The notes under the pieces are model-generated. The model was not told where the DNA came from. It saw only the letters and a list, made by a program, of their open reading frames with translations, and did no database searches. Positions 1 through 64,000 of a stretch of 64,000 nucleotides of DNA are shown here, one piece after another. The stretch comes from Aedes albopictus. Lineage: Eukaryota; Arthropoda; Insecta; Diptera; Culicidae. The stretch's first letter is position 1. Every line of letters begins with the position of its first letter. The translations under genes were made by a program, and so were the position numbers. The stretch spans positions 132,064,703-132,128,702 of the forward strand of contig NC_085137.1 of the NCBI RefSeq assembly GCF_035046485.1, given 5' to 3'.

Positions 1-685
1 TTACCACCATTTCAGATTTCGCAAACATTCCTTCGGCCGTTTCGTTGGTTGGTGCTTTATGACGGCTTTATCGCGTGGTGTGAATTCCCTGCAAACTGCA
101 CACATTTCGATTAAGTAATGTCCCCCATTACCTGTTGGGCAGTTTTTAATGACAGCGCAGATAAGACCTTCTCAGTTTCTAGTAATTGCTGGCTTTGGAC
201 CAAACCGTGGTCTCCAAGATCACCGAACAAGATTAATTCGGATCGAAACAAGATACGGTCGCCAGAATCCATCGGAGCACTCAAAATTACGGCGATCTAT
301 GTCAGACGAGTTAATCTGGCTGATCTTTGAAAAATTGACTGGAATTACACCGTGGTCAAGCACGCTGACACTTTCGATTCGTTTGGTTTTTTAGCCAGGT
401 GAAATTGATCCATTAGCATTACCGGCAGATTCGATCTGCTGATAATCTTCTGTGTGGTTAACAGCCAGAGTTGGACGACACCAGCAGCAGTGAAAATTTG
501 TCTTGGTTATAAATCAATTTTTGTTGGACGTGGGTTATTACGTTGACCGTTCCTTTTTGCTACATCAATTGAAAGAGAGGTGACCGTGAGTGATCCGTTA
601 TATTGATGGATCTGGGTTATGGTTATCGATGCCACATATAGGATTTTCTGAGTGAGAAATTGTTCAATTTTTCAGGCAAAATAAA
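1..685. other. gene-free flank, nothing recognised
   Basis: No open frame over about 80 codons and no recognisable element. Base composition is moderate and there is no obvious tandem or inverted repeat. It ends at the 12-bp target duplication of the SINE that follows. Confidence 0.5.
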
Positions 686-697
686 ATTACACGATGT

Positions 698-805
698 TTT
701 TTTTATCTGTATTAACGAGATTTTTAGCCCTAGACTAGTTCATCTCGGGACCCATGCTTTACTTCCCTTCCGAAGGAAGAACCATCACACCAGGTCCGCT
801 CCACG
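698..805 (-). mobile_element. tRNA-derived SINE, copy A (internally deleted)
   Basis: On the minus strand the element starts with a tRNA-like head (GGAGCGGACCTGGTGTGATGG) and ends in a poly-A tail, seen as poly-T at 698-705. It shares its 3' body (reverse complement of TATTAACGAGATTTTTAGCCC) with copies at 23610, 28041 and 31527. About 70 bp spanning the B box are missing, so the head is joined directly to the body. A 12-bp target duplication, ATTACACGATGT, flanks it at 686-697 and 806-817. It may belong to the Aedes SINE family Gecko, but I could not verify the name. Confidence 0.85.
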
Positions 806-817
806 ATTACACGATGT

Positions 818-1240
818 GCAAAAAAGCGTGACTACTACATACTTTCAGTCCTGGACGCCCAGGGTGGTGCAGAGGGCCGAATTGAAAGATTTCCATCCTG
901 GGCGATCGTCAGCTATCGCCTTGACCTATGGGCAGGTCAAATTTCTGTCGACTTGCTTGATTTCGTTGCTGAGGCTGCGCCGCTATGAGCCTCTGGGTCT
1001 GCCTCTGCTGCGATGTCCTGCTGGGTTCCAGTCTAACGCTTGTTTGCTCTATGTTGGAGATCCAATTGTGAGGCCACCATGCACGAATTGTATACCGCAG
1101 GCATCTATTGATAAAGACCTGCAGCCGTTGCGTGTTCTCCACTGATACACACCAGGTTTCACTGACGTATAGCAGTACAGATTTCACGTTCCAGATATTC
1201 GGATTTTGGTGCGTCGACTGATCTGGTTGTTTTTCCATAT
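818..1240 (-). pseudogene. non-LTR retrotransposon ORF2, C-terminal fragment
   Basis: Minus-strand frames translate to the region after the reverse transcriptase of a LINE. Recognisable pieces are VKSVLLYVSETW, LQVFINRCLRY and a downstream RGRPRGSWRRSL-like segment. The second part is reached only after a frame change near the middle, so the fragment is a pseudogene. No RT catalytic motif is present, only the C-terminal domain and the start of the 3' region. The same type of C-terminus occurs in RTE/CR1-like insect retrotransposons; the clade is not certain. The SINE copy A target duplication lies immediately at its 3' side. Confidence 0.7.
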
Positions 1241-1293
1241 ATTTCTTAAACTCGCAAAAGCAGCCCTCGCCTTCTTCTTAATCTTCATTCTCT

Positions 1294-2947
1294 CTACCGT
1301 GATTGCGATCGACCACCAAGGATCCCACTTCAATAATTGAGTTAACTCAAGATCCTGACTGGTGACCCCGGAGTAGTTATGCGGTCCTAGATTTGGACTG
1401 GCTTTCCTGGGTGGTACTCAAGACCTTCTACCTCCCGGGTCCCATGGCGTGTTCGTAGAGGAGAGCTTCAGATGCGGGAGTCCTAAAACAAATATTATTG
1501 AAGATTCTAGGCGGCGGGCGGGGATGGTGTGCAGCAGTGCACCACATGCTAATGTAGAGGAGGGTGCCGACGAAACACCGGAAACACCGGTAGGCACCGG
1601 TTTTGAACCAGTTTTGAATGTGGGAGTCCGTAGAGGACATAGTGGGGAATTTCGTGAATAATTTTGCAGTTACGGAAGGAGCATACCAAAAATCCTCGTT
1701 TTTGCTGACTTTAAATAATCGAGTTCTTGCAGCAAATTGTATCCGCTTTAAACTACAGCTTTGAATATAATCCCTTATTGTCTCGTGGGAGAATTCTGGC
1801 GCTCAATTCCGTCAAAGAGTAGAAATGTTCTTCCATTGGTTCACAAGGTTCATCAACAAGAAGATTAAATTTTCTTCTAAGATGATCTGCGTCAGAATTT
1901 CACCTCTTCGAAAATTAGTTTTCAAGAAATTCCACATTTGTTTCCTTCACCACTGTAGACGGCTCAGCTTTAGACCATATATTTAATAAACTAGAAAAAA
2001 TAATAGATTTAAGTGGCATTCCTCTCATTCTTTCGCATTTTTTTATGAGTTCCAATTGGCACTACGTGAGAATCCCTTTGAAATTGTGAGTTTATTCTGG
2101 TAATATTCCGTGGCGATAGTGATGCTGGTAAAGATATGACGAAGCCACACCTCAAATTTTCAAAAGCTCAAACCTGGGGAACCGATAGTTGACTCTGATA
2201 AGTCTCAGGGTGAGACTAACAGATCAGCGAAGCTTTGCTCCACCAATCCTGCAGGATTTTTCATTAATTTTCTCAACGCGGTCCTACCCCACGTCGACCA
2301 CATGGCGAGCATACAACTGAGCGGGACCTTGTGGCTGCCCGCCATCTCTGTGAACTTCAAGGTGACCGGGGCTGCCCGCCAAGTACGAAAGCATCGAGCC
2401 ATGCTCTTCGGTGGTCTCATACGACTTCTACAGCCATGCGTGTCAGCAAGCTACCCGACTGTTACTGTGGACAGTCGTTGTCACGTCGCCACGCATTCAC
2501 GCCTTCTCTCCGCCTCCGGTAAGGCCGTCGATCCGTGACGCCTGAAGCCGTCTCGCGAGTCATCGTCAAGCTCTCGTCTACCTGCACGTTCATCAAGTGT
2601 GGTGATTAGAAACCGTTGCTCCACTGTGTCGCCCGGCCCATCCATCTATGCACTCCTCTAGGGACTTCCACATTCGATACTGGTTCAAAACCGGTGCCTA
2701 CCGGTGTTTCCGGCCCATTCGTCGGCACCATCCTCTACATAATAATATTCGTTTTTAGGACTCCCACATCTAAAGCTCTCCCCTACTAACACGCCCTGGG
2801 ACCCGGGAGGTAGAAGGTCTTGAATACCCATTCCGGAAGGTCAGTCCTCGTCTAGGACTGCGCAACTCCTCCGAGGTCACCAATCAGGATCTGGGTTAAT
2901 TCCATGATTAAAGTGGGATCCTAGGTGGTCGATCGGAATCACGGTAG
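1294..2947. repeat. 1.65 kb element with long inverted arms
   Basis: Left end CTACCGTGATTGCGATCGAC and right end, its inverse with small changes (GGTCGATCGGAATCACGGTAG), bound the segment. The inverted similarity runs inward about 300 bp on each side, roughly 1294-1640 against 2660-2947. It includes a shared GGTAGAAGGTCTTG-type stretch and a repeated CACCGGTAGGCACCGG module. The centre (1700-2650) has no homology I recognise and no convincing protein. This is probably a non-autonomous TIR element or two inverted copies of one repeat. I found no clear target duplication. Confidence 0.6.
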
Positions 2948-3159
2948 AAAAAAAGAAGATTTTACTCAGTCATGTATTCACCTTTCTTAAATTACAAAAC
3001 CTAAAATAGAAAATAGTTTAATTAGGACAATAAAATCAAAAATTTTATTTGTTGGACACTTTTTGATTTCTTGCCATTTTTCTCGGTAGTTACCGCTCAA
3101 CAAAACATTTTCCATGGTAGTCAAGGGTTGCTAAGAATATTGTTTAATAATTTCAGTTC

Positions 3160-3228
3160 AACTGGGGCACAGATACTGCCAAATTAATTTATAGCATCCG
3201 CCATTATGGCGAGCGTGGAAAGCTGGAT
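3160..3228 (+). repeat. dispersed repeat, copy 1
   Basis: About 70 bp including GGGGCACAGATACTG and GCCATTATGGCGAGCGTGG recur nearly unchanged at 11498-11568 in the same orientation. The function and family are unknown. Confidence 0.7.
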
Positions 3229-3680
3229 ATACGATTTATACGATTTCATTCATTTGGTATACGACGCAAGTGTGACGCTAACGATCAATATACAACAATG
3301 TTATAGTTGTATACGATTTCACCGATTTTCTTCATACCTTTAGATAGCAATCTCGATTTAGCAGATTCATATACGATATGAAGCGATGATTTCCACGATT
3401 CTAAGAAATCATATATACGATTCAAGCGAACTTGCAGCTTGACACTAAGAATGTATGTTTTTTTCACGATTCTATCCGATTCTGTGCGATTCTACCGATA
3501 GTATCTCGCACCTTTTATGATCGGAGACGACTATATGAAACAAAATCGCGATTGAAATTTAATTTGGCATGAAATGTGATTTTACACAATCTTTGCCAAC
3601 AAATATACATATTTTTATACAATTCTGATTCAATATATGAAAATATACGATTTTTTCCACACAACGATTTACGATACGTG
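3225..3680 (+). repeat. field of ACGATT motifs
   Basis: TACGATT, ACGATTC or CGATTC occurs roughly every 10-30 bp, mostly in one orientation, for example TATACGATTTATACGATTTC near 3228-3245. It is irregularly spaced rather than a strict tandem repeat. Short stacked motifs of this kind are typical of subterminal regions of DNA transposons, but no TIR was found here. Confidence 0.45.
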
Positions 3681-4599
3681 GTTGGCTGGGTATGTAATGT
3701 ATCCTTATATCGTCGGTTTCCTGTAATAAGGCACAATGATGAAAAACTATGTAAACTTTCATCTCACAAAGACCCGTTCCGAAATTCGATAAGAAACGCG
3801 AGAACTATGCATTTTTATCAATTTTCCACAATAAAGGCACAACTCAAAATCAGTCAAATTTTTCAATAGTCGTTGAAAAATAGTAACCGAAAATTCATAA
3901 AACGAATAGTTCTTCAGTCCCTCTCTATGATACATGGAGATACAAGCGTGCGAAGCTTTGCTGCTGTCGAACTACCGCACACTACTCTCTAACCTAACTT
4001 AAATTGAATATATAAAGACTTAATCGTAGCAATGAAAGATTAGAACGATTTTTGACGAAATTTTACTATGTTTTTCGTTGACATCTGTTCCAATGTGTCA
4101 ATATTGGAAATTTGATGCAACAGTGCAACTTCAAAATCATTTTAAAAATTTTATTCTGATTCCTTTGAAGTTGCTTCTCTCTCGTATTGGGACAGCGTAC
4201 GACATGGCCAGTTTTTTTTTATTCTTCAATCACTTAACCTAATTTTACAGCTCTCTTGTCCTCTAGGGCACTGCGTGAGCAATTCCAATTGGAAGTTTAC
4301 TAACCCTTTGTACAGCGCCTAAATGTATTATATTCCAATTTTACCATATCGAACTCGTTGCCGTTGCGCTCCTTTCACTTTCTACCCTATCATGGTAGAA
4401 TGATGAGCACGAGGATGTTGATGTGTGGCTGTTGGTTGTTCCTTTTTCCAGTCCGATTATGGGTCCATTATGAGGTGTTGCTCGCCGATGTCCATGTATC
4501 CGGGTCCGTTTGAGCCATGGGCTCAATGTCAGTGTCAGCTGCTTTCAGGGGAAAAGAGCAACTGACGAAAGTGCCGGGGTTGAGATCGAACCTATTGTG
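3681..4599. other. gene-free AT-rich stretch
   Basis: No element recognised. The few short frames show no family resemblance. Confidence 0.4.
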
Positions 4600-4830
4600 G
4601 GCTTCGTGGCCGATCGGTTAGCGGAGTCAGTCGTTTAGGTGTCTCGTAAGCCTCGGAGTGTGGGCTCGATTCCCGCTCCAGTCGGGGAAAGCTTTTCGTC
4701 AAACGGAAAATTCTCCACTGGGCCACTGGGTGTTATATGTGTTGTCCGTTGTCGAATGTTTGTACTGTTCAGCCTGTAGAGGCCGTAAGGTCGAAGACGG
4801 TGTAATTGTCTTTTATGACTATCTGCTTAT
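4600..4830 (+). mobile_element. tRNA-derived SINE (second family)
   Basis: The 5' head resembles a tRNA, with an A-box-like TGGCCGATCGGTTAGCG and a B-box GGGCTCGATTCCC about 40 bp later. It is followed by a non-tRNA body (GGGAAAGCTTTTCGTCAAACG and onward) ending near 4830. A Pol III internal promoter is therefore the expected transcription signal. The intact head plus body argues for a SINE rather than a tRNA gene. No target duplication was identified with confidence, so the 3' limit is approximate. Confidence 0.7.
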
Positions 4831-4937
4831 TAAGCAAACGTGTGACCAATTGCGCCACGGGCTCCGGCAACATGGCCGGTTTGAAAATTTAATTATAAAT
4901 CAAACATTTGTTACATTCTCCTCTCTATACATGTATA

Positions 4938-5180
4938 CAGGGGATACTCAAAATAACTGGGACAAGTAAAATTTCCACTTTTCAAAAAATGTTCAACTAT
5001 TTACTGTAAGTTCATCAACTAGTTGCGTATCAGTGGTCCAAATTTGTGAAAGATCGGGCTATTCTACACGAAGTTAGAAAGATTCTGGAAAAGGGTATAT
5101 TTATCCGATAGCCAACTTTGAGATGTTCTATCTTCGGATTCAATGAACCGAATGCTATAAAATTTGCATAAGAATAGAAG
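4938..5180 (+). mobile_element. one-armed relic of a Tc1/mariner-type fold-back element
   Basis: Starts at a TA with CAGGGGATACTCAAAATAAC, the same design as the complete element at 49161-50082 (CAGGGGATGGCCAAAATG). The inner sequence also keeps the CCAAATTTGTGAAAGATCGG and CACGAAGTTAGAAA modules seen in that element. No matching right terminus is present nearby, so this is a single surviving arm. Confidence 0.5.
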
Positions 5181-7557
5181 CTGCCTGCTAGTCCCCGGTA
5201 GATAATCTCATTGGTTCCTTGTGTGAGTGTAACTGATCTGGCGATACTGGATGGAGTAGCATCTACGGCCGGTCAAACAAGCTTAAGCGAGCTCAAGCTC
5301 AAGCAAGTAAAAGTCCTAGATACTTAACTTCGTCCAACCAATTTATTGCAGTTCCCCCTTGAGTTCCACTCATAGTGAAAACATGTCTAATATAAGGGAG
5401 TTTTACCTGATAGAGTCGTCTAGGAGTGCCGAAGGACAACAGTTACTAACCTTTTAGGGTACCTGGAAAAATGCTACGGTTGATCGAATGAAAAACATCT
5501 TTGACCCATAGTAATTTCCATACAAACTTAAAAGGGCTTGTGCAGGCTCAATTTTCCACCAACTCATATTTTGGGAGAAGGCATATAATCTGGTTACGAA
5601 TCGAATAAGCGGTGTGGAGCAAAAACGATTTTATTGAACCATGCAACCACCAATTGGAAATTCATCTCTCAAGGAGTTTTAAATCGCACATTTGACTGAA
5701 ATTGCTTGCCAGTGTAAAATTCATGAACTTAACCATCGCCAATCACCCAGTAACATGCTCAGAATCATGCACTACAAGCACATCTACAAGACAATCCCAT
5801 CCCATCACCACGATCTGGGAGAAAATAAATAACAAGAGATGATACCCACATTTCAAGGAGCGCGGGAAAACATGAAATTTTCCCTTCCTTTTCCCGTTCT
5901 AGCCATCACCATCCAAGCCAGCTCGAGACCTTCGATCCAAACTAGAGTCTTTGTCGCCTGCCCCAGCCATCAACAGCAGTGGTGTAAGAGTGATGGGAAA
6001 CCGAACCTCCGAACGGACCAGCACCAGCAATGCAAATGAAATAAATAAAATATTTAAATGAAATGTATGAATACGTCGCTACTGCTGCAGTAATCGCCCG
6101 GTCAAAAGGAAGGAAGGAGGCGCAGGGATTGTCTACTCTTGTCTCGTTGGCAGCATAATGTGTGGATTGTACATGTGCTAAATTGTTCCACCAACGACGA
6201 CCGACGACAACGGATGGCTACGCGCACCACCACCAGAGAGAGAGGCTGATCTTCTGGGTTGATTTGCTCACATAGCGGCGGCGGCGGCGCATTCCTTTTC
6301 CCCAATCGTCGTCAGTGGACTGCCGACTGGTATCAAGGTTTCCTGATCCAAGTGGTTTTTGAACGGGTCGCGCGCGCGATCGGTTGCTCACCCAGAACCC
6401 AGATATGTGTGTGAGTTGGACTTTGTGGTGTGGCCATGAGGCGACATCTCCACAATCCGCAAACCACCAGAAACCACACTCCAACGCCCGGCTGTGGAGA
6501 TAAACTCATAGTGGCATGTAAAATGCAAATGATTATGTTAAAACGCGCCACAAAGTCACATTACAATCAGAGATAAAATTCTATTTCGGACGACTTAATT
6601 AGTACGGTGGATTGTTCAAGTTACGTTCCTGTGTACATATGTCCGAGTCGGGTATTCGATAGTTGTATTCCGCTGTGCCGCCTGAAGGAACTTTATCAGC
6701 AGCGCCCATGCTGCGGCATCGATTGAACCGTGTGAAATTGGCCGCCGCCTCTGCTGCCCGAAGGAGCGGCCAAGAGATCTGCAGATTTAGCTCAATCACG
6801 AGCAAATGGTGCATTCCAGCAGCAGATCAGGGGATATTGTCACAATCGATTACCGGATGCTTGGACAAACTGATGGTCAGCAACTTGGCCGGGACTTTGA
6901 GTTTGCCATTTTGGAAACCACTAAATGACCATGGGACGTGACTCAACTTGTGTGCAGTAGTTGACTGTAATGAGCCCATTCCAGTCAGTGCATGGTATGC
7001 TTCAATGGAGTGAAAACTACAGAGTGGTTCATTTGATATCATGATTAATATGTACTACTTTCCAGAAAAAGGACTTGGTCCAAACAAGCGCAAGGTCCAA
7101 GCAGAGGACCACATTCCAGCGTTTTGTATATGTACGTACATGATAAAAATGGTGCAAGGGTGAATATTACTTGTACACGTTTTCATCTGGATTCTAACGC
7201 ACATTTCATGTTGCACAGTGCTGTCATGGTAAAATCAGAGCTGATGGTCACTCAGTGTTTCCAATTTTCAGCGCCCCATGTACTAGTACACTTCCATGTA
7301 AATAACTTAAATATTGCAAATACTAAGAATTAAGTATTCAAGTATTTTTTGTAATTAGGCAGTTCAGCTAGAAATGTTCAAGAGTTTTTTTTTTCCGAGA
7401 ATGCTTTCAGTATTTATTTTTTTTTCATGTAGGAAGATGCATCAATTTTTAAACACTACCCAAATGTTGAACAGTTTCGAAAAAATGTGTTATAAATCGA
7501 TCTCAACTTATTCTCGCTCAACGTAAACATACGATACGGACGCATAAACATGAGTGC
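5181..7557. other. gene-free stretch, low-copy-looking
   Basis: I see no transposon, no long frame and no tandem repeat beyond short GGC and ACC runs near 6225-6290. It could be ordinary intergenic DNA or very old repeats. Confidence 0.4.
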
Positions 7558-7838
7558 CATGGTATTTCACCAATGAAGTTACAAAATTATGAATTAAATA
7601 TATATATATATATATATATATACTAGCTGTCCCGGCAAACGTCGTACTGCCTGCCTACTGTGTTTTTTGACATACAGCTTCATAGGGACGTCCCCCGCAA
7701 AGTTATGTGTATGGGAGCCCTCCGTTTCAAAGACCGGAGAGGTCTCACACCAAGCTAAGAACCTTCCACGGCCCCGACAGCACCCACATCCAAAATTTCA
7801 AACCGATCGGTCCAGTAGTTTCCGAACGCATAGCGGTC

Positions 7839-7869
<31 letters not shown>

Positions 7870-7888
7870 AATTCATTTTTATATATAT

Positions 7889-7977
<89 letters not shown>

Positions 7978-8015
7978 ATTCATAATTTTGTAACTTCATT
8001 GGTGAAATACCATGG
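7558..8015. repeat. inverted repeat enclosing a conserved short element and a long TA microsatellite
   Basis: A 46-48 bp sequence (CCATGGTATTTCACCAATG and on to GAATTAAATATAT) at 7558-7604 is repeated inverted at 7970-8015. Between them lies a distinct element starting ACTAGCTGTCCCGGCAAACG at about 7623. That element ends with GTAGTTTCCGAACGCATAG, then (CAGA)n at about 7837-7868 and ATTCATTTTTATATATATAG. A TA repeat of about 95 bp fills 7880-7974. Elements with this CTAGCTG...CCCGG start and oligo-CAGA end are widely dispersed in arthropods; their class is unclear to me. Confidence 0.6.
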
Positions 8016-8207
8016 CGCCATATATATATATATCCTTTATGCTTTTATATTGTTACAAACGACATTTTCATTATTATTTAATTAAAATAACATTTGTTCA
8101 TTACATTTTCATTATGCATACATGATCCAATTCTTCAACGCTGGCATACCTCAACGGTTAGTATGACTGCCAGATTTTTTTTCACTTTACCTAATCTTGC
8201 ATATAAA

Positions 8208-10205
8208 GAGGTTTCAGGAGCGTTCCAGGTAGAGGGTCTTGTTTCCCGGACTGAAAAAAATCCCGGGATTCGGGATTTTTATTTTTGAAATCCCGGGATT
8301 TCCCGGGATCCCGGGAAATATTAAAATTTCCCAAAAACCGATGAAAAATTAATGGAACTTGTTCTGAACCATGTTTAACCAATTTGAAATGACTCAATAC
8401 ATCGATGTTCATAACTACATACATCAGCAAACAATCCCGAAAACTTTCAAACAAAGTACCCATTTTTTCCAGAATAAGCTATCTTGGACTATTAGGCTAC
8501 GTTTTCAAAACCTAAGTTTCAATCCAAATTTGATAGGAGATTGCTGATAAAGTTACTAGAGAAACCCCTAATGAAATTTAACAGAGATGCTTGAAAAAGA
8601 TTGCTGTAAACAATTTCATCAAATTCACCGTGGAATTCTACTGATTTTCTTCGACATATTGGCAAAATTACTTCCTTCAGCAACCTCATCAAATAGGTTC
8701 TTGTTGTTTTTGTAAGAACTTTTTTCATATTATCCATTTTTATTGCATTATATTATCACCGGGACAGGTGTGTAGTATGCACGGTGGTGAAAATGAAAGA
8801 GCTTAGAAAGATTTGCTCTTGCTGTTGGGTGTGCTTTAACGTCTGTTTTTCATAAACCTCTGAAGAAAATTCTGCACGAAATCTATATACGAGATGGTTT
8901 TTTCTGCTGACAAAAAATCTAGAAATTCTTGAAATTTTTTACACTTGAAACTTCTCCGGTAATTCCTGTCCAGAATATTTCCGTGAGTCTCGCAAGATAT
9001 TTCGCCTGCACTTTTGAAGGAAATGTCTCAAGGAATCCCATCGCAGCTTCACGACATCGGCAAAAACATTGAAGACTTTGCATAATTTCCGGTAGGAATT
9101 ATTTACCAATTTTCCTCAATAATAAGACTCTGGAAATACGTTGTCTGATACGTTGTCTGATCAGATCATGAAAATGTTACCTACATTATTCTGATAAAAT
9201 TTCTATAGAAACATCTCGAAATGTTTTTGTAGTACTTCAAGAATCTAGCTTCCACTAGCACTAGATTTTCTAAGGAAGTCCGTCAGATATTCCCAGAAAA
9301 CTTGGTGGATATTCCACCTGAAATTATGTTACATGTTCCGTAAACAAGTTCTTTAAAAATTCTGCTTACATTTTTGTTTTTCAAAGAATATGGCTATAAC
9401 AACATACATAAATTCTGATGCACATTCTGATATTCTTCAAAAGTTAGTAGCATATTTACAAGGGTTTCCATCAAAAACCTGATTGTCGAAAAAAGACAAC
9501 TGACCCTGCCAGATAATGTACGATTGGCAAAAATGGAAACATTGTTGAAGAAAATTTAGAGTTGATAGTTATTTTTACTAGCACACACTATTGCCATTTT
9601 CTTAATTTTCGGGAAATCCCGGGAATTTCGGAAAAAATATCCCGGGATTCGGGAATTTTTAGATCCCGGGATATCCCGGGATTTTTGTCCCGGGAAATCC
9701 CGGGCAAGACCCTCTAGTTCCAGGGATGTTCCAGGAGTGTTCCAGAAGGTTTCAGGAATGTTCGAGGAGTTTTCAAGGGGTTGCAAATGCGTTCCAGTGG
9801 TATTCCAGAGGAGTTCCGAGAGTTAAGGGGGTCCCGAGGTGTTTAAAGGCGTTCCGGGGGGTTTCAGGAGCGATTGAGGAGTTTTTAAAGTTTCAGGAGC
9901 GTTCCAGGTGTTAGAGGGGTCCCAGGTGTGTTTCAGGAATTTGCAGGAGTGTTACAGGGGCTTTTAAATGCGTTTTAGATTATTTCAGGGCGCTTCAGTA
10001 CCATTCTAGGGGTTTTCATGTGGCTTCAGGGGCTTTCAGGGGCCCTGGGACCACAAGGGCATTCCATAGGTGCTCCAGGGGGTCTCAAATTATTTCAGGG
10101 GCGTTCCATAGGGCTTCATGAAGTTTCAGGAGGCCCAAGGGCGTTCCCGGGAGTCTCAGGGAGTTTAATAGGCGTTCTAGGGGGCTTCGGGGTATTTCAA
10201 AGACG
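8208..10205 (+). repeat. G-rich degenerate ~11-bp array (split by a transposon)
   Basis: Units such as GCGTTCCAGGG and GGTTTCAGGAG repeat imperfectly at 8208-8229 and 9717-10205. The 1487-bp hAT-like element at 8230-9716 splits the array and duplicates one 8-bp stretch of it. The array has no coding meaning; its frames are artefacts. The same family occurs at 14342-14935 and, on the opposite strand, at 26250-26580. Confidence 0.75.
8230..9716. mobile_element. non-autonomous hAT-like transposon, TAGAGGGTCTTG family, copy 1
   Basis: Perfect 12-bp terminal inverted repeats, TAGAGGGTCTTG and CAAGACCCTCTA, are flanked by the identical 8-bp duplication GTTCCAGG (8222-8229, 9717-9724). Just inside each end are stacked CCCGGGATT / CCCGGGAAA motifs, several per terminus, which could be transposase-binding sites. 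The 1.2 kb centre is AT-rich with no transposase frame. An 8-bp duplication and a TA(G)-type terminus fit the hAT superfamily. A distant sister copy lies at 11672-13613. Confidence 0.85.
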
Positions 10206-10560
10206 TTACAGGAAAGAGACGAATCAGCCAAGGGCTGAAAGTCTCTTTAATGAGCATGACCATGAGCATGATTGACCGCCTGCGGTTGCTCCTCTGTTAT
10301 TGCAAGGACATCTGCATTTACACAATGAACCAACTGATGATGCTTGGGATTAGCTTGCTCTTCATTGTGTAAATGCTGACATCCCAATAAATACAATAAG
10401 CAATACCAGCGCCGGCCGCGTCCGAATGCAGGTCAATTGAGGATAGGGAAGGAAGTGATGACGTGATTCTCGCTTAGGCCAATAACCGAGGAATTCTCTG
10501 CGTTACTACGAGAAATCACTAGGAGTTTGGATATGGGAATTAGGAATTAGGGATTTTGTC
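10206..10560. mobile_element. fragment of a dispersed retroposed element with GAGCAT repeats
   Basis: Begins with AAGGGCTGAAAGTCTCTTTAA, then GAGCATGACCATGAGCATGA, then a body starting TTGACCGCCTGCGG that parallels the element at 56945-57693. Shared pieces are GACCGC...TTGC, GCGCCGGCC(G/A)CGTCC and GAGGATAGGGAAGG-type sequence. Only the tail-proximal part is recognisable. The AAGGGCTGAAAGTCTCTTTAA piece is the 3' end of a separate retroelement also present at 14296 and 34383. Confidence 0.55.
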
Positions 10561-11497
10561 TTGGTAAACAAATTGCTACAACCACCAGACCGATTCTTGT
10601 TTTGCTATGAACGATGCACTCGCGAAAAATTCCCTTCGAAATCGACCCCACATAAGCGTCATTTTTTAGAGAATATTACTTTACAACAGCTCGACAAATT
10701 AAATTTTACAAGAAATTGTCATCCCTGTTGAAACCTGAAGTTTCTCCACACGCGAAGACCTATTCTTCTGCAAACGGGCACTGTACGGGGTCCGTAGTGC
10801 ACTGGACAGCGGATCTGGTTGTCTATCTAGCGCACCACCCCCGGCGAATGTCCGACGCACGGTTATGGAAAAAAACTATTTCCGGCTCAAAATTCCGGCT
10901 TTAAACTGTACGGATATTGCATTAAAAAAGTATGAAACGAGCTTACCAAACTTGAAGAAATGGCTGATGCCCTGATACCCTTATCCAACATCAAATATTT
11001 CCGTTTCTCTTCTCCACCGATGTAAATTCTTGGGTTCGCTGCAGACGCCAAAATAGCCGATATGGTTCTCCAAAAGAATTCAATAAAAGCACTTGAAAGC
11101 TCACATGAAAATTATTCTTCAAATTTCACTTTGACGGGTTCAAAACACGGAGCGTAAAATTTTCACATCTGTTTTTTGTCATGGCACACTCAGCACATCC
11201 AAGGCACAATGGTCGGAAAAAGATAAAGTTCGGCCAAAACTCTTTTTATGTGTTTAACCGAAGTGCCTCCTCTGGGTCCCGGTGTCCATCCTCGAGGGCT
11301 AAGAGACCGAAACAGAAATGGTAACATGCTGAATATATTCAATTTGTCCAGTTTTCAGGCTAGAAGACAAATAAATGTTTTAAAACTGAATAATTTTGCT
11401 TGACTTTGATAACGATTTTTTTCCCTGGTTTGTTTTCCGTCGACAAGAGAAAAATGTGTTTATCAGTGGTTGCTATGGATGACATAAGTCGTTGCTT
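10561..11497. other. gene-free stretch
   Basis: No recognisable element or gene. One 62-codon frame (10716-10904) has no family resemblance. Confidence 0.4.
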
Positions 11498-11568
11498 TAA
11501 TTGGGGCACAGATACTGTCAAATTGTTTTATAGCAGCCGCCATTATGGCGAGCGTGGAAAGCTGGATA
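11498..11568 (+). repeat. dispersed repeat, copy 2
   Basis: Same orientation and nearly the same sequence as 3160-3228 (GGGGCACAGATACTG ... GCCATTATGGCGAGCGTGG). The flanks differ, so these are two independent copies of an unknown repeat. Confidence 0.7.
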
Positions 11569-11671
11569 GGTTGCCTAGATATGTTATTTAGTATTTTTAG
11601 TGTTTAAAAAGGGTTATTCAAAAATTACGTAATTTCAATAATTTCAAAAAACGGTGAAAATCAGTAAACCC

Positions 11672-13613
11672 TAGAGGGTCTTGTTTCCCGGACTGAAAAA
11701 AATCCCGGGATTCGGGATTTTTATTTTCCAAATCCCGGGATTTCCCGGGATCCCGGGAAAAACCTAAATTTTCTGAAAAACGATGAAAAAGCTAATGGAA
11801 CGATTTCATAAGCACTTTTAATTAAATTCGATCAACTAATAACCATTATATTCGAAAGAAAATACAAATTCCATAGACATTTGATTGTGTGAGGGCAGTT
11901 GGAGACATTCAGAGGTATTTGAAAATTTTCAAATAAAGTTCATCTTCTTCCGCAATAGGTTAACTTGGGCTATAGGTTGACTTCTGCCTTACTTATCCGA
12001 AGGAATTTTTTGACAGAACTTGATGATATTTCTAGAGTAATCCCTTATAATTTACCCTGAGATGTGAATGAATTCGGTGTGTGAATTTTATGACGGAGTT
12101 AAAATAACAGTGTTAGAATGGTGATTTGAAAATTTTAAACGGCAATTTCTTAAGATATTATTTGTCCGCATTTTGTTTTTTTTTTCTTCAAGAAAATGTG
12201 TGACTATTTCAATTATATTTGAATATACATTCATGTTAACATTTTAGAATTTCGATTAATTTTTTTGGTGAAATACATTGAAGAAACTGTGGAAAAAATC
12301 CAGAATAATTCAAGAAAGACCCTCTCAACAAACTTCTTGAAGATATGAATATCTTCAAAAAAATCCTTATAAAATTCTTTTAAAAATTTATTTATGATTT
12401 CCATTTCAACATTTTTATCCCAAAAGTCCATTGATCTTTTTTTTTTCGATTTATTTGGCAGGATGACAATTTTACCAATTTCTTCAGATGTTTTTTTTTT
12501 GTGGTTTTTACAATAACTTTTATATTTCTATTATTCCTATGATATGGTATTAAATTATATTCTTCGATTTTATTGTACGATTCGCTTTATTTCTTTTTTT
12601 TTCAACTCGATATTGCTCTGTTTTTTACCATTAATAATCACAGAAATTGCTGCAGAAAATCTAAAAACGGTGTGCTGTTCCTTCTTGTAAATAAATTCCT
12701 GATGTCTCTTAGAAATTTCGTCAAAATTATCACTTGTATTATCTCTAATGATTGTTGAAATGAGTTCCGCAGAAAATTTCAACTGGCCTTAAGAACAAAA
12801 TGTCTCAACGAATTTTATCGGAAATATCTTTTCGAAATAGTCAACAAATATTTCAAAGATTGTCAAAGTTCGACAGAGGTTAGGGATTGTTTATCCGTTT
12901 TCTCTTGAAAATTCTGCGAATTTTCCTCATAATTTAAACGCAAAAGTGCAAGCAATTGATCAGGGCTGTTGAATATTATATAACAACACAGTATTCTTGG
13001 GATAACTCCAGAAACATCTGAAAATATTTGCAACAGTTTACAAATTTCACATATTGTAAAAATGTTGAACATTGCCATAAATTCCAAGAATGCTACCAGA
13101 ACAATCTAGCTTAAAATAAATCATTTTATTTCACATTCCGATATTCTGACTGTTGATTCAGTTTGATTATAATTGTAATGTAACGCCACGTAAATGAAAA
13201 ATGGAAAGGCAGTAATAAATTTTAAAATGTAAAGTCAATGTAAAAACAATAGATATCGGCTCAGTTATGCCCATGTGGCGCACGAGCTTTCCAAATAAAC
13301 GAATAAGTAAAAAATTGAAAAATGAATGACTTAAGTCAGCCAAAATATCTTTGGTATAGTTAATTGGACTTTCATCTAAACTGGATTTAAGTAGAAATAA
13401 ACTTTACCTGACAGATAGCGTAGAATTGGATGGAAAAAAGAAAACATTGATAAAGAGAAGATTTCAAAGTGAAAAGATTTGTTTTAGTATTGCCATTTTT
13501 TTATTTTCGGGAAATCCCGGGAATTTCTGAAAAATATCCCGGGATTCGGGATTTTTCAGATCCCGGGATATCCCGGGATTTTTGTCCCGGGAAATCCCGG
13601 GCAAGACCCTCTA
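11672..13613. mobile_element. non-autonomous hAT-like transposon, TAGAGGGTCTTG family, copy 2
   Basis: The same 12-bp TIRs as the copy at 8230, with the identical 8-bp duplication GTAAACCC at 11664-11671 and 13614-13621. Both subtermini carry the stacked CCCGGGATT motifs. At 1942 bp it is 455 bp longer than copy 1. The inner flanks are alignable by eye (ACGATGAAAAA, TTGCCATTTTTTTATTTTCG), but the centre has diverged. There is no transposase frame, so it would need a helper in trans. The perfect duplications suggest recent activity of the family even though the interiors differ. Confidence 0.85.
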
Positions 13614-13621
13614 GTAAACCC

Positions 13622-14295
13622 CATATTTTTTGCGTTTTTTGTTAGAAAATCAATTCGAATTTAAATAAATGATCATCTTTCGATCAATTCCAATCAAGTA
13701 TGTTCAAAACGTGTGAAAAATGTGGAAAGATAAATTTAATTTGAGTATAAAATGGGAAAAATATCGTAAAATATATGAAAAAAACATGGCTTTTTTAAAT
13801 AGCTCTAATTTGAAAAACTGCACATTTCTGCAAAATATTTAAACGTTTTTAGACAGCTCTAAGCATGATGTTTAAGATGTACTATTCGAAATTGCGGCGA
13901 CACGTGACGACACGAACCGTTTTTTAACTTAAAAATTACCAAAATTTCTTAGGTACAATATATGAAAATTTGAATAGTTTTGTAACATATTAGTTTTGCA
14001 CCATACGTGCATTCAAGCAGTCCAATGACAAGCTTTCATATGCTGGATAACTTAAAACATATATTCCAATCTCAAAATATTATTATTTTACTTTTTTCGA
14101 ATAATTCATTTTTCAATTTTATGACTTAGACCACTTTGGCAGTGAAAATGTCATTGAAATACAAAAGCTGGTATGCTTTTAATTAAGAATCATAAAAGTA
14201 CAATACATTAACTTTGTTATAAGGTGAAATAAAGTTTAAAAATATCAATTTCGTTTTTTGAGAGTTTTGGCCGCCCCTTTGTATGGAGCCCGACC
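13622..14295. other. gene-free AT-rich stretch
   Basis: Nothing recognised between the hAT-like copy and the retroelement 3' end. Confidence 0.4.
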
Positions 14296-14341
14296 AATGT
14301 GCAAGGGCTGAAAGTCTCTTTAATAAAGACAAATCAATCAA
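14296..14341 (+). mobile_element. 3' terminus of a truncated retroelement
   Basis: GCAAGGGCTGAAAGTCTCTT followed by TAATAAAGACAAATCAATCA is the same terminal sequence seen at 10206 and 34383. It ends in an AATC-type tail and contains an AATAAA-like signal. It abuts a G-rich array. Confidence 0.6.
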
Positions 14342-14935
14342 CGTTCCAGGGGATTTCAGGAGAACTCACGGGAGAACTCTACACGCTAACGCCGCTCAGC
14401 ACAAAAGTGCATAATTTCCAGACTACACCAAAAATGTGTAACCCTTGCACATTCACAAAATCAGCTCCTGTGTCCGCAAAATCGTTAAATTCGCAAAATT
14501 TTTTGTACAGCAATCTAGCTAGGTTTACTAGTGACCTTGGAAAACAAAAAAAAATCGACATTTTGCATCTAGACGAGCGTACGAGCTGTTTTATGAGAAT
14601 GTGTAACTGTAACACATTTTTGTGTGGTCTGGAAATTATGCACTTATGAGTAGGGCTTACACATTTTAGTGCTGAGCGGTTTTACTGTGTAGGAGTATTC
14701 GAGGGTGTCTCAGGCTTAATGGGCGTTCCATGGGGTTTTGGGGGGTTTCAGAGGTATTTCAGGGGACTTTCAAGGGGTTTAAGAGGCTTTAGGAGCGTTC
14801 CACGGGTTTCAAAGGGTTTTGAGGGCTTTCCAGTGGCATTACAGGGTGGTTTCAAAAACCTCAGGGAGTTCCAGGATCACTCAAGGGAGTTTCGAAGGGA
14901 TCGAGACTGTTAGCGGGGGTTTTAGACGCTGGTCT
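14342..14935 (+). repeat. G-rich degenerate ~11-bp array with an inserted MITE
   Basis: GTTCCAGGGG/GATTTCAGGAG units occupy 14342-14379 and 14692-14935, separated by the MITE at 14382-14689. They are of the same family as 9717-10205. Confidence 0.7.
14382..14689. mobile_element. TA-flanked MITE, CACxxTAAxxCCGCTCAGCAC ends
   Basis: Left end CACGCTAACGCCGCTCAGCA and right end, inverted, CACAGTAAAACCGCTCAGCA, match at 16 or more of 20 positions. A TA lies on each side. An inner pair (GTGCATAATTTCCAGAC / GTCTGGAAATTATGCAC) extends the inverted repeat. It is 308 bp with no coding capacity. It interrupts the G-rich array. Confidence 0.75.
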
Positions 14936-15134
14936 CTATACAGCGACATTCTACCAGAGAAATTCATTCTTGCTGGAATTCCTCAAAATACTCCCTAAAG
15001 TTTGACTCTCTCGGGTGCTTATTAAGAAACTACTCTATACATTTCTCAAGCGATTCTTCTGGAAAATACTGCACGAGTTCCTCCAGAATTTCATCCATGT
15101 ATCTCTCCATCCTGGGATTGTTCAGGATTTATTA

Positions 15135-15623
15135 AGACCAGGGGTTCCCAACCTTTTTGAGGTGACGACCCCCTTTAAGAATTGCCAAAACATCTGAGGC
15201 CCAACGAAATTTTTTAGAAAAAAAAAATAGAAATTATAAATGAACAAAACCGAGTTTTTTTGGGTACAGAGACGTTGCCAGCAATTTACTGTGGGAGGGA
15301 TTTTCGACGATCAATAATACGTTTTTTTTAATGCGATACTCACATTTCGTAAATATTGATGTCATAAACAATTAATTTGAGCAGTAGCTGAAAAATAGCG
15401 GCGCGGCCGAAAATTTTTTCTTTTGAAAGCGTTTTATACGAAAATTTGTCCTCAAATTGTGGCTTCTAGAGGTGGCATGGCAGTATACAAAATTTAAAAT
15501 TAGTGAAATTTACGGAAAAATAGAAGAAATGTTCAACATTTTTATGGTAACGTCGCGACCCCCCGGGACTGGCTTCACGGCCCCTCAGAGGGCCGCGGAC
15601 CACCGGTTGGGAACCCGTGCTCT
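15135..15623. mobile_element. non-autonomous hAT-like element (GGTTCCCAACC type)
   Basis: Left terminus AGACCAGGGGTTCCCAACC and right terminus, inverted, AGAGCACGGGTTCCCAACC. GACGACCCCC and GTCGCGACCCCCC lie just inside the two ends. This terminus style is characteristic of many hAT MITEs. Both flanks contain GGATTT, but a clean 8-bp duplication is not visible, so the copy is probably old. Confidence 0.65.
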
Positions 15624-16330
15624 ACGGATTTCTCCAGAAATCCTCCAGAAATTTTCATCGAGTTACTTACAGAGTTCCTTCAAAAGTTTCTCATGATTTT
15701 CCAGGCATTTAACCCGGAATACTTCAGATATAACCCGGAGTTTTGCGAAAGGTTTGTTCAGATAATGCTCAGGAATTCTTGAAAGAATCTCTTGAGATTT
15801 TTTTTTAAATTTCTTCATAGATTCTTTCAAGAATTCCTCCATTTTTTGCGCAATTTCTGGAAGTGCCCCTTGAAATAAATCCCTAGAGGAATACCTTAAT
15901 AAATTCCTGCAGAAATCTCTACAAGAATCCCAGGAGATATTTCTGACGGAACTACAGGACCAATTTCTTAAAGAAATCCCTGTAAGAATTTCTGCGAGAA
16001 GAATTTACGGAGCAATCTCTGCAGGGTTTTGAAAGAAATTTTTAAAGTAATTTCTTTAAAACTCCATGGAAGAAAGTTCTGAAATACTGAAGGAGTCCCT
16101 GGAGATATTCAGTGGAATTCTTGTAGAAGTGTCAGGAAGTACTGTTGTAGAAATCCCTGAATTTTGGAAAATTCTGAACAACTTCAAAGAGTAATACCTA
16201 AAGAAACTCCTAGCAAACCTTTGATGGAATTCATGGTGGAATTAAAATAAAAAGTTCATTCATGAATTTTGAAGAAAATTTCTAAAAAAATCATTTATTA
16301 AAATCTTAGAAATTTTTTTGAGAATACTTC
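15624..16330. repeat. degenerate 12-bp AATTCCTGNA-type array
   Basis: Imperfect repeats of the GGAATTCCTGAA family (for example TAAATTCCTGCAGAAATCTC), decaying toward the right. No gene. Confidence 0.55.
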
Positions 16331-16570
16331 TGGAGCACGATCTGTTGGTGTATTTCTGAAACAATACCACCATAAACCATTGTCAATCTTCAGTTCCTGT
16401 AGAAATTTTAACGGCGAAACTGGATGCATTTCCCCATTTTTTGCCCTTTTTTTTTTCTTTAAATAACGGTGCAATATTTCAAACTAGGTTTCCATGCACA
16501 CTTAGACGAGGATCAAGGTATCGCCTGATTTTTTTTCGTGATGAAAATGTTTTTTGTTTTTCCAAAAACC

Positions 16571-16802
16571 TTTTTCTTCTTCTGTATGGCTCTACGTCCC
16601 CACTGGGACTTGGCCTGCCTCGCTTCAACTTAGTGTTCTTTGAGCACTTCCACAGTTATTAATTGAAGGGCTTTCTTTGCCTGTTATTGCAAGAATTTTG
16701 ATATTGTTAGGCAAGTACAATGATACACTATGCCCAGGGAATCGAGAAAATTTTCCCGACCGGAACGGGAATCGAACCTGCCGTCTCCGGATTGGCGTTT
16801 TT
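16571..16802 (-). mobile_element. Feilai-type SINE, 5'-truncated
   Basis: On the minus strand it carries the B-box region (GGTTCGATTCCCGTTCCGG) and the body ending GAACACTAAGTTGAAGCGAGG ... CCCAGTGGGGACG and a TTC/GAA-rich tail. It matches the copy at 37388 across its length. The A-box half of the tRNA head is missing. A 14-bp duplication, TTTTTCCAAAAACC, flanks it at 16557-16570 and 16803-16816, so the truncation happened at insertion. Confidence 0.8.
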
Positions 16803-16816
16803 TTTTTCCAAAAACC

Positions 16817-17720
16817 ATTATTACCGAAATTTTGTTTAAAAATGGATTTTGTAAAACCAAAAACATTTCCCACCTCGTAAAAAACTCAAGAGATACTTTG
16901 ATCCTCTTAATGTGTATGAATACCGATTTTGGAAATGTTGCTTCGTTAGTTAATATAAAAAATCAAAACCAAAAAATGAGGAAAGTTTTTCCTTGAGAAA
17001 TAATTCTGAATTAATAAAAAAAAATCTGGAGAAATTCTTGTTCTTCAAATTTATAAAAGAAACGTCGCAGAAATTTCTGAAAAAATACACATATTTGGAG
17101 CTTTCGATTCGTTCAGGTTTCTGAAAGAATCTATGGAGGAATTTATAAAGAAACTCATGTTAGCTTGGCTTGAGGAAATCTCGAAAAAATTTCCGGTGGA
17201 TGCTTTAGAGGAAATTCCAGAAAAATGAAATTTTTAAATATGAAGTGCGCTCATACTTTAAAGTTAAAAACCCCTTTTGATCCCAAGAGCTGGTTACTCA
17301 TTGAGTAACTCGAAGTAATCTCGGATAACACAACAGCCCAATATTCTGTATATATTTTTTCCTATTACCAGTTCCTTATCAGCTTAACCATCAATGAATC
17401 GATTAATTTACCGGTGAATCGATTTTTTCTACCCGAATTTCACGAAAAAAGACGACTCAATCACCATAATACTAAATAGGATTTTTTCTTTAGGAGGCCA
17501 ATTCTGGACGATATTTCTTAAAAAAACACCGTTCAGTGTGAAACTTGTATCTCTTAAGTTTATTTTTTTGTTGAAATAGCATGCTTAGTTTTTTCTTAAC
17601 ACGAGGAAATGTATAATTTTCAGAATACTTTGCAACTCAGTAGGTTATGATTTTTAAGCAATAGTGTTTGAGAGAGTCAGACCAAAACATACTTTTACAG
17701 ACTCGTGGATGTGTTTTTTT
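16817..17720. other. gene-free AT-rich stretch
   Basis: No element with definable ends. Short frames on both strands are chance. Confidence 0.4.
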
Positions 17721-20261
17721 TTCTGAATGATAAATGAATTGCTGAAGAAATTTCGAAGCGAATTTTTGAAGATACTTTTAGACGCAATCCTGTTGAAATT
17801 TCTGGAGAAATTCAATAACCCTGGAGGAACATCTGGAAGAATCCTGAGAAGTACTTCCAAAAAAATCAAAGGAGGATTTTCGGAAGAAAATCCTGCAGCA
17901 ATACCTGAACAAACTCTTTGGAAACCCCTTGGTAAAATTCCCCGAATAGTCTTTAAAGATATCTTTAGAAGAATCCCTGGAAAGTCCTTCAATTAAATTT
18001 CTAAACGGTATTATGATGCCAAGTACCTACGTGTATTTATTTCCGAAAAAAAACCGGAGTAATATCTGGAGTAACAAACGGATAAACCTCTGTAAAAAAA
18101 TCCAAGGAAAAATTCTTGAGAAATTTCTTAAGCATTTCCATTAGAACTTCTTAGAAAATATAGCTGAAGATTTTTTTAATGTATTGCTTAGAGAACCCAT
18201 AGGAAATTACTCAGAGGAATTCTAGAAATAATGTCTCTTTGAATTTCTGCAGAAATCCCCGGTTTAATTCCTGAAGGAATTTCTGGAATTTTTTTTGAAG
18301 AATCTGCTGGAGGAATTCACGACAGAATCCTCGGAAAAATCTCTGAAGGAATCCCTGGAAAAAAATCTATACAAATTCCTGGAGAAGTATCTATAAGAAT
18401 CCATGGCAGACTTCTGAATAGAATTCTTAAAAATCTTTGCTCATGAAATTCTTAGAGGAAGAAGATGAAGACATTCTTATATAATTCTTATGTATCTGAA
18501 GAAATTGCAGGAGGTATACCTTAAAGAATACCTGGAAGAATTTTCGATGGAATCGTTGGAAGAATTTCTGAACGTATCCTTGGAAGATTTTATAAAAGAA
18601 TTCCTGGATCTTGTTCTGACTCAATTCGTGGAAGATGTTTTAGAGGAAATTCTAAAAGAATCCATTAAGTAATTATGGAAAGAATTCATTCAAGATTTCT
18701 GGAAAAACCATTGAAGAAATTCCTGCAGGAATATCTAAAGAACTGTGTGAAGGAAACTCTTGCGCAAATTGGGAAGATGTTCATATCGAAATTTGCAAGG
18801 TTTTCTTGATTAATCTGTGGACTCATGTTTGAAGGACTTGTGGAAGATTTCTTTAAAATATCCCGTGGGGAACCCAAACTTGTCGCAGAAGAGTCACGGC
18901 AGCGCAGGTTTTTGTTTTGCAGAAGTCACTGTGACTTACTTCTACATATTCTGTGATTTCTGCACAATCAAATCTTGCGCCGTAGTGACTCTTTTGTGAA
19001 AAGTGTGTTACTTGAGAATATTCAATAATGCAGCAATTTCAAGAGCCATCCAAGGGAGATTTTCTGAAGGCGTTTTTGAAGATTTTAGTAGGAGAATCTC
19101 TGAGGGAATTTTAAAAAGAATTTCTGGAGGAATTAAAAGTATCCCATATTTAATTTTTAATTTATTCATTGGAAGATTTCTGAATTTTTTACAGTGTTTT
19201 CTGAAAAAAAAAACAAAAGAATTTCTAAAATAATCTCTGTAAGAATTTCAAAGCAAACTATTTTAATTTTTTTAATTGAAGTTTTGGAACATTTGTTGAA
19301 GGGGTCGCTGGGGAATGTTTGAAGGAGTTCTTGAAGACATTTCTAAAAGAATCCCAGGAGAATTTTTTGAAATATATGTTTGTAGAACCCCCAAAAGTTG
19401 TCCGACAGAAGCTCTGAAGGAACCTGTTCACGCACTAATTGGAATATGAGAGTGTGACAGTAGATGCTTGGTAGCAACTCCATATCAATTGTCGGAATAA
19501 TCGCAGTTGTACAGATTTGAGCGAGAATCTGTTTTTATGTATTTGAATGTGTGTTACAGCCTGTATTTTGTATTGTATTCTGTGTTCCTTCCGTCACAAT
19601 ACTACAATGTTTGTTCATCCAATAATGTCTGTAGTAAGGAAGCCTATAAAACTGCCGTAGAAGATAGTACATACCAGATAATAGTCCTTGATATTCGTAA
19701 TGCAAGTGACACACAGTCAGACAGAACGCGCAGTTAGAACAAAGCAGTTACATTTTAGTTCAAATTAAGTGTCGTTCGTAGTCATACATAATATAAGAAA
19801 TACAGTCCAATCGTTTTTCTTATTAAAGTCAGTTAAGTGTTCGCAATAAATTCCAGTTGATTAAGAATTCTCGATTCTGTGTTCCGTAAGAAGAAATTCC
19901 TCTCGATAGTGATCCAAACTATCAACAGAACAACAGAATCCATGGAGGAATTTGTGATGAAGCCCCGAAGGAATTTCTGAATATAGAGATCGAAGAATTT
20001 CTCAAGCAATGCATGCAAGATTTTGAAAGCAATGCGTGAAGAAAGTTTTCTATTGAATTCTTTCAATACTTGTTGAGATAATCAGTGAAGAAATTCCTGG
20101 GGGCAGTTATGGTGGAGAATTTTCTATTAGATTTTGTCAAAAACACGAGGAAGAATTTGATAAACATTTTTTTTTTTAAAGTCGATGAAGGAGTTTTCAA
20201 ATTTATTTTTGGAAGAATTCATGGAAGGCTTTAAAAAAAAACTTGTAATTCAGAATTCTTG
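17721..20261 (+). repeat. degenerate 12-bp GGAATTCCTGAA array, + polarity
   Basis: Units such as GAAATTTCTGGAGAAATTCA and GGAATCCCTGGAAAG recur at about 12 bp from 17721 to 19424 and resume at 19928-20261 after an LTR insertion. The period is a multiple of three and few stops arise, which explains the many 60-110 codon frames here. None is a real gene. Confidence 0.7.
19425..19927 (+). mobile_element. probable solo LTR
   Basis: 503 bp beginning TGTTCACGC and ending TATCAACA. The ends are the inverted TGTT/AACA typical of LTRs, and near-identical 5-mers (GAACC / GAACA) abut both sides. It contains a TATAAAA at about 19648, and ATTAAAG and AATAAA polyadenylation-like signals near 19823-19850. 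It sits as a foreign block inside the 12-bp array. There is no internal coding region, so it would be the product of LTR-LTR recombination. Copia or Bel/Pao is likely from the 5-bp duplication; orientation is from the TATA-to-AATAAA order. Confidence 0.55.
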
Positions 20262-20271
20262 TGGGAATTTC

Positions 20272-20475
20272 TTAGTTTTCTATGAGCATTTCCTCAGTAA
20301 CAACTGAAAGCTTTCTCTGCCATTGATCAATTTGTATGTGTATATCTTCTGACAGGCATAGAGATACTCTATGAAAAAGGCAGTCAAGGAAATTTTCATT
20401 ACGAAAAGTTCTTGGACCGACCGGGAATCGTGGTCATGCTGGATATCCACGCCTTTACAGCTGTTAGACGTAAAG
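20272..20475 (-). mobile_element. Feilai-type SINE, degraded
   Basis: Matches the minus-strand Feilai body (GACCGACCGGGAATCG; GGTCATGCTGGATATCCACGCC; CAACTGAAAGCTTTCTCTGCC). An internal deletion removed part of the T-arm region, and many substitutions are present. No flanking duplication survives. Confidence 0.65.
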
Positions 20476-20489
20476 TGTTATGCAAAAGT

Positions 20490-22489
20490 ATTGAACGTTA
20501 AGCTAAATTGCACAGACGCAAAACACTTTGCCACACAAACCTAATAAGAGACATCCAACCCAAACACCATAAAGCACACGACAAGCATTGCAGCCACCAT
20601 TCTTCCCCAATGCTTCAGTCGTGTAATTATTTGACCCAGCAGGTTAATGATTAAAATAAATATCGGAAAATGCTTAGAGACGCAAAAGCACGAAAGTGTT
20701 TCTTCTCGAGTGCAGTGAAGCGGCTGCGTCACATTGAATCGGGCGGTTGGCTTCAAGTGCTGAGCGGCCTCCTCAAAAACTGATTTGGTAAGGAGGAAGT
20801 GTTCGACAGAAATGCTACAAACTCACCAATGCAACAAGAAAATCGCGCGCTCGCGCAGAATGGACCATAATGATGGCGATGATGGTTGTTTTTTTTTTCG
20901 ATTCTTGGTTTGAAAAAACCGAGCCATGAACAAGAACTATGAGTAATACTCCTAGTAGTGTTAGCTCGATTATGAATCTTTCATCGATATTTGTCAAGTG
21001 CTCGAAGTGTTGGTGGTTCAATCATGGTAATCATTGAGTATTGGCATTATTGTATTGTTCATTTGGTGATTTTTAGTGACTGTTTTCACTTCGGCCACTT
21101 GTTTTTCGCAAGAACTTGCTTCACGTTTTACCTTCATAGAAATGTTTAAGTTAGCTATGTCTTCTATCCTACTTCTTATGATATCTCAACCTTTCTTGCT
21201 TGCATTCAAACAAGAGAAGTGGTGAAATCTCGAGACCTGGGCGCGAAAATCGTGTGAACATATTTATTTTGCTCACTTTCCATTTCACTTGCACAGATGA
21301 TGGAAACGGCGCGCGGCCCGGTCTGGATTAGGTACTGGATGTAGGTGTGGGATCAGCAGAAGTGGGCAAGACCACGATCCGCGCCAGCAATCGATCCTCA
21401 CTTCGCTGCAAACAGAACCTGCACGAATTTCGTTTGCTTATTGTTTATAATGTTTATTAAAGATTGATATTCTCGGCTTTCTTCTGCTGGATGGTTCGTC
21501 GTTCATCTGTCGGTCGGTTTTGTGGTCCGCTGTGTTTTCCCCACGCGTCACCTTGGTCTCTTCCCGATACACTCCGATCGGACGGTAATGGTTATGGTCA
21601 TAATAGCAATAATAATAATAATTTTCAGGGCGCGAGAAGAAATTCATAAAATTACCGGAGCCGCGCGATTGATAAACCATCGGTTTCGCTCACGCCGGTC
21701 TCTTTATTCCGTTCCCGGTGTACCGAGCGGTGATCCGCAGTTATTGGAGGGTCGGTTGGCTGCTTGTTTGGGTCTGCGAATTTGACGAAAATCGCCGGCT
21801 GAAGTCAACGAAGACAATAAGGGCCAAGAGGTCAGGATGCTCGTGGCGAGGTGCTAACCAAGATATTAACACCCCACTATGGTCCGAACTAATTTGCGTC
21901 ATGGTGTGAAGAAATGGAGTGCGATTCGGGCACGGAAAGAAAAGTTTCTAATGGTCGCGAACAGAAAGAATTTTGGGTTGGGTATTATGTGGTTGCATTC
22001 AACTTCAAGGGCAAATTTTAGAACGCAAGATCAGAGACTATATCTTTAAAGAATTCTGGAAAAGTTTCTTTTCACAAAGACATTATATTTCAAAACTCGT
22101 TCATCACCGCAGTCCTTTATCTTCTGCTGCACGCTACTTCCGCTGAATAGTTGAGAATCTGATCCTCCTCAGCTTTACAAGTTTTCTTTCGTAAATCAGA
22201 TCGCACGCAAACACTATATCCACGTTTCAGGTGGGTGTAAAGTTCTGCTAACATTACAAATGATCTAGCAACAATATCCATGTCATCCACAGAACAGACG
22301 AATTGGCCGGATTACGAGAAAATCGTACCCCGGTTGTTGAACCCGGTGCACCGCATAACACCTTCCAGGGCAGTATTGAATAGTTAGTAGGATAGTCCTT
22401 CACCTTGTCACAGTCCCCGGCGAGATTCGAGTAAACTGGAGAATTAACACCCCAGACAACCAGGAATCGCATAAGGATGCACGCTGCAC
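20490..22489. other. gene-free, low-copy-looking stretch
   Basis: No recognisable transposon. It is somewhat GC-richer than its surroundings near 21300-21900, with an AATAAT run at 21603-21620. The short frames (for example 21522-21785 +) lack family features. A non-coding or very diverged origin is possible. Confidence 0.4.
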
Positions 22490-23504
22490 ATCGTATAAAA
22501 TACTACCGCATATATGTACGGCTGAGGGACAATTTTCATCGCATATGATGTTATTTTTGAACTTACTGCGATGTAAATATCTGGTAAAATCATATAAGAG
22601 TGCAAATTAACTTTTATAATGCATGACTACATCGTAGTAGAAGATATTCCGATGTTTTGTTGCGACGAACTTTGCTTATTCGCAAAAGCGTTCGAGTGAA
22701 CTCGCAAAGTGTCAATTGAATTCGCATAATTGCGTACTGCGATGATTATACGACTTCACTTTATGCTTTTCTAATTATGTCAGTTTAACTCGCATTGGTG
22801 TACAATCTAAATCGCATAAAAGTAAAAATAAACTCGTTCAAATGTACATACAAACTCGCATAAGCTAGAATCGTTATCGTTGGCATATTGCGATGTGATA
22901 TGTGATAACAATGAGAGAGGTGCTGTTGGAGTGCCAAAAAGTTAAAAGAAAGTCAAAAGTTATCATTATGGTTACAAAACAAGTTACAAAGTCATCATGT
23001 TTATTTTGTTGACCTTATAATTAACAATGGGTGGTGCTAGCAAGAGAGGAGTAATGATAACTGTGCGGGAAATCATGCGACATCATTTTGATTTCCAAAG
23101 AGCCAGCCGAACACGTACAGCGCACAGAAACCAAGTACATTCCAACAAGCACTGAGGTGAGTTAGAATGTCATGACATATAATAAGTGTGTTTCATAAGT
23201 AGTGTTTGGTGCTAAGTGTGAAGTGCGGCTCGATAATCCAAAGGTTATTAGTTCGATACTTAAGTGACAAGATTTTTTTTATTTCGAATATTTTTAAGTC
23301 GCATAAGGTGCTTTATTACGTCGCAATAGTGCACACCGTACATCGCATAAGATATCGCTTCAAGTCATATAGCGTCATATTTTCCCGTCAATGCACGTAT
23401 AGCGCCTCCACTTTTGTACGCATAAGGCACTTTTACTGCATCTTATACTATGTAACTTAACCGCATAAAAGTACGTATCACATGCATATAAACTTCATTA
23501 CGTA
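22490..23504. repeat. cluster of CGCATAA / TTATGCG motifs
   Basis: CGCATAA or close variants (TCGCATA, TGCGATG, ACGCATAA, CCGCATAAAAGTACG) occur more than a dozen times in both orientations over 1 kb. CCGCATA lies near both extremes (22506 and 23461). This looks like transposase-binding subterminal repeats of a non-autonomous element, but no exact TIR was found. The right edge is interrupted by the element at 23505. Confidence 0.45.
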
Positions 23505-24633
23505 CACTCATTGCACAATTATGGGTCACTCAAGGAACAACCATTTCATAATATGAATCGTTTTTCATACAAAAATAACACTTTCATTATTTCTATTTTA
23601 TATTCTCTTTTTTTTTTTTTTTTTTATCTATATTAACGAGATTTTTAGCCCTGGGCTAGTTCATCTCGGGACCCACGCTTTACTTCCCTTCCGAAGGAAG
23701 AACTCACATTTTGTGAGTTTGTCGGGAGTGGGATTCGATCCCAGGTCCTCGGCGTGATAGTCAAGTGTTATATTCTCTTCATTGAAACCCCTTTTTATTG
23801 TTTAAAATAAAAATCTGGTTGTAAAATTCACTTTAGGCGGTGAAAATTACTAAAATGTTGGTGAATAATGAAAACCACAATAATGGGTCAAAATTTGCTG
23901 TGTTACAATTACGGGTTAATTTGTTGCCTATTATGGGTCACTCAAGAGGAATCGGCTCAAAAATAATGTTTGTCTATTTGTTCAATAAATGTTCACTTGT
24001 TCTCGATAGATCAACTATAGTAGAATCCAAAACTGGTCTCAAACCTCTTAACGAAGCGTGTTTTCACGATGCGAAATCAATTTTTCAAAATTGGGACAAA
24101 TTCTCCAACACAACCACCGATAAAGGCCTAAAAGTATGCAATGCCCATGTACGCAGAACTCTCAATATTATGCTGCACAAAAGGTGACCCATAATTGTGT
24201 GATTTTCGGTGTTCCTTGGCACAATGATGAGTCACTTAAATTTTGCCTGAAATAAGCTTTAATAGGCTGCAGTCACATGAATTTCTACATTTAGAACGCA
24301 AATTATACCTTTGTTCTGGTGATGATACCATTTCGCACATGAAAATCACTAAATCTCGCTTTTACAGAGCTTACGAAAGCAGCGCACGCACTGTCCCATA
24401 TTCACAATCGAAGCGTTACTTTGACAGCTAGTTTTGCGTCGAACAAACAATTATTGAAAATATGTATGTTTTGACGTATAAGCCTGTGTGCAATACGTAT
24501 AGTGACACAAAACAAATCAACTTATGTGCGAAAAATAATAATAGCTAACAAAAGCTTGCAATTAATTAGTATTTATCTATTAAAGTGTAAAGTGACTAAT
24601 AATTGTGTGTGACCCATAATTGTGCAATGAGTG
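23505..24633. mobile_element. TA-flanked non-autonomous transposon (CACTCATTGCACAATTATGG ends)
   Basis: The 25-bp ends beginning CACTCATTGCACAATTATGG are perfect inverted copies, with a TA on each side (23503-23504, 24634-24635). Weaker copies of the terminal ATTATGGGTCAC motif recur inside in both orientations (for example near 23935 and 24190). TA duplication suggests the Tc1/mariner group. The largest internal frame (23840-24187 +, 115 codons) has no transposase motif. SINE copy B is inserted in its left part. Confidence 0.8.
23610..23767 (-). mobile_element. tRNA-derived SINE, copy B (5'-truncated)
   Basis: Same family as copies at 698, 28041 and 31527. The long poly-T at 23610-23625 is the minus-strand poly-A tail. 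The 5' end stops within the tRNA-like head, so the A box is lost. A perfect 12-bp duplication, TTATATTCTCTT, flanks it. Confidence 0.85.
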
Positions 24634-24672
24634 TATAACATGAATATAAACTTCATTATAGGTGCAAATTGG

Positions 24673-26240
24673 TTGTCCTAACTCTGTTTTGTATACCGTC
24701 CATCATTGCTTTCGTCAGTCCCGGAAAAATTGTTTTATTTTTTCTCGGAAAAAACTGTTTTCGTCCATTTTTTCCATAGCTCTATGCGATCGATACGGTA
24801 TTATGCCGCTTTGAATTCGATGAACAGGTGCGTTGGGAACTGGTATTCACGGAATTTCGGAAGGATTTGCCGTAAGGTGAATATAGGGTTCGTTGTCGTT
24901 CAGCTCTGGTAACTTGCCACGAACTCATTTACTTTAAGTGATAGATGAAGATGATCTGGAATAGTACATTGTAGGCGGCGTTCAAAATTGTGATCGCTCA
25001 GAAGTTCTCTTGATGGAGATTATCCCTTCCTTCAACTCCAATAGCAGTTCGATTTCCCAGATCTTGACCGGGGCAGACAGTTGCGGTACCGTCTTTAGCA
25101 GCTGCTTTGTTTTTGAGCTTGTGGGAGCTGGTTCGGTTCCGTCCTCTGCTGCATCAACATAGCCATTTCCTCAGCTGCTATGATCGCTTGTGCCTACATT
25201 CGCTTCACCATCCAGGAGCTCGTCGTAGTGCTACTTCCACATTTCGATTACTTCACGTTTGTCCGCCAGGAGGTTCCCGTCCTTATTTCTGCATATTTCA
25301 GGTCGCGGCACGAAGCCGTTACAGGATGCTTGAGCGGCACAGTAGTTCCATTTCTTCAAACTCCGCTTCTTGCAGGCGGAGCTTTCCCCCCGAAAGAGGT
25401 GGGTCCGCTGCTCCTGCTTCTGATTGTATCGCTCATCATTCTGTCGGGTTCTTTGCTGCAGCATTACCGTCCGTGCTGCATTCGTCCCCTCCAAAATCTC
25501 TCTGTACTCCTCGTCGAACTACTCGCATCGTCGACTCCTTCCCACGTACCCGATGGTGCTCTCTGCTGAGTCGTTGATAGCTGCTTTCACTGTTCTCCAG
25601 CAGTCTCTAGAGGGGCCACATCAAGTTTGCCCTTGTTTGGCAATGCTGCTTCGAGATTCTGTACACACATATACTGGGGTGACATTCGGTTACTTTAGTT
25701 GTTCTACTAGATCGTATCAGGGCGGTCACCGCATCGGTACTGTGCATAATGTTGAAAGTTTTGGGCGTAGTTTAACAATCACCAAGTAGTGACCAGTGTC
25801 GATGTTAGTGCCTTGATAGGCCCTGACCTCGATAATGTCGGAGAAGTACCGTCCATCAACAAGAACGTGGTCGATTTGCTTCCGTTTGCTGTGGTAATCT
25901 TCAGGTGTAACAACAAGGGTATCCATTTTCGTTCATCAACTGGTGAGTACTGAAGTTTCTTAATCATCGCCGGTCTGAACTCCTCCTTCTAACCTACTTG
26001 AGCGTTTAGGTCTCCTATGATGATTTTGACGTCGAAGTATGATTATGTACATGAAAAAGTTTGCACCATGGATCATGTCCAACACACCTCTTGGTAGCGC
26101 AGCGCTACGATTTCTAACCCGCGGTCATTCAGTATATCGGTGAGTATGCGGATGCTCCAGATGAAGTTGACAGATTTGCAGTTGCACGTACCGAGCTTCC
26201 AATCGCAAGTCTCTTTTTTGGCGCTGTGATCGTTGCAATG
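24673..26240 (-). pseudogene. RTE-like non-LTR retrotransposon, copy 2 (decayed)
   Basis: Minus-strand frames follow the full copy at 34460 piece by piece. From 5' to 3' these are the endonuclease start (near 26200), the QIDHVLVDGRYFSD segment at about 25880, the linker with ARTVMLQQRTRQN near 25470, EVIEMWK at about 25235, and RT motif 1 and motif A regions near 25050 and 24800. It ends at about 24673 just after the motif-A segment, so motifs B and C and the C-terminus are absent. Several frameshifts and stops make it inactive. Both ends run into unrelated DNA. Confidence 0.8.
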
Positions 26241-26249
26241 GGTATCAGA

Positions 26250-26580
26250 TCGGCAAAAATCTTCTTAAACTTCCTGAACCGGAAACCCCTTGAAACCCTC
26301 TCGGATTCTCTGAAATGCCTACACAAAGCCTCGCAGCTCATGTAACGCACCTTAAACCCTCCGAAACCCTCGGATCCGCTCCTAAGACCCTTCAAAATAC
26401 CCGAAAACGCCCCTGTAACGCCTCAGGAACCTGCTGAAATTCCTCTGCATTTTAGTGAAATGCCTGCACAAAACCCCTGTCACCCCTTTGGACCCCAAGT
26501 AACACATCTGAGACCTTCCGAAACCTCTTAAAACCTCCCCTGAAACCCCCTGTTATGCCTCTGAATCACCTCTCGGCCTG
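26250..26580 (-). repeat. G-rich ~11-bp array, minus polarity
   Basis: On the + strand this reads CCTGAAACCCCCTGTTATGCC and similar, the complement of the G-rich array at 9717-10205. It lies directly between the RTE-like relic and an R1 fragment. Confidence 0.65.
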
Positions 26581-26589
26581 CAACTCCAA

Positions 26590-26836
26590 TAGAGTCCTTT
26601 TTGAAGATAGCTACTGGAAGATTCAGAAGCTAGTGTTGCCACCAAAACCAGGCAAGTTACCAGGAGACCCAGCATCATATCGACCGATATGCCTGATGGA
26701 TACTCTTGGCAAACTCTTGGAGTAGATCATTCTGAATGGGCCGGATAGGACTATCTAATGAGCAGTTCGGATTTCAAGAAGGGAAGTCGACAGTGGAAGC
26801 GATACAGATAGTCACACGGGCAGCAGAGATCACAGT
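26590..26836 (+). pseudogene. R1/Jockey-group RT fragment
   Basis: Translates, with stops, to an RT N-terminal segment: a KLVLPPKPGK-like stretch, SYRPICLMDTLGKLLE, then EQFGFQEGKSTVEAI. These are the RT motif 1-2 signatures of the R1/Jockey group. About 80 codons survive and no catalytic aspartates are included. It ends where the 5' region of the next R1 element begins. Confidence 0.75.
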
Positions 26837-27093
26837 CCCTGGGCCGGATGAATCCCCCCACTTGCAAGTCAGCCGCGTAGTGGCCGACTAAGAATAGAAC
26901 TATTAACCCTAATTAAAGGTGTCAAGCGACCCGTGCCGAGGAATGAATGATCAAGGAGTGAAAAAGATGCTCGATCGTTAACGGAGACTGTGGGGTACCT
27001 TGGCACCCCCTACAGCACTTCGTCCCTTATCGCGTTAATGCAGAGCTCTGGCGTTGTGAACCTTCTTTCCCGTGCTACTCGTGGGATTTAAAC

Positions 27094-28580
27094 ATGAAGA
27101 CTAATGAACAATCAACTCAAACAGGTAGTGGTAGTGGCGATGCTAACCCTTTCGCAGTTGGCGAGGTCTCCGTTGAGGAGAAGTAAGGAGGTAGGTGCGG
27201 GAGGCTGCGCACGCAGCTCCAGCGTGAAAGCACCGGTTCACTCCCCGGCAAGCCAGCCGGTGGAGATACTGGAGCGTGGTTGTTGAGGGCCATCAACCAA
27301 AAAAAAAGGGATTGCCGCAACCGAGGTGGCTGAGCAGCAGCTTGGCAAGATCATTGACTTTGCGTCCACGAAGTCCAACATTAGTAAGGACCTAAAAGCG
27401 ACCCTGTTGCGACTTCGTAAGTCGATGGACGAGGTCAATCAGAATTACCCAGACGGAGGCATTCGCCTTCGTGGTAAGCTCTTGCAGAAGCGCGTGAGGC
27501 AGTCATTAGGTGAGAAGCTGTCTGGCGGTGCCCGCAAAGTTAGGCGAATACTTATCCCGAAGGTCGGCAGTAATGCCGGCAGGTCGGATCCCAGCCAGGT
27601 GTCCCGGAAAGCTGGGAAGGGTGGGCCTGAAAAGGCTGGCCCGTCCCGGAAGGATGGGACCAAGGGGTTGCGGCCGTTGGTAGGCCCTCAGCAACCATAG
27701 AGTAGGGCGAACCAAGAGGACCTCCCTTGGACGAAGCGGAAGAAGAAGAAGACTAAGGCGCAGGTCGATGTAGCTAGGGACGTCAAACCAAGGCGTAAAA
27801 GAGTAGGTGCCAACCGCGAGAAAGGCGACGCTCTCGTCATTAGGATCAAACAGTCCAAGACTCGGGACGTCTTGAAGGCTATGCGAAGCAACGCCAAGCT
27901 CGTGGATCTGGGAGCCGCCGTGCGCAATATCGGACGTACTCGTACGGCCGAGATGATCCTGGAGCTGAAGCACGATAAGGAGCGAAAGGGAGCCGCCTAC
28001 AATAGTTTGGTGAAAGAGATTCTTGGCGAAGGGGTAGAGGTTTTTTTAACCTGTATTAACGAGATTTTTAGCCCTAGGCTAGTTCATCTCGGGACCCACG
28101 CTTTACTTCCCTTCCGAAGGAAGAACTCACATTTTGCGAGTTTTTCGGGAGTTGGATTCGATCCCAGGTCCTCGGCGTGATAGTCAAGTGTTCTAACCAT
28201 CACACCAGATCCGCTCCACGATAGGGGTAGAGGTGAGGGCTCTCACACAAGAGGCGATTCTGAAGGTGAAAAGCCTAAACGAGTTTACCGAAGTGGAAGA
28301 GCTTGTCATGGCACTGCGGTAACAGTGCGAGGTGCAGGTGGCCGCCGCAGCCGTAGGGCTTCGAAGGGGCCGGCAGGGACACAGGTAGCTTTGGCGCAGT
28401 TAAAGTAAGGTGGATTAAGGTAGGCTGGTGCGTTTGTCATCTGACGTTCTACGAGCCACCGTAGGTTTATTTCAGGAGTCTGGAACTAGGACACAAGTCA
28501 TGGGCCTGCAAAGGCGCAGGAGGCCACAAGGCGCAAGGCTGCACGAGTCCACCCATTTGTCTGATCTGTACCGGGAAATC
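27094..28580 (+). pseudogene. R1-type ORF1 (gag-like), broken
   Basis: The ATG at 27094 opens MKTNEQSTQTGSGSGDANPF, which ends at a stop within about 30 codons. Sequence continues in another frame (EQQLGKIIDFASTKSNISKD at about 27330) and again from 27870 (SNAKLVDLGAAVRNIG). Near 28488 a CCHC remnant reads GHKSWACKG...GHKAQGC, the double zinc-knuckle of R1-clade gag proteins, with its first cysteines lost. ORF1 proteins of this type bind element RNA. The SINE at 28041 interrupts it with an 11-bp duplication. At least two frameshifts plus stops make it a pseudogene. Confidence 0.8.
28041..28222 (-). mobile_element. tRNA-derived SINE, copy C (full-length)
   Basis: 182 bp. On the minus strand it runs from the tRNA-like head (A-box TGGTGTGATGGTTAGAAC, B-box GGGATCGAATCC) through the shared body to a short poly-A. 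A perfect 11-bp duplication, AGGGGTAGAGG (28030-28040, 28223-28233), shows it inserted into R1 ORF1. Confidence 0.9.
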
Positions 28581-28589
28581 CGCGAACAA

Positions 28590-29437
28590 CAGGCATCCAA
28601 CAGATGGTCGATGGTGCCTGGCCTTCAAAAAAGTCGTAGTAAACAAATTACAGTTACATGTTACGCAGCTGAAACTAAATCACTGTGACGCAGCTCACCA
28701 ACTGCTTTGTCATGCAATTTCTTAGTGGATAACGGATATTGCCATCAGAGCGAACCCATACCGAGTACCCGCCGGCAACGGCAATTGAGTCGCGGATGGG
28801 TCCAGAAAAATGGCGGCGATATGGACGACGGGTAAATACCCCGTCCTGGGGTTCGTTTCTACTACCTATGAGGGCTTCGTGTTCGCCAAAGTAAACGGGG
28901 TCTTGTTCTGTAGCTGTTATTCGCCTTCGCGGTGGCCAATCGAGCAGTTCACGTAGATGCTGGACAGTATGACGAACTTAAATCTATGGCATGACGACCT
29001 TGCTAACAGGGCGACCACCGGTGGTAACAGCAGGTGACTTAATGCCTGGGACGTGGAATGGGGAAGCCGTTTTACAAACCAACGCGATCAGATTTTGCTT
29101 GAAACACTGGCCATGCTAGATGTCGACCTGGCTACCATCAATACCAAGAGTACCTTTAGTTGGTACGATGCGTAGTCGATAATTGACGTTACTATTAGTA
29201 GGCCTGGCCTAACAAGACGATAGCTACACTCACAGCGACCCCCTGGCGGTTCGCTATAGCATCGACTACAACAACAGCAGGAAGCGGGTAGAGGACGAGG
29301 TGGCTAGGCCAATGCCAAGCCCTGGCAAGTGCAAGACATCATGCTTCAACGAAGAGGTATTTAGGAAGGCGCTCCACCGTGAGCGATATCTACTTGGTTT
29401 AGACGGCGACGAGCTGGTAGCGGTGCTCTCACGTGCG
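28590..29437 (+). pseudogene. R1-type ORF2, endonuclease domain (5' part)
   Basis: Frames with several stops give the apurinic-type endonuclease domain of R1 elements. Pieces are EGFVFAKVNGVLFCSCYSP (about 28870), LNAWDVEWGSR...NQRDQILLE (about 29040-29100) and a Ser-Ile-Ile-Asp-Val-Thr segment near 29180. The last stretch, from 29300, reads in one frame to DELVAVLSRA, where the 25.4 kb element interrupts. Codons for Arg-Ala (CGTGCG) are the duplicated target, and the frame resumes at 54842. Confidence 0.75.
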
Positions 29438-31170
29438 CACTATGGGCCAGAAATCAAAATTTCGCGACAAAATTCAAAAAAAGTTGTTTTTTTTTTAGAT
29501 CAATCAACTTTTATATATGTATGATTGTTTGGGCTATGTTTGATTGTATACCGACTGATTTTTTTGATTTGAAACAAAATTGTATCGTTTTTTGTACGGA
29601 GAAAATTCTTATAAGCGAAAATTCTCTTCAAGTTTAAATTACAATTTTACAATGTTTACTCAAATTGTACAGTTTATTTGCCAATGTGTAGTAGAAATAT
29701 TCGACCGTATTCGACATGCAACCGATCTAGGAAGCTAGTTGAGACTCTTCTTTTTCGGATGCTACCGGACTTTTTTGCGGGAATTTGCGGGAAACCAAGA
29801 TAGAATGATTTAAGCGCATGCGTTAATTTTACAATGTTTTACGCTGTGCTTCAATAACCATTCACTCTTAGATAGACTTTTGCGACGCAATCTCTTTATA
29901 GCTTGCGAAACAATACACATAGCCACATACTACTATTATTCTGGAAGGTTTCGTTTCAGGTAAGACTGTGATTGTAGACGTTTAAATCAATATCACACAC
30001 TTACTCAAAGTGCAAAGTTTCGATACATCAATTCGTATGATCAATTATGATTTTTAATAATCTCAATTTATGTATAGATGTCATGTATGTATAGTTTTTG
30101 GAGAAAAAATTCGCTGCTCAGGTGTTTTAGATGTCCGGCATTTGGCAGAATGCCACTTGGCCGAATTATGTTCAAAATAATTCAGAGGCCTTTTTTTCAC
30201 ATTCTAGCTGCCAATTTGATAATCATTAATTTTTCCTTCTTCCTTCCTCCAATCATTGACTATTCTTTCTTATTTTACAATTCTGGGATTAGCTGGCGTT
30301 AAAACTGTCAATATTTTATCAGAGATTTTTCCTCCTTTTAATCAAAGGGGATTATTTTGAGTTATACTGACGTGGTGAACAGTGGCACACGGTGTGTTGA
30401 AACAGGATTATTATCGCACTTTCATGAACCTAAAATATTTTTTCGTTATAAGTTAGCCTTAGCTGTATATATTTAGATTCTGGAGGTTAAAAAATCTTTC
30501 ATCGGGGAAAATGATAATAAATTCGATTTTAGTAGTTTACCTCTTTTCCCATATGATATGGTATTACGCGAATCTGATGAACCTAAACTCTGCATAGAAA
30601 AAGTCCCCTTTCTAATAATAAATTTGAAACCATTTAGAGAGAAACGAATGCAAAAGATTTTACAACGAGTTCAAATTAGTTTGGCGTTCGTTTCATGTGT
30701 CCAGCCTACTACAGTCTGCCGAAAGCAATAAATCATAAAAGTCTCCATTCCTTCAATTTGTCTGGCACATAGATATTTCTAATGGAGGTAAACAAATTCT
30801 TCCTATTAGTGCAACTCATACATTTGAGGAAGCACCATACACCTGTGGCTCGTACGATTTCTAGACGAACATTTGAAAAGAGCCTATCTGCTTTTTGTAA
30901 ACAAACATGTTTCTGTCTCTGTAGGGCCCATCTGCATTCACCCACGCACATCAACACCCTTAACAGATAGCTTGAAGAACACTGATTTCTGATAAGGGTG
31001 TTGATGTGCGTGAGTGGATTCAGATAGGCCCAACAGAGACAGAAACATGTTTGTTTACACAAAAAAGCTAGGCCCTTTTCAAATGTTCGTCTAGATTTGT
31101 AGCACTTCATGTGCTATTTTGCCTGAAATCGCGGGTATTAGTTGCACATACTTTGCATGTCAAACCACAT
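29438..31170 (+). repeat. left terminal inverted repeat of the 25.4 kb element
   Basis: The outer block, 29438 to about 29960, pairs with about 54220-54841. The inner block, about 30365-31170, pairs with 50300-50685, 52831-52946 and 53528-53600. The section between (about 29960-30365) is poorly matched. Similarity at the outermost 150 bp is high by eye, with scattered substitutions and small gaps. The arm carries its own hairpin insertion at 30861-31094, absent from the right arm. Confidence 0.8.
30861..31094. mobile_element. perfect-hairpin MITE in the left arm
   Basis: The 234 bp are almost entirely two ~103-bp inverted arms starting CTAGACGAACATTTGAAAAG, separated by about 28 bp. ATTT is duplicated on both sides (30857-30860, 31095-31098). 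The right arm of the big element (about 50370-50385) lacks it, which gives an empty site. No coding capacity. RNA from it would fold into a long stem. Confidence 0.85.
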
Positions 31171-31526
31171 CCACATCAGGATATTTGCCAAACATTATAA
31201 GTCGACTATACTGAGCGTGCGTTACTGATTTGTAAAAGTTCTGCCTCTGATCCGTTGAGGACTTTTGCTCATACAATATCTTAAAATTTTCAAAGGCTCA
31301 TTTCCTTGTTACTTATAAAACGATACCTTTATGGTTAAGTGGGCTGTTGAGTCTCAAATAACAAAAGTTGACACAAAATACATACGATTAGCGTTGTCAT
31401 ATTTTGTTAATGCATTCATAAATGATTATTAAACATTTGGTTTAAAATAAGGTACAACGGGGCAAGTTGAAACGGGTAAGGTTAGAAGAAACAGCGGGTT
31501 AACGCGATATTATCTACACGCAACCT

Positions 31527-31707
31527 ATATATATATCTGTATTAACGAGATTTTTAGCCCTAGGCTAGTTCATCTCGGGACCCACGCTTTACTTCCCTTC
31601 CGAAGGAAGAACTCACATTGCGAGTTTGTCGGGAGTGGGATTCGATCCCAGGTCCTCGGCGTGGTAGTCAAGTGTTCTAACCATCACACCAGGTCCGCTC
31701 CACCAAT
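31527..31707 (-). mobile_element. tRNA-derived SINE, copy D
   Basis: A 181-bp, near full-length copy of the family at 28041, again on the minus strand. An 11-bp duplication, ACACGCAACCT (31516-31526, 31708-31718), flanks it. The tail is TATATATA-like rather than pure poly-A. Confidence 0.9.
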
Positions 31708-31966
31708 ACACGCAACCTGAGATTGGCAGATTCTAATACAATTGGGTATGAAACATATACAAATATTGTATTAGGGCCTTGCAAATACAAAAATTGGTAG
31801 GTGGCAGTATACCAAGAATTGTATTGGCTTCCTAGAATCTGGAAAAGGAAAATTTCGCATGTGTGCGTGTGCTCTGTCGCACTGGTTTCTCATTATTTGT
31901 TCTATTTTTGGACTGATTATGGCAGCAGCGGCAGCATCAAATACCAATCCATGTTTAAAAAGTAAT

Positions 31967-32050
31967 ACGGGCGGCGGCGGGAATCGAACCGAGACACTAT
32001 TATGGTGTTACACAGTATCCTGCGCTCTAACCAGCACGGCTATAACTGCA
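31967..32050 (-). mobile_element. tRNA-like SINE head (third type)
   Basis: The minus strand reads a tRNA-like A box (TAGCCGTGCTGGTTAGAGC) and B box (GGTTCGATTCCCGCC) at normal spacing. The 3' side continues into AT-rich DNA. It lacks a matched acceptor stem, so a SINE head or tRNA relic is more likely than a gene. Confidence 0.5.
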
Positions 32051-32394
32051 CATGAATAGACAAGAGGCTGAAAGCCATTATGATCAACACAAACGTGGCT
32101 TGGTGATGGAAGTGATACAGCCGCCACACTGCAAAATGGGTCCAGAGCCGTATTTGCGAAGACAAAACTGTTTAAACTTCAGCTTTAAGTTTTTAGACAC
32201 ATATTGTGTTCTAAAAAGTTTATTTTCAATTGTTGACCCTATTCCCTATTATTGTTATGTTAGGGTGGTTCGTCTGGTTAAACTGATTCAAAAAACTGCT
32301 TTCTAATAATTTTATTTGCGATGCCATGATGGATGGTGATGGATCGTTTAATTAGAAATTCCACCAATAAACGGCAAATTCTAAATTTCATATA

Positions 32395-33990
32395 TCTCAG
32401 GACTCTCACCACTTAGAAAGTTGGTGTCTTCGACAACGTTGTTAAGTGAGTCAAGGGCTTACAGTTAATGGTCCACTAGGCGGCGCTAGTTACACATTAA
32501 CAAAATCATTCAAGTGTGTTGTTTATTCGTGAAGTAATCAACTAGCTGTAAGTTTGTTTTCTTTGAACGTGTCTAGGTCAAGTCAAAGGTTTTTCAAAGA
32601 GCTATGTATTAGTCATAATTGTGCAATGTCGCATTTCATTCGGTTCACTTGATCCAGAGATATAGCAATTAAACGAAGAACACTCAAATATTAACTACTT
32701 TATTAGAGTTGCTCCAATTGTATGTAAAGTTATCCAATCGAGCCCAAATTTGTACCGTTTATAGCTTACTAGTTGTGCAACTGGCAGGAAAAATTTGAGA
32801 ATATTTGGTGCATTTTTGAAAAAGTTACAGCTTGCTGAATATATTTGAAATAATAAATAAAAGTGGCATGCTTCAATTAATTCGTAACTAGCGCCGCCTA
32901 CTGACAGAACCTTGAACCAATCAGCTAATCAACTGAGCGGCCGTAACCAACCTAACAACATCGCCGAAGACATCAACTTTCTAAGTGATCTGAGTCCTGA
33001 GATATATGGAATATAATATTTGTTTGCTCACTAGCGCTACCTTGTGGTGGAATTTTGAATCAAACGGCTCATCATTTTTTAGTTCTTGACCAGCCAAATA
33101 ATATTGCCGAAGACACCAACTCTCTAAGTAACCAGGATGATGAGATATTTGGTATAAACATTTCATTAGTGTTACGTCTTTTTGTCTCTGGTATGACAGA
33201 TATCACAGACAGCAAGACGTAGCACTGGCGAAATTTCCATACCGTACATCTTAGCACCATGATTACTTAAATATTCGGTATACCGTTGTTAGGCCAGCCA
33301 AAGATTTAATTATTATATTCCATATATCTCAGGACTCTGATTACGTAGAAAGTTGGTTTCTTCGGCAATGTTGTTTGGTTTATTAAGGCGTTTCAGTTGA
33401 TTAGCTGATTGGTTCAGGATTCTGTCAGTAGACGGCGTTAGTTGTAAATTAGTAGAAGCATGTATCTTTTGCTTATTATCTCTAATATATTCAGCAACCT
33501 GTAACTTTCTATAATGTGTAGGGTATATTCTCAAATTTTATCTGCTAGTTGCACAACTAATTTGCTATAAATGGTACAAATTTGAGCTCAATTGGATAGT
33601 TTTACATGAAGTTGGAGCGACTCTAGTAAAATGTTTCATATTTGAGTGTTCTTCGTTAAACTGCTACATCTCTGGATTAAGTGAACCGAATGAAATGAAA
33701 TTTTGCACATTTATGACTAATATATAGCTCTTTGAAAAACCTTTGACTTGACTTAAATATGTTCAAAGAAAACTAAATTACAGTTTTTTGATTGCTTTAC
33801 GAAAAAAAAAACATTAATTTCCATAATTTTGCAAATGTGTAACTTGCGCTCCCTTGTGGCAAAATTTCGAAACAAGTGGACTATTAACTGTAAGTCCTTG
33901 ACCTACCAAACAACATTGTCAAAGACACCAACTTTGTAAGTGAACAGAATTCTGAGATACATTAAATTTAAAATTTGCTTGACCTCTAGC
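32395..33990. repeat. large fold-back repeat related to satellite-like units
   Basis: Two arms of about 620 bp (about 32395-33020 and 33310-33990) are inverted copies around a centre near 33165. Shared landmarks include ATATCTCAGGACTCT, AGAAAGTTGGT(G/T)TCTTCG, a GGCGGCG(C/T)TAGT box and TCGAGCCCAAATTTGTACC. The ends are not clearly defined and no TSD was found. The same boxes recur in the element at 38771-41327. Non-coding. Confidence 0.7.
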
Positions 33991-34009
33991 ACCGCCTAGT
34001 GGTATATAC

Positions 34010-34340
34010 AAAAGCATGCTAAGTTTTAAAAATTGACTAAAACATTTTTAGCAAGTTGTATCCTTTTATAAAGTCCACAAAAACTATACAAATTTTGATT
34101 ACTTGTTCCTCAACGAGTTTGATTTAATTGGTGCAAATTTGATTGATTATTCAACTTTACACGAAATTAGAGCCCTTCTATCTATATCTAGATTTTGACT
34201 TCCGTTTATCAAATTACTGTACCTTAGGACTAAGCGAACCGAATTAAATTAAATTTTGAAAGTTTGTGACTAATGTATTGGTCTTCATGTATCGTTGGAC
34301 TCGACTAAAATATGACCAAAGGCAAAAAAGTTACAATTTA
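34010..34340 (+). repeat. additional partial unit of the fold-back repeat
   Basis: A third, weaker copy of the arm sequence (TTGATTGATTATTCAACTTT, ACACGAAATTAGAGC, TAAGCGAACCGAATTAAAT) follows the palindrome in direct orientation with its right arm. Confidence 0.45.
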
Positions 34341-34382
34341 TTGAAAACTTTTCGAAAAGTTCTAATGATTCGAATGTTTTAT

Positions 34383-34427
34383 CCAAGGGTTCAGTCTCTT
34401 GAATAAAGACAAATCAATCAAATCAAT
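34383..34427 (+). mobile_element. 45-bp retrotransposed 3' end
   Basis: CCAAGGGTTCAGTCTCTTGA then ATAAAGACAAATCAATCAAA is only the terminus of the retroelement also seen at 10206 and 14296. A perfect 12-bp duplication, CGAATGTTTTAT, flanks it (34371-34382, 34428-34439). It is an extreme 5' truncation. Confidence 0.8.
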
Positions 34428-34918
34428 CGAATGTTTTATTTTTTGTAAATTTGCTATAAGGAACGGTAAAGGCTGGGTATGCTGCGCAATTCAGATCCCA
34501 TTGTGATCCACTAGCCTCTGCCCAGCAACTCCTATCCCTACCTCCACGCGGTACCGGCCGGAAACTATGAGCAACCTTAGGGAAGATCGGGTAACCAACC
34601 CCGGTGGGAACTTTGGTCATAGGCTGACAGGGAAGGGGGGGTTTGCTTCGGCAAACCTGAGCGTCTGTTCTCCAGGAGGAGCGGCTCACAACAGCGTCTG
34701 ATCCCCATGTTAGGGGCGGCTGATCTACGTCCGAGTGCCAGGGAGGGACTCTAAGCTCAACTGTGCACTATGGTCCTCCGGAAAGTAGGGGGTTGGTGTC
34801 AGGCCCTACGAGCCAGCCGTAAAAAACCATTGTTACGGAAAATCAGCAACAGAATAATACGAACCGAGACCAACGGCAACGACCCCAGCGAACAAAAAAG
34901 ACTTGCGATTGGAAACTC

Positions 34919-35545
34919 GGTACGTGGAACTGCCGATCTCTCAACTTCATTGGGAGCACCCGCATACTCGCCGATCTACTGAAGGACCGCGGGTTCGGCA
35001 TCGTAGCGCTGCAGGAGGTGTGTTGGACAGGATCCATGGTGCGAACGTTTAGAGGTAATCATACCATCTACCAGAGTTGCGGCAACACACGCGAGCTGGG
35101 AACAGCTTTCATCGTGATGGGTGATATGCAGAGGCGCGTGATCGGTTGGTGGCCGATCGACGAAAGAATGTGCAGGTTGAGGATCAAAGGCCGATTCTTC
35201 AACTTCAGCATAATAAACGTGCACAGCCCACACTCCGGAAGTACTGATGATGACAAGGACGCATTTTACGCGCAGCTCGAACGCGAGTACGATCGCTGCC
35301 CAAGCCACGACGTCAAGATCATCATAGGAGATTTGAACGCTCAGGTAGGCCAGGAGGAGGAATTCAGACCGACGATTGGTAAGTTCAGCGCCCACCAGCA
35401 GACGAACGAAAACGGCCTACGACTCATTGATTTCGCCGCCTCCAAAAATATGGCCATACGTAGCACCTTTTTCCAACACAGCTCCCTTATCGTTACACCT
35501 GGAGATCACCACAGCAGACGGAATCTCAAATCGACCACGTTCTGA
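34919..35545 (+). pseudogene. RTE-like endonuclease domain (first frame)
   Basis: Starts at GTWNCRSLN, the first motif of apurinic/apyrimidinic-like endonucleases. It continues through ADLLKDRGFGIVALQEV, INVHSPHSGSTDDDK, IIGDLNAQVGQ (catalytic Asp and Asn) and GLRLIDFAASKNMAI. The frame is open upstream without an obvious ATG, so I begin at the motif. A 1-2 base indel near 35525 shifts the frame, and the conserved QIDHVLIDGR...SDHYLV segment continues in the next frame. The domain nicks target DNA for reverse transcription. Apart from this indel it appears complete. Confidence 0.85.
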
Positions 35546-38115
35546 TTGACGGACGGCACTTCTCCGACATTATCGACGTCAGGACCTATCGTGGCGCCAA
35601 CATCGACTCCGACCACTATCTGGTGATGGTCAAACTGCGCCCAAAACTCTCCGTCATCAACAATGTACGGTACCGGCGACCGCCACGGTACAACCTAGAG
35701 CGATTGAAGCAAACGGATGTCGCCTCAGCATATGCGCAGAATCTCGAGGCCGCGTTGCCAGACGAGGGTGAGCTCGAAGAGGCCCCTCTAGAGGACTGCT
35801 GGAGTACAGTGAAAGCAGCCATCAACGACGCAGCCGAGAGCACCATCGGGTACGTGGAACGGAATCGACGGAACGAATGGTTCGACGAAGAGTGCAGAAT
35901 GGTTTTGGAGGAGAAGAATGCAGCGAGGGCGGTAATGCTGCAGCAAGGGACTCGACAGAACGTGGAACGTTATAAACAGAAGCGGAAACAGCAGACCCGC
36001 CTCTTTCGGGAGAAAAAGCGCCGCCTGGAAGAAGCGGAGTGTGAAGAAATGGAACTGCTGTGCCGTTCCCAAGAAACACGGAAGTTCTATCAGAAGCTCA
36101 ACGCATCCCGCAACGGCTTCGTGCCGCGAGCCGAAATATGCAGGGATAAAGACGGAGGCCTCTTGACGGACGGACGTGAGGTGATCGAAAGGTGGAAGCA
36201 GCACTTTGATCAGCACCTGAACGGCGTGGAGAACGTAGGCACGGGAGCCCACGGCAGCGGAGGAAACGACGACGCCAGTGCAGTGGAGGACGGAAATGAA
36301 CCAACTCCCACGCTGAGGGAAGTTAAGGATGCCATTCACCAGCTCAAAACCAACAAAGCAGCTGGTAAGGATGGTATCGCAGCTGATTTCATCAAGATGG
36401 GCCCAGAAAAGTTGGCCACCTGTCTGCATCGGCTGATAGTCAGGATCTGGGAAACCGAACAGCTACCGGAAGAGTGGAAGGAAAGGGTAATCTGCCCCAT
36501 TCACAAGAAAGGCGACCATTTGGAATGTGAGAACTTCAGGGCGATCACTATTTTGAATGCTGCCTACAAAGTGCTATCCCAGATCATCTTCCGTCGTCTG
36601 TCACCTAAAACGAATGAGTTCGTGGGAAGTTATCAAGCCGGCTTCATCGACGGCCGGTCGACAACGGACCAGATCTTTACCGTACGGCAAATCCTCCAGA
36701 AATGCCGTGAGTACCAGGTCCCAACGCATCACCTGTTCATCGACTTCAAAGCGGCATACGACAGTATCGACCGCGCAGAGCTATGGAGAATCATGGACGA
36801 AAACGGCTTTCCTGGGAAGCTGACTAGACTGATTAAAGCAACGATGGACGGTGTGCAAAACTGCGTAAGGGTTTCGGGTGAACTATCTAGTTCATTCGAA
36901 TCTCGCCGGGGACTGCGACAAGGTGATGGACTCTCATGCCTACTCTTCAACATCGATCTGGAAGGTGTGATGCGACGAGCCGGGCTCAACAGCCGGGGAA
37001 CGATTTTCACAAAATCCGGACAATTTGTGTGCTTTGCGGACGACATGGACATTATTGCCAGAACATTTGGAACGGTGGCAGAGCTGTACACCCGCCTGAA
37101 ACGCGAAGCAGCAAAGGTCGGACTGATGGTGAATGCTTCAAAAACAAAGTACATGCTGGTAGGCGGAACCGAAAACGACCGGATCCGTCTGGGTAGTAAT
37201 GTTACGATAGACGGGGATTCTTTCGAGGTGGTGGAGGAATTCGTCTACCTCGGATTCTTACTGACGGCTGACAACAACGTGAGCCGTGAAATTCGGAGGC
37301 GCATCATCAGTGGAAGTCGGGCCTACTACGGGCTCCAGAAGAAACTGCGGTCGAAAAAGATATACCCACGCACCAAATGCACCATGTCTCTCTCTCTCTT
37401 CTTGGCGTAACGTCCTCACTGGGACAAAGCCTGCTTCTCAGCTTAGTGTTCTATGAGCACTTCCACAGTTATTAACTGAGAGCTTCCTCTGCCAATGACC
37501 ATTTTGCATGCGTATATCGTGTGGCAGGCACGAAGATACTCTATGCCCAAGGAAGTCAAGGAAATTTCCTTTACGAAAAGATCCTGGACCGACCGGGAAT
37601 CGAACCCGTCACCCTCAGCATGGTCATGCTGAATACCCATGCGTTTACCGCCTCGGCTATATGGGCCCTGCACCATGTACAAAACGCTAATAAGACCGGT
37701 AATCCTCTACGGGCACGAGACATGGACCATGCTCGAGGAGGACCTGCAAGCACTCGGAGTTTTCGAGCGACGCGTGCTAAGGACGATCTTCGGCGGTGTG
37801 CAGGAGAACGGTGTGTGGCGGAGAAGAATGAACCACGAGCTCGCTGCACTTTACGGCGAACCCAGCATCCAGAAGGTGGCCAAAGCCGGAAGGATACGGT
37901 GGGCAGGGCATGTTGCAAGAATGCCGGACAACAACCCTGCAAAGCTGGTGTTTGCAACAGATCCGGTTGGCACAAGAAGGCGTGGAGCGCAGAGAGCACG
38001 ATGGGCGGACCAGGTGGAGCGTGATTTGGCGAGCATCGGGCGCGACCGAGGATGGAGAGCGGCAGCCACGAACCGTGTATTATGGAGAAATATTGTTGAT
38101 TCAGTTTTATCTTGA
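35534..38115 (+). pseudogene. RTE-like reverse transcriptase, split by a SINE
   Basis: The frame runs from the end of the endonuclease (QIDHVLIDGR) through a charged linker and WKQHFDQHLNG. It then enters the RT: TNKAAGKDGIAADFI, ITILNAAYKVLS, AGFIDGRSTTDQIF, motif A FIDFKAAYDSID, motif B RRGLRQGDGLSC and motif C FADDMDII with both catalytic aspartates. At 37378 a Feilai insertion introduces a stop (frame ends 37410). The remainder resumes at 37669 (YKTLIRPVILYGHETW) through a C-terminal region with RIRWAGHVARM and ends at a stop at 38113-38115. SINE plus duplication is 291 bp, so the outer frame is preserved. Confidence 0.9.
37388..37668 (-). mobile_element. Feilai SINE, full-length, inside RT
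   Basis: 281 bp. On the minus strand it starts GGGCCCATATAGCCGAGGCG (A box), has B box GGGTTCGATTCCC and ends in a GAGAGAGA-type tail. A perfect 10-bp duplication, TGCACCATGT, occurs at 37378-37387 and 37669-37678. It matches the tRNA-related Feilai family known from Aedes aegypti. It is the best preserved of three copies, and all three are on the minus strand. Confidence 0.9.
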
Positions 38116-38143
38116 ATTTGATGTAATACTAAATAAATGAATG

Positions 38144-38770
38144 AAATTTGCTATAACTTTGTAAAACATTCTGATATTGTATAGAGAATAATTAATCAGC
38201 AGATTTTTGGATAAGCCACACTTGATTGACCGAAAATCATTTCACAATAATGAAAAAAAAAGAAATGACAGAACTTGGCAGAAACATTTTTGTCTTCGTA
38301 AATACAACTCTAGACCCATTGTGCACTGAAAAGCCCGCATCCAGCAGGTTGCTGTTTGCAAGTGGAAAATTCCATGTAGACAATAGGACGCGAAGCTCAG
38401 CAGCGAAGCGAAAGTTATTTTTAGACGCAACCCGGTTCAACTTCTCGGGTTTGAATAGAAGTGTTTGTGTGGAGTGGTATGGAACCTGTGGGACCGTGTA
38501 GCGCATCTTAATATAACGAATGGATTATGATTTATCACATTTTCTGTACGTTTTTAATACATAAATTGGTAGAAAAGGCATATCTAAATTTTTGGTAGCT
38601 TTCCTTGTTTTGCGTGTAGTCATGATAAGCAATTTGAGTGTCAAAAGATTTTTAATTCAAACAATCATTTGGTCAAGGATAATTATACAAATTGTATTGA
38701 AATCTCTTTCAAAACCTCACAAGTTTTTAATAAGAATTTACCTTACCGAAGGCAACGCATGCTTAATATA
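38144..38770. other. interior of the 25.4 kb element, nothing recognised
   Basis: AT-rich DNA between the RTE-like element and the fold-back element. The short frames have no resemblance to Polinton proteins. Confidence 0.4.
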
Positions 38771-41327
38771 CAGTCGAGTCTCTTACTAAACGAATTCCTA
38801 TTAAACGGACTCCTATTAAACGAACTCCTACTAGACAGGGGTGAGCGTTATAGGAGACTAAGAGCTTATGGGATTTCGGCATTTTGGGGGTGTGGCCTAT
38901 TATCTCGGGTGTGTTAAGAGTTAACGCAATACTTTCTTCGGCAAAGTTTTAGGGCTTGATAAGATCTACCATTTAGAACTTTGGTTCATATGATTAGTTA
39001 GCAATTTGGCCGCTTGAGGGACCATCAACAACTTGATGCTAAATTGCATTACAGGAGCCATATTCGGTTGTCAAGCAAACGTTACGATATGCGACAGCTC
39101 AAGACCCTGATCATTTGGAAGGAGAGTGTCTTCGGGAAAGTTGTTGGGTACACCAAAAACTGACTGACGATGAGTTGCGAAGTTCGAAATTCCTCCACTG
39201 GGCGGCGCTAGTGAGCAAGTAAATTTTCAAAACCTCATATCTCAGAATCCCGATAACTTAGGAAGTTGGTGTCTTCGGCAAAGTTGATCAGTATGACATA
39301 AACTTACATAAAAATAAATACTTGTTTCGCAATTCTGCCACTAGGCGGCGCTAGTGAACATGCACATTTTAGAAATCTCATAGCTCAGAATACTGATAAC
39401 TTAAAAGGTTGGTGTTTTCAGCAAAGTTGATCAATATGACATAAACTTACATAAAAATAAACACTTGTTTCGCAATTCTGCCACTAGGCGGCGCTAGTTA
39501 ACATGCAAATTTTAGAAATCTCATAGCTCAGAATCCTGATAACTTAGAGAGTTGGTGTCTTCGGCAAAGTTGATCAGTATGACATAAACTTACATAAAAA
39601 TGAACACTTGTTTCAAAATTCTGCCACTAGGAGGCGCTAGTGAACTTCCAAATTTTAGAAATCTCATAGCTCAGAATCCTGATACTTAGGAAGTTGGTGT
39701 TTTCGGCAAAGTTGATCAGTATGACATAAACTTACATAAAAATAATCACTTGTTTCAAAATTCTGCCACTATGCGGCGTTTACTGCTTTTTTTCGTATTT
39801 TTTCGACTTTTTTGGGAGGTTTTCGGCTCAGCAAAACTAGTGTCGCTCCCCCCGATAACTTAGAAAGATGGTGGCTTTGGCAAAGTTGATCAGAATGACA
39901 TAAACTTACAAAAAGAAGAAACAATTGTTTTGCAATTCTTTAATTTTTAAATTCTTTTAATTCGTCTAGTAGTTTCAGCTGGCATACTCTTAAAAATTCC
40001 ACGGAGGATTCCTTTTGAGTCCGACTGACATCAAGGTATACAACTCATAAAATATGCATCCTGCCCAGGGGCAGAATTTCAAACCAAGTATATCATCAAT
40101 GAAGAATACAGTCTCTTCAAGATTGCAGAAATCTGAGCTATGAGATTTTCAAAATTTGCGTGATTACTGGTGCCACCTAGAGGTAGAATTCTGACACAAG
40201 TGTCTCATTGTGTGCAAGTCTATGTCATACTGATCAACTTTGCCGAAGACACCAACTTTCTATGTTATCAGGATTCTGAGCTATGAGATTTCTAAAATGT
40301 GTATGTTCACTAGCGCCGCCTAGTGGCAGAATTGCGAAACAAATGTTTATTTTTATATAAGTTTATGTCACTCTGATCAACTTTTCCAAAGACACCAACT
40401 TTCTAAGTTATCGGGGGAGCGATACTAGTTTTGCCAAGCCGAAAAACCACCAAAAAAGTCGAAAAAAGACGAATAAAACCGGTAAACGCCGCCTAGTGGC
40501 AGAATTGCGAAACAAATGTTTATTTTTATGTAAGTTTATGTCATACTGATCAACTTTGCCGAAAACACCAACTTCCTAAGTTATCAGAATTCTGAGCTAT
40601 GAGATTTCTAAAATTTTCATGTTCACTAGCGCCTCCTAGTGGCAGAATTTTGAAACAAGTTTTTATTTTTATGCAAGTTTATGTCATACTGATCAACTTT
40701 GCCGAAGACACCAACCTTTTAAGTTATCAGGATTCTGAGCTATGAAATTTCTAAAATTTGCATATTCACTAGCGCCGCCTAGTGGCAGAATTGCGAAACA
40801 AGTATTTATTTTTATGTAAGTTTATGTCATACTGATCAACTTTGCCGAAGACACCAACTTCCTAAGTTATCGGGATTCTGAGATATGAGGTTTTGAAAAT
40901 TTACTTGCTCACTAGCGCCGCCCAGTGGAGGAATTTCGAACTTCGCAACTCATCGTCAGTAAGTTATTGGCGTACCCAACAACTTTCCCGAAGACACTCT
41001 CCTTCCAAATGATCAGGGTCTTGAGCTGTCGCATATCGTAACGTTTGCTTGACAACCTGATATGGTTCCTGTAGTGCAATTTAGCATCAAATTGTTGATG
41101 GTCCCTCTAGCGGCCAAATTGCTAACTAATCATATGAACCAAAGTTCTAAATGGTAGATCTTATTAAGCCCTAAAACTTTGCCGAAGAAAGTATTGCGTT
41201 AACTCTTAACACACCCGAGATAATAGGCCACACCCCCAAAATGCCGAAATCCCATATGCTCTTAGTCTCCTATTAAGCGGATTCCTATTGCGCCCCCCGA
41301 CCAGTGATCTTATAAGATTCTCGACTG
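38771..41327. mobile_element. 2.56 kb TA-flanked fold-back transposon made of ~143-bp units
   Basis: The ends CAGTCGAGTCTC and GATTCTCGACTG are inverted, each next to a TA. A CGAACTCCTATTAAACGGA-type pogo/Tigger-like subterminus follows on the left. The whole body is a near-palindrome about 1.2 kb per arm. Each arm contains 4-5 direct copies of a ~143-bp unit, with GTTGGTGTCTTCGGCAAAG, GATCAGTATGACATAAAC and CTGCCACTAGGCGGCGCTAG as its boxes. There are left units from about 39260 and right units to about 40920. The outer arms are high identity, for example AACACACCCGAGATAATAGG. No transposase frame. Confidence 0.85.
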
Positions 41328-41329
41328 TA

Positions 41330-42100
41330 TGTCAATGTAAATGACATCTTGTAGTATAAGGCTAAAATATATTGGAAACATATCAATTTGCAAGTAATCT
41401 GATGTATTTCAATAATAGTAGTCTCGTGCAGTGATTTTTTCTATGTTTGTCTGGGTTATCTGTAGTTTTATTTTATAAGACACTTTGGTCTTGATAAAAA
41501 CTTCATGCGTTTTAATGGTTTCAATGTTATGACTGCATAAAATAAAGTTTCTATTTCCCAAGTAAAATTCCTTAATTTTTGTAAAATGAGTTTGACAACA
41601 GATTCAGTATGGGGAGAAATGTCACTTGTCCTTGCAGAGCGTGACAAAAACGAAATAAAAAGGAATAGTGATTAAAACGACTAGTCATAAAACTGAAAAA
41701 CCACTGCACTGTACTTACAAAGTGGAAACTATCCATTAGAGTTGAATTAAAAAGTCACCCGTACACTCGATACCTTCCAACCATTTTCTATGTGTTAACT
41801 ATTGAGCAATCAAAATCTAGCTAATGACTCTGAAGTGAAGCATAAAATAACTAATAAAAGTTCTTAAAAAGTTGTATTGAAACCTCAAATTGCTTCAAAC
41901 TTGCCTCATTTTACACATCACTGTTTAATGTTTTTTTTTTATATTTCAAACCATTTCCAGAACATTGATGTCTTCTTAATATTGTTCAACATCTTATATT
42001 TTTATTGTATCTGTAAATGTAGTTAAATTTGTTCTCAGCATAAACAACAATGCACATATCTAACACGAACATATCTAAAACTTAGTAAAAAGAAAATAGA
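41330..42100. other. interior of the 25.4 kb element, nothing recognised
   Basis: AT-rich, with no frame above 60 codons and no repeats identified. Confidence 0.4.
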
Positions 42101-42102
42101 GT

Positions 42103-42200
42103 TAAGGACTGTTCCTTTTAATTGCACTACGATTTTGCATTCTTTGACAGATACGTATTTCGACCTCAACTGTTAGGTCATCTTCAGTGTCTCGTACTTA
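42103..42200 (-). repeat. retroelement-end repeat, copy 1
   Basis: On the minus strand it reads ACACTGAAGATGACCTAACA, GTTGAGGTCGAAATACGTAT and AAAGGAACAGTCC. It matches 44716-44822 in opposite orientation. The sequence style resembles the 3' region of a retroelement. Confidence 0.6.
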
Positions 42201-42311
42201 ATCCGATATTTTTTTACGTACATACATGTATTCCGCTAACATGCCCAGGTTCATAATCATCATATCTAAAACTGTTTCAATCAAACATTGATTGATTTCA
42301 CAATAAAAAAC

Positions 42312-42946
42312 CCGATTTAATCCACCTATGGTGAACAGAACCCTTCTTACACTTATTAATACTATTGTTGTATTATTTGTATTTAACATATTTATTTTGT
42401 GTGATGGACCAAAAGTTCTAGAAAATATTGTGGATTTGGCATCTAGTGGATTGGTTTCCAAAATAGCATCATGGACCATGGACTAAACTACCAGAAATGC
42501 CAGACACCTTCTAAAATCTTGAATGAAATTAAAAAAAATCTGGAATATTGTATCTTTTGTTAATTGCCAAAAGATCTTGAATCGATTAACAAATGGATAA
42601 GCAAATCAGCGAGATACACTGTGTCTAATATCTCTTAATCAGTCGAATAAATTAGCTCCGAAGTACTTGGTATTCATGGTTATGGTGTAAAAAGGACAAA
42701 AATTTTATATCTACTATGCTAATCAGTTTTGAAATTAGCTAGTTATTTTGGCTGTCCAGTTCTTGCATTTTTCCCACAATACATAAATTCAAAGCTTTCA
42801 TTTAACATATTGTTAGTTTCCATAGAATTCCTGTTTATTTGTAATTTGTTATTTATAATTTTATTGAAAACAATAACCTGCTAGTATACACTTTATATGA
42901 GGTCAGCATTATTGATTAAACAATAATTTCCCATAGACTGGTCAAA
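42312..42946 (+). repeat. ~640-bp direct repeat, copy 1
   Basis: From CCGATTTAATCCACCTATGG to the CATAGACTGG region, this segment matches 47458-48107 base for base over long stretches, with a few small indels. It lies just outside the left end of the inverted-repeat element that contains copy 2. Confidence 0.85.
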
Positions 42947-44715
42947 AGCTCATGCAAGATAAACGAATATATTAATAAAAAACCGACTTTCGATCCGAGG
43001 CCCGCAGGGCCGAGTCACATATACCAATCAACTCAGCTCGACGAATTGAGCAAATGTCTGTATGTGCGTGTGTGTTTTTTTTTTCCTTCTAAACCATAAG
43101 GGGATAAATCTGCTCATCAGACACCCTAACAGGAAGGTTAGGGTAGTGTGGGGATGAGGCCGTCTTCTACAATGCCGGTAGAAGCCAGGACTACTCTCTC
43201 CTCGACCCACTAAAACACATTCCTATGGTCGCCAAACCCTACGTCTCTCCGGAACCACCAAGAAGGTATTGCTTCAGAGAGGGGCTAGTGCATATCGCAC
43301 CCTCAAGGTTAGCTGCCGTAGCCTAGCAGCAACGAACATCGATGACTCGCTCTGGAGAGTCCATCACGATAGCATGCTGGCGCTTAGCCAGTTTCCCGAG
43401 TGGTCCTCGCCACTCCCTTTGTCCTCGGAAGGCGGGCAGGGTCAACCCCGCCCGCGCCCTACTGCTGAGCGGCAGGGTGGCCACCGAACCGGGAAAAACG
43501 GGAAAACCGGGAAAAAGCCGGGAATTCGGAACGACCGGGAAAAAAGCGTGAAAAAGCCGGGAATTTGAGATTTTCACCTGGAATATTGTTGTTGAGACAA
43601 ATTTGCTGAGTATATTTGAATTTTTACACCTCATCGATAATCTGCATAATCAAGCTGAATTCAAATAATCGATTTCATTGAAATCTTGAGCAGTTTTTTT
43701 TTAATGCAAAATTTCATTCCGATGTAACAGTTCATGCTTTTTTTTTGTCTAAACTGCATAAAAAATCCAGGTAAAATGCGGTAATCTTGATTCATTCTTA
43801 CTATACCAACATTGCGCATATAAGTATTTCTGTCATAACTTTTCTTCAAGAAATGCCATTTTTTTAAGATCTCGTTTTCAATAGATCCTCAAACTTTAGC
43901 TAATTCATTAGTTTATTTTTATATTCTTTAAAACTTGAGCATCATTTTAAACATAAGCAAATATTTAAAATCTAAAAATGTTCAAATAAAAGAAACATGA
44001 AAATGTTTTTGTTTTAATAGAACTCCGTCTCCCAACTAAAATAAAATAAGCAAATTATTTGACACATATTAGTTAAAAAAAAGATACGGACACTGTCTTC
44101 AGCCAGAGGCTATACAGACTGAACGAAACTTAACACTAGACAATAAACACGACACATATTACGAGCATCAGTGAATACGAGGAAGAATAATTTCTTGCGA
44201 AAAGTTTCATCGCTCGGAGTGGAAATTGAACCCTCACCCCATGGCATGGTACGGTTATACGCTTGGTGACGCAAATCACACGATCACGAGCTTCACCGGA
44301 TGATTCCATCAAACATAATTGGAAAGTATAGTACATAAATGCAGTATTTAGAGTTATGGATTTATTAAATTAAGGTAAATGTTACTGTAGTTTAATGAAA
44401 GTGAATTCCAAGAGAAAGAATTGTGTTATTTGATCAGAATATTTAACAATTGGAATTAGTTTTGCACATTCTTCAACATCTGCTCATTATACATACACAG
44501 GCAATAAAAGAGGGTCTACATTCCATGGTTACTCTATGTGATGATATGATGCAATAGTTCTTAGAATATTATTGTAATCCCATTAGTCAAACGCCCAAAC
44601 ACCAACTACTTGTTTCAATAGTGGAACTATAACACTATTTATTTACAACTCTTTTACTGCCAAACAAATTTTACACTGATTTCGAAAAATTAAGCCAATT
44701 TGCATAAAATGTCGA

Positions 44716-44822
44716 GTCAAGTACAAGACACTGAAGACGACCTTACAGTTGAGGTCGAAATACGTATCTGTCAAAGGATGCAAATTCTTAATGGAATTCA
44801 AAGGAACAGTACTTAACGCGAT
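44716..44822 (+). repeat. retroelement-end repeat, copy 2
   Basis: + strand ACACTGAAGACGACCTTACA through CAAAGGAACAGTACTTAACG, the inverse of 42103-42200. It lies within the 43473-45935 transposon. Confidence 0.6.
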
Positions 44823-45371
44823 TTTTTTTTACTTTCATAAAATGTTGTTAAAGTTATTTTAGGAACGTTTTTTGTGCCATAGAAAATTTGTTTAAAGTAC
44901 AAAGAAACTTTAGGGACAAAGGATTATAACTTCATATATTTGTGGAAGCAAGAACGTGATTACGTTTATGTCTCTAAAACTTATTTGATTAGAATTGATA
45001 AGTAAAGTTGGACAATTTTATTTTGACTCGTTTGAAGACTCAACATAAATTTCCAGAAAACTGTTCAAGTTAAATTTCAGCATTTCAGAAGCAGCGTAAG
45101 TACCAGCCACGTTTTTTCGTTCAACGTAATGTTCATCTAATCTTCAACTGGACCATATTCTCAAAAATTTGTTTTTGGTGCACTTTCAACAGTAAAACAT
45201 GTTAGCATTGTGTACGTGGAAGTAACCTTTAACAGGAACTAAGGATATTACTGACGCTGTCACACTTTAAGATCCTTAAATGTATTCGATTGATTGCATA
45301 TTACTCGAATTACTCCACAATTCAAATGACTTGCTGTAAAATATGTTTCAAATATAAATTGGGGAAAATTA

Positions 45372-45766
45372 CACTCAGCGAAAAAAACTTGCGAAATTCA
45401 TCAAAATACCTTATGAAAATTTGCTATAACTAATTCTTATGGATGACATAAGCATACCTTATGACAATTGATCGTGCTTGCTATGACAAATTTTGTAAGA
45501 TAGACTTATAAAAAGAACAAAAAAAATCTTAAAACGATGCAGACCGGATTCGATCCATAAACGTCGGGATCACTGAGCCCGTGTTTTATCCACACGGCTA
45601 CCGACGCTTGAGAATACCATGTTGCTAAACATGAATAAAAGCCAAGCTGTGAGACGATTTACGTCATAGAGTGACCTTATGAAATTCATCCGAATCATTA
45701 TGAATTATTTATAGGCCGTTTTATAAGTTGGGCCTTATGGAAATCTTAAGGTTATTTGGCTGAGTG
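45372..45766. mobile_element. TA-flanked MITE (CACTCAGC ends) carrying a tRNA-like segment
   Basis: CACTCAGCGAAAAAAACTTG at the left and GGTTATTTGGCTGAGTG at the right, with a TA on each side. An inner inverted pair involves ACCTTATGA/TCATAAGG-type motifs. It is 395 bp and non-coding. A tRNA-like stretch is embedded near its centre. Confidence 0.7.
45535..45607 (-). pseudogene. tRNA-like sequence inside a MITE
   Basis: The minus strand reads CGTCGGTAGCCGTGTGGATA (A-box region), a long variable region, then GGATCGAATCCGG (B box). The acceptor stem is not well paired. It is best read as a captured tRNA or tRNA-derived SINE head. Confidence 0.45.
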
Positions 45767-46252
45767 TATGCCACTGTGTCCAATGATTTTACTTATTGTT
45801 TATGTAAAACGATAGTTGGGTGTTACATACTCCAAAAAAAGTCAATTTTGAAAAACCGGGAAAAGTTGAAAAATCGTACCGGGAAAACCGGGAAAAAGAC
45901 GGGAATTCCAAAACTGAAATTGAGTGGCCACCCTGATCAAGAACTGATGCCCACGTGCAACCCGATCTGACCTGCCCGCAAAGGAAGGGTATCACTACCC
46001 TTCAGGCCCTATCAGATGCACCCGTAGGTTGCAGACAGCAGGATCTCACCTACCCCGACCCTTGCCGGGGACCCCTTTCCAACCGCGGGCTCAGATCCAA
46101 CCCAGTAGACCGACGCCACGACAGCACCGCTACCGGGACTTCCTCTCCGCGGCCACTTAATCGCTGTAAGGGTCGATCTCGACCGCAGGGCACCGGTATG
46201 ACCTACGAAGCCGACTTCGAACCCCTGGACCACCTCTTGTACTGCATCTGGA

Positions 46253-47175
46253 CTAGCCATTCTCCGAGTCCACGCGCCACCTCCTCTGTAGCTCCCAGAC
46301 GATATGGGTGATAGCCGTTGAAACGGCATTCCAGCTAATCTCATCCCTACACATTCTCTGGACCAAGTTGTCCGGAGTTGTGTCCTCCCCGCATGTGGCA
46401 AGCATGCGGTCACGCATTGTGCGAAAACGTGGGCACACGAACAAAACGTGTTCCGCCGTTTCCTCTAAACCATTGCACACTGGGCATTCGGGAGAATCCG
46501 CATGCCCGAAACGGTGTAGATACTGTCGGAAGCAACCATGACCTGTAAGGACCTGTGTCAGGTGGAATGAAACTTCCCCATGGCGCCTATTAATCCAACT
46601 ATCTACCCTCGGTATCAACCTATGGGTCCACCTTCCTTTGGTGGAACTGTCCCACGCGCGCTGCCATTTGACCATAGAGGCCATCCTGACAGTCTTGCGT
46701 ATGCCTCTTGTGCCGCGCATTTCGAAGCACTCCATGTCCTCACTGATAAGAATGCTGATAGGCACCATACCAGTAATGACACAGAGAGCGTCGTGTGACA
46801 CGGTACGGTACGCGCTTGCAACCCTCAGACACATAAGCCTGTAAGTACTTTCCAGCTTCCGTCGGTAGCATTCAGTACTTAGCGCGGTACCCCACGCCGG
46901 GCCGCCATACCTAAGTATGGACGTAGCAACACTAGCCAGAAGCTTGCGCTTACTGGCGTACACCGCTGAGCTATTGGACATCATCCGGGACAGTGCCGCA
47001 ATAGCTGTGGAGGCTCTTTTACAGGCATAATCGACGTGGCTACCGAAGGTAAGCTTATCGTCGATCATCACGCCCAAGTGCTTGACAGAGCGCTTCGACA
47101 GGATAGTGCATTCTCCTACACTGATCTCCGTCTGCTGCGCCGACTGCTTGTTGTTAACAACCGTCACCTCTGTCT
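46253..47175 (-). pseudogene. R1-clade ORF2 C-terminal region (intact frame, 5'-truncated)
   Basis: An uninterrupted frame of 305 or more codons begins at the truncation point, so no true start exists. It covers the end of the RT/thumb (KHLGVMIDDKLTF, YGGPAWGTAL) and the connecting region. The C-terminal zinc finger CPVCNGLEETAEHVLFVC is of the form CX2CX8HX4C, characteristic of R1-clade ORF2. The RT catalytic aspartates are upstream and missing. The open frame with no stops suggests a young insertion. Confidence 0.85.
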
Positions 47176-47230
47176 TGTATGTGCGTGTGTGTGTATGTGT
47201 GTGTGTATGTGTGTGTGTGTGTATGTATGT
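47176..47230 (+). repeat. TG microsatellite
   Basis: (TG)n with TATG interruptions. It contains the R1 target duplication at its start and pairs, inverted, with the CA run at 48829-48885. Confidence 0.85.
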
Positions 47231-47457
47231 TACAAAAAAATGTCACTCACGGTTCTCAGCCGTCTGTTGACCGATTTGAGTTCTCTTGGAAGCAAATGAA
47301 AGCTACTACATCCTAGTAGAACGCTATTGAATTTTATTTTGATTGGACGTTCGGTTACCGAGATATCTTTCAAAGAGTGCTAGGGAGTAGTACAACTTAA
47401 TTATTTTAGATATTTTTGACAAAGTGTATCACCATAAATTTCTCAGCCGTCTATCAA

Positions 47458-48107
47458 CCGATTTAATCCACCTATGGTGAACAGAACCCTTCTTACACTT
47501 ATTAAAACTATTGTTGTATTATTTTATTTGTATTTAACATATTTATTTTGTGTGATGGACCAAAAGTTCTAGAAAATATCGTGGATTTGGCATCTAGTGG
47601 ATTGGTTTCCAAAATAGCATCATGGACCATGGACTAAACTACCAGAAATGCCAGACACCTCCTAGAATCTTGTATGCAATGTTTAAAAAATAGCTTACAT
47701 ATTCTGGAATATTGTATCTTTTGTTAACTGCCAAAAGATTTTGAATCGATTGACAATAGGGTAAGAAAATGAGCGAGATACATTTTGTCTAATATCTCTT
47801 AATCAGTCGATTAAATTAGCTCCGAAGTACTTGGTATTCGTGGTTATGGTGTAAAAAGGACAAAAATGATATATCTACTAAGTTAATCAGTTTTGGCAAT
47901 AGCTAGTTATTTTGGCTGTCCGGTTCTTGCATTTTTCCCGCAATATATAAATTCAAAGCTTTCATTTAACATATTGTTAGTTTTCATAAAATTCCTGTGT
48001 ATTTGTAATTTGTTATTTATAACTTTGTTGGAAACAATTACCTGCTAGTATACACTTTGTATGAGGACAGCATTATTTATTGAAAAATAATTTTCCATGG
48101 ACTGGAA
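47458..48107 (+). repeat. ~640-bp direct repeat, copy 2
   Basis: Matches 42312-42946 throughout. It forms the centre of the 42977-48958 element, entered at CCGATTTAATCC. The equivalent position in the flanking tandem unit reads CCGATTTGAGTTC. Confidence 0.85.
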
Positions 48108-48825
48108 TTTATTGAAATACTCTTCGTAAGATATCTCAGTAATCAAATGTCGAATCGAAATTTCAGGGCCTTATACAAGAATATTGTAGCTTTCATTTGG
48201 TGCTTAGAGAACCCAAATCAGATGACAGACGGCTGAGATATTTATTATGGTACTCTTGGTAAAAAATCTCTCAAAAAGTTAACCTGTATTATTCTCAAGT
48301 ACTCTTTGAAAGATATCTCGGTAACCAAATGTCCAATCCTAATGAAATTGTATAGGGTTCTACTAAAATGTTGTAGCTTTCATTTGGTGCCAGGATAACC
48401 AAAATCGGTTGACAGACGGCTAAGAAATTTATTATGATACACTTGGTCAAAAATCTCAAAAAGTTTAGTTGTATAAATCCTAAGTACTCTTCGAAAGATA
48501 TCTCTGTAACCAAATGTCCAATCGAAATAAAATTTCTGGGCGACCTACTAGGATGCTGTAGCTTTCATTCTGTGTCAAAAGAACTCAAATCAATTGACAA
48601 ACGGCCGAAATATTTATTATGATACACTTGGTCAAAAATCTTAAAAAGTTTAGATGTATGACTCAAAAGTACTCTTCGAGAGATATCTCGGTAACCAAAC
48701 GTCCAATCGAAAAAAAATTCAATAGCGTTCTACAAGGATGTAGTAGCTTTCATTTGCTTCCAAGAGAACTCAAATCGGTTGACAGACGGCTGAGAAACGT
48801 GCGTGACTTTTTTTTGTAACGCACA
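48107..48825 (+). repeat. four tandem ~184-bp units
   Basis: Units begin near 48117, 48297, 48482 and 48668 with TACTCTTCGAAAGATATCTC. Each carries TTGTAGCTTTCATTTGGTGC and TTGACAGACGGCTGAGA. The left arm of the same element (47231-47457) has one full unit and part of a second, inverted. Short open frames (48434, 48619) are unit artefacts. Confidence 0.85.
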
Positions 48826-48828
48826 TAC

Positions 48829-48885
48829 ACACACACACACATACACACATACACACATACACACACACACACATACAGACATTTG
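48829..48885 (+). repeat. CA microsatellite
   Basis: (CA)n with ATAC interruptions; the inverted counterpart of the TG run at 47176-47230. Confidence 0.85.
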
Positions 48886-49160
48886 CTCAGTTCGTCGAGC
48901 TGAGTTCATTGGTATATGAGACTCAGCCCTCCGGGCCTCGGATCGAAAGTCGGTTTTTCGAGCGATATTTATACCCTTCTTATGGGTGTAAGAAGGGTAA
49001 AAAGATTACATATGCTTACCTTGAAGTGCATCAAAAGAGTAATTAAAAGCTATTCTCTAAGGGCTGATTGCTTCACCTCGGATTAACCAGTAAACCAGGC
49101 TTACCCATATAGTTAAACCTGGTTTAACGCCAAAGCCAGGATGAAAAAATCGTCCATGTA

Positions 49161-50082
49161 CAGGGGATGGCCAAAATGTTTGGGATAGGCAACTTTTTTT
49201 TCTCTCACAAAAAAGTTCAGCATGCTATAACTTTTCATAGAGCGCATCAAAAAATCTCAAATTTTGACTGTTTGTCAACCTATTATATGTGCATCATTGG
49301 TACAAATTTGGGCTTGATTGATTAATATTTCGCAAAGTTAGAACCGTTCGGGTAAAACACCTTTTTTTAGACAACGCATTTTTGAGCTGTCATATCTCGG
49401 AAACCAGTTAACCGAATTGAATGAAATTTTGAACGTACACTAACAATATGTAAATGCTTCACAAACTATTAAAACATAGATACTTTTAAACGTTGAAAAA
49501 AGTTATCATGGATTGACACTTTTTGGACTTTTCTCGAAAAAATGTATTTTTTTTACATTAATGTGAATACATTTTAGTGTTGATATCCAAAGATTTTCCA
49601 CTTCTGTTCTCAAATTATCTCTAATCAGATATATTAGAGCCTATTTAGATTGAAGGAAAAACACATTTAATAATTTTTGTGTGGTATTGTTAATTTTACT
49701 TATTTTCTTCTATATGGGTAAAAATTTCAACCCGATATAACTTAATTCGCCGTAAGAAAATATTACATTTTATAACGTCGTATTGAGTATCAATATATTG
49801 TTGATAAACGTTAAAAAATTCATTCAATTTGGTTCACTGGTTTCCGAGTTATGACAGCTCAAATATGAGTTGTCTAAAAAATAGTGTTTTACGTGAACGG
49901 TTCTAACTTCGCGAAAAATTAATCAATCGAGCCCAAATTTGTACCAATGATGCACACAGAATAGATTGACAAACAGTCAAAATTTGAGATTTTTTGATGC
50001 ACTCTATGAAAAGTTACAGCATGTTGAATTTTTTTGTGGGAGAAAAAAAGTTGCCTATCCCAAACATTTTGGCCATCCCCTG
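49161..50082. mobile_element. TA-flanked fold-back element (CAGGGGATGGCCAAAATG ends)
   Basis: The ends CAGGGGATGGCCAAAATGTT are perfect inverted copies at the outermost ~20 bp, with a TA each side. Similarity continues inward over about 300 bp per arm, including GCATCATTGGTACAAATTTG and GAGCTGTCATATCTCGGAAA. Tc1/mariner-type by target and terminus. No transposase. A one-armed relative lies at 4938. Confidence 0.85.
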
Positions 50083-50685
50083 TATCTCCAACATGCGAAC
50101 AAAAATATTCATAGAATGAATTATCACTTGTTAGTGAAACATCGAGTCCTGCAAAATCAGAGCACAATGTATATAAAAGTTCCAATTATATTCGAAGCGC
50201 TATCAGTATTTAACAACTTAATTTACAGTTAAAATGAATGTTCAAAAATACGCGTGATTAGTCACCATAATTGTTGAATGATTTCGCAATCGTGTATCGT
50301 TACATGGTTTGGCATGCAAAGTATGTGCAGCTAATACCCACCATTTCAGGCAAATTAGCACATAAAGAGTATGTGCTGCAAATGGTACGAGTCACAGGTG
50401 TATGGTGCTTCCTCAAATGTATGAGTCGCACTAATGGGAAGTATTTGTTTACCTCCATTAGAAATATCTATGTGCCAGACAAATTGAAGGAATGTGGACT
50501 TTTATGATTTATGACTTTCGCCAGACTGTAGTGGGCTGGACACATGAAACGAACGCCAAACAAATTTGAACTCGTTGTAAAGATTTTTGCATTCTTTTTT
50601 TTTCTAAATGGTTTCAAATTTATTATTAGAAAGAGGGCTTTTTCTAGCGGAGTTTTGGTTCATCAGATTTCCGTAATACCATATT

Positions 50686-52830
50686 TTTTAGGTTTGCTCA
50701 CCATTCCAAAAGTGAGCAAACCTAAATCAGCGGAAGATTTCAGGAGGATAAGTCTTTGTAACGTTGTGTACAAACCGTACGCAAAATGGATTAGAAATAG
50801 GCTAAAAGAGTTTACAGGGAATCCGGAGTTACATCAGGCGGCATATACAGAAGGGAGATCAACAGATGATCAAGTGTTTATTGCGAGAAGAGTGATGGAC
50901 GAGTACTGGAATGCCGGTAAGACTTTATTTGTGGCATCAATAGACATTAAGAAAGCTTTTGATAATGTAAGTTTGGTTAAATTGAAGGACATTTTATTGG
51001 ATCTTGAAGTACCGACTCATTTAATAGATAGGGTCCTCCTTTGTATAAAAGAGGATAGCGCCAAGGTCAAGTGGGAAGGACAATTTTCGGAGACAGTAAA
51101 GCGGGGAAGAGGCATAAAGCAAGGGTGTCCTCTATCGCCGTTTCTCTTCAACTTAGTCATACAAAGCGTACTGAAAAAAGTAGCAGAAAGGGTCCCGAAT
51201 CTGAAGCTTATGGAAATAGGAGTGTTCCTGATACCACTAATTCTCGCTTTCGCAGATGATATTCTTATTATGGCGGAGGATCAAGACGAGTTGGAGAAAA
51301 TCATGGCAGCATTGGAGGAATGTTTAAAAGAGGTTGGTTTAGAGATAAACTGTAAGAAAAGTCAGATTCTTATAAGAATACCGAATGCTACCAAACCACC
51401 ACCAGACAAAATTATGCTGAATGGTAAGCAGTATGAAACATGTAGCTCGTTGAAGTACTTAGGTTTAATTTTGACTCGCAATTTGGATAGGCCAGCAACT
51501 ACTAGACAGAGGTCGGTAAATGCAGTTAGGTCAGCTAAAAACATAGTGCAATTTTGTAAATCCTTCAAACCTTCATGGGAGATTGGAAAACTTATTTATA
51601 AAACGGTCATATCTCCTGCAATGCTATATGGAACTAAGGTATCCACGCTTACAAAACGTAGCAGAAAGCAATTGGCGAAATACGAAAAACTTATACTGAA
51701 AGACATATGGAATAACTGTAGGGCAGTGAATAGGAAATTTAATGTCAGAAATGAGTTGGCAGGAAAGACAATCAACAGGAGAGTAAGAGTTGCTAGAATT
51801 AGCTATTATGGGCATATCATGAGAAGACCAAGAATGCATCCATTGAAATCAGCGTTAAAATTCAAATTTAATTTCAAAAAGGAAGGAAGACCGAGTTTCA
51901 CATGGAAGAATTCACTACAGCAAGATTTTGCAAGATATAGAGGAATGACAAACCATGACTGGAAAGAACTGGCAAAGGATAAAGAGAAACTGAAAAAGAA
52001 AGCAGAAGAAATTTATCGAGAGAATGACAGTGAAATTTCGAATGGAGAGGAAAGTGAATAGAAAATGGAACATGAAAGATTTTTTTTTTTTTTATTAAGT
52101 AATGGGGAGTTACAAATAAAATGTGTCCGATCAACAAATAATGCATTTTTTTACTTAAGGAATGAAGGAATGAAACGAGGGGAACTGAGAGTGATCATGT
52201 GATAGGGGAAGCGTACATAGTAGATATATTTAAAAAAAAAATATTAAAAATGTAGATTCCCATAAAGTAAGTAGATCTTATTGAGACAGCGCGGGAATGG
52301 AGGAATCTTATATTTGGAACATTGATTTTGACGCATTATGGCTGTAGGAATTTCGATTCAGAATATTTTGAACAGTAAGTTGTTATTTCGGGTTCCGAGA
52401 ATTTTATCGTTCAATGCTAGTTGTTTGACGTCAATAATAGCGATTAGTTTCAGCGGTGTTCAGGTAAATAAAGTTGTAATTGTTATATAGGTCAAATATA
52501 AAACAATATATCATAACAATAATTTTATTATTTCAGGTGGAATAAGGTAATTGATCAATTAAATTATATTTTTAATTATATGACACTTGGGATTTTGGGG
52601 GGGTAGCCTAAGGAAGTTAAATGAACTGGTTTCCGGGCAAATGTTCGTGGGGTGGCCAGACTTTGTCACGAGAAAGCAACCATTGTGTTGTTTTCCGAAG
52701 GTCTCCAGTGAATTTAGCTTACCCTGCTACAACAAACCATCAGGTAGATCATTCCCTTTAGGTTTGACTCTGCAGCCATAGGTAATCCTTGCGCTGATGG
52801 TGGGTACAAAATCATCATCATCATCATCAT
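50686..52830 (+). mobile_element. 5'-truncated non-LTR retrotransposon with TCA-repeat tail
   Basis: A 25-bp duplication beginning CATCAGATTTCCGTAATACC (50661-50685, 52831-52855) defines it. The left arm of the big element has one copy of the site (near 30562-30586), so this is a dated empty-site insertion. The 3' end is a (TCA)n run at 52812-52830 rather than poly-A. The 5' junction carries a 14-15 bp inverted duplication. Confidence 0.85.
50700..52061 (+). pseudogene. LINE reverse transcriptase, intact frame but 5'-truncated
   Basis: A single frame runs to a stop at 52059-52061; the apparent start upstream (50544) lies in unrelated arm sequence. The protein starts inside the RT (PKVSKPKSAEDFRRISLCNV). 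It has AYTEGRSTDDQVF, motif A ASIDIKKAFDNV, motif B GRGIKQGCPLSPFLF, motif C AFADDILIMAE with both aspartates, and a C-terminal RVARISYYGHIMRRP region. The endonuclease is missing. The lack of stops over 450 codons suggests recent insertion. The clade is not assigned; the FADD box and simple-repeat tail argue for an RTE- or R4-like group. Confidence 0.85.
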
Positions 52831-52946
52831 CATCAGATTTCCGTAATACCATATTATATGAGAAAAGTGGTAAACTACTAAAATCGAATTTATTTTAATT
52901 TTCCCCGATGAAAGATGTTTTAACCTCCAGAATCTTAATAAATATA

Positions 52947-53527
52947 CAGTATCGGACAATAAAAATGCACCAAAGCCGTTTTCCCATATAAACTAGTCAA
53001 CTTTGGATTGTCATATCTCAGTTATTTCTCAACCGATTGTTTTCGGCCTTTCTGTGACGAACTACAAAACACTTCAATTTTTGAAAACTATTGAAAAAAT
53101 TCGGTGATAACTTTTGATACAAAAGTTACAGATAGGTTGAATTTTGACAATAAAAATGCACCAAGACAAAAAATGCTATAGCAAAACATGGTCACGTCAT
53201 ATCATTATGGTGTCTTCGGTAAATATGTTTCTTGTGTGGTGATGAGTAAATTTGCTGAAGAGACCAACATGATTTGACTTCAGCATTTTTTGCTAAAAAA
53301 TATTTTGTCTTGGTGCATTTTTATTGTCAAAATTCAACCTATCTGTAATTTTTCTATCAATAGTTATCACCGAATTTTTTCAATAGTTTTCAAAAATTGA
53401 AATGTTTTGTAGCTCGTCACAGAAAGGCCGAAAACAATCGGTTGAGAAATAATTGAGATATGGCTATCGAAAGTTGACTAGTTTGTATGGAAAAACGGCT
53501 TTGGTGCATTTTTATTGTCCGATACTG
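52947..53527. mobile_element. 581-bp Tc1/mariner-type fold-back MITE
   Basis: Ends CAGTATCGGACAATAAAAAT and inverse, each next to a TA (52945-52946, 53528-53529). The arms pair over about 250 bp. The left arm of the big element (near 30462) has the uninterrupted site. Non-coding. Confidence 0.85.
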
Positions 53528-53781
53528 TAGCTGAGGCTAACTTATAACGAAAAAATATTTTAGGTTCATGAAAGTGCGTTAATAATCCTGTTTCAACACA
53601 CCGTGTGGCACGATCGTATATTTTTCAGCCAAACGGCATTCAGCCAAATGACTTGGAGTCGGCATTTGAACAATAAATTGTGTTCGCTCTTCGATCATAT
53701 CTACAAGTGGGATAGATATATTTGCGATTAGGGAAAATATTTTATTTTCCTTATAATATCTAAAATTCCGTGTCATTGATA

Positions 53782-53849
53782 GGCTCGGTAGCTAAGTCGG
53801 TAAAGCACTTGTTATAATAAGGGTCGTGAGTTAAAATCTCACTTGAGCT
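53782..53849 (+). pseudogene. tRNA-like sequence (Ile-type?)
   Basis: 68 nt with a 7-bp acceptor stem (GGCTCGG/TTGAGCT, three G-U pairs), a short D stem, and a perfect T arm, GTGAG-TTAAAAT-CTCAC. The anticodon stem does not pair properly, and the T loop lacks TTCGAAT. It reads most like a degenerate tRNA-Ile or SINE head. It is not a confident functional tRNA. Confidence 0.4.
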
Positions 53850-53892
53850 GTGGATTTGTTAATAATTGCACTAATAATATATCCATCTGTAC

Positions 53893-54079
53893 CATAGTTT
53901 CCCAAACTGTGGGTCGCGTCCCCTCAGGGGGGTCGCCGGCCTTCATCCAGGGGGTCTCGAGGGACAGTTGAATGATTTACTGCAACAGACAACAAATGAG
54001 GGAATTTCTATGGTGAGTCGCGATAAGTACGTCTGCTGGCAAAGGGGAGTCGTGCACCCGAAAAGTTTGGGAACCTATG
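53893..54079. mobile_element. 187-bp hAT MITE with perfect duplication
   Basis: Ends CATAGTTTCCCAAACT / AGTTTGGGAACCTATG. The 8-bp duplication ATCTGTAC at 53885-53892 and 54080-54087 fits the hAT nTnnnnAn rule. GGGTCGCG and GTCGTGCACCC lie near the two ends. Confidence 0.85.
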
Positions 54080-54841
54080 ATCTGTACATATGTATATACG
54101 TTGAGTTTATTCAAAATTCTAATTTTGATTGATATACCGAAACTTTGCACATTGAGTTAGTCTGTGGACTTGATTTAAAAGCCTAAAATCACATTTATAT
54201 TTGAAACAAAACCTTCCAGAATGTTGTTTGTTGCTTTGTATATTGTTTCGCAAACCATAAAGTCATAGCGTCGTAATGGCAAGAGCGGATGATTATTGAA
54301 GCACAGCGTGAAATATTGTAAAATTTAAGCAAGCACTAAAATCACTCTAACTTGGTTTCCCGCAAATTCCCGCAAAAAAGTCCGGTAGCATTCGAAAAAG
54401 AAGAGTCTAAACTTGCATTCTTGACCGGTTGCGTGTCGAATACGGTCGAATACTCCTACTTTTTGAACACATTGGCAAATAAACCGTAAAATTTGAGTAA
54501 ATATTGTAAAATTTATTTTTTTAACTTTAAAGCATCGCAATTTGTGCATCAAATATGCAAAATATACTAAATTTACTTTCAGGAAATGTATGCGTTATAT
54601 TTTTATAACACATTTTTCACCACAAATCACATTTTTCTTAATATTGGTTAAAATCGAGAATTTTCGCTCATAAGAAGTTTCTCCATACAAAAAACGATAC
54701 TATTTTGTTACAAATCGAAAAAATCAGTCAGTATATAATCAAACATAGCCTGAACAATCATACAAATATGAAAATTGATTGATCTTAGAAAAACAACTTT
54801 TTTGACTTTTGTCGCAAAATTTTGATTTCTGGCCCATAGTG

Positions 54842-55195
54842 CGTGCGTGTGATGCGACCATGCCTAGGCGAGTCCACCCTAGAAATGGGAGGCCACCGGC
54901 TTACTGGTGGACCGACGCAATTGCGGACCTGCGCCGCGCCTGCCTACGGGCTAGGCGGCGGATGCAGCGAGAACGATCAGAGGAAAAACGAAACGAACGG
55001 CGGGTGGTGTTCGCCGCTGCAAAAGCCGCGCTTAAGACCGAGATAAGAGCAAGCAAAAAGGCCTGCTTTGAGGGTCTCTGTCAGAGTGCCAATGCCAATC
55101 CGTGGGGTGATGCCTAGCCAGTACGGCTTCCGGAAGCAGAGGTCGACCGCAGACGCCATCCTTACTTACCTTACCGCTCAGGCTAAGGCTGAGGT
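54842..55195 (+). pseudogene. R1-type ORF2, continuation after the 25.4 kb insertion
   Basis: Resumes the frame at Arg-Ala-Cys-Asp and reads TMPRRVHPRNGRPPAYWWTD and a basic helix typical of the R1 endonuclease-RT linker. At about 55107 it jumps to an RT segment (MPSQYGFRKQRSTADAILTY), so the intervening RT part is deleted. It ends at about 55195 against the minus-strand RTE-like copy. Confidence 0.8.
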
Positions 55196-56222
55196 GGCCT
55201 CTGCTGTACATAGTAGCCGCCTCCATTCCACTCGGTCCATGGCTGTTTGTCTCCAGTTCCGCACTCTGCGTAGGGTCCGCAGATCGTCCTCCACTTGGTC
55301 GACCCACCTAGCTCGCTGCGCACCACGTCTTCTTTTACCGGTCGGATGACTCTCGAGAACTTTTTTAGTCGGGTTGCTATCCGACATCCTGATGACGTGA
55401 CCCGCCCACCGTAGCCTCCCGATTTTCGCGGTATGGACGATGGTTGGTTCTCTTAGCAGCTGATGCAGCTCGTGGTTCATTCGCCTTCGCCAAGTCCCGT
55501 CTTCCATCTGCACGTCGCCGTAGATGGTGCGCACACCTTCCGTTCGAAAACCCCAAGGGCGCGTTGGTCCTCTGCACGTAGGGTCCATGTTTCGTGCTCA
55601 TAGAGAACGACCGGTCTAATCAGCGTTTTGTAGATGGTTAACTTCGTGTTACGGCGAACTTTATTCGATCGTAGAGTTCTGCGGAGTCCAAAGTAAGCAT
55701 GATTTCCTGCCACAATGCGCCTCTGAATTTCTCTGCTGGTGTCGTTGTCGACGGTCACCTGTGAGCCCAAGTACACGAATTCTTCAACCGCCTCGATTTC
55801 ATCACCGTCGATATGAATTCGGGGTGGCGGGCGCGCTGATTCCTCCCTGAAGCCCTTTGCCATCATGTACTTTGTCTTCGGCATATTAATGACTAATCCG
55901 ATTTGTCTGGCTTCACTCTTTAGTCGGATGTACGTTTCCACCATCGTCTCAAATTTAAGAGCAATAATATCAATATCATCAGCGAAACCAAGCAGCTGAA
56001 CGGGCTTCGTGAAAATCGTTCCACTCATGTTTATCCCCGCTATCCTTATTACACCTTCTAACGCAATGTTGAACAGCATGCACGAAAGACCATCACCTTG
56101 CCATAACCCTCTGCGAGATTCGAAGGGACTCGAGAGTGTTTCTGATACTCGAACTACGCACATCACTCGATCCATCGCCGCCTTGATCAATCGTATCAGT
56201 TTATTCAGGAATCCGTATTAGT
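55178..56222 (-). pseudogene. RTE-like retrotransposon, copy 3 (5'-truncated)
   Basis: The minus-strand frame from about 56190 gives motif B (RRGLWQGDGLSC), motif C (GFADDIDII), EFVYLGSQVTVDN and YKTLIRPVVLYEHETW. A frameshift near 55540 is followed by the C-terminus with RLRWAGHVIRM and RRRGAQRARW, ending at a stop near 55178. Motif A and the endonuclease are absent. It is truncated at 56222 against a 12-bp array. Confidence 0.85.
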
Positions 56223-56224
56223 GC

Positions 56225-56920
<696 letters not shown>

Positions 56921-56944
56921 TCTGGACAGATGAATAAAATATGA

Positions 56945-57693
56945 GCATGAGCATGAGCATGAGCATGAGCATGAGCATAGATGACCGCACAATTCGTAGT
57001 TGCTACTCCGTGATTGACCAGAGCAATCGAAATTGCACAAGGAACCAATGAATAGGGCTTGGGACTAGCTTACTATTCTCAATGTACACAGGTCGAGAGC
57101 TCTCAACTTTAATAAGGTCAATAACGGCGCCGGCCACGTCCTTACGGTCATCGAGGATGGAAGGGAATGTTAGTAAGACAAACGTTGTTACAAAGACCGC
57201 GACTCGCTGCATCTCCACGTTTGTCTCAGGAAGGAATTTTTTGTTAGTAGGGTAAGGTACATTGTCAGTCCGGGAGTCACCTATGGTTGGTGATATGATT
57301 TGACAATGGATCAATATACACAAACCGCCGTTAACAACCGACCACTTTTCGACGCAAAAACTAGCCAAAAAGAAAATTCTATCGCGCGTCTCCACTCCAC
57401 TAGGGAGCAGAAACCTTTAGTCTCTTCCACACAGAAATACACTGAACGCGACTCACTTGTCGGCGCCCGGATTTTTCTCGACCGACGAGCCCGAACTCAC
57501 ACTTTTCACTCTTTTGTGTAAATGCAAAAAATGAAAGAAAATATTTATTATCAACTAAAAGTGTATTGGAAACTAGCGCCGAAGGGAAGCGAAAAATTCG
57601 GAACCGACTCAACCACGGCTCGCGCACACTCGTCCCGTCGTCGGAGCCCCGCAGAGAGAAGAGAAAAAAAAATCGCAAAAATCTACACTACTC
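56945..57693 (-). mobile_element. retroposed element with GCTCAT-repeat tail
   Basis: A 24-bp duplication beginning TCTGGACAGATGAATAAAAT is present at 56921-56944 and 57694-57717. On the minus strand the element is 749 bp and ends in (GCTCAT)n, a simple-repeat tail expected of a LINE-mobilised sequence. It shares its 3' body with 10206-10560. A 130-codon minus frame (57003-57395) has no known domain. It may be an internally deleted LINE or a SINE-like derivative. Confidence 0.7.
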
Positions 57694-57759
57694 TCTGGAC
57701 AGATGAATAAAATATGAAATGAAAAATGTTAAATACCTAGAAACAAAAAAAAAACAACA

Positions 57760-59250
57760 GTTTTGTATGAAAATCAGCGGCGTATGCCGTACCATGCCGT
57801 CAATACCTCGTTCGGCGGCGTGAGAGTAAAAAAGTGTCGGTGGTGGCGGCACACAGGACTATCCACGCAGCTACTTTTGTTAGTTTGGAATACCGGAGAC
57901 GTTCAGTTGTGTGTTTTAAAAACCGAACATCGCAGGCGGGCTGCGGTTTTGGCTCCTCCCGTTTTTGCTCGCCAAATTGCGACTTTGGCGTTCCTGCTTC
58001 TCTAGAGACATGTAAAACACTTCTAACAGACTGTTAATCCACTATTTCACAGTCTACATAATAAATCGTTTACGGCTTCTCCTTCGTGAATACTTTTCTC
58101 ACCAAATTCCCTCCGTCCACTGCGTTCGGTTCCCATTGCAACGCGCCTTGTACAGCTCCTTCTTCTCTCCCAGGCTGACGTATTTGGGAACGATAGCAGA
58201 ATTATATATTTCTCAATTTCACGAGCCATTAATGTTATGACGGTGATTACGGTGATATCTACATAATAATCGTTTAAAAAGTTTGTAGTCATAGTTTTAA
58301 ATCGTTGTTTGACTGAGAGGAGAGGGTTTCGGGCTCGTTTGCGCTCCTTCGCCGCGCTGCTGTCTCCGTCTCTAATCCCGTTTTCGTTGGATATGGGATT
58401 TTAAATGACCTATCACTTGTTTTCGTGAACTAGGCTTTCCACGTTTTCCGTCGCCCGTCCGTCGTCATCCTCCCTCTGCCCTAACGACGACGACGATGGG
58501 CTCTGGCTGCTGGGAGAGTGCCATTATGCTGGGGCCCTAACTAACTAAGTACATATATCAACAACAAAACGGCGCGCTCGGTACAACATAAACCGACAGA
58601 AGAAGGCGGCTTTCGTTCTCTGGTTAGCATAAAAACCAGCGACGGCCCCAAGATGATTATAAAGAGTTTGGTGCTGGTGGTGGTGCACCTCAGCTCAGCT
58701 TGGATCAGCCAAAGGTGCGAGAGGAAAACGGCGAGAATTTAATTCGAATTTAAATGTGTAATTTTGGTCACGACTATTTTCGTATCGTTCCGAGTTCCTC
58801 CTAATGCTCTCGAGCGCGCGGAGGGACCTCGGTCTCGTCATCGTCGTCGTCGTCGTCGTTGTTGCTGCATTTTGGCTCCGATACCTAGTGTACCTAGTGC
58901 GGGATCGAGGACCACGGAGGGACAAATCCATTTCTGATTACACTGTTGCCCGTTTGGCGTTGTTTTAGCAGGAGAGCGGAATGACACGAGCATGCCGGGG
59001 TCAAATGTTGCCCCCACGCCGATGTTAGGTTATATAAACTTTTACTCCGAGAAGAGAAAAAAGGGAAACCTGTCAGTTTAGTGTGCAGCGAAGATAAATA
59101 CTTTTCACCTAATAAATCCAAATGGTTATGGCTGAGACTGGCTTGCTCTTGGAGAGTACATCTCGATATAAGATTTTTTTGAACTTGTTTTAGATTTTTC
59201 CTGAAACATTTCTGTTGAAAAATTTTAAATAATTGAACAACAGTTTTGGA
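57760..59250. other. GC-richer low-copy-looking region, possible host 5' sequence
   Basis: It lacks recognisable repeats and has a balanced composition, with GAC/CGT trinucleotide runs at 58480-58497 and 58838-58862. Possible promoter-like features are TTATAAAG at about 58658 followed about 30 bp on by CTCAGCTCAGC, and TATATAAA at about 59031 followed by TCAGTT at about 59073. A 29-codon frame at 58653 could be a signal-peptide exon. All are weak individually. Confidence 0.3.
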
Positions 59251-59355
59251 CAATCTTAGGGATAATTGTTAGGAAAAATCCTAGCAAAAGAGAGCGTTGA
59301 AAAAATCCTGACAGAATGTTTGTTGAAGTTGAAGTTATTCCACGGAGAATTCAAT

Positions 59356-59415
59356 GACGTGATTAAACGGTGGAAGCAGCACATCGATGAGCACCTGAAT
59401 GGTGTGAAAAATAAA
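59356..59415 (+). pseudogene. tiny RTE-like relic
   Basis: VIKRWKQHIDEHLNGV matches the segment before the RT in copy 1 (VIERWKQHFDQHLNGV). Only about 18 codons survive and the flanks are unrelated. Confidence 0.65.
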
Positions 59416-59419
59416 TGCA

Positions 59420-60099
59420 GTGGGAAAATTTGTTTCGCCACAGTAGCAGATAACTGGAATGCATTAGGTCTCACGTCAAGAGTAGATAAGGACACCCAAA
59501 TTCTTAATGGACTTTTGTATGGCATCTGTTTCTGAGGGTTACACAAATGAATCGGCATTATTAAAAAAAGCGACTTTATCACACTCATAAAAATCCCGGT
59601 ATTAATCTCCATTGAAAGTTATCAAAACAATCAAATTCACTTTCAATACAGTCATCCACGAGAGAAAAAAAGGATCACATAATCTCCAGAGTAAATTATG
59701 CAAGTCATAAATAACCAATAAAACAACTTGAACCGAGCGGACAGACAGACGGGAATCTGACAGATTTTATTAGCGGTTCTGGAAGGCGCGTGATCAGATT
59801 TCAGGACTAGCACGCTGATGATGGTGCTGCCAGTCAGTCAGCAGTGGTTGGTGTTGTTTAAAGTGGATTAAATTGGTGCCATATATCATTTTCGATAACT
59901 ATATTTGCCGGGAGTGACCCGTGGCGTTAGGTATGAGACTAAACGTTTCGCTACAATGTTTGTTGCGATAAGCATTCAGTTATTTATAATGAAGTGTTTT
60001 TATTTGATTTGAAATACATCGCTTAGATATAAAACCATAACGTGTAACACATTTCATCAAAGGCCGAATACAACATGCAAGCTGAACTAACCTAGAGAA
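59420..60099. other. gene-free stretch
   Basis: No repeat or gene recognised. It contains CCAGTCAGTCAGCAGTGG at about 59830, which resembles a doubled arthropod initiator, without supporting downstream elements. Confidence 0.35.
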
Positions 60100-62050
60100 A
60101 TCGCGAAGTTGATCGAAGGAATCCCAGAAGGTGTTTATGGAGGAATCCCTGTAGGAGTCCTTGAAGGAGTTCTTGGAAAAATCTCTCCAAAATTTCCAGG
60201 AGAAATTCCTCAAAGAATACCAGGGAAAATCTCTGAAGGTATTCGTGAAGAGTTTCTGAAAGAAAAACATCTAGAGGAATATTTTAATAAACTCCAAAAG
60301 AAACCGCTGACGATTTTTTCCTGAAAAATTAAAATAAGAAGTTCCTGGAGAAATCCCTGGATCAATACATGAAAAACTTTTTGGATGTTTCAATGGGAAA
60401 ACTCCTGCAGAAATCCCAGGAGTAGTTACTGGAGGAATCCTTCAAGGAATCGTAGAAAAATCTCTCAAGGAGCTTTGAAAAAAATTTCTTAAATAATTCC
60501 TAAAGGAATTCCATGAGAAATCACTAACCTTCGAGCGATCGCGCTGTTGTATTTTGTACAACACGTTGAAAAAATCTCACTTTTTGTATTCAGCATTAGC
60601 GTGGTGCTGACGCAGGTAGTCAACCGCGCGAGTTACGGAAAGCTGAAAGGATTTCGTGAAAGAATCCCTGGGTTAGTTTCTGGAGAAATCCCTGGGTTAG
60701 TTTCTGGAAAAATCGCTGAAGGAGTTTTTGAAAAGAAGGAAGATTTTTAGAAGGAATTCTTGGAACAAATCCTGAAGGAGTTCCAAGACAAATCATAGAA
60801 GGAGTTCCTGTGGAATTTTTTGAAGGAATTCCTGCGGAAATCTCTCCAGTAATTCAAAAGAAATCCCAGAAAAAAATCTAGGAAGAATCTCCGAAGAATT
60901 TCTGAAAGAATCCTTGAAGAAATACCTGAAGGAGTTCCTGGAAAAATCTCTCCAAGAGTAAATGCTCCAGAAACTTCAGCAGAAATCTCTCAAAGAACTC
61001 CAGGAGAATTCTCTGAATGATTCCAGGAAGACTGCCTGAAAGAATCCCTAAAAAAAATAATCACTGATGCACTTCCTGCTAAATCCTTGAAGAAACTCCT
61101 GGAGAAGTTCCTCTAGGATATCTAGAAAAAATCCCAGGCAAATCCGTCAAAGAGCTCCAGGAGGAACTCCTTGAAAAATATCTTAAAAAAATCCTGTAGA
61201 CATCACAAAAAGAGACCCTGAAGAAGTTCCTGGCGAAATCTCTGAAGGATTTCCAAGAGAAATCCTTGAAGGAATTTGAGAAGAAATCCCTTAATGAGTT
61301 TCTGAAGAAATTTCTCAAACAATTTCAGTAAAAATATCTAAAGCAATTACAGGAAAAAAATCATGAATAAATTCCTGGAGGAATCCCCGAAACAGTTCAT
61401 GAAGAAACCCTTCAATTCTGGAGAAATCCCTGGAGGAGTCCTTGAAGAAATATCTGAAAAAAAAAAATGGAAAAAAACTGAAGGAATTTCTGAAAAAAAA
61501 AATCTTGGAGGTATCCCTGCAGAAATTTCTGGAAAAATCCTGGAGAAAACCAAGATGAACTATTTGGTTGATAACTTAAGAAATTCCTGAAGGAATTCGA
61601 GAAAAAAAACTAGAGGCATCTTTAAAGGATCTTCTACAGGAATCCTTGAACGAACTCTAGGAGAAATATCAGATGGAACTTCTCGGCGAATGTCTGCAAG
61701 AATTTGTGAATAAATCTCTAAATAAATTCCAGGAGAAATTGCCATGAACAAAAATCTTCAAAGAAATCCCGGCCAAATACCTCTAAGAATTTCAACAAAA
61801 AACCCTGGAGGAATTCTTAAAAAAATAGAGTTTCTGGAGGAATCCTTGGAGGAGTATTAGGAGGAGTTCCTTAAGGAGTTCCTCTAGAAATTAATGAAAG
61901 AGTTCCTGGAGAAATCCCGAAGTAGATAATGAAGAAATTCCTCAAGGGATTTCAGGAAAACACCCAAAAAAAAATCAAGAGGAAATCCCTGGAAGATTTC
62001 TTGCAGAAATTCTTGGAGGAGTTCCTGGAGAAGTCCATAAAGGCATGGAT
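60100..62050 (+). repeat. degenerate 12-bp GGAATTCCTGAA array, + polarity
   Basis: About 1.95 kb of GAAATCCCTGGAGGAGTTCC-type units with 12/24-bp periodicity. It has a short break at about 60540-60640. Many frames without stops are caused by the period; none is a gene. Confidence 0.8.
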
Positions 62051-62239
62051 GCTTTCGCTCACCTGGTAATCGTTTAAATCATTTATCTATAACTCAGTTC
62101 AGAAGCTTGTTACTACAATGTGATGCTCAGTAAACTTGTAGGGCAGTGTTTTCCCTAGAATCATCAACAAAGACGCCATATTCTAACTCTTTTATTTACG
62201 GCGTAAAGGTGTTAGTACCACCTACTGTTACTAAACGAT

Positions 62240-64000
62240 TGATTGTTCCAGTGTGTTTTTTTTTCGAGAATTCCTCCAGTAATTTCTCCAGGGATTCCCA
62301 AAGGAATGTCAACAGAAATTCTTTTATGTATTTCTGCAAATGTTCCTTCAAAGATTTCTTCAGGAAAAATTCGAAATATTTCAGCAAGAATATCTTCCAG
62401 AAATCCTTACAAGAAATTTCACCAGAGATTAGCTATAGCTAAATAAATATTAATCCAGTAGTTCTTTTAAACATTATTCAAAACATTCTTTTGGGAGTCC
62501 ATCCAAAGATTCCAACAATAATTTGTCCAACAATCATTGAAGACATGGATTCCTTCATATTTTTTCCTACAGAAATTCTATCAGGAATTTGTTCGGAAAG
62601 CTTTCCTGGGATTTCCTTAGGAATTCCTCATGGGATTGCTTGGGATTCTTTCAGGAACTAATCCAGTACTTCTTTCAGGGACTGTTTAGGGATTCCATTA
62701 AGAATGCCTCTAGGAATTGCTTCCGGGATTCCTCCTGGGGTTTCGTCAGGAACTCCTGCAGGGATTCCTTCTGGAACTGCTACAGGGATTCCTCAATCAT
62801 TTCCTCCACGAATTTTTCTTAGAATTCCTTCAGGATTTCTCCAGGAATCCATCTAAAATTTCTTCAGGAATTCTTCCAGGGATTCCTCCACGAATTTATT
62901 CAAAGATTCCTCCAAAAATGATTCCAGGGATTCCTCTGGGAATTGCTGCAGGGATCCCCCTAAAAATGCCTCTAGAGTTTCCTCCAGAAATTCCTCCAGG
63001 AATTTTTCTAGAGATTGTTCCAGGAGTATTTCTAGAGATTCCTCCGTTAATCCCTGCAGGCATTTCTCTAGGATATCCTCCAGGGATGCCTTCATGGATT
63101 CCTCCAAGAATTTCTGCAGGGATTAACTCGAGAATTCCTTCTGTGATTCTTTCTGGAACAACTTATATAAAAAAAAAATCCTCCAAAGATTATCACAGGA
63201 ACTCTTCTTAGAATTCCTTCAGGAATTCCTCATTGTATTCTTCAAGGAACTCCTCCAGGAATTCAGTTTAGGGGTTCCCTTAGGAGTTCCTCTTGAAATG
63301 GTTTCTGGGATTCCTTCTGTAATTTCTTCAGGAAACTATTTTAAAGATTCCTCCAGAATTTTTTCCTTTAATTCCATCTGCGATATCTTCAGGAATTATT
63401 CCTGGTATTAATCTACAAATTCCTTAAGAGAGTCAATTTCTTCAGGAATTCCTCTAAGAATTTTTCCAGGGATACCTGCAAGGATTCCAGGGAATTTCTG
63501 AAGGGATTTACAAAGTCCTCCAGAAAATTTATTCAGAGATTCCTCTAGAAATTCCGCCAGAAATTCCACTAGAGATTTCTTTAGGAGTTCTTTTTAAGAT
63601 TCATTCAGGAATTGCTACAGGCATTCCTCCAGGAATCCTCCAGGGTTTCCTAAATGCACAGAAATTTATTCAGAAAATCTTCAAGGGATTCTTCCAAGGA
63701 TTTTTTCCAGAGACTCGTACTTGAATTCATCCAAAAAATTCTCCAGAAATTACTTCAGGAAATCCTGCAAGAATTCCACCAGGAATTCTCCTAGCCATTT
63801 TTCCAGGAAAATTTTCTGGCATTCTTCCAAAGATTCCTCCTTGGATTCTTACAGAGATTTCTCCAGGACAGCGATTGCTCCAGGAATTCAACTAGATATT
63901 CCTCCAAGAATTACTCCAGGGTTTCCTCGAGGAATTATTCCGGGAATTTCTTCAGGGATTCCTCTTGGATTTTCACCAGTATTTTCTCTAGGAAATCCTT
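62240..64000 (-). repeat. degenerate 12-bp array, reversed polarity
   Basis: On the + strand units read GATTCCTCCAGGAATTCCTC, the complement of the preceding array. 24-bp periodicity is clear near 62880-63120. It runs off the window edge. The 164-codon frame at 62717-63211 is an artefact of the period. Confidence 0.8.

Follow-up and report, generated by a model that had tools for sequence, protein, structure and literature searches.

A nest of two CAC-ended inverted-repeat transposons in an R1 retrotransposon of Aedes albopictus

Outer ends and the R1 host

The window (the whole stretch of 64,000 nucleotides of Aedes albopictus DNA that was analysed) carries a 25.4-kb block with inverted ends at 29438..54841. 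It lies within a decayed R1-type ORF2 on the plus strand, whose endonuclease part and linker stand to the left of the insertion (28560..29431) and which continues to the right (54848..55108). CACTATGGGCC is found without mismatch at 29438 (+) and 54841 (-), and when one mismatch is allowed it has four matches in the window, against 0.46 expected from shuffles; in an alignment of the first 660/770 bases of the outer arms, 549 of 635 columns are identical. Exact copies of CGTGCG directly adjoin the block on both sides (29432..29437 and 54842..54847, both +), and deletion of the block with one CGTGCG joins the R1-type ORF2 in frame (...VLSRACDATMPRR...). Inverted termini, duplication and restored frame had already been noticed in a sequence-only reading of this DNA, and all three proved real. 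The empty site was confirmed by 74 R1 ORF2 relatives compared as proteins: 72 span the insertion point in the alignment, 71 of them free of gaps, and 53 relatives have exactly 'RA' there, in agreement with a single RA at this point. That a transposon with inverted CAC ends did insert into R1 is confirmed.

Two families of short transposons

The outer family accounts for no more of the window than 29438-30387 and 53606-54841. The left piece (29438..30387, +; end CACTATGGGCCAGAAATC) represents about 950 of about 2000 bp, and the right piece (53606..54841, +) finishes in ...GGCCCATAGTG. The 1.34-Gb Aedes albopictus genome was searched with the left outer arm as query and the best 40 matches of 516 candidates were all fetched; the sample comprised the 39 best-scoring copies besides that of the window, and a second end was sought within 4.0-4.4 kb. 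Such an end was in reach for 33 of the 39 copies (six stayed unpaired within this distance), with paired lengths of 1.9-4.1 kb, 20 of the 33 being 2.0-2.3 kb long. An exact 5-bp duplication flanks 30 of the 33 pairs and a 6-bp duplication none; 27 of these 30 duplications begin with C, all finish in G or C, and two of the three pairs lacking an exact duplication miss it by one mismatch. The left piece of the window is 91.8-94.5% identical to four family copies (L022, L031, L040 and L048), and in L031 the two outer pieces meet with an overlap of 7 bp, window position 30388 corresponding to 1159 and 53605 to 1153. Identities are quoted for left arms only, because the mean divergence of the right arms (5.5%, n=33) is too high owing to one or more bad rows, the largest value being 58%. 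The 25-base outer end has 299 exact matches in the genome (its backwards control has 0) and no match in a scan of viral contigs; among 100 listed of these 299 places there are 31 inward-facing pairs with a spacing of 1.9-11.8 kb, 25 of them below 3.4 kb, and one neighbouring pair that faces outward.

Two further features of the outer family may be recorded here. A 5.8-kb copy was considered as an autonomous candidate and rejected, since its inner 3.85 kb (L087) is family sequence interrupted by about 2.5 kb of foreign sequence, which carries a 636-aa open frame with a best transposase match of only E 0.49. The right piece contains a tRNA-like stretch at 53782-53850 that is common to other outer copies; it is no better conserved than its surroundings (3.71% differences from the majority vs 3.71% and 3.43%, in 23 sequences), and no function is therefore claimed for it.

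Between the two outer pieces lies a second inverted-repeat element, which spans 30388-53605, has the ends CACGGTGTGTTGAAAC and is flanked by a 5-bp duplication, TGGCA, the left copy of which (30383..30387, +) is outer-element sequence and the right copy of which stands at 53606..53610 (+). In the window it amounts to 2.94 kb in eight pieces separated by seven nested insertions; full copies of its family that were examined are about 3 kb long, and one of them, L069 (2943 bp), aligns with the eight pieces, all in the same order. These pieces, all on the plus strand, are 30388..30860 (left end CACGGTGTGTTGAAACAGG and inverted-repeat arm), 31105..31516 (matched by L069), 38617..38770 (matched by L068, L069 and L070), 41328..42310 (L069 aligns at 41328-41984 and 42054-42310, leaving 41985-42053 unaligned), 49035..49154, 50087..50685 (which includes the inner part of the right arm and is matched by L069), 52830..52949 and 53529..53605 (right end ...GTTTCAACACACCGTG). 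Five other inner copies have both ends visible, and three of these show exact 5-bp duplications (CGCTA in L068, CGATG in L070, CCCCC in L085/L086); one has 4 bp only (GGCG), and one, with a changed left end, has none. The right end of a sixth copy is absent from the fetched pieces. L068 is oriented opposite to the window copy, and L070 has one inverted segment and no match at 50087-50295.

Eight further insertions, seven in the inner element and the eighth in the outer one, total 20.5 kb, and the lengths add up (2003 + 2938 + 20463 = 25404). The first (30861..31104, 244 bp) is a MITE-like inverted repeat, self-inverted over 30860-31095. Four others end, as judged by eye, between TA dinucleotides: the second (31517..38616, 7.1 kb; ends CACGCAA.../...TTGCGTG), which contains an inverted-repeat element at 32374-34003 and, at 34519-38115, a LINE bearing a drz-agam-1 ribozyme; the third (38771..41327, 2.56 kb; ends CAGTCGAG), with long arms carrying 143-bp tandem repeats; the fifth (49155..50086), a 0.93-kb inverted-repeat element with CAGGGGATGGCCAAAATG ends; and the seventh (52950..53528), an inverted-repeat element of about 0.58 kb with ends CAGTATCGGACAATAAAAATGCACC. 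The fourth (42311..49034) is a 6.7-kb composite; it includes a LINE frame on the minus strand (46256-47242) that looks R1-like by eye, as well as 185-bp tandem repeats at 48118-48797. The sixth (50686..52829, +) is a LINE with reverse transcriptase and a target duplication of about 25-26 bp, its 509-aa open frame being read from 50532, and the eighth (53897..54079, about 183 bp) resembles a hAT-like MITE, with the 8-bp ATCTGTAC flanking it on each side by eye.

Comparison with known transposon groups

In the sequence-only reading the block was a giant, now non-coding member of Maverick/Polinton, Transib or CACTA, or of an undescribed superfamily. One rival to the nest is a single giant inverted-repeat element, Maverick/Polinton-like or of a new superfamily, that makes 6-bp duplications. 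The distance of 25.4 kb between inverted ends, each adjoined by CGTGCG, and the inverted matches deeper within the block speak for such an element; however, those lying beyond a depth of about 0.95 kb are part of the nested inner element, and the interior has its own ends, its own duplication and a family of about 3 kb. The arm-based genome search proposed for finding long paired copies with 6-bp duplications returned the CACTATGGG repeat as short paired elements with 5-bp duplications of their own, a result that goes most of the way to refuting the giant. Large size, 6-bp duplications and long inverted repeats are traits of Maverick/Polinton elements, and the window copy resembles them in its end-to-end size, its 6-bp duplication and its long inverted repeats, but the element is short once the nesting is removed and the other outer pairs have 5-bp duplications, none of the 33 having 6 bp. 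A Pfam scan of 10 larger open frames, seven of them inside the block, gave neither polymerase B nor integrase, and the five frames with matches are reverse transcriptase, endonuclease or zf-RVT (zf-RVT below the cut-off). A single giant element is effectively ruled out by the short paired copies together with the inner element's own ends, and we give this reading next to no credence. The CACTA start recalls CACTA/EnSpm, but that group makes 2-3-bp duplications and the outer family 5-bp ones.

Transib fits best among the groups that had been named, and no finding points to a new superfamily, to Maverick/Polinton or to CACTA. The outer ends read CACTATGG (one copy CACCATGG) and the inner ends CACGGTG (one copy CGCGGTG), the usual form in both families being CAC-start and heptamer-like; the Transib end consensus is CACWATGG. 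A 5-bp duplication, as in Transib, flanks 30 of the 33 outer pairs, the inner element of the window and three of its five relatives, the outer copy of the window having 6 bp. By eye, an RSS-like nonamer (ACAAAATTC) lies 22 bases after CACTATG in the outer end. Arms of about 0.5-1 kb, such as these, are long for a Transib. In the literature, CAC-start ends and 5-bp duplications are given as Transib/RAG traits. A legend of PMC8355894 states spacers of 20-22 bp for symmetric Transib ends, a range that includes the outer nonamer spacing, and names non-autonomous examples, the N elements of Anopheles gambiae. The occurrence of Transib in mosquitoes at large is documented (PMC7728395, PMC3442997); in the open-licence PMC articles searched, neither of the two families was recognised.

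The genome does carry Transib transposase. Pieces of L071 match 6pqn (1.8e-24 and 6.5e-18), an entry deposited as a DNA-mediated transposase, the insect Transib structure; with the first piece there are also weak matches to RAG1 chains. One Transib transposase piece has 148 matches in the genome, and some such pieces among them occur as outward-facing pairs, which suggest long-arm derivatives that retain the transposase gene's 3' end. The earlier view holds in so far as no transposase of the element's own was found: tblastn with 10 transposase queries against 43 sequences gave no gene or remnant in either family (best E 0.19). None of 40 outer and 40 inner arm places lies less than 188 kb from a transposase place (80 of the 148 compared), and eight transposase 3' flanks and L071 share no ends with the two families, the common stretches being of 12-33 bases only (best E 0.005). 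L071 lacks CACWATGG and CACGGTG and has one CACTATG-type site, on the minus strand at 5954-5960. Both families are, therefore, likely but not proven to be non-autonomous Transib members: the CAC ends, the mostly 5-bp duplications and the Transib transposase of the genome argue for this, whereas the long arms, the 6 bp of the window copy and the failure to find an autonomous copy, or any transposase joined to either family's ends, leave it short of proof. ProtoRAG/RAGL elements also have CAC ends and 5-bp duplications (PMC7204232), but Transib/RAG1-like transposase queries match neither family.

Alternatively, the nest could stand as described and both families could be non-autonomous members of another 5-bp group, e.g., hAT5. 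The duplication length of the outer family agrees with this, 5-bp duplications are on record for some hAT families (PMC12730594), and no transposase is tied to the outer or inner ends; yet a CAC start is a RAG/Transib mark in the literature, and Transib transposase is abundant in this genome (148 matches), so we hold such an origin to be rather unlikely. The ends of hAT elements usually differ from CAC-start ends.

Formation of the nest and its meaning

The block is a nest of an outer transposon of about 2 kb, an inner one of about 2.94 kb and eight insertions; the full account, in which the two transposons were moved by Transib in trans, is quite probable. As the sequence shows, a non-autonomous inverted-repeat transposon of about 2 kb with the end CACTATGGGCC entered an R1 retrotransposon copy; a second, of about 2.94 kb and with the end CACGGTGTGTTGAAAC, then inserted near its middle, duplicating TGGCA, and eight insertions (MITE-like elements, LINEs and tandem-repeat elements, 20.5 kb) carried the ends 25.4 kb apart. 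A Transib (RAG1-like) transposase acting in trans probably moved both elements by cut-and-paste, reading their CAC heptamer ends and cutting with a 5-bp stagger. Selfish transposition followed by decay suffices and no further function is needed; this is an ordinary nest of known element kinds, which requires no new superfamily.

Within this nest, CGTGCG appears to be a one-off of the window copy, produced either by a 6-bp stagger or by a 5-bp duplication with an extra junction base; that the family makes 6-bp duplications, as first supposed, is not borne out. Frame restoration alone does not prove a 6-bp duplication, because the identical empty site would arise from a duplication of only five bases and a single added base, with either GTGCG duplicated and a C added on the right side, or CGTGC duplicated and a G added on the left side. 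A true 6-bp stagger, by a transposase that tolerates 6 bp, would explain the exact copies on both sides and their C start and G end, as in most duplications of the family, but 6 bp occurs in none of the other 33 pairs, and we regard the matter as evenly balanced. More tentatively, several long-arm Transib-type lineages might have spread widely without coding capacity, their transposase at times duplicating 6 bp instead of 5.

The locus gives two ordered layers, a Transib-like element within a Transib-like element within R1, and illustrates how a 2-kb transposon, once other elements have nested in it, can pass for a giant of 25 kb that belongs to a new class; searching the genome with the arms settles whether a giant or a nest is at hand. 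It also provides two long-arm families, whose transposase partner could be sought among this mosquito's numerous copies of Transib.

Insertion into R1 ORF2

The sequence-only reading of this stretch had described inverted termini, a duplicated CGTGCG and an R1 ORF2 rejoined by removal of the block, all of which were borne out. CACTATGGGCC is present at 29438 (plus strand) and 54841 (minus strand), the arms are identical in 549 of 635 aligned columns, CGTGCG adjoins both ends on their outside, and the frame of this retrotransposon is rejoined as ...LSRACDATMP... once the block and one CGTGCG are taken out. Used as a protein query, the joined R1 read yielded 74 R1 relatives (the named ones belong to Aedes albopictus, Armigeres and further mosquitoes), of which 72 span the insertion point in the alignment, 71 without a gap and 53 with residues RA at that place. 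The ends, the duplication, the restored frame and the continuity of the relatives across the point show that a transposon entered an R1 ORF2 here.

The outer family and its duplications

The genome (1,344,132,971 bases, 1494 contigs) was searched with the left arm (463 bases), which gave 40 scored matches among 516 candidates; all 39 besides the window's own were taken for analysis of ends and duplications. A second end lay within reach in 33 of the 39 copies, with lengths of only 1873-4064 bp (2.0-2.3 kb in 20 of them), so that the proposed single giant element did not hold up and the outer element is short; six copies were unpaired within 4.0-4.4 kb. The 25-base end occurs exactly 299 times in the genome vs 0 for a backwards control, and among 100 places listed of the 299 31 pairs face inward (spacing 1.9-11.8 kb, 25 below 3.4 kb), and one pair of neighbours faces outward. 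Left arms diverge from the majority by 3.6% on average (n = 40, window included), the window's own by 3.8%.

The arm search for pairs with 6-bp duplications that had been proposed was run and found exact 5-bp duplications in 30 of the 33 paired copies, 6-bp duplications in none, and no exact duplication in three, two of these being off by a single mismatch. The first base of the 30 exact duplications is C in 27, and the last is G or C in all. Being the sole 6-bp case among the 33 pairs and the window, the duplication of the window copy says little about the class of the family. CGTGCG is real as letters, yet a 6-bp duplication and a 5-bp one that gained a base are indistinguishable here, because every version leaves the same empty site.

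At one internal place the family carries a tRNA-like stretch (53782-53850 in the window, 1390-1461 in copy L031, and in further copies), which is as diverged as the surrounding family sequence. Rfam matched a tRNA in nine of ten copies scanned and in the window; ARAGORN called tRNAs in five of the ten (four tRNA-Ala, one tRNA-Gly) and none in the window.

The inner element and its insertions

Outer-type alignment of the window with copies such as L031 and L040 is restricted to 29438-30388 and 53605-54841, and these two pieces abut in L031 with a 7-bp overlap. Where they meet, the window shows inverted ends CACGGTGTGTTGAAACAGG with TGGCA on either side, and this end belongs to a further family spread through the genome (779 candidates, 40 of them scored as matches), with full copies of ~3.13 kb (L068), ~2.94 kb (L069) and ~3.09 kb (L070) and arms of ~545 bp. 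L069 matches all eight window pieces (30388-53605) in order, L068 has most of them in the orientation opposite to the window, and L070 has one segment inverted and is without 50087-50295. Five inner copies other than the window had both ends seen: the duplication is exact and 5 bp long in three, measures 4 bp in another and is absent from the fifth. The middle 23 kb is a second element with insertions of its own.

Seven insertions form the gaps between the eight pieces. Two are MITE-like elements near the arms, and a 7.1-kb block contains a LINE that carries a drz-agam-1 ribozyme. Of the other four, one (2.56 kb) has tandem repeats of 143 bp, one (6.7 kb) is a composite, one (0.93 kb) is an inverted-repeat element, and one is a LINE that has a reverse transcriptase frame and a duplication of ~25-26 bp. 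An eighth insertion (183 bp) lies within the outer right piece. Nested types (TA-flanked; 8-bp hAT-like) were assigned by eye from the ends. Summed by hand, outer element (2003 bp), inner element (2938 bp) and insertions (20,463 bp) give 25,404 bp, and a nest of elements, taken without the Transib step, is nearly certain.

The self-cleaving drz-agam-1 ribozyme lies at 34519-34636 (plus strand; Rfam score 59 bits), a short distance upstream of where the endonuclease frame of the LINE is located (34823), a known arrangement in mosquito LINEs; it also occurs near, but outside, outer copies L031 and L044. The element at 38845-41278 has arms of 792 nt (95% complementary) and consists mostly of 143-bp tandem units in opposite directions, with related units at 32884-34003. 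The 6.7-kb insertion holds direct repeats of ~650 bp at 42312-42941 and 47458-48105 (90.6% identical, 5.1 kb apart).

Probable assignment to Transib

Both layers would have moved by cut-and-paste transposition as non-autonomous elements. The Transib end consensus is CACWATGG. What points to Transib in the outer and inner elements is the CAC start, the CACTATG and CACGGTG heptamers, and duplication of 5 bp. Published work describes 5-bp duplications in Transib and RAG-like elements, and CAC as conserved (PMC4411706, PMC7204232, PMC8355894).

A RAG1 family search of the genome gave one weak match below the cut-off (17.2 bits, E 0.71), at locus L071, which matched the solved transposase 6pqn, the insect Transib structure, at 1.8e-24 and 6.5e-18; its transposase piece as query gave 148 matches genome-wide. 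Judged by these matches, the genome has Transib transposase. L071 (C3:96520800-96526800) holds a Transib transposase gene that has decayed and is split into several open pieces; its 6 kb contain neither CACWATGG nor CACGGTG, and a CACTATG-type site is at 5954-5960 (minus strand). Matches to the C-terminal piece form outward-facing inverted pairs ~2.8 kb apart in the genome (e.g., C3:289598226-289601323; C1:177555298-177558399; C2:146781673-146784761; C1:247112373-247115477; C2:340854022-340857125), as if the transposase gene's 3' end lay within long arms of Transib derivatives.

Evidence against Transib is that no transposase remnant was found in either family, that none of 80 arm places is closer than 188 kb to any of the 80 transposase places (of the 148) included in the comparison, and that eight transposase flanks and L071 share no end with either family. 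We consider it unlikely that hAT5 instead of Transib moved both families, and the whole explanation, nest and Transib step together, quite probable. No prior description of the two families was found in the literature searched; both belong to a known kind, and the striking 25.4-kb size is the product of nesting.
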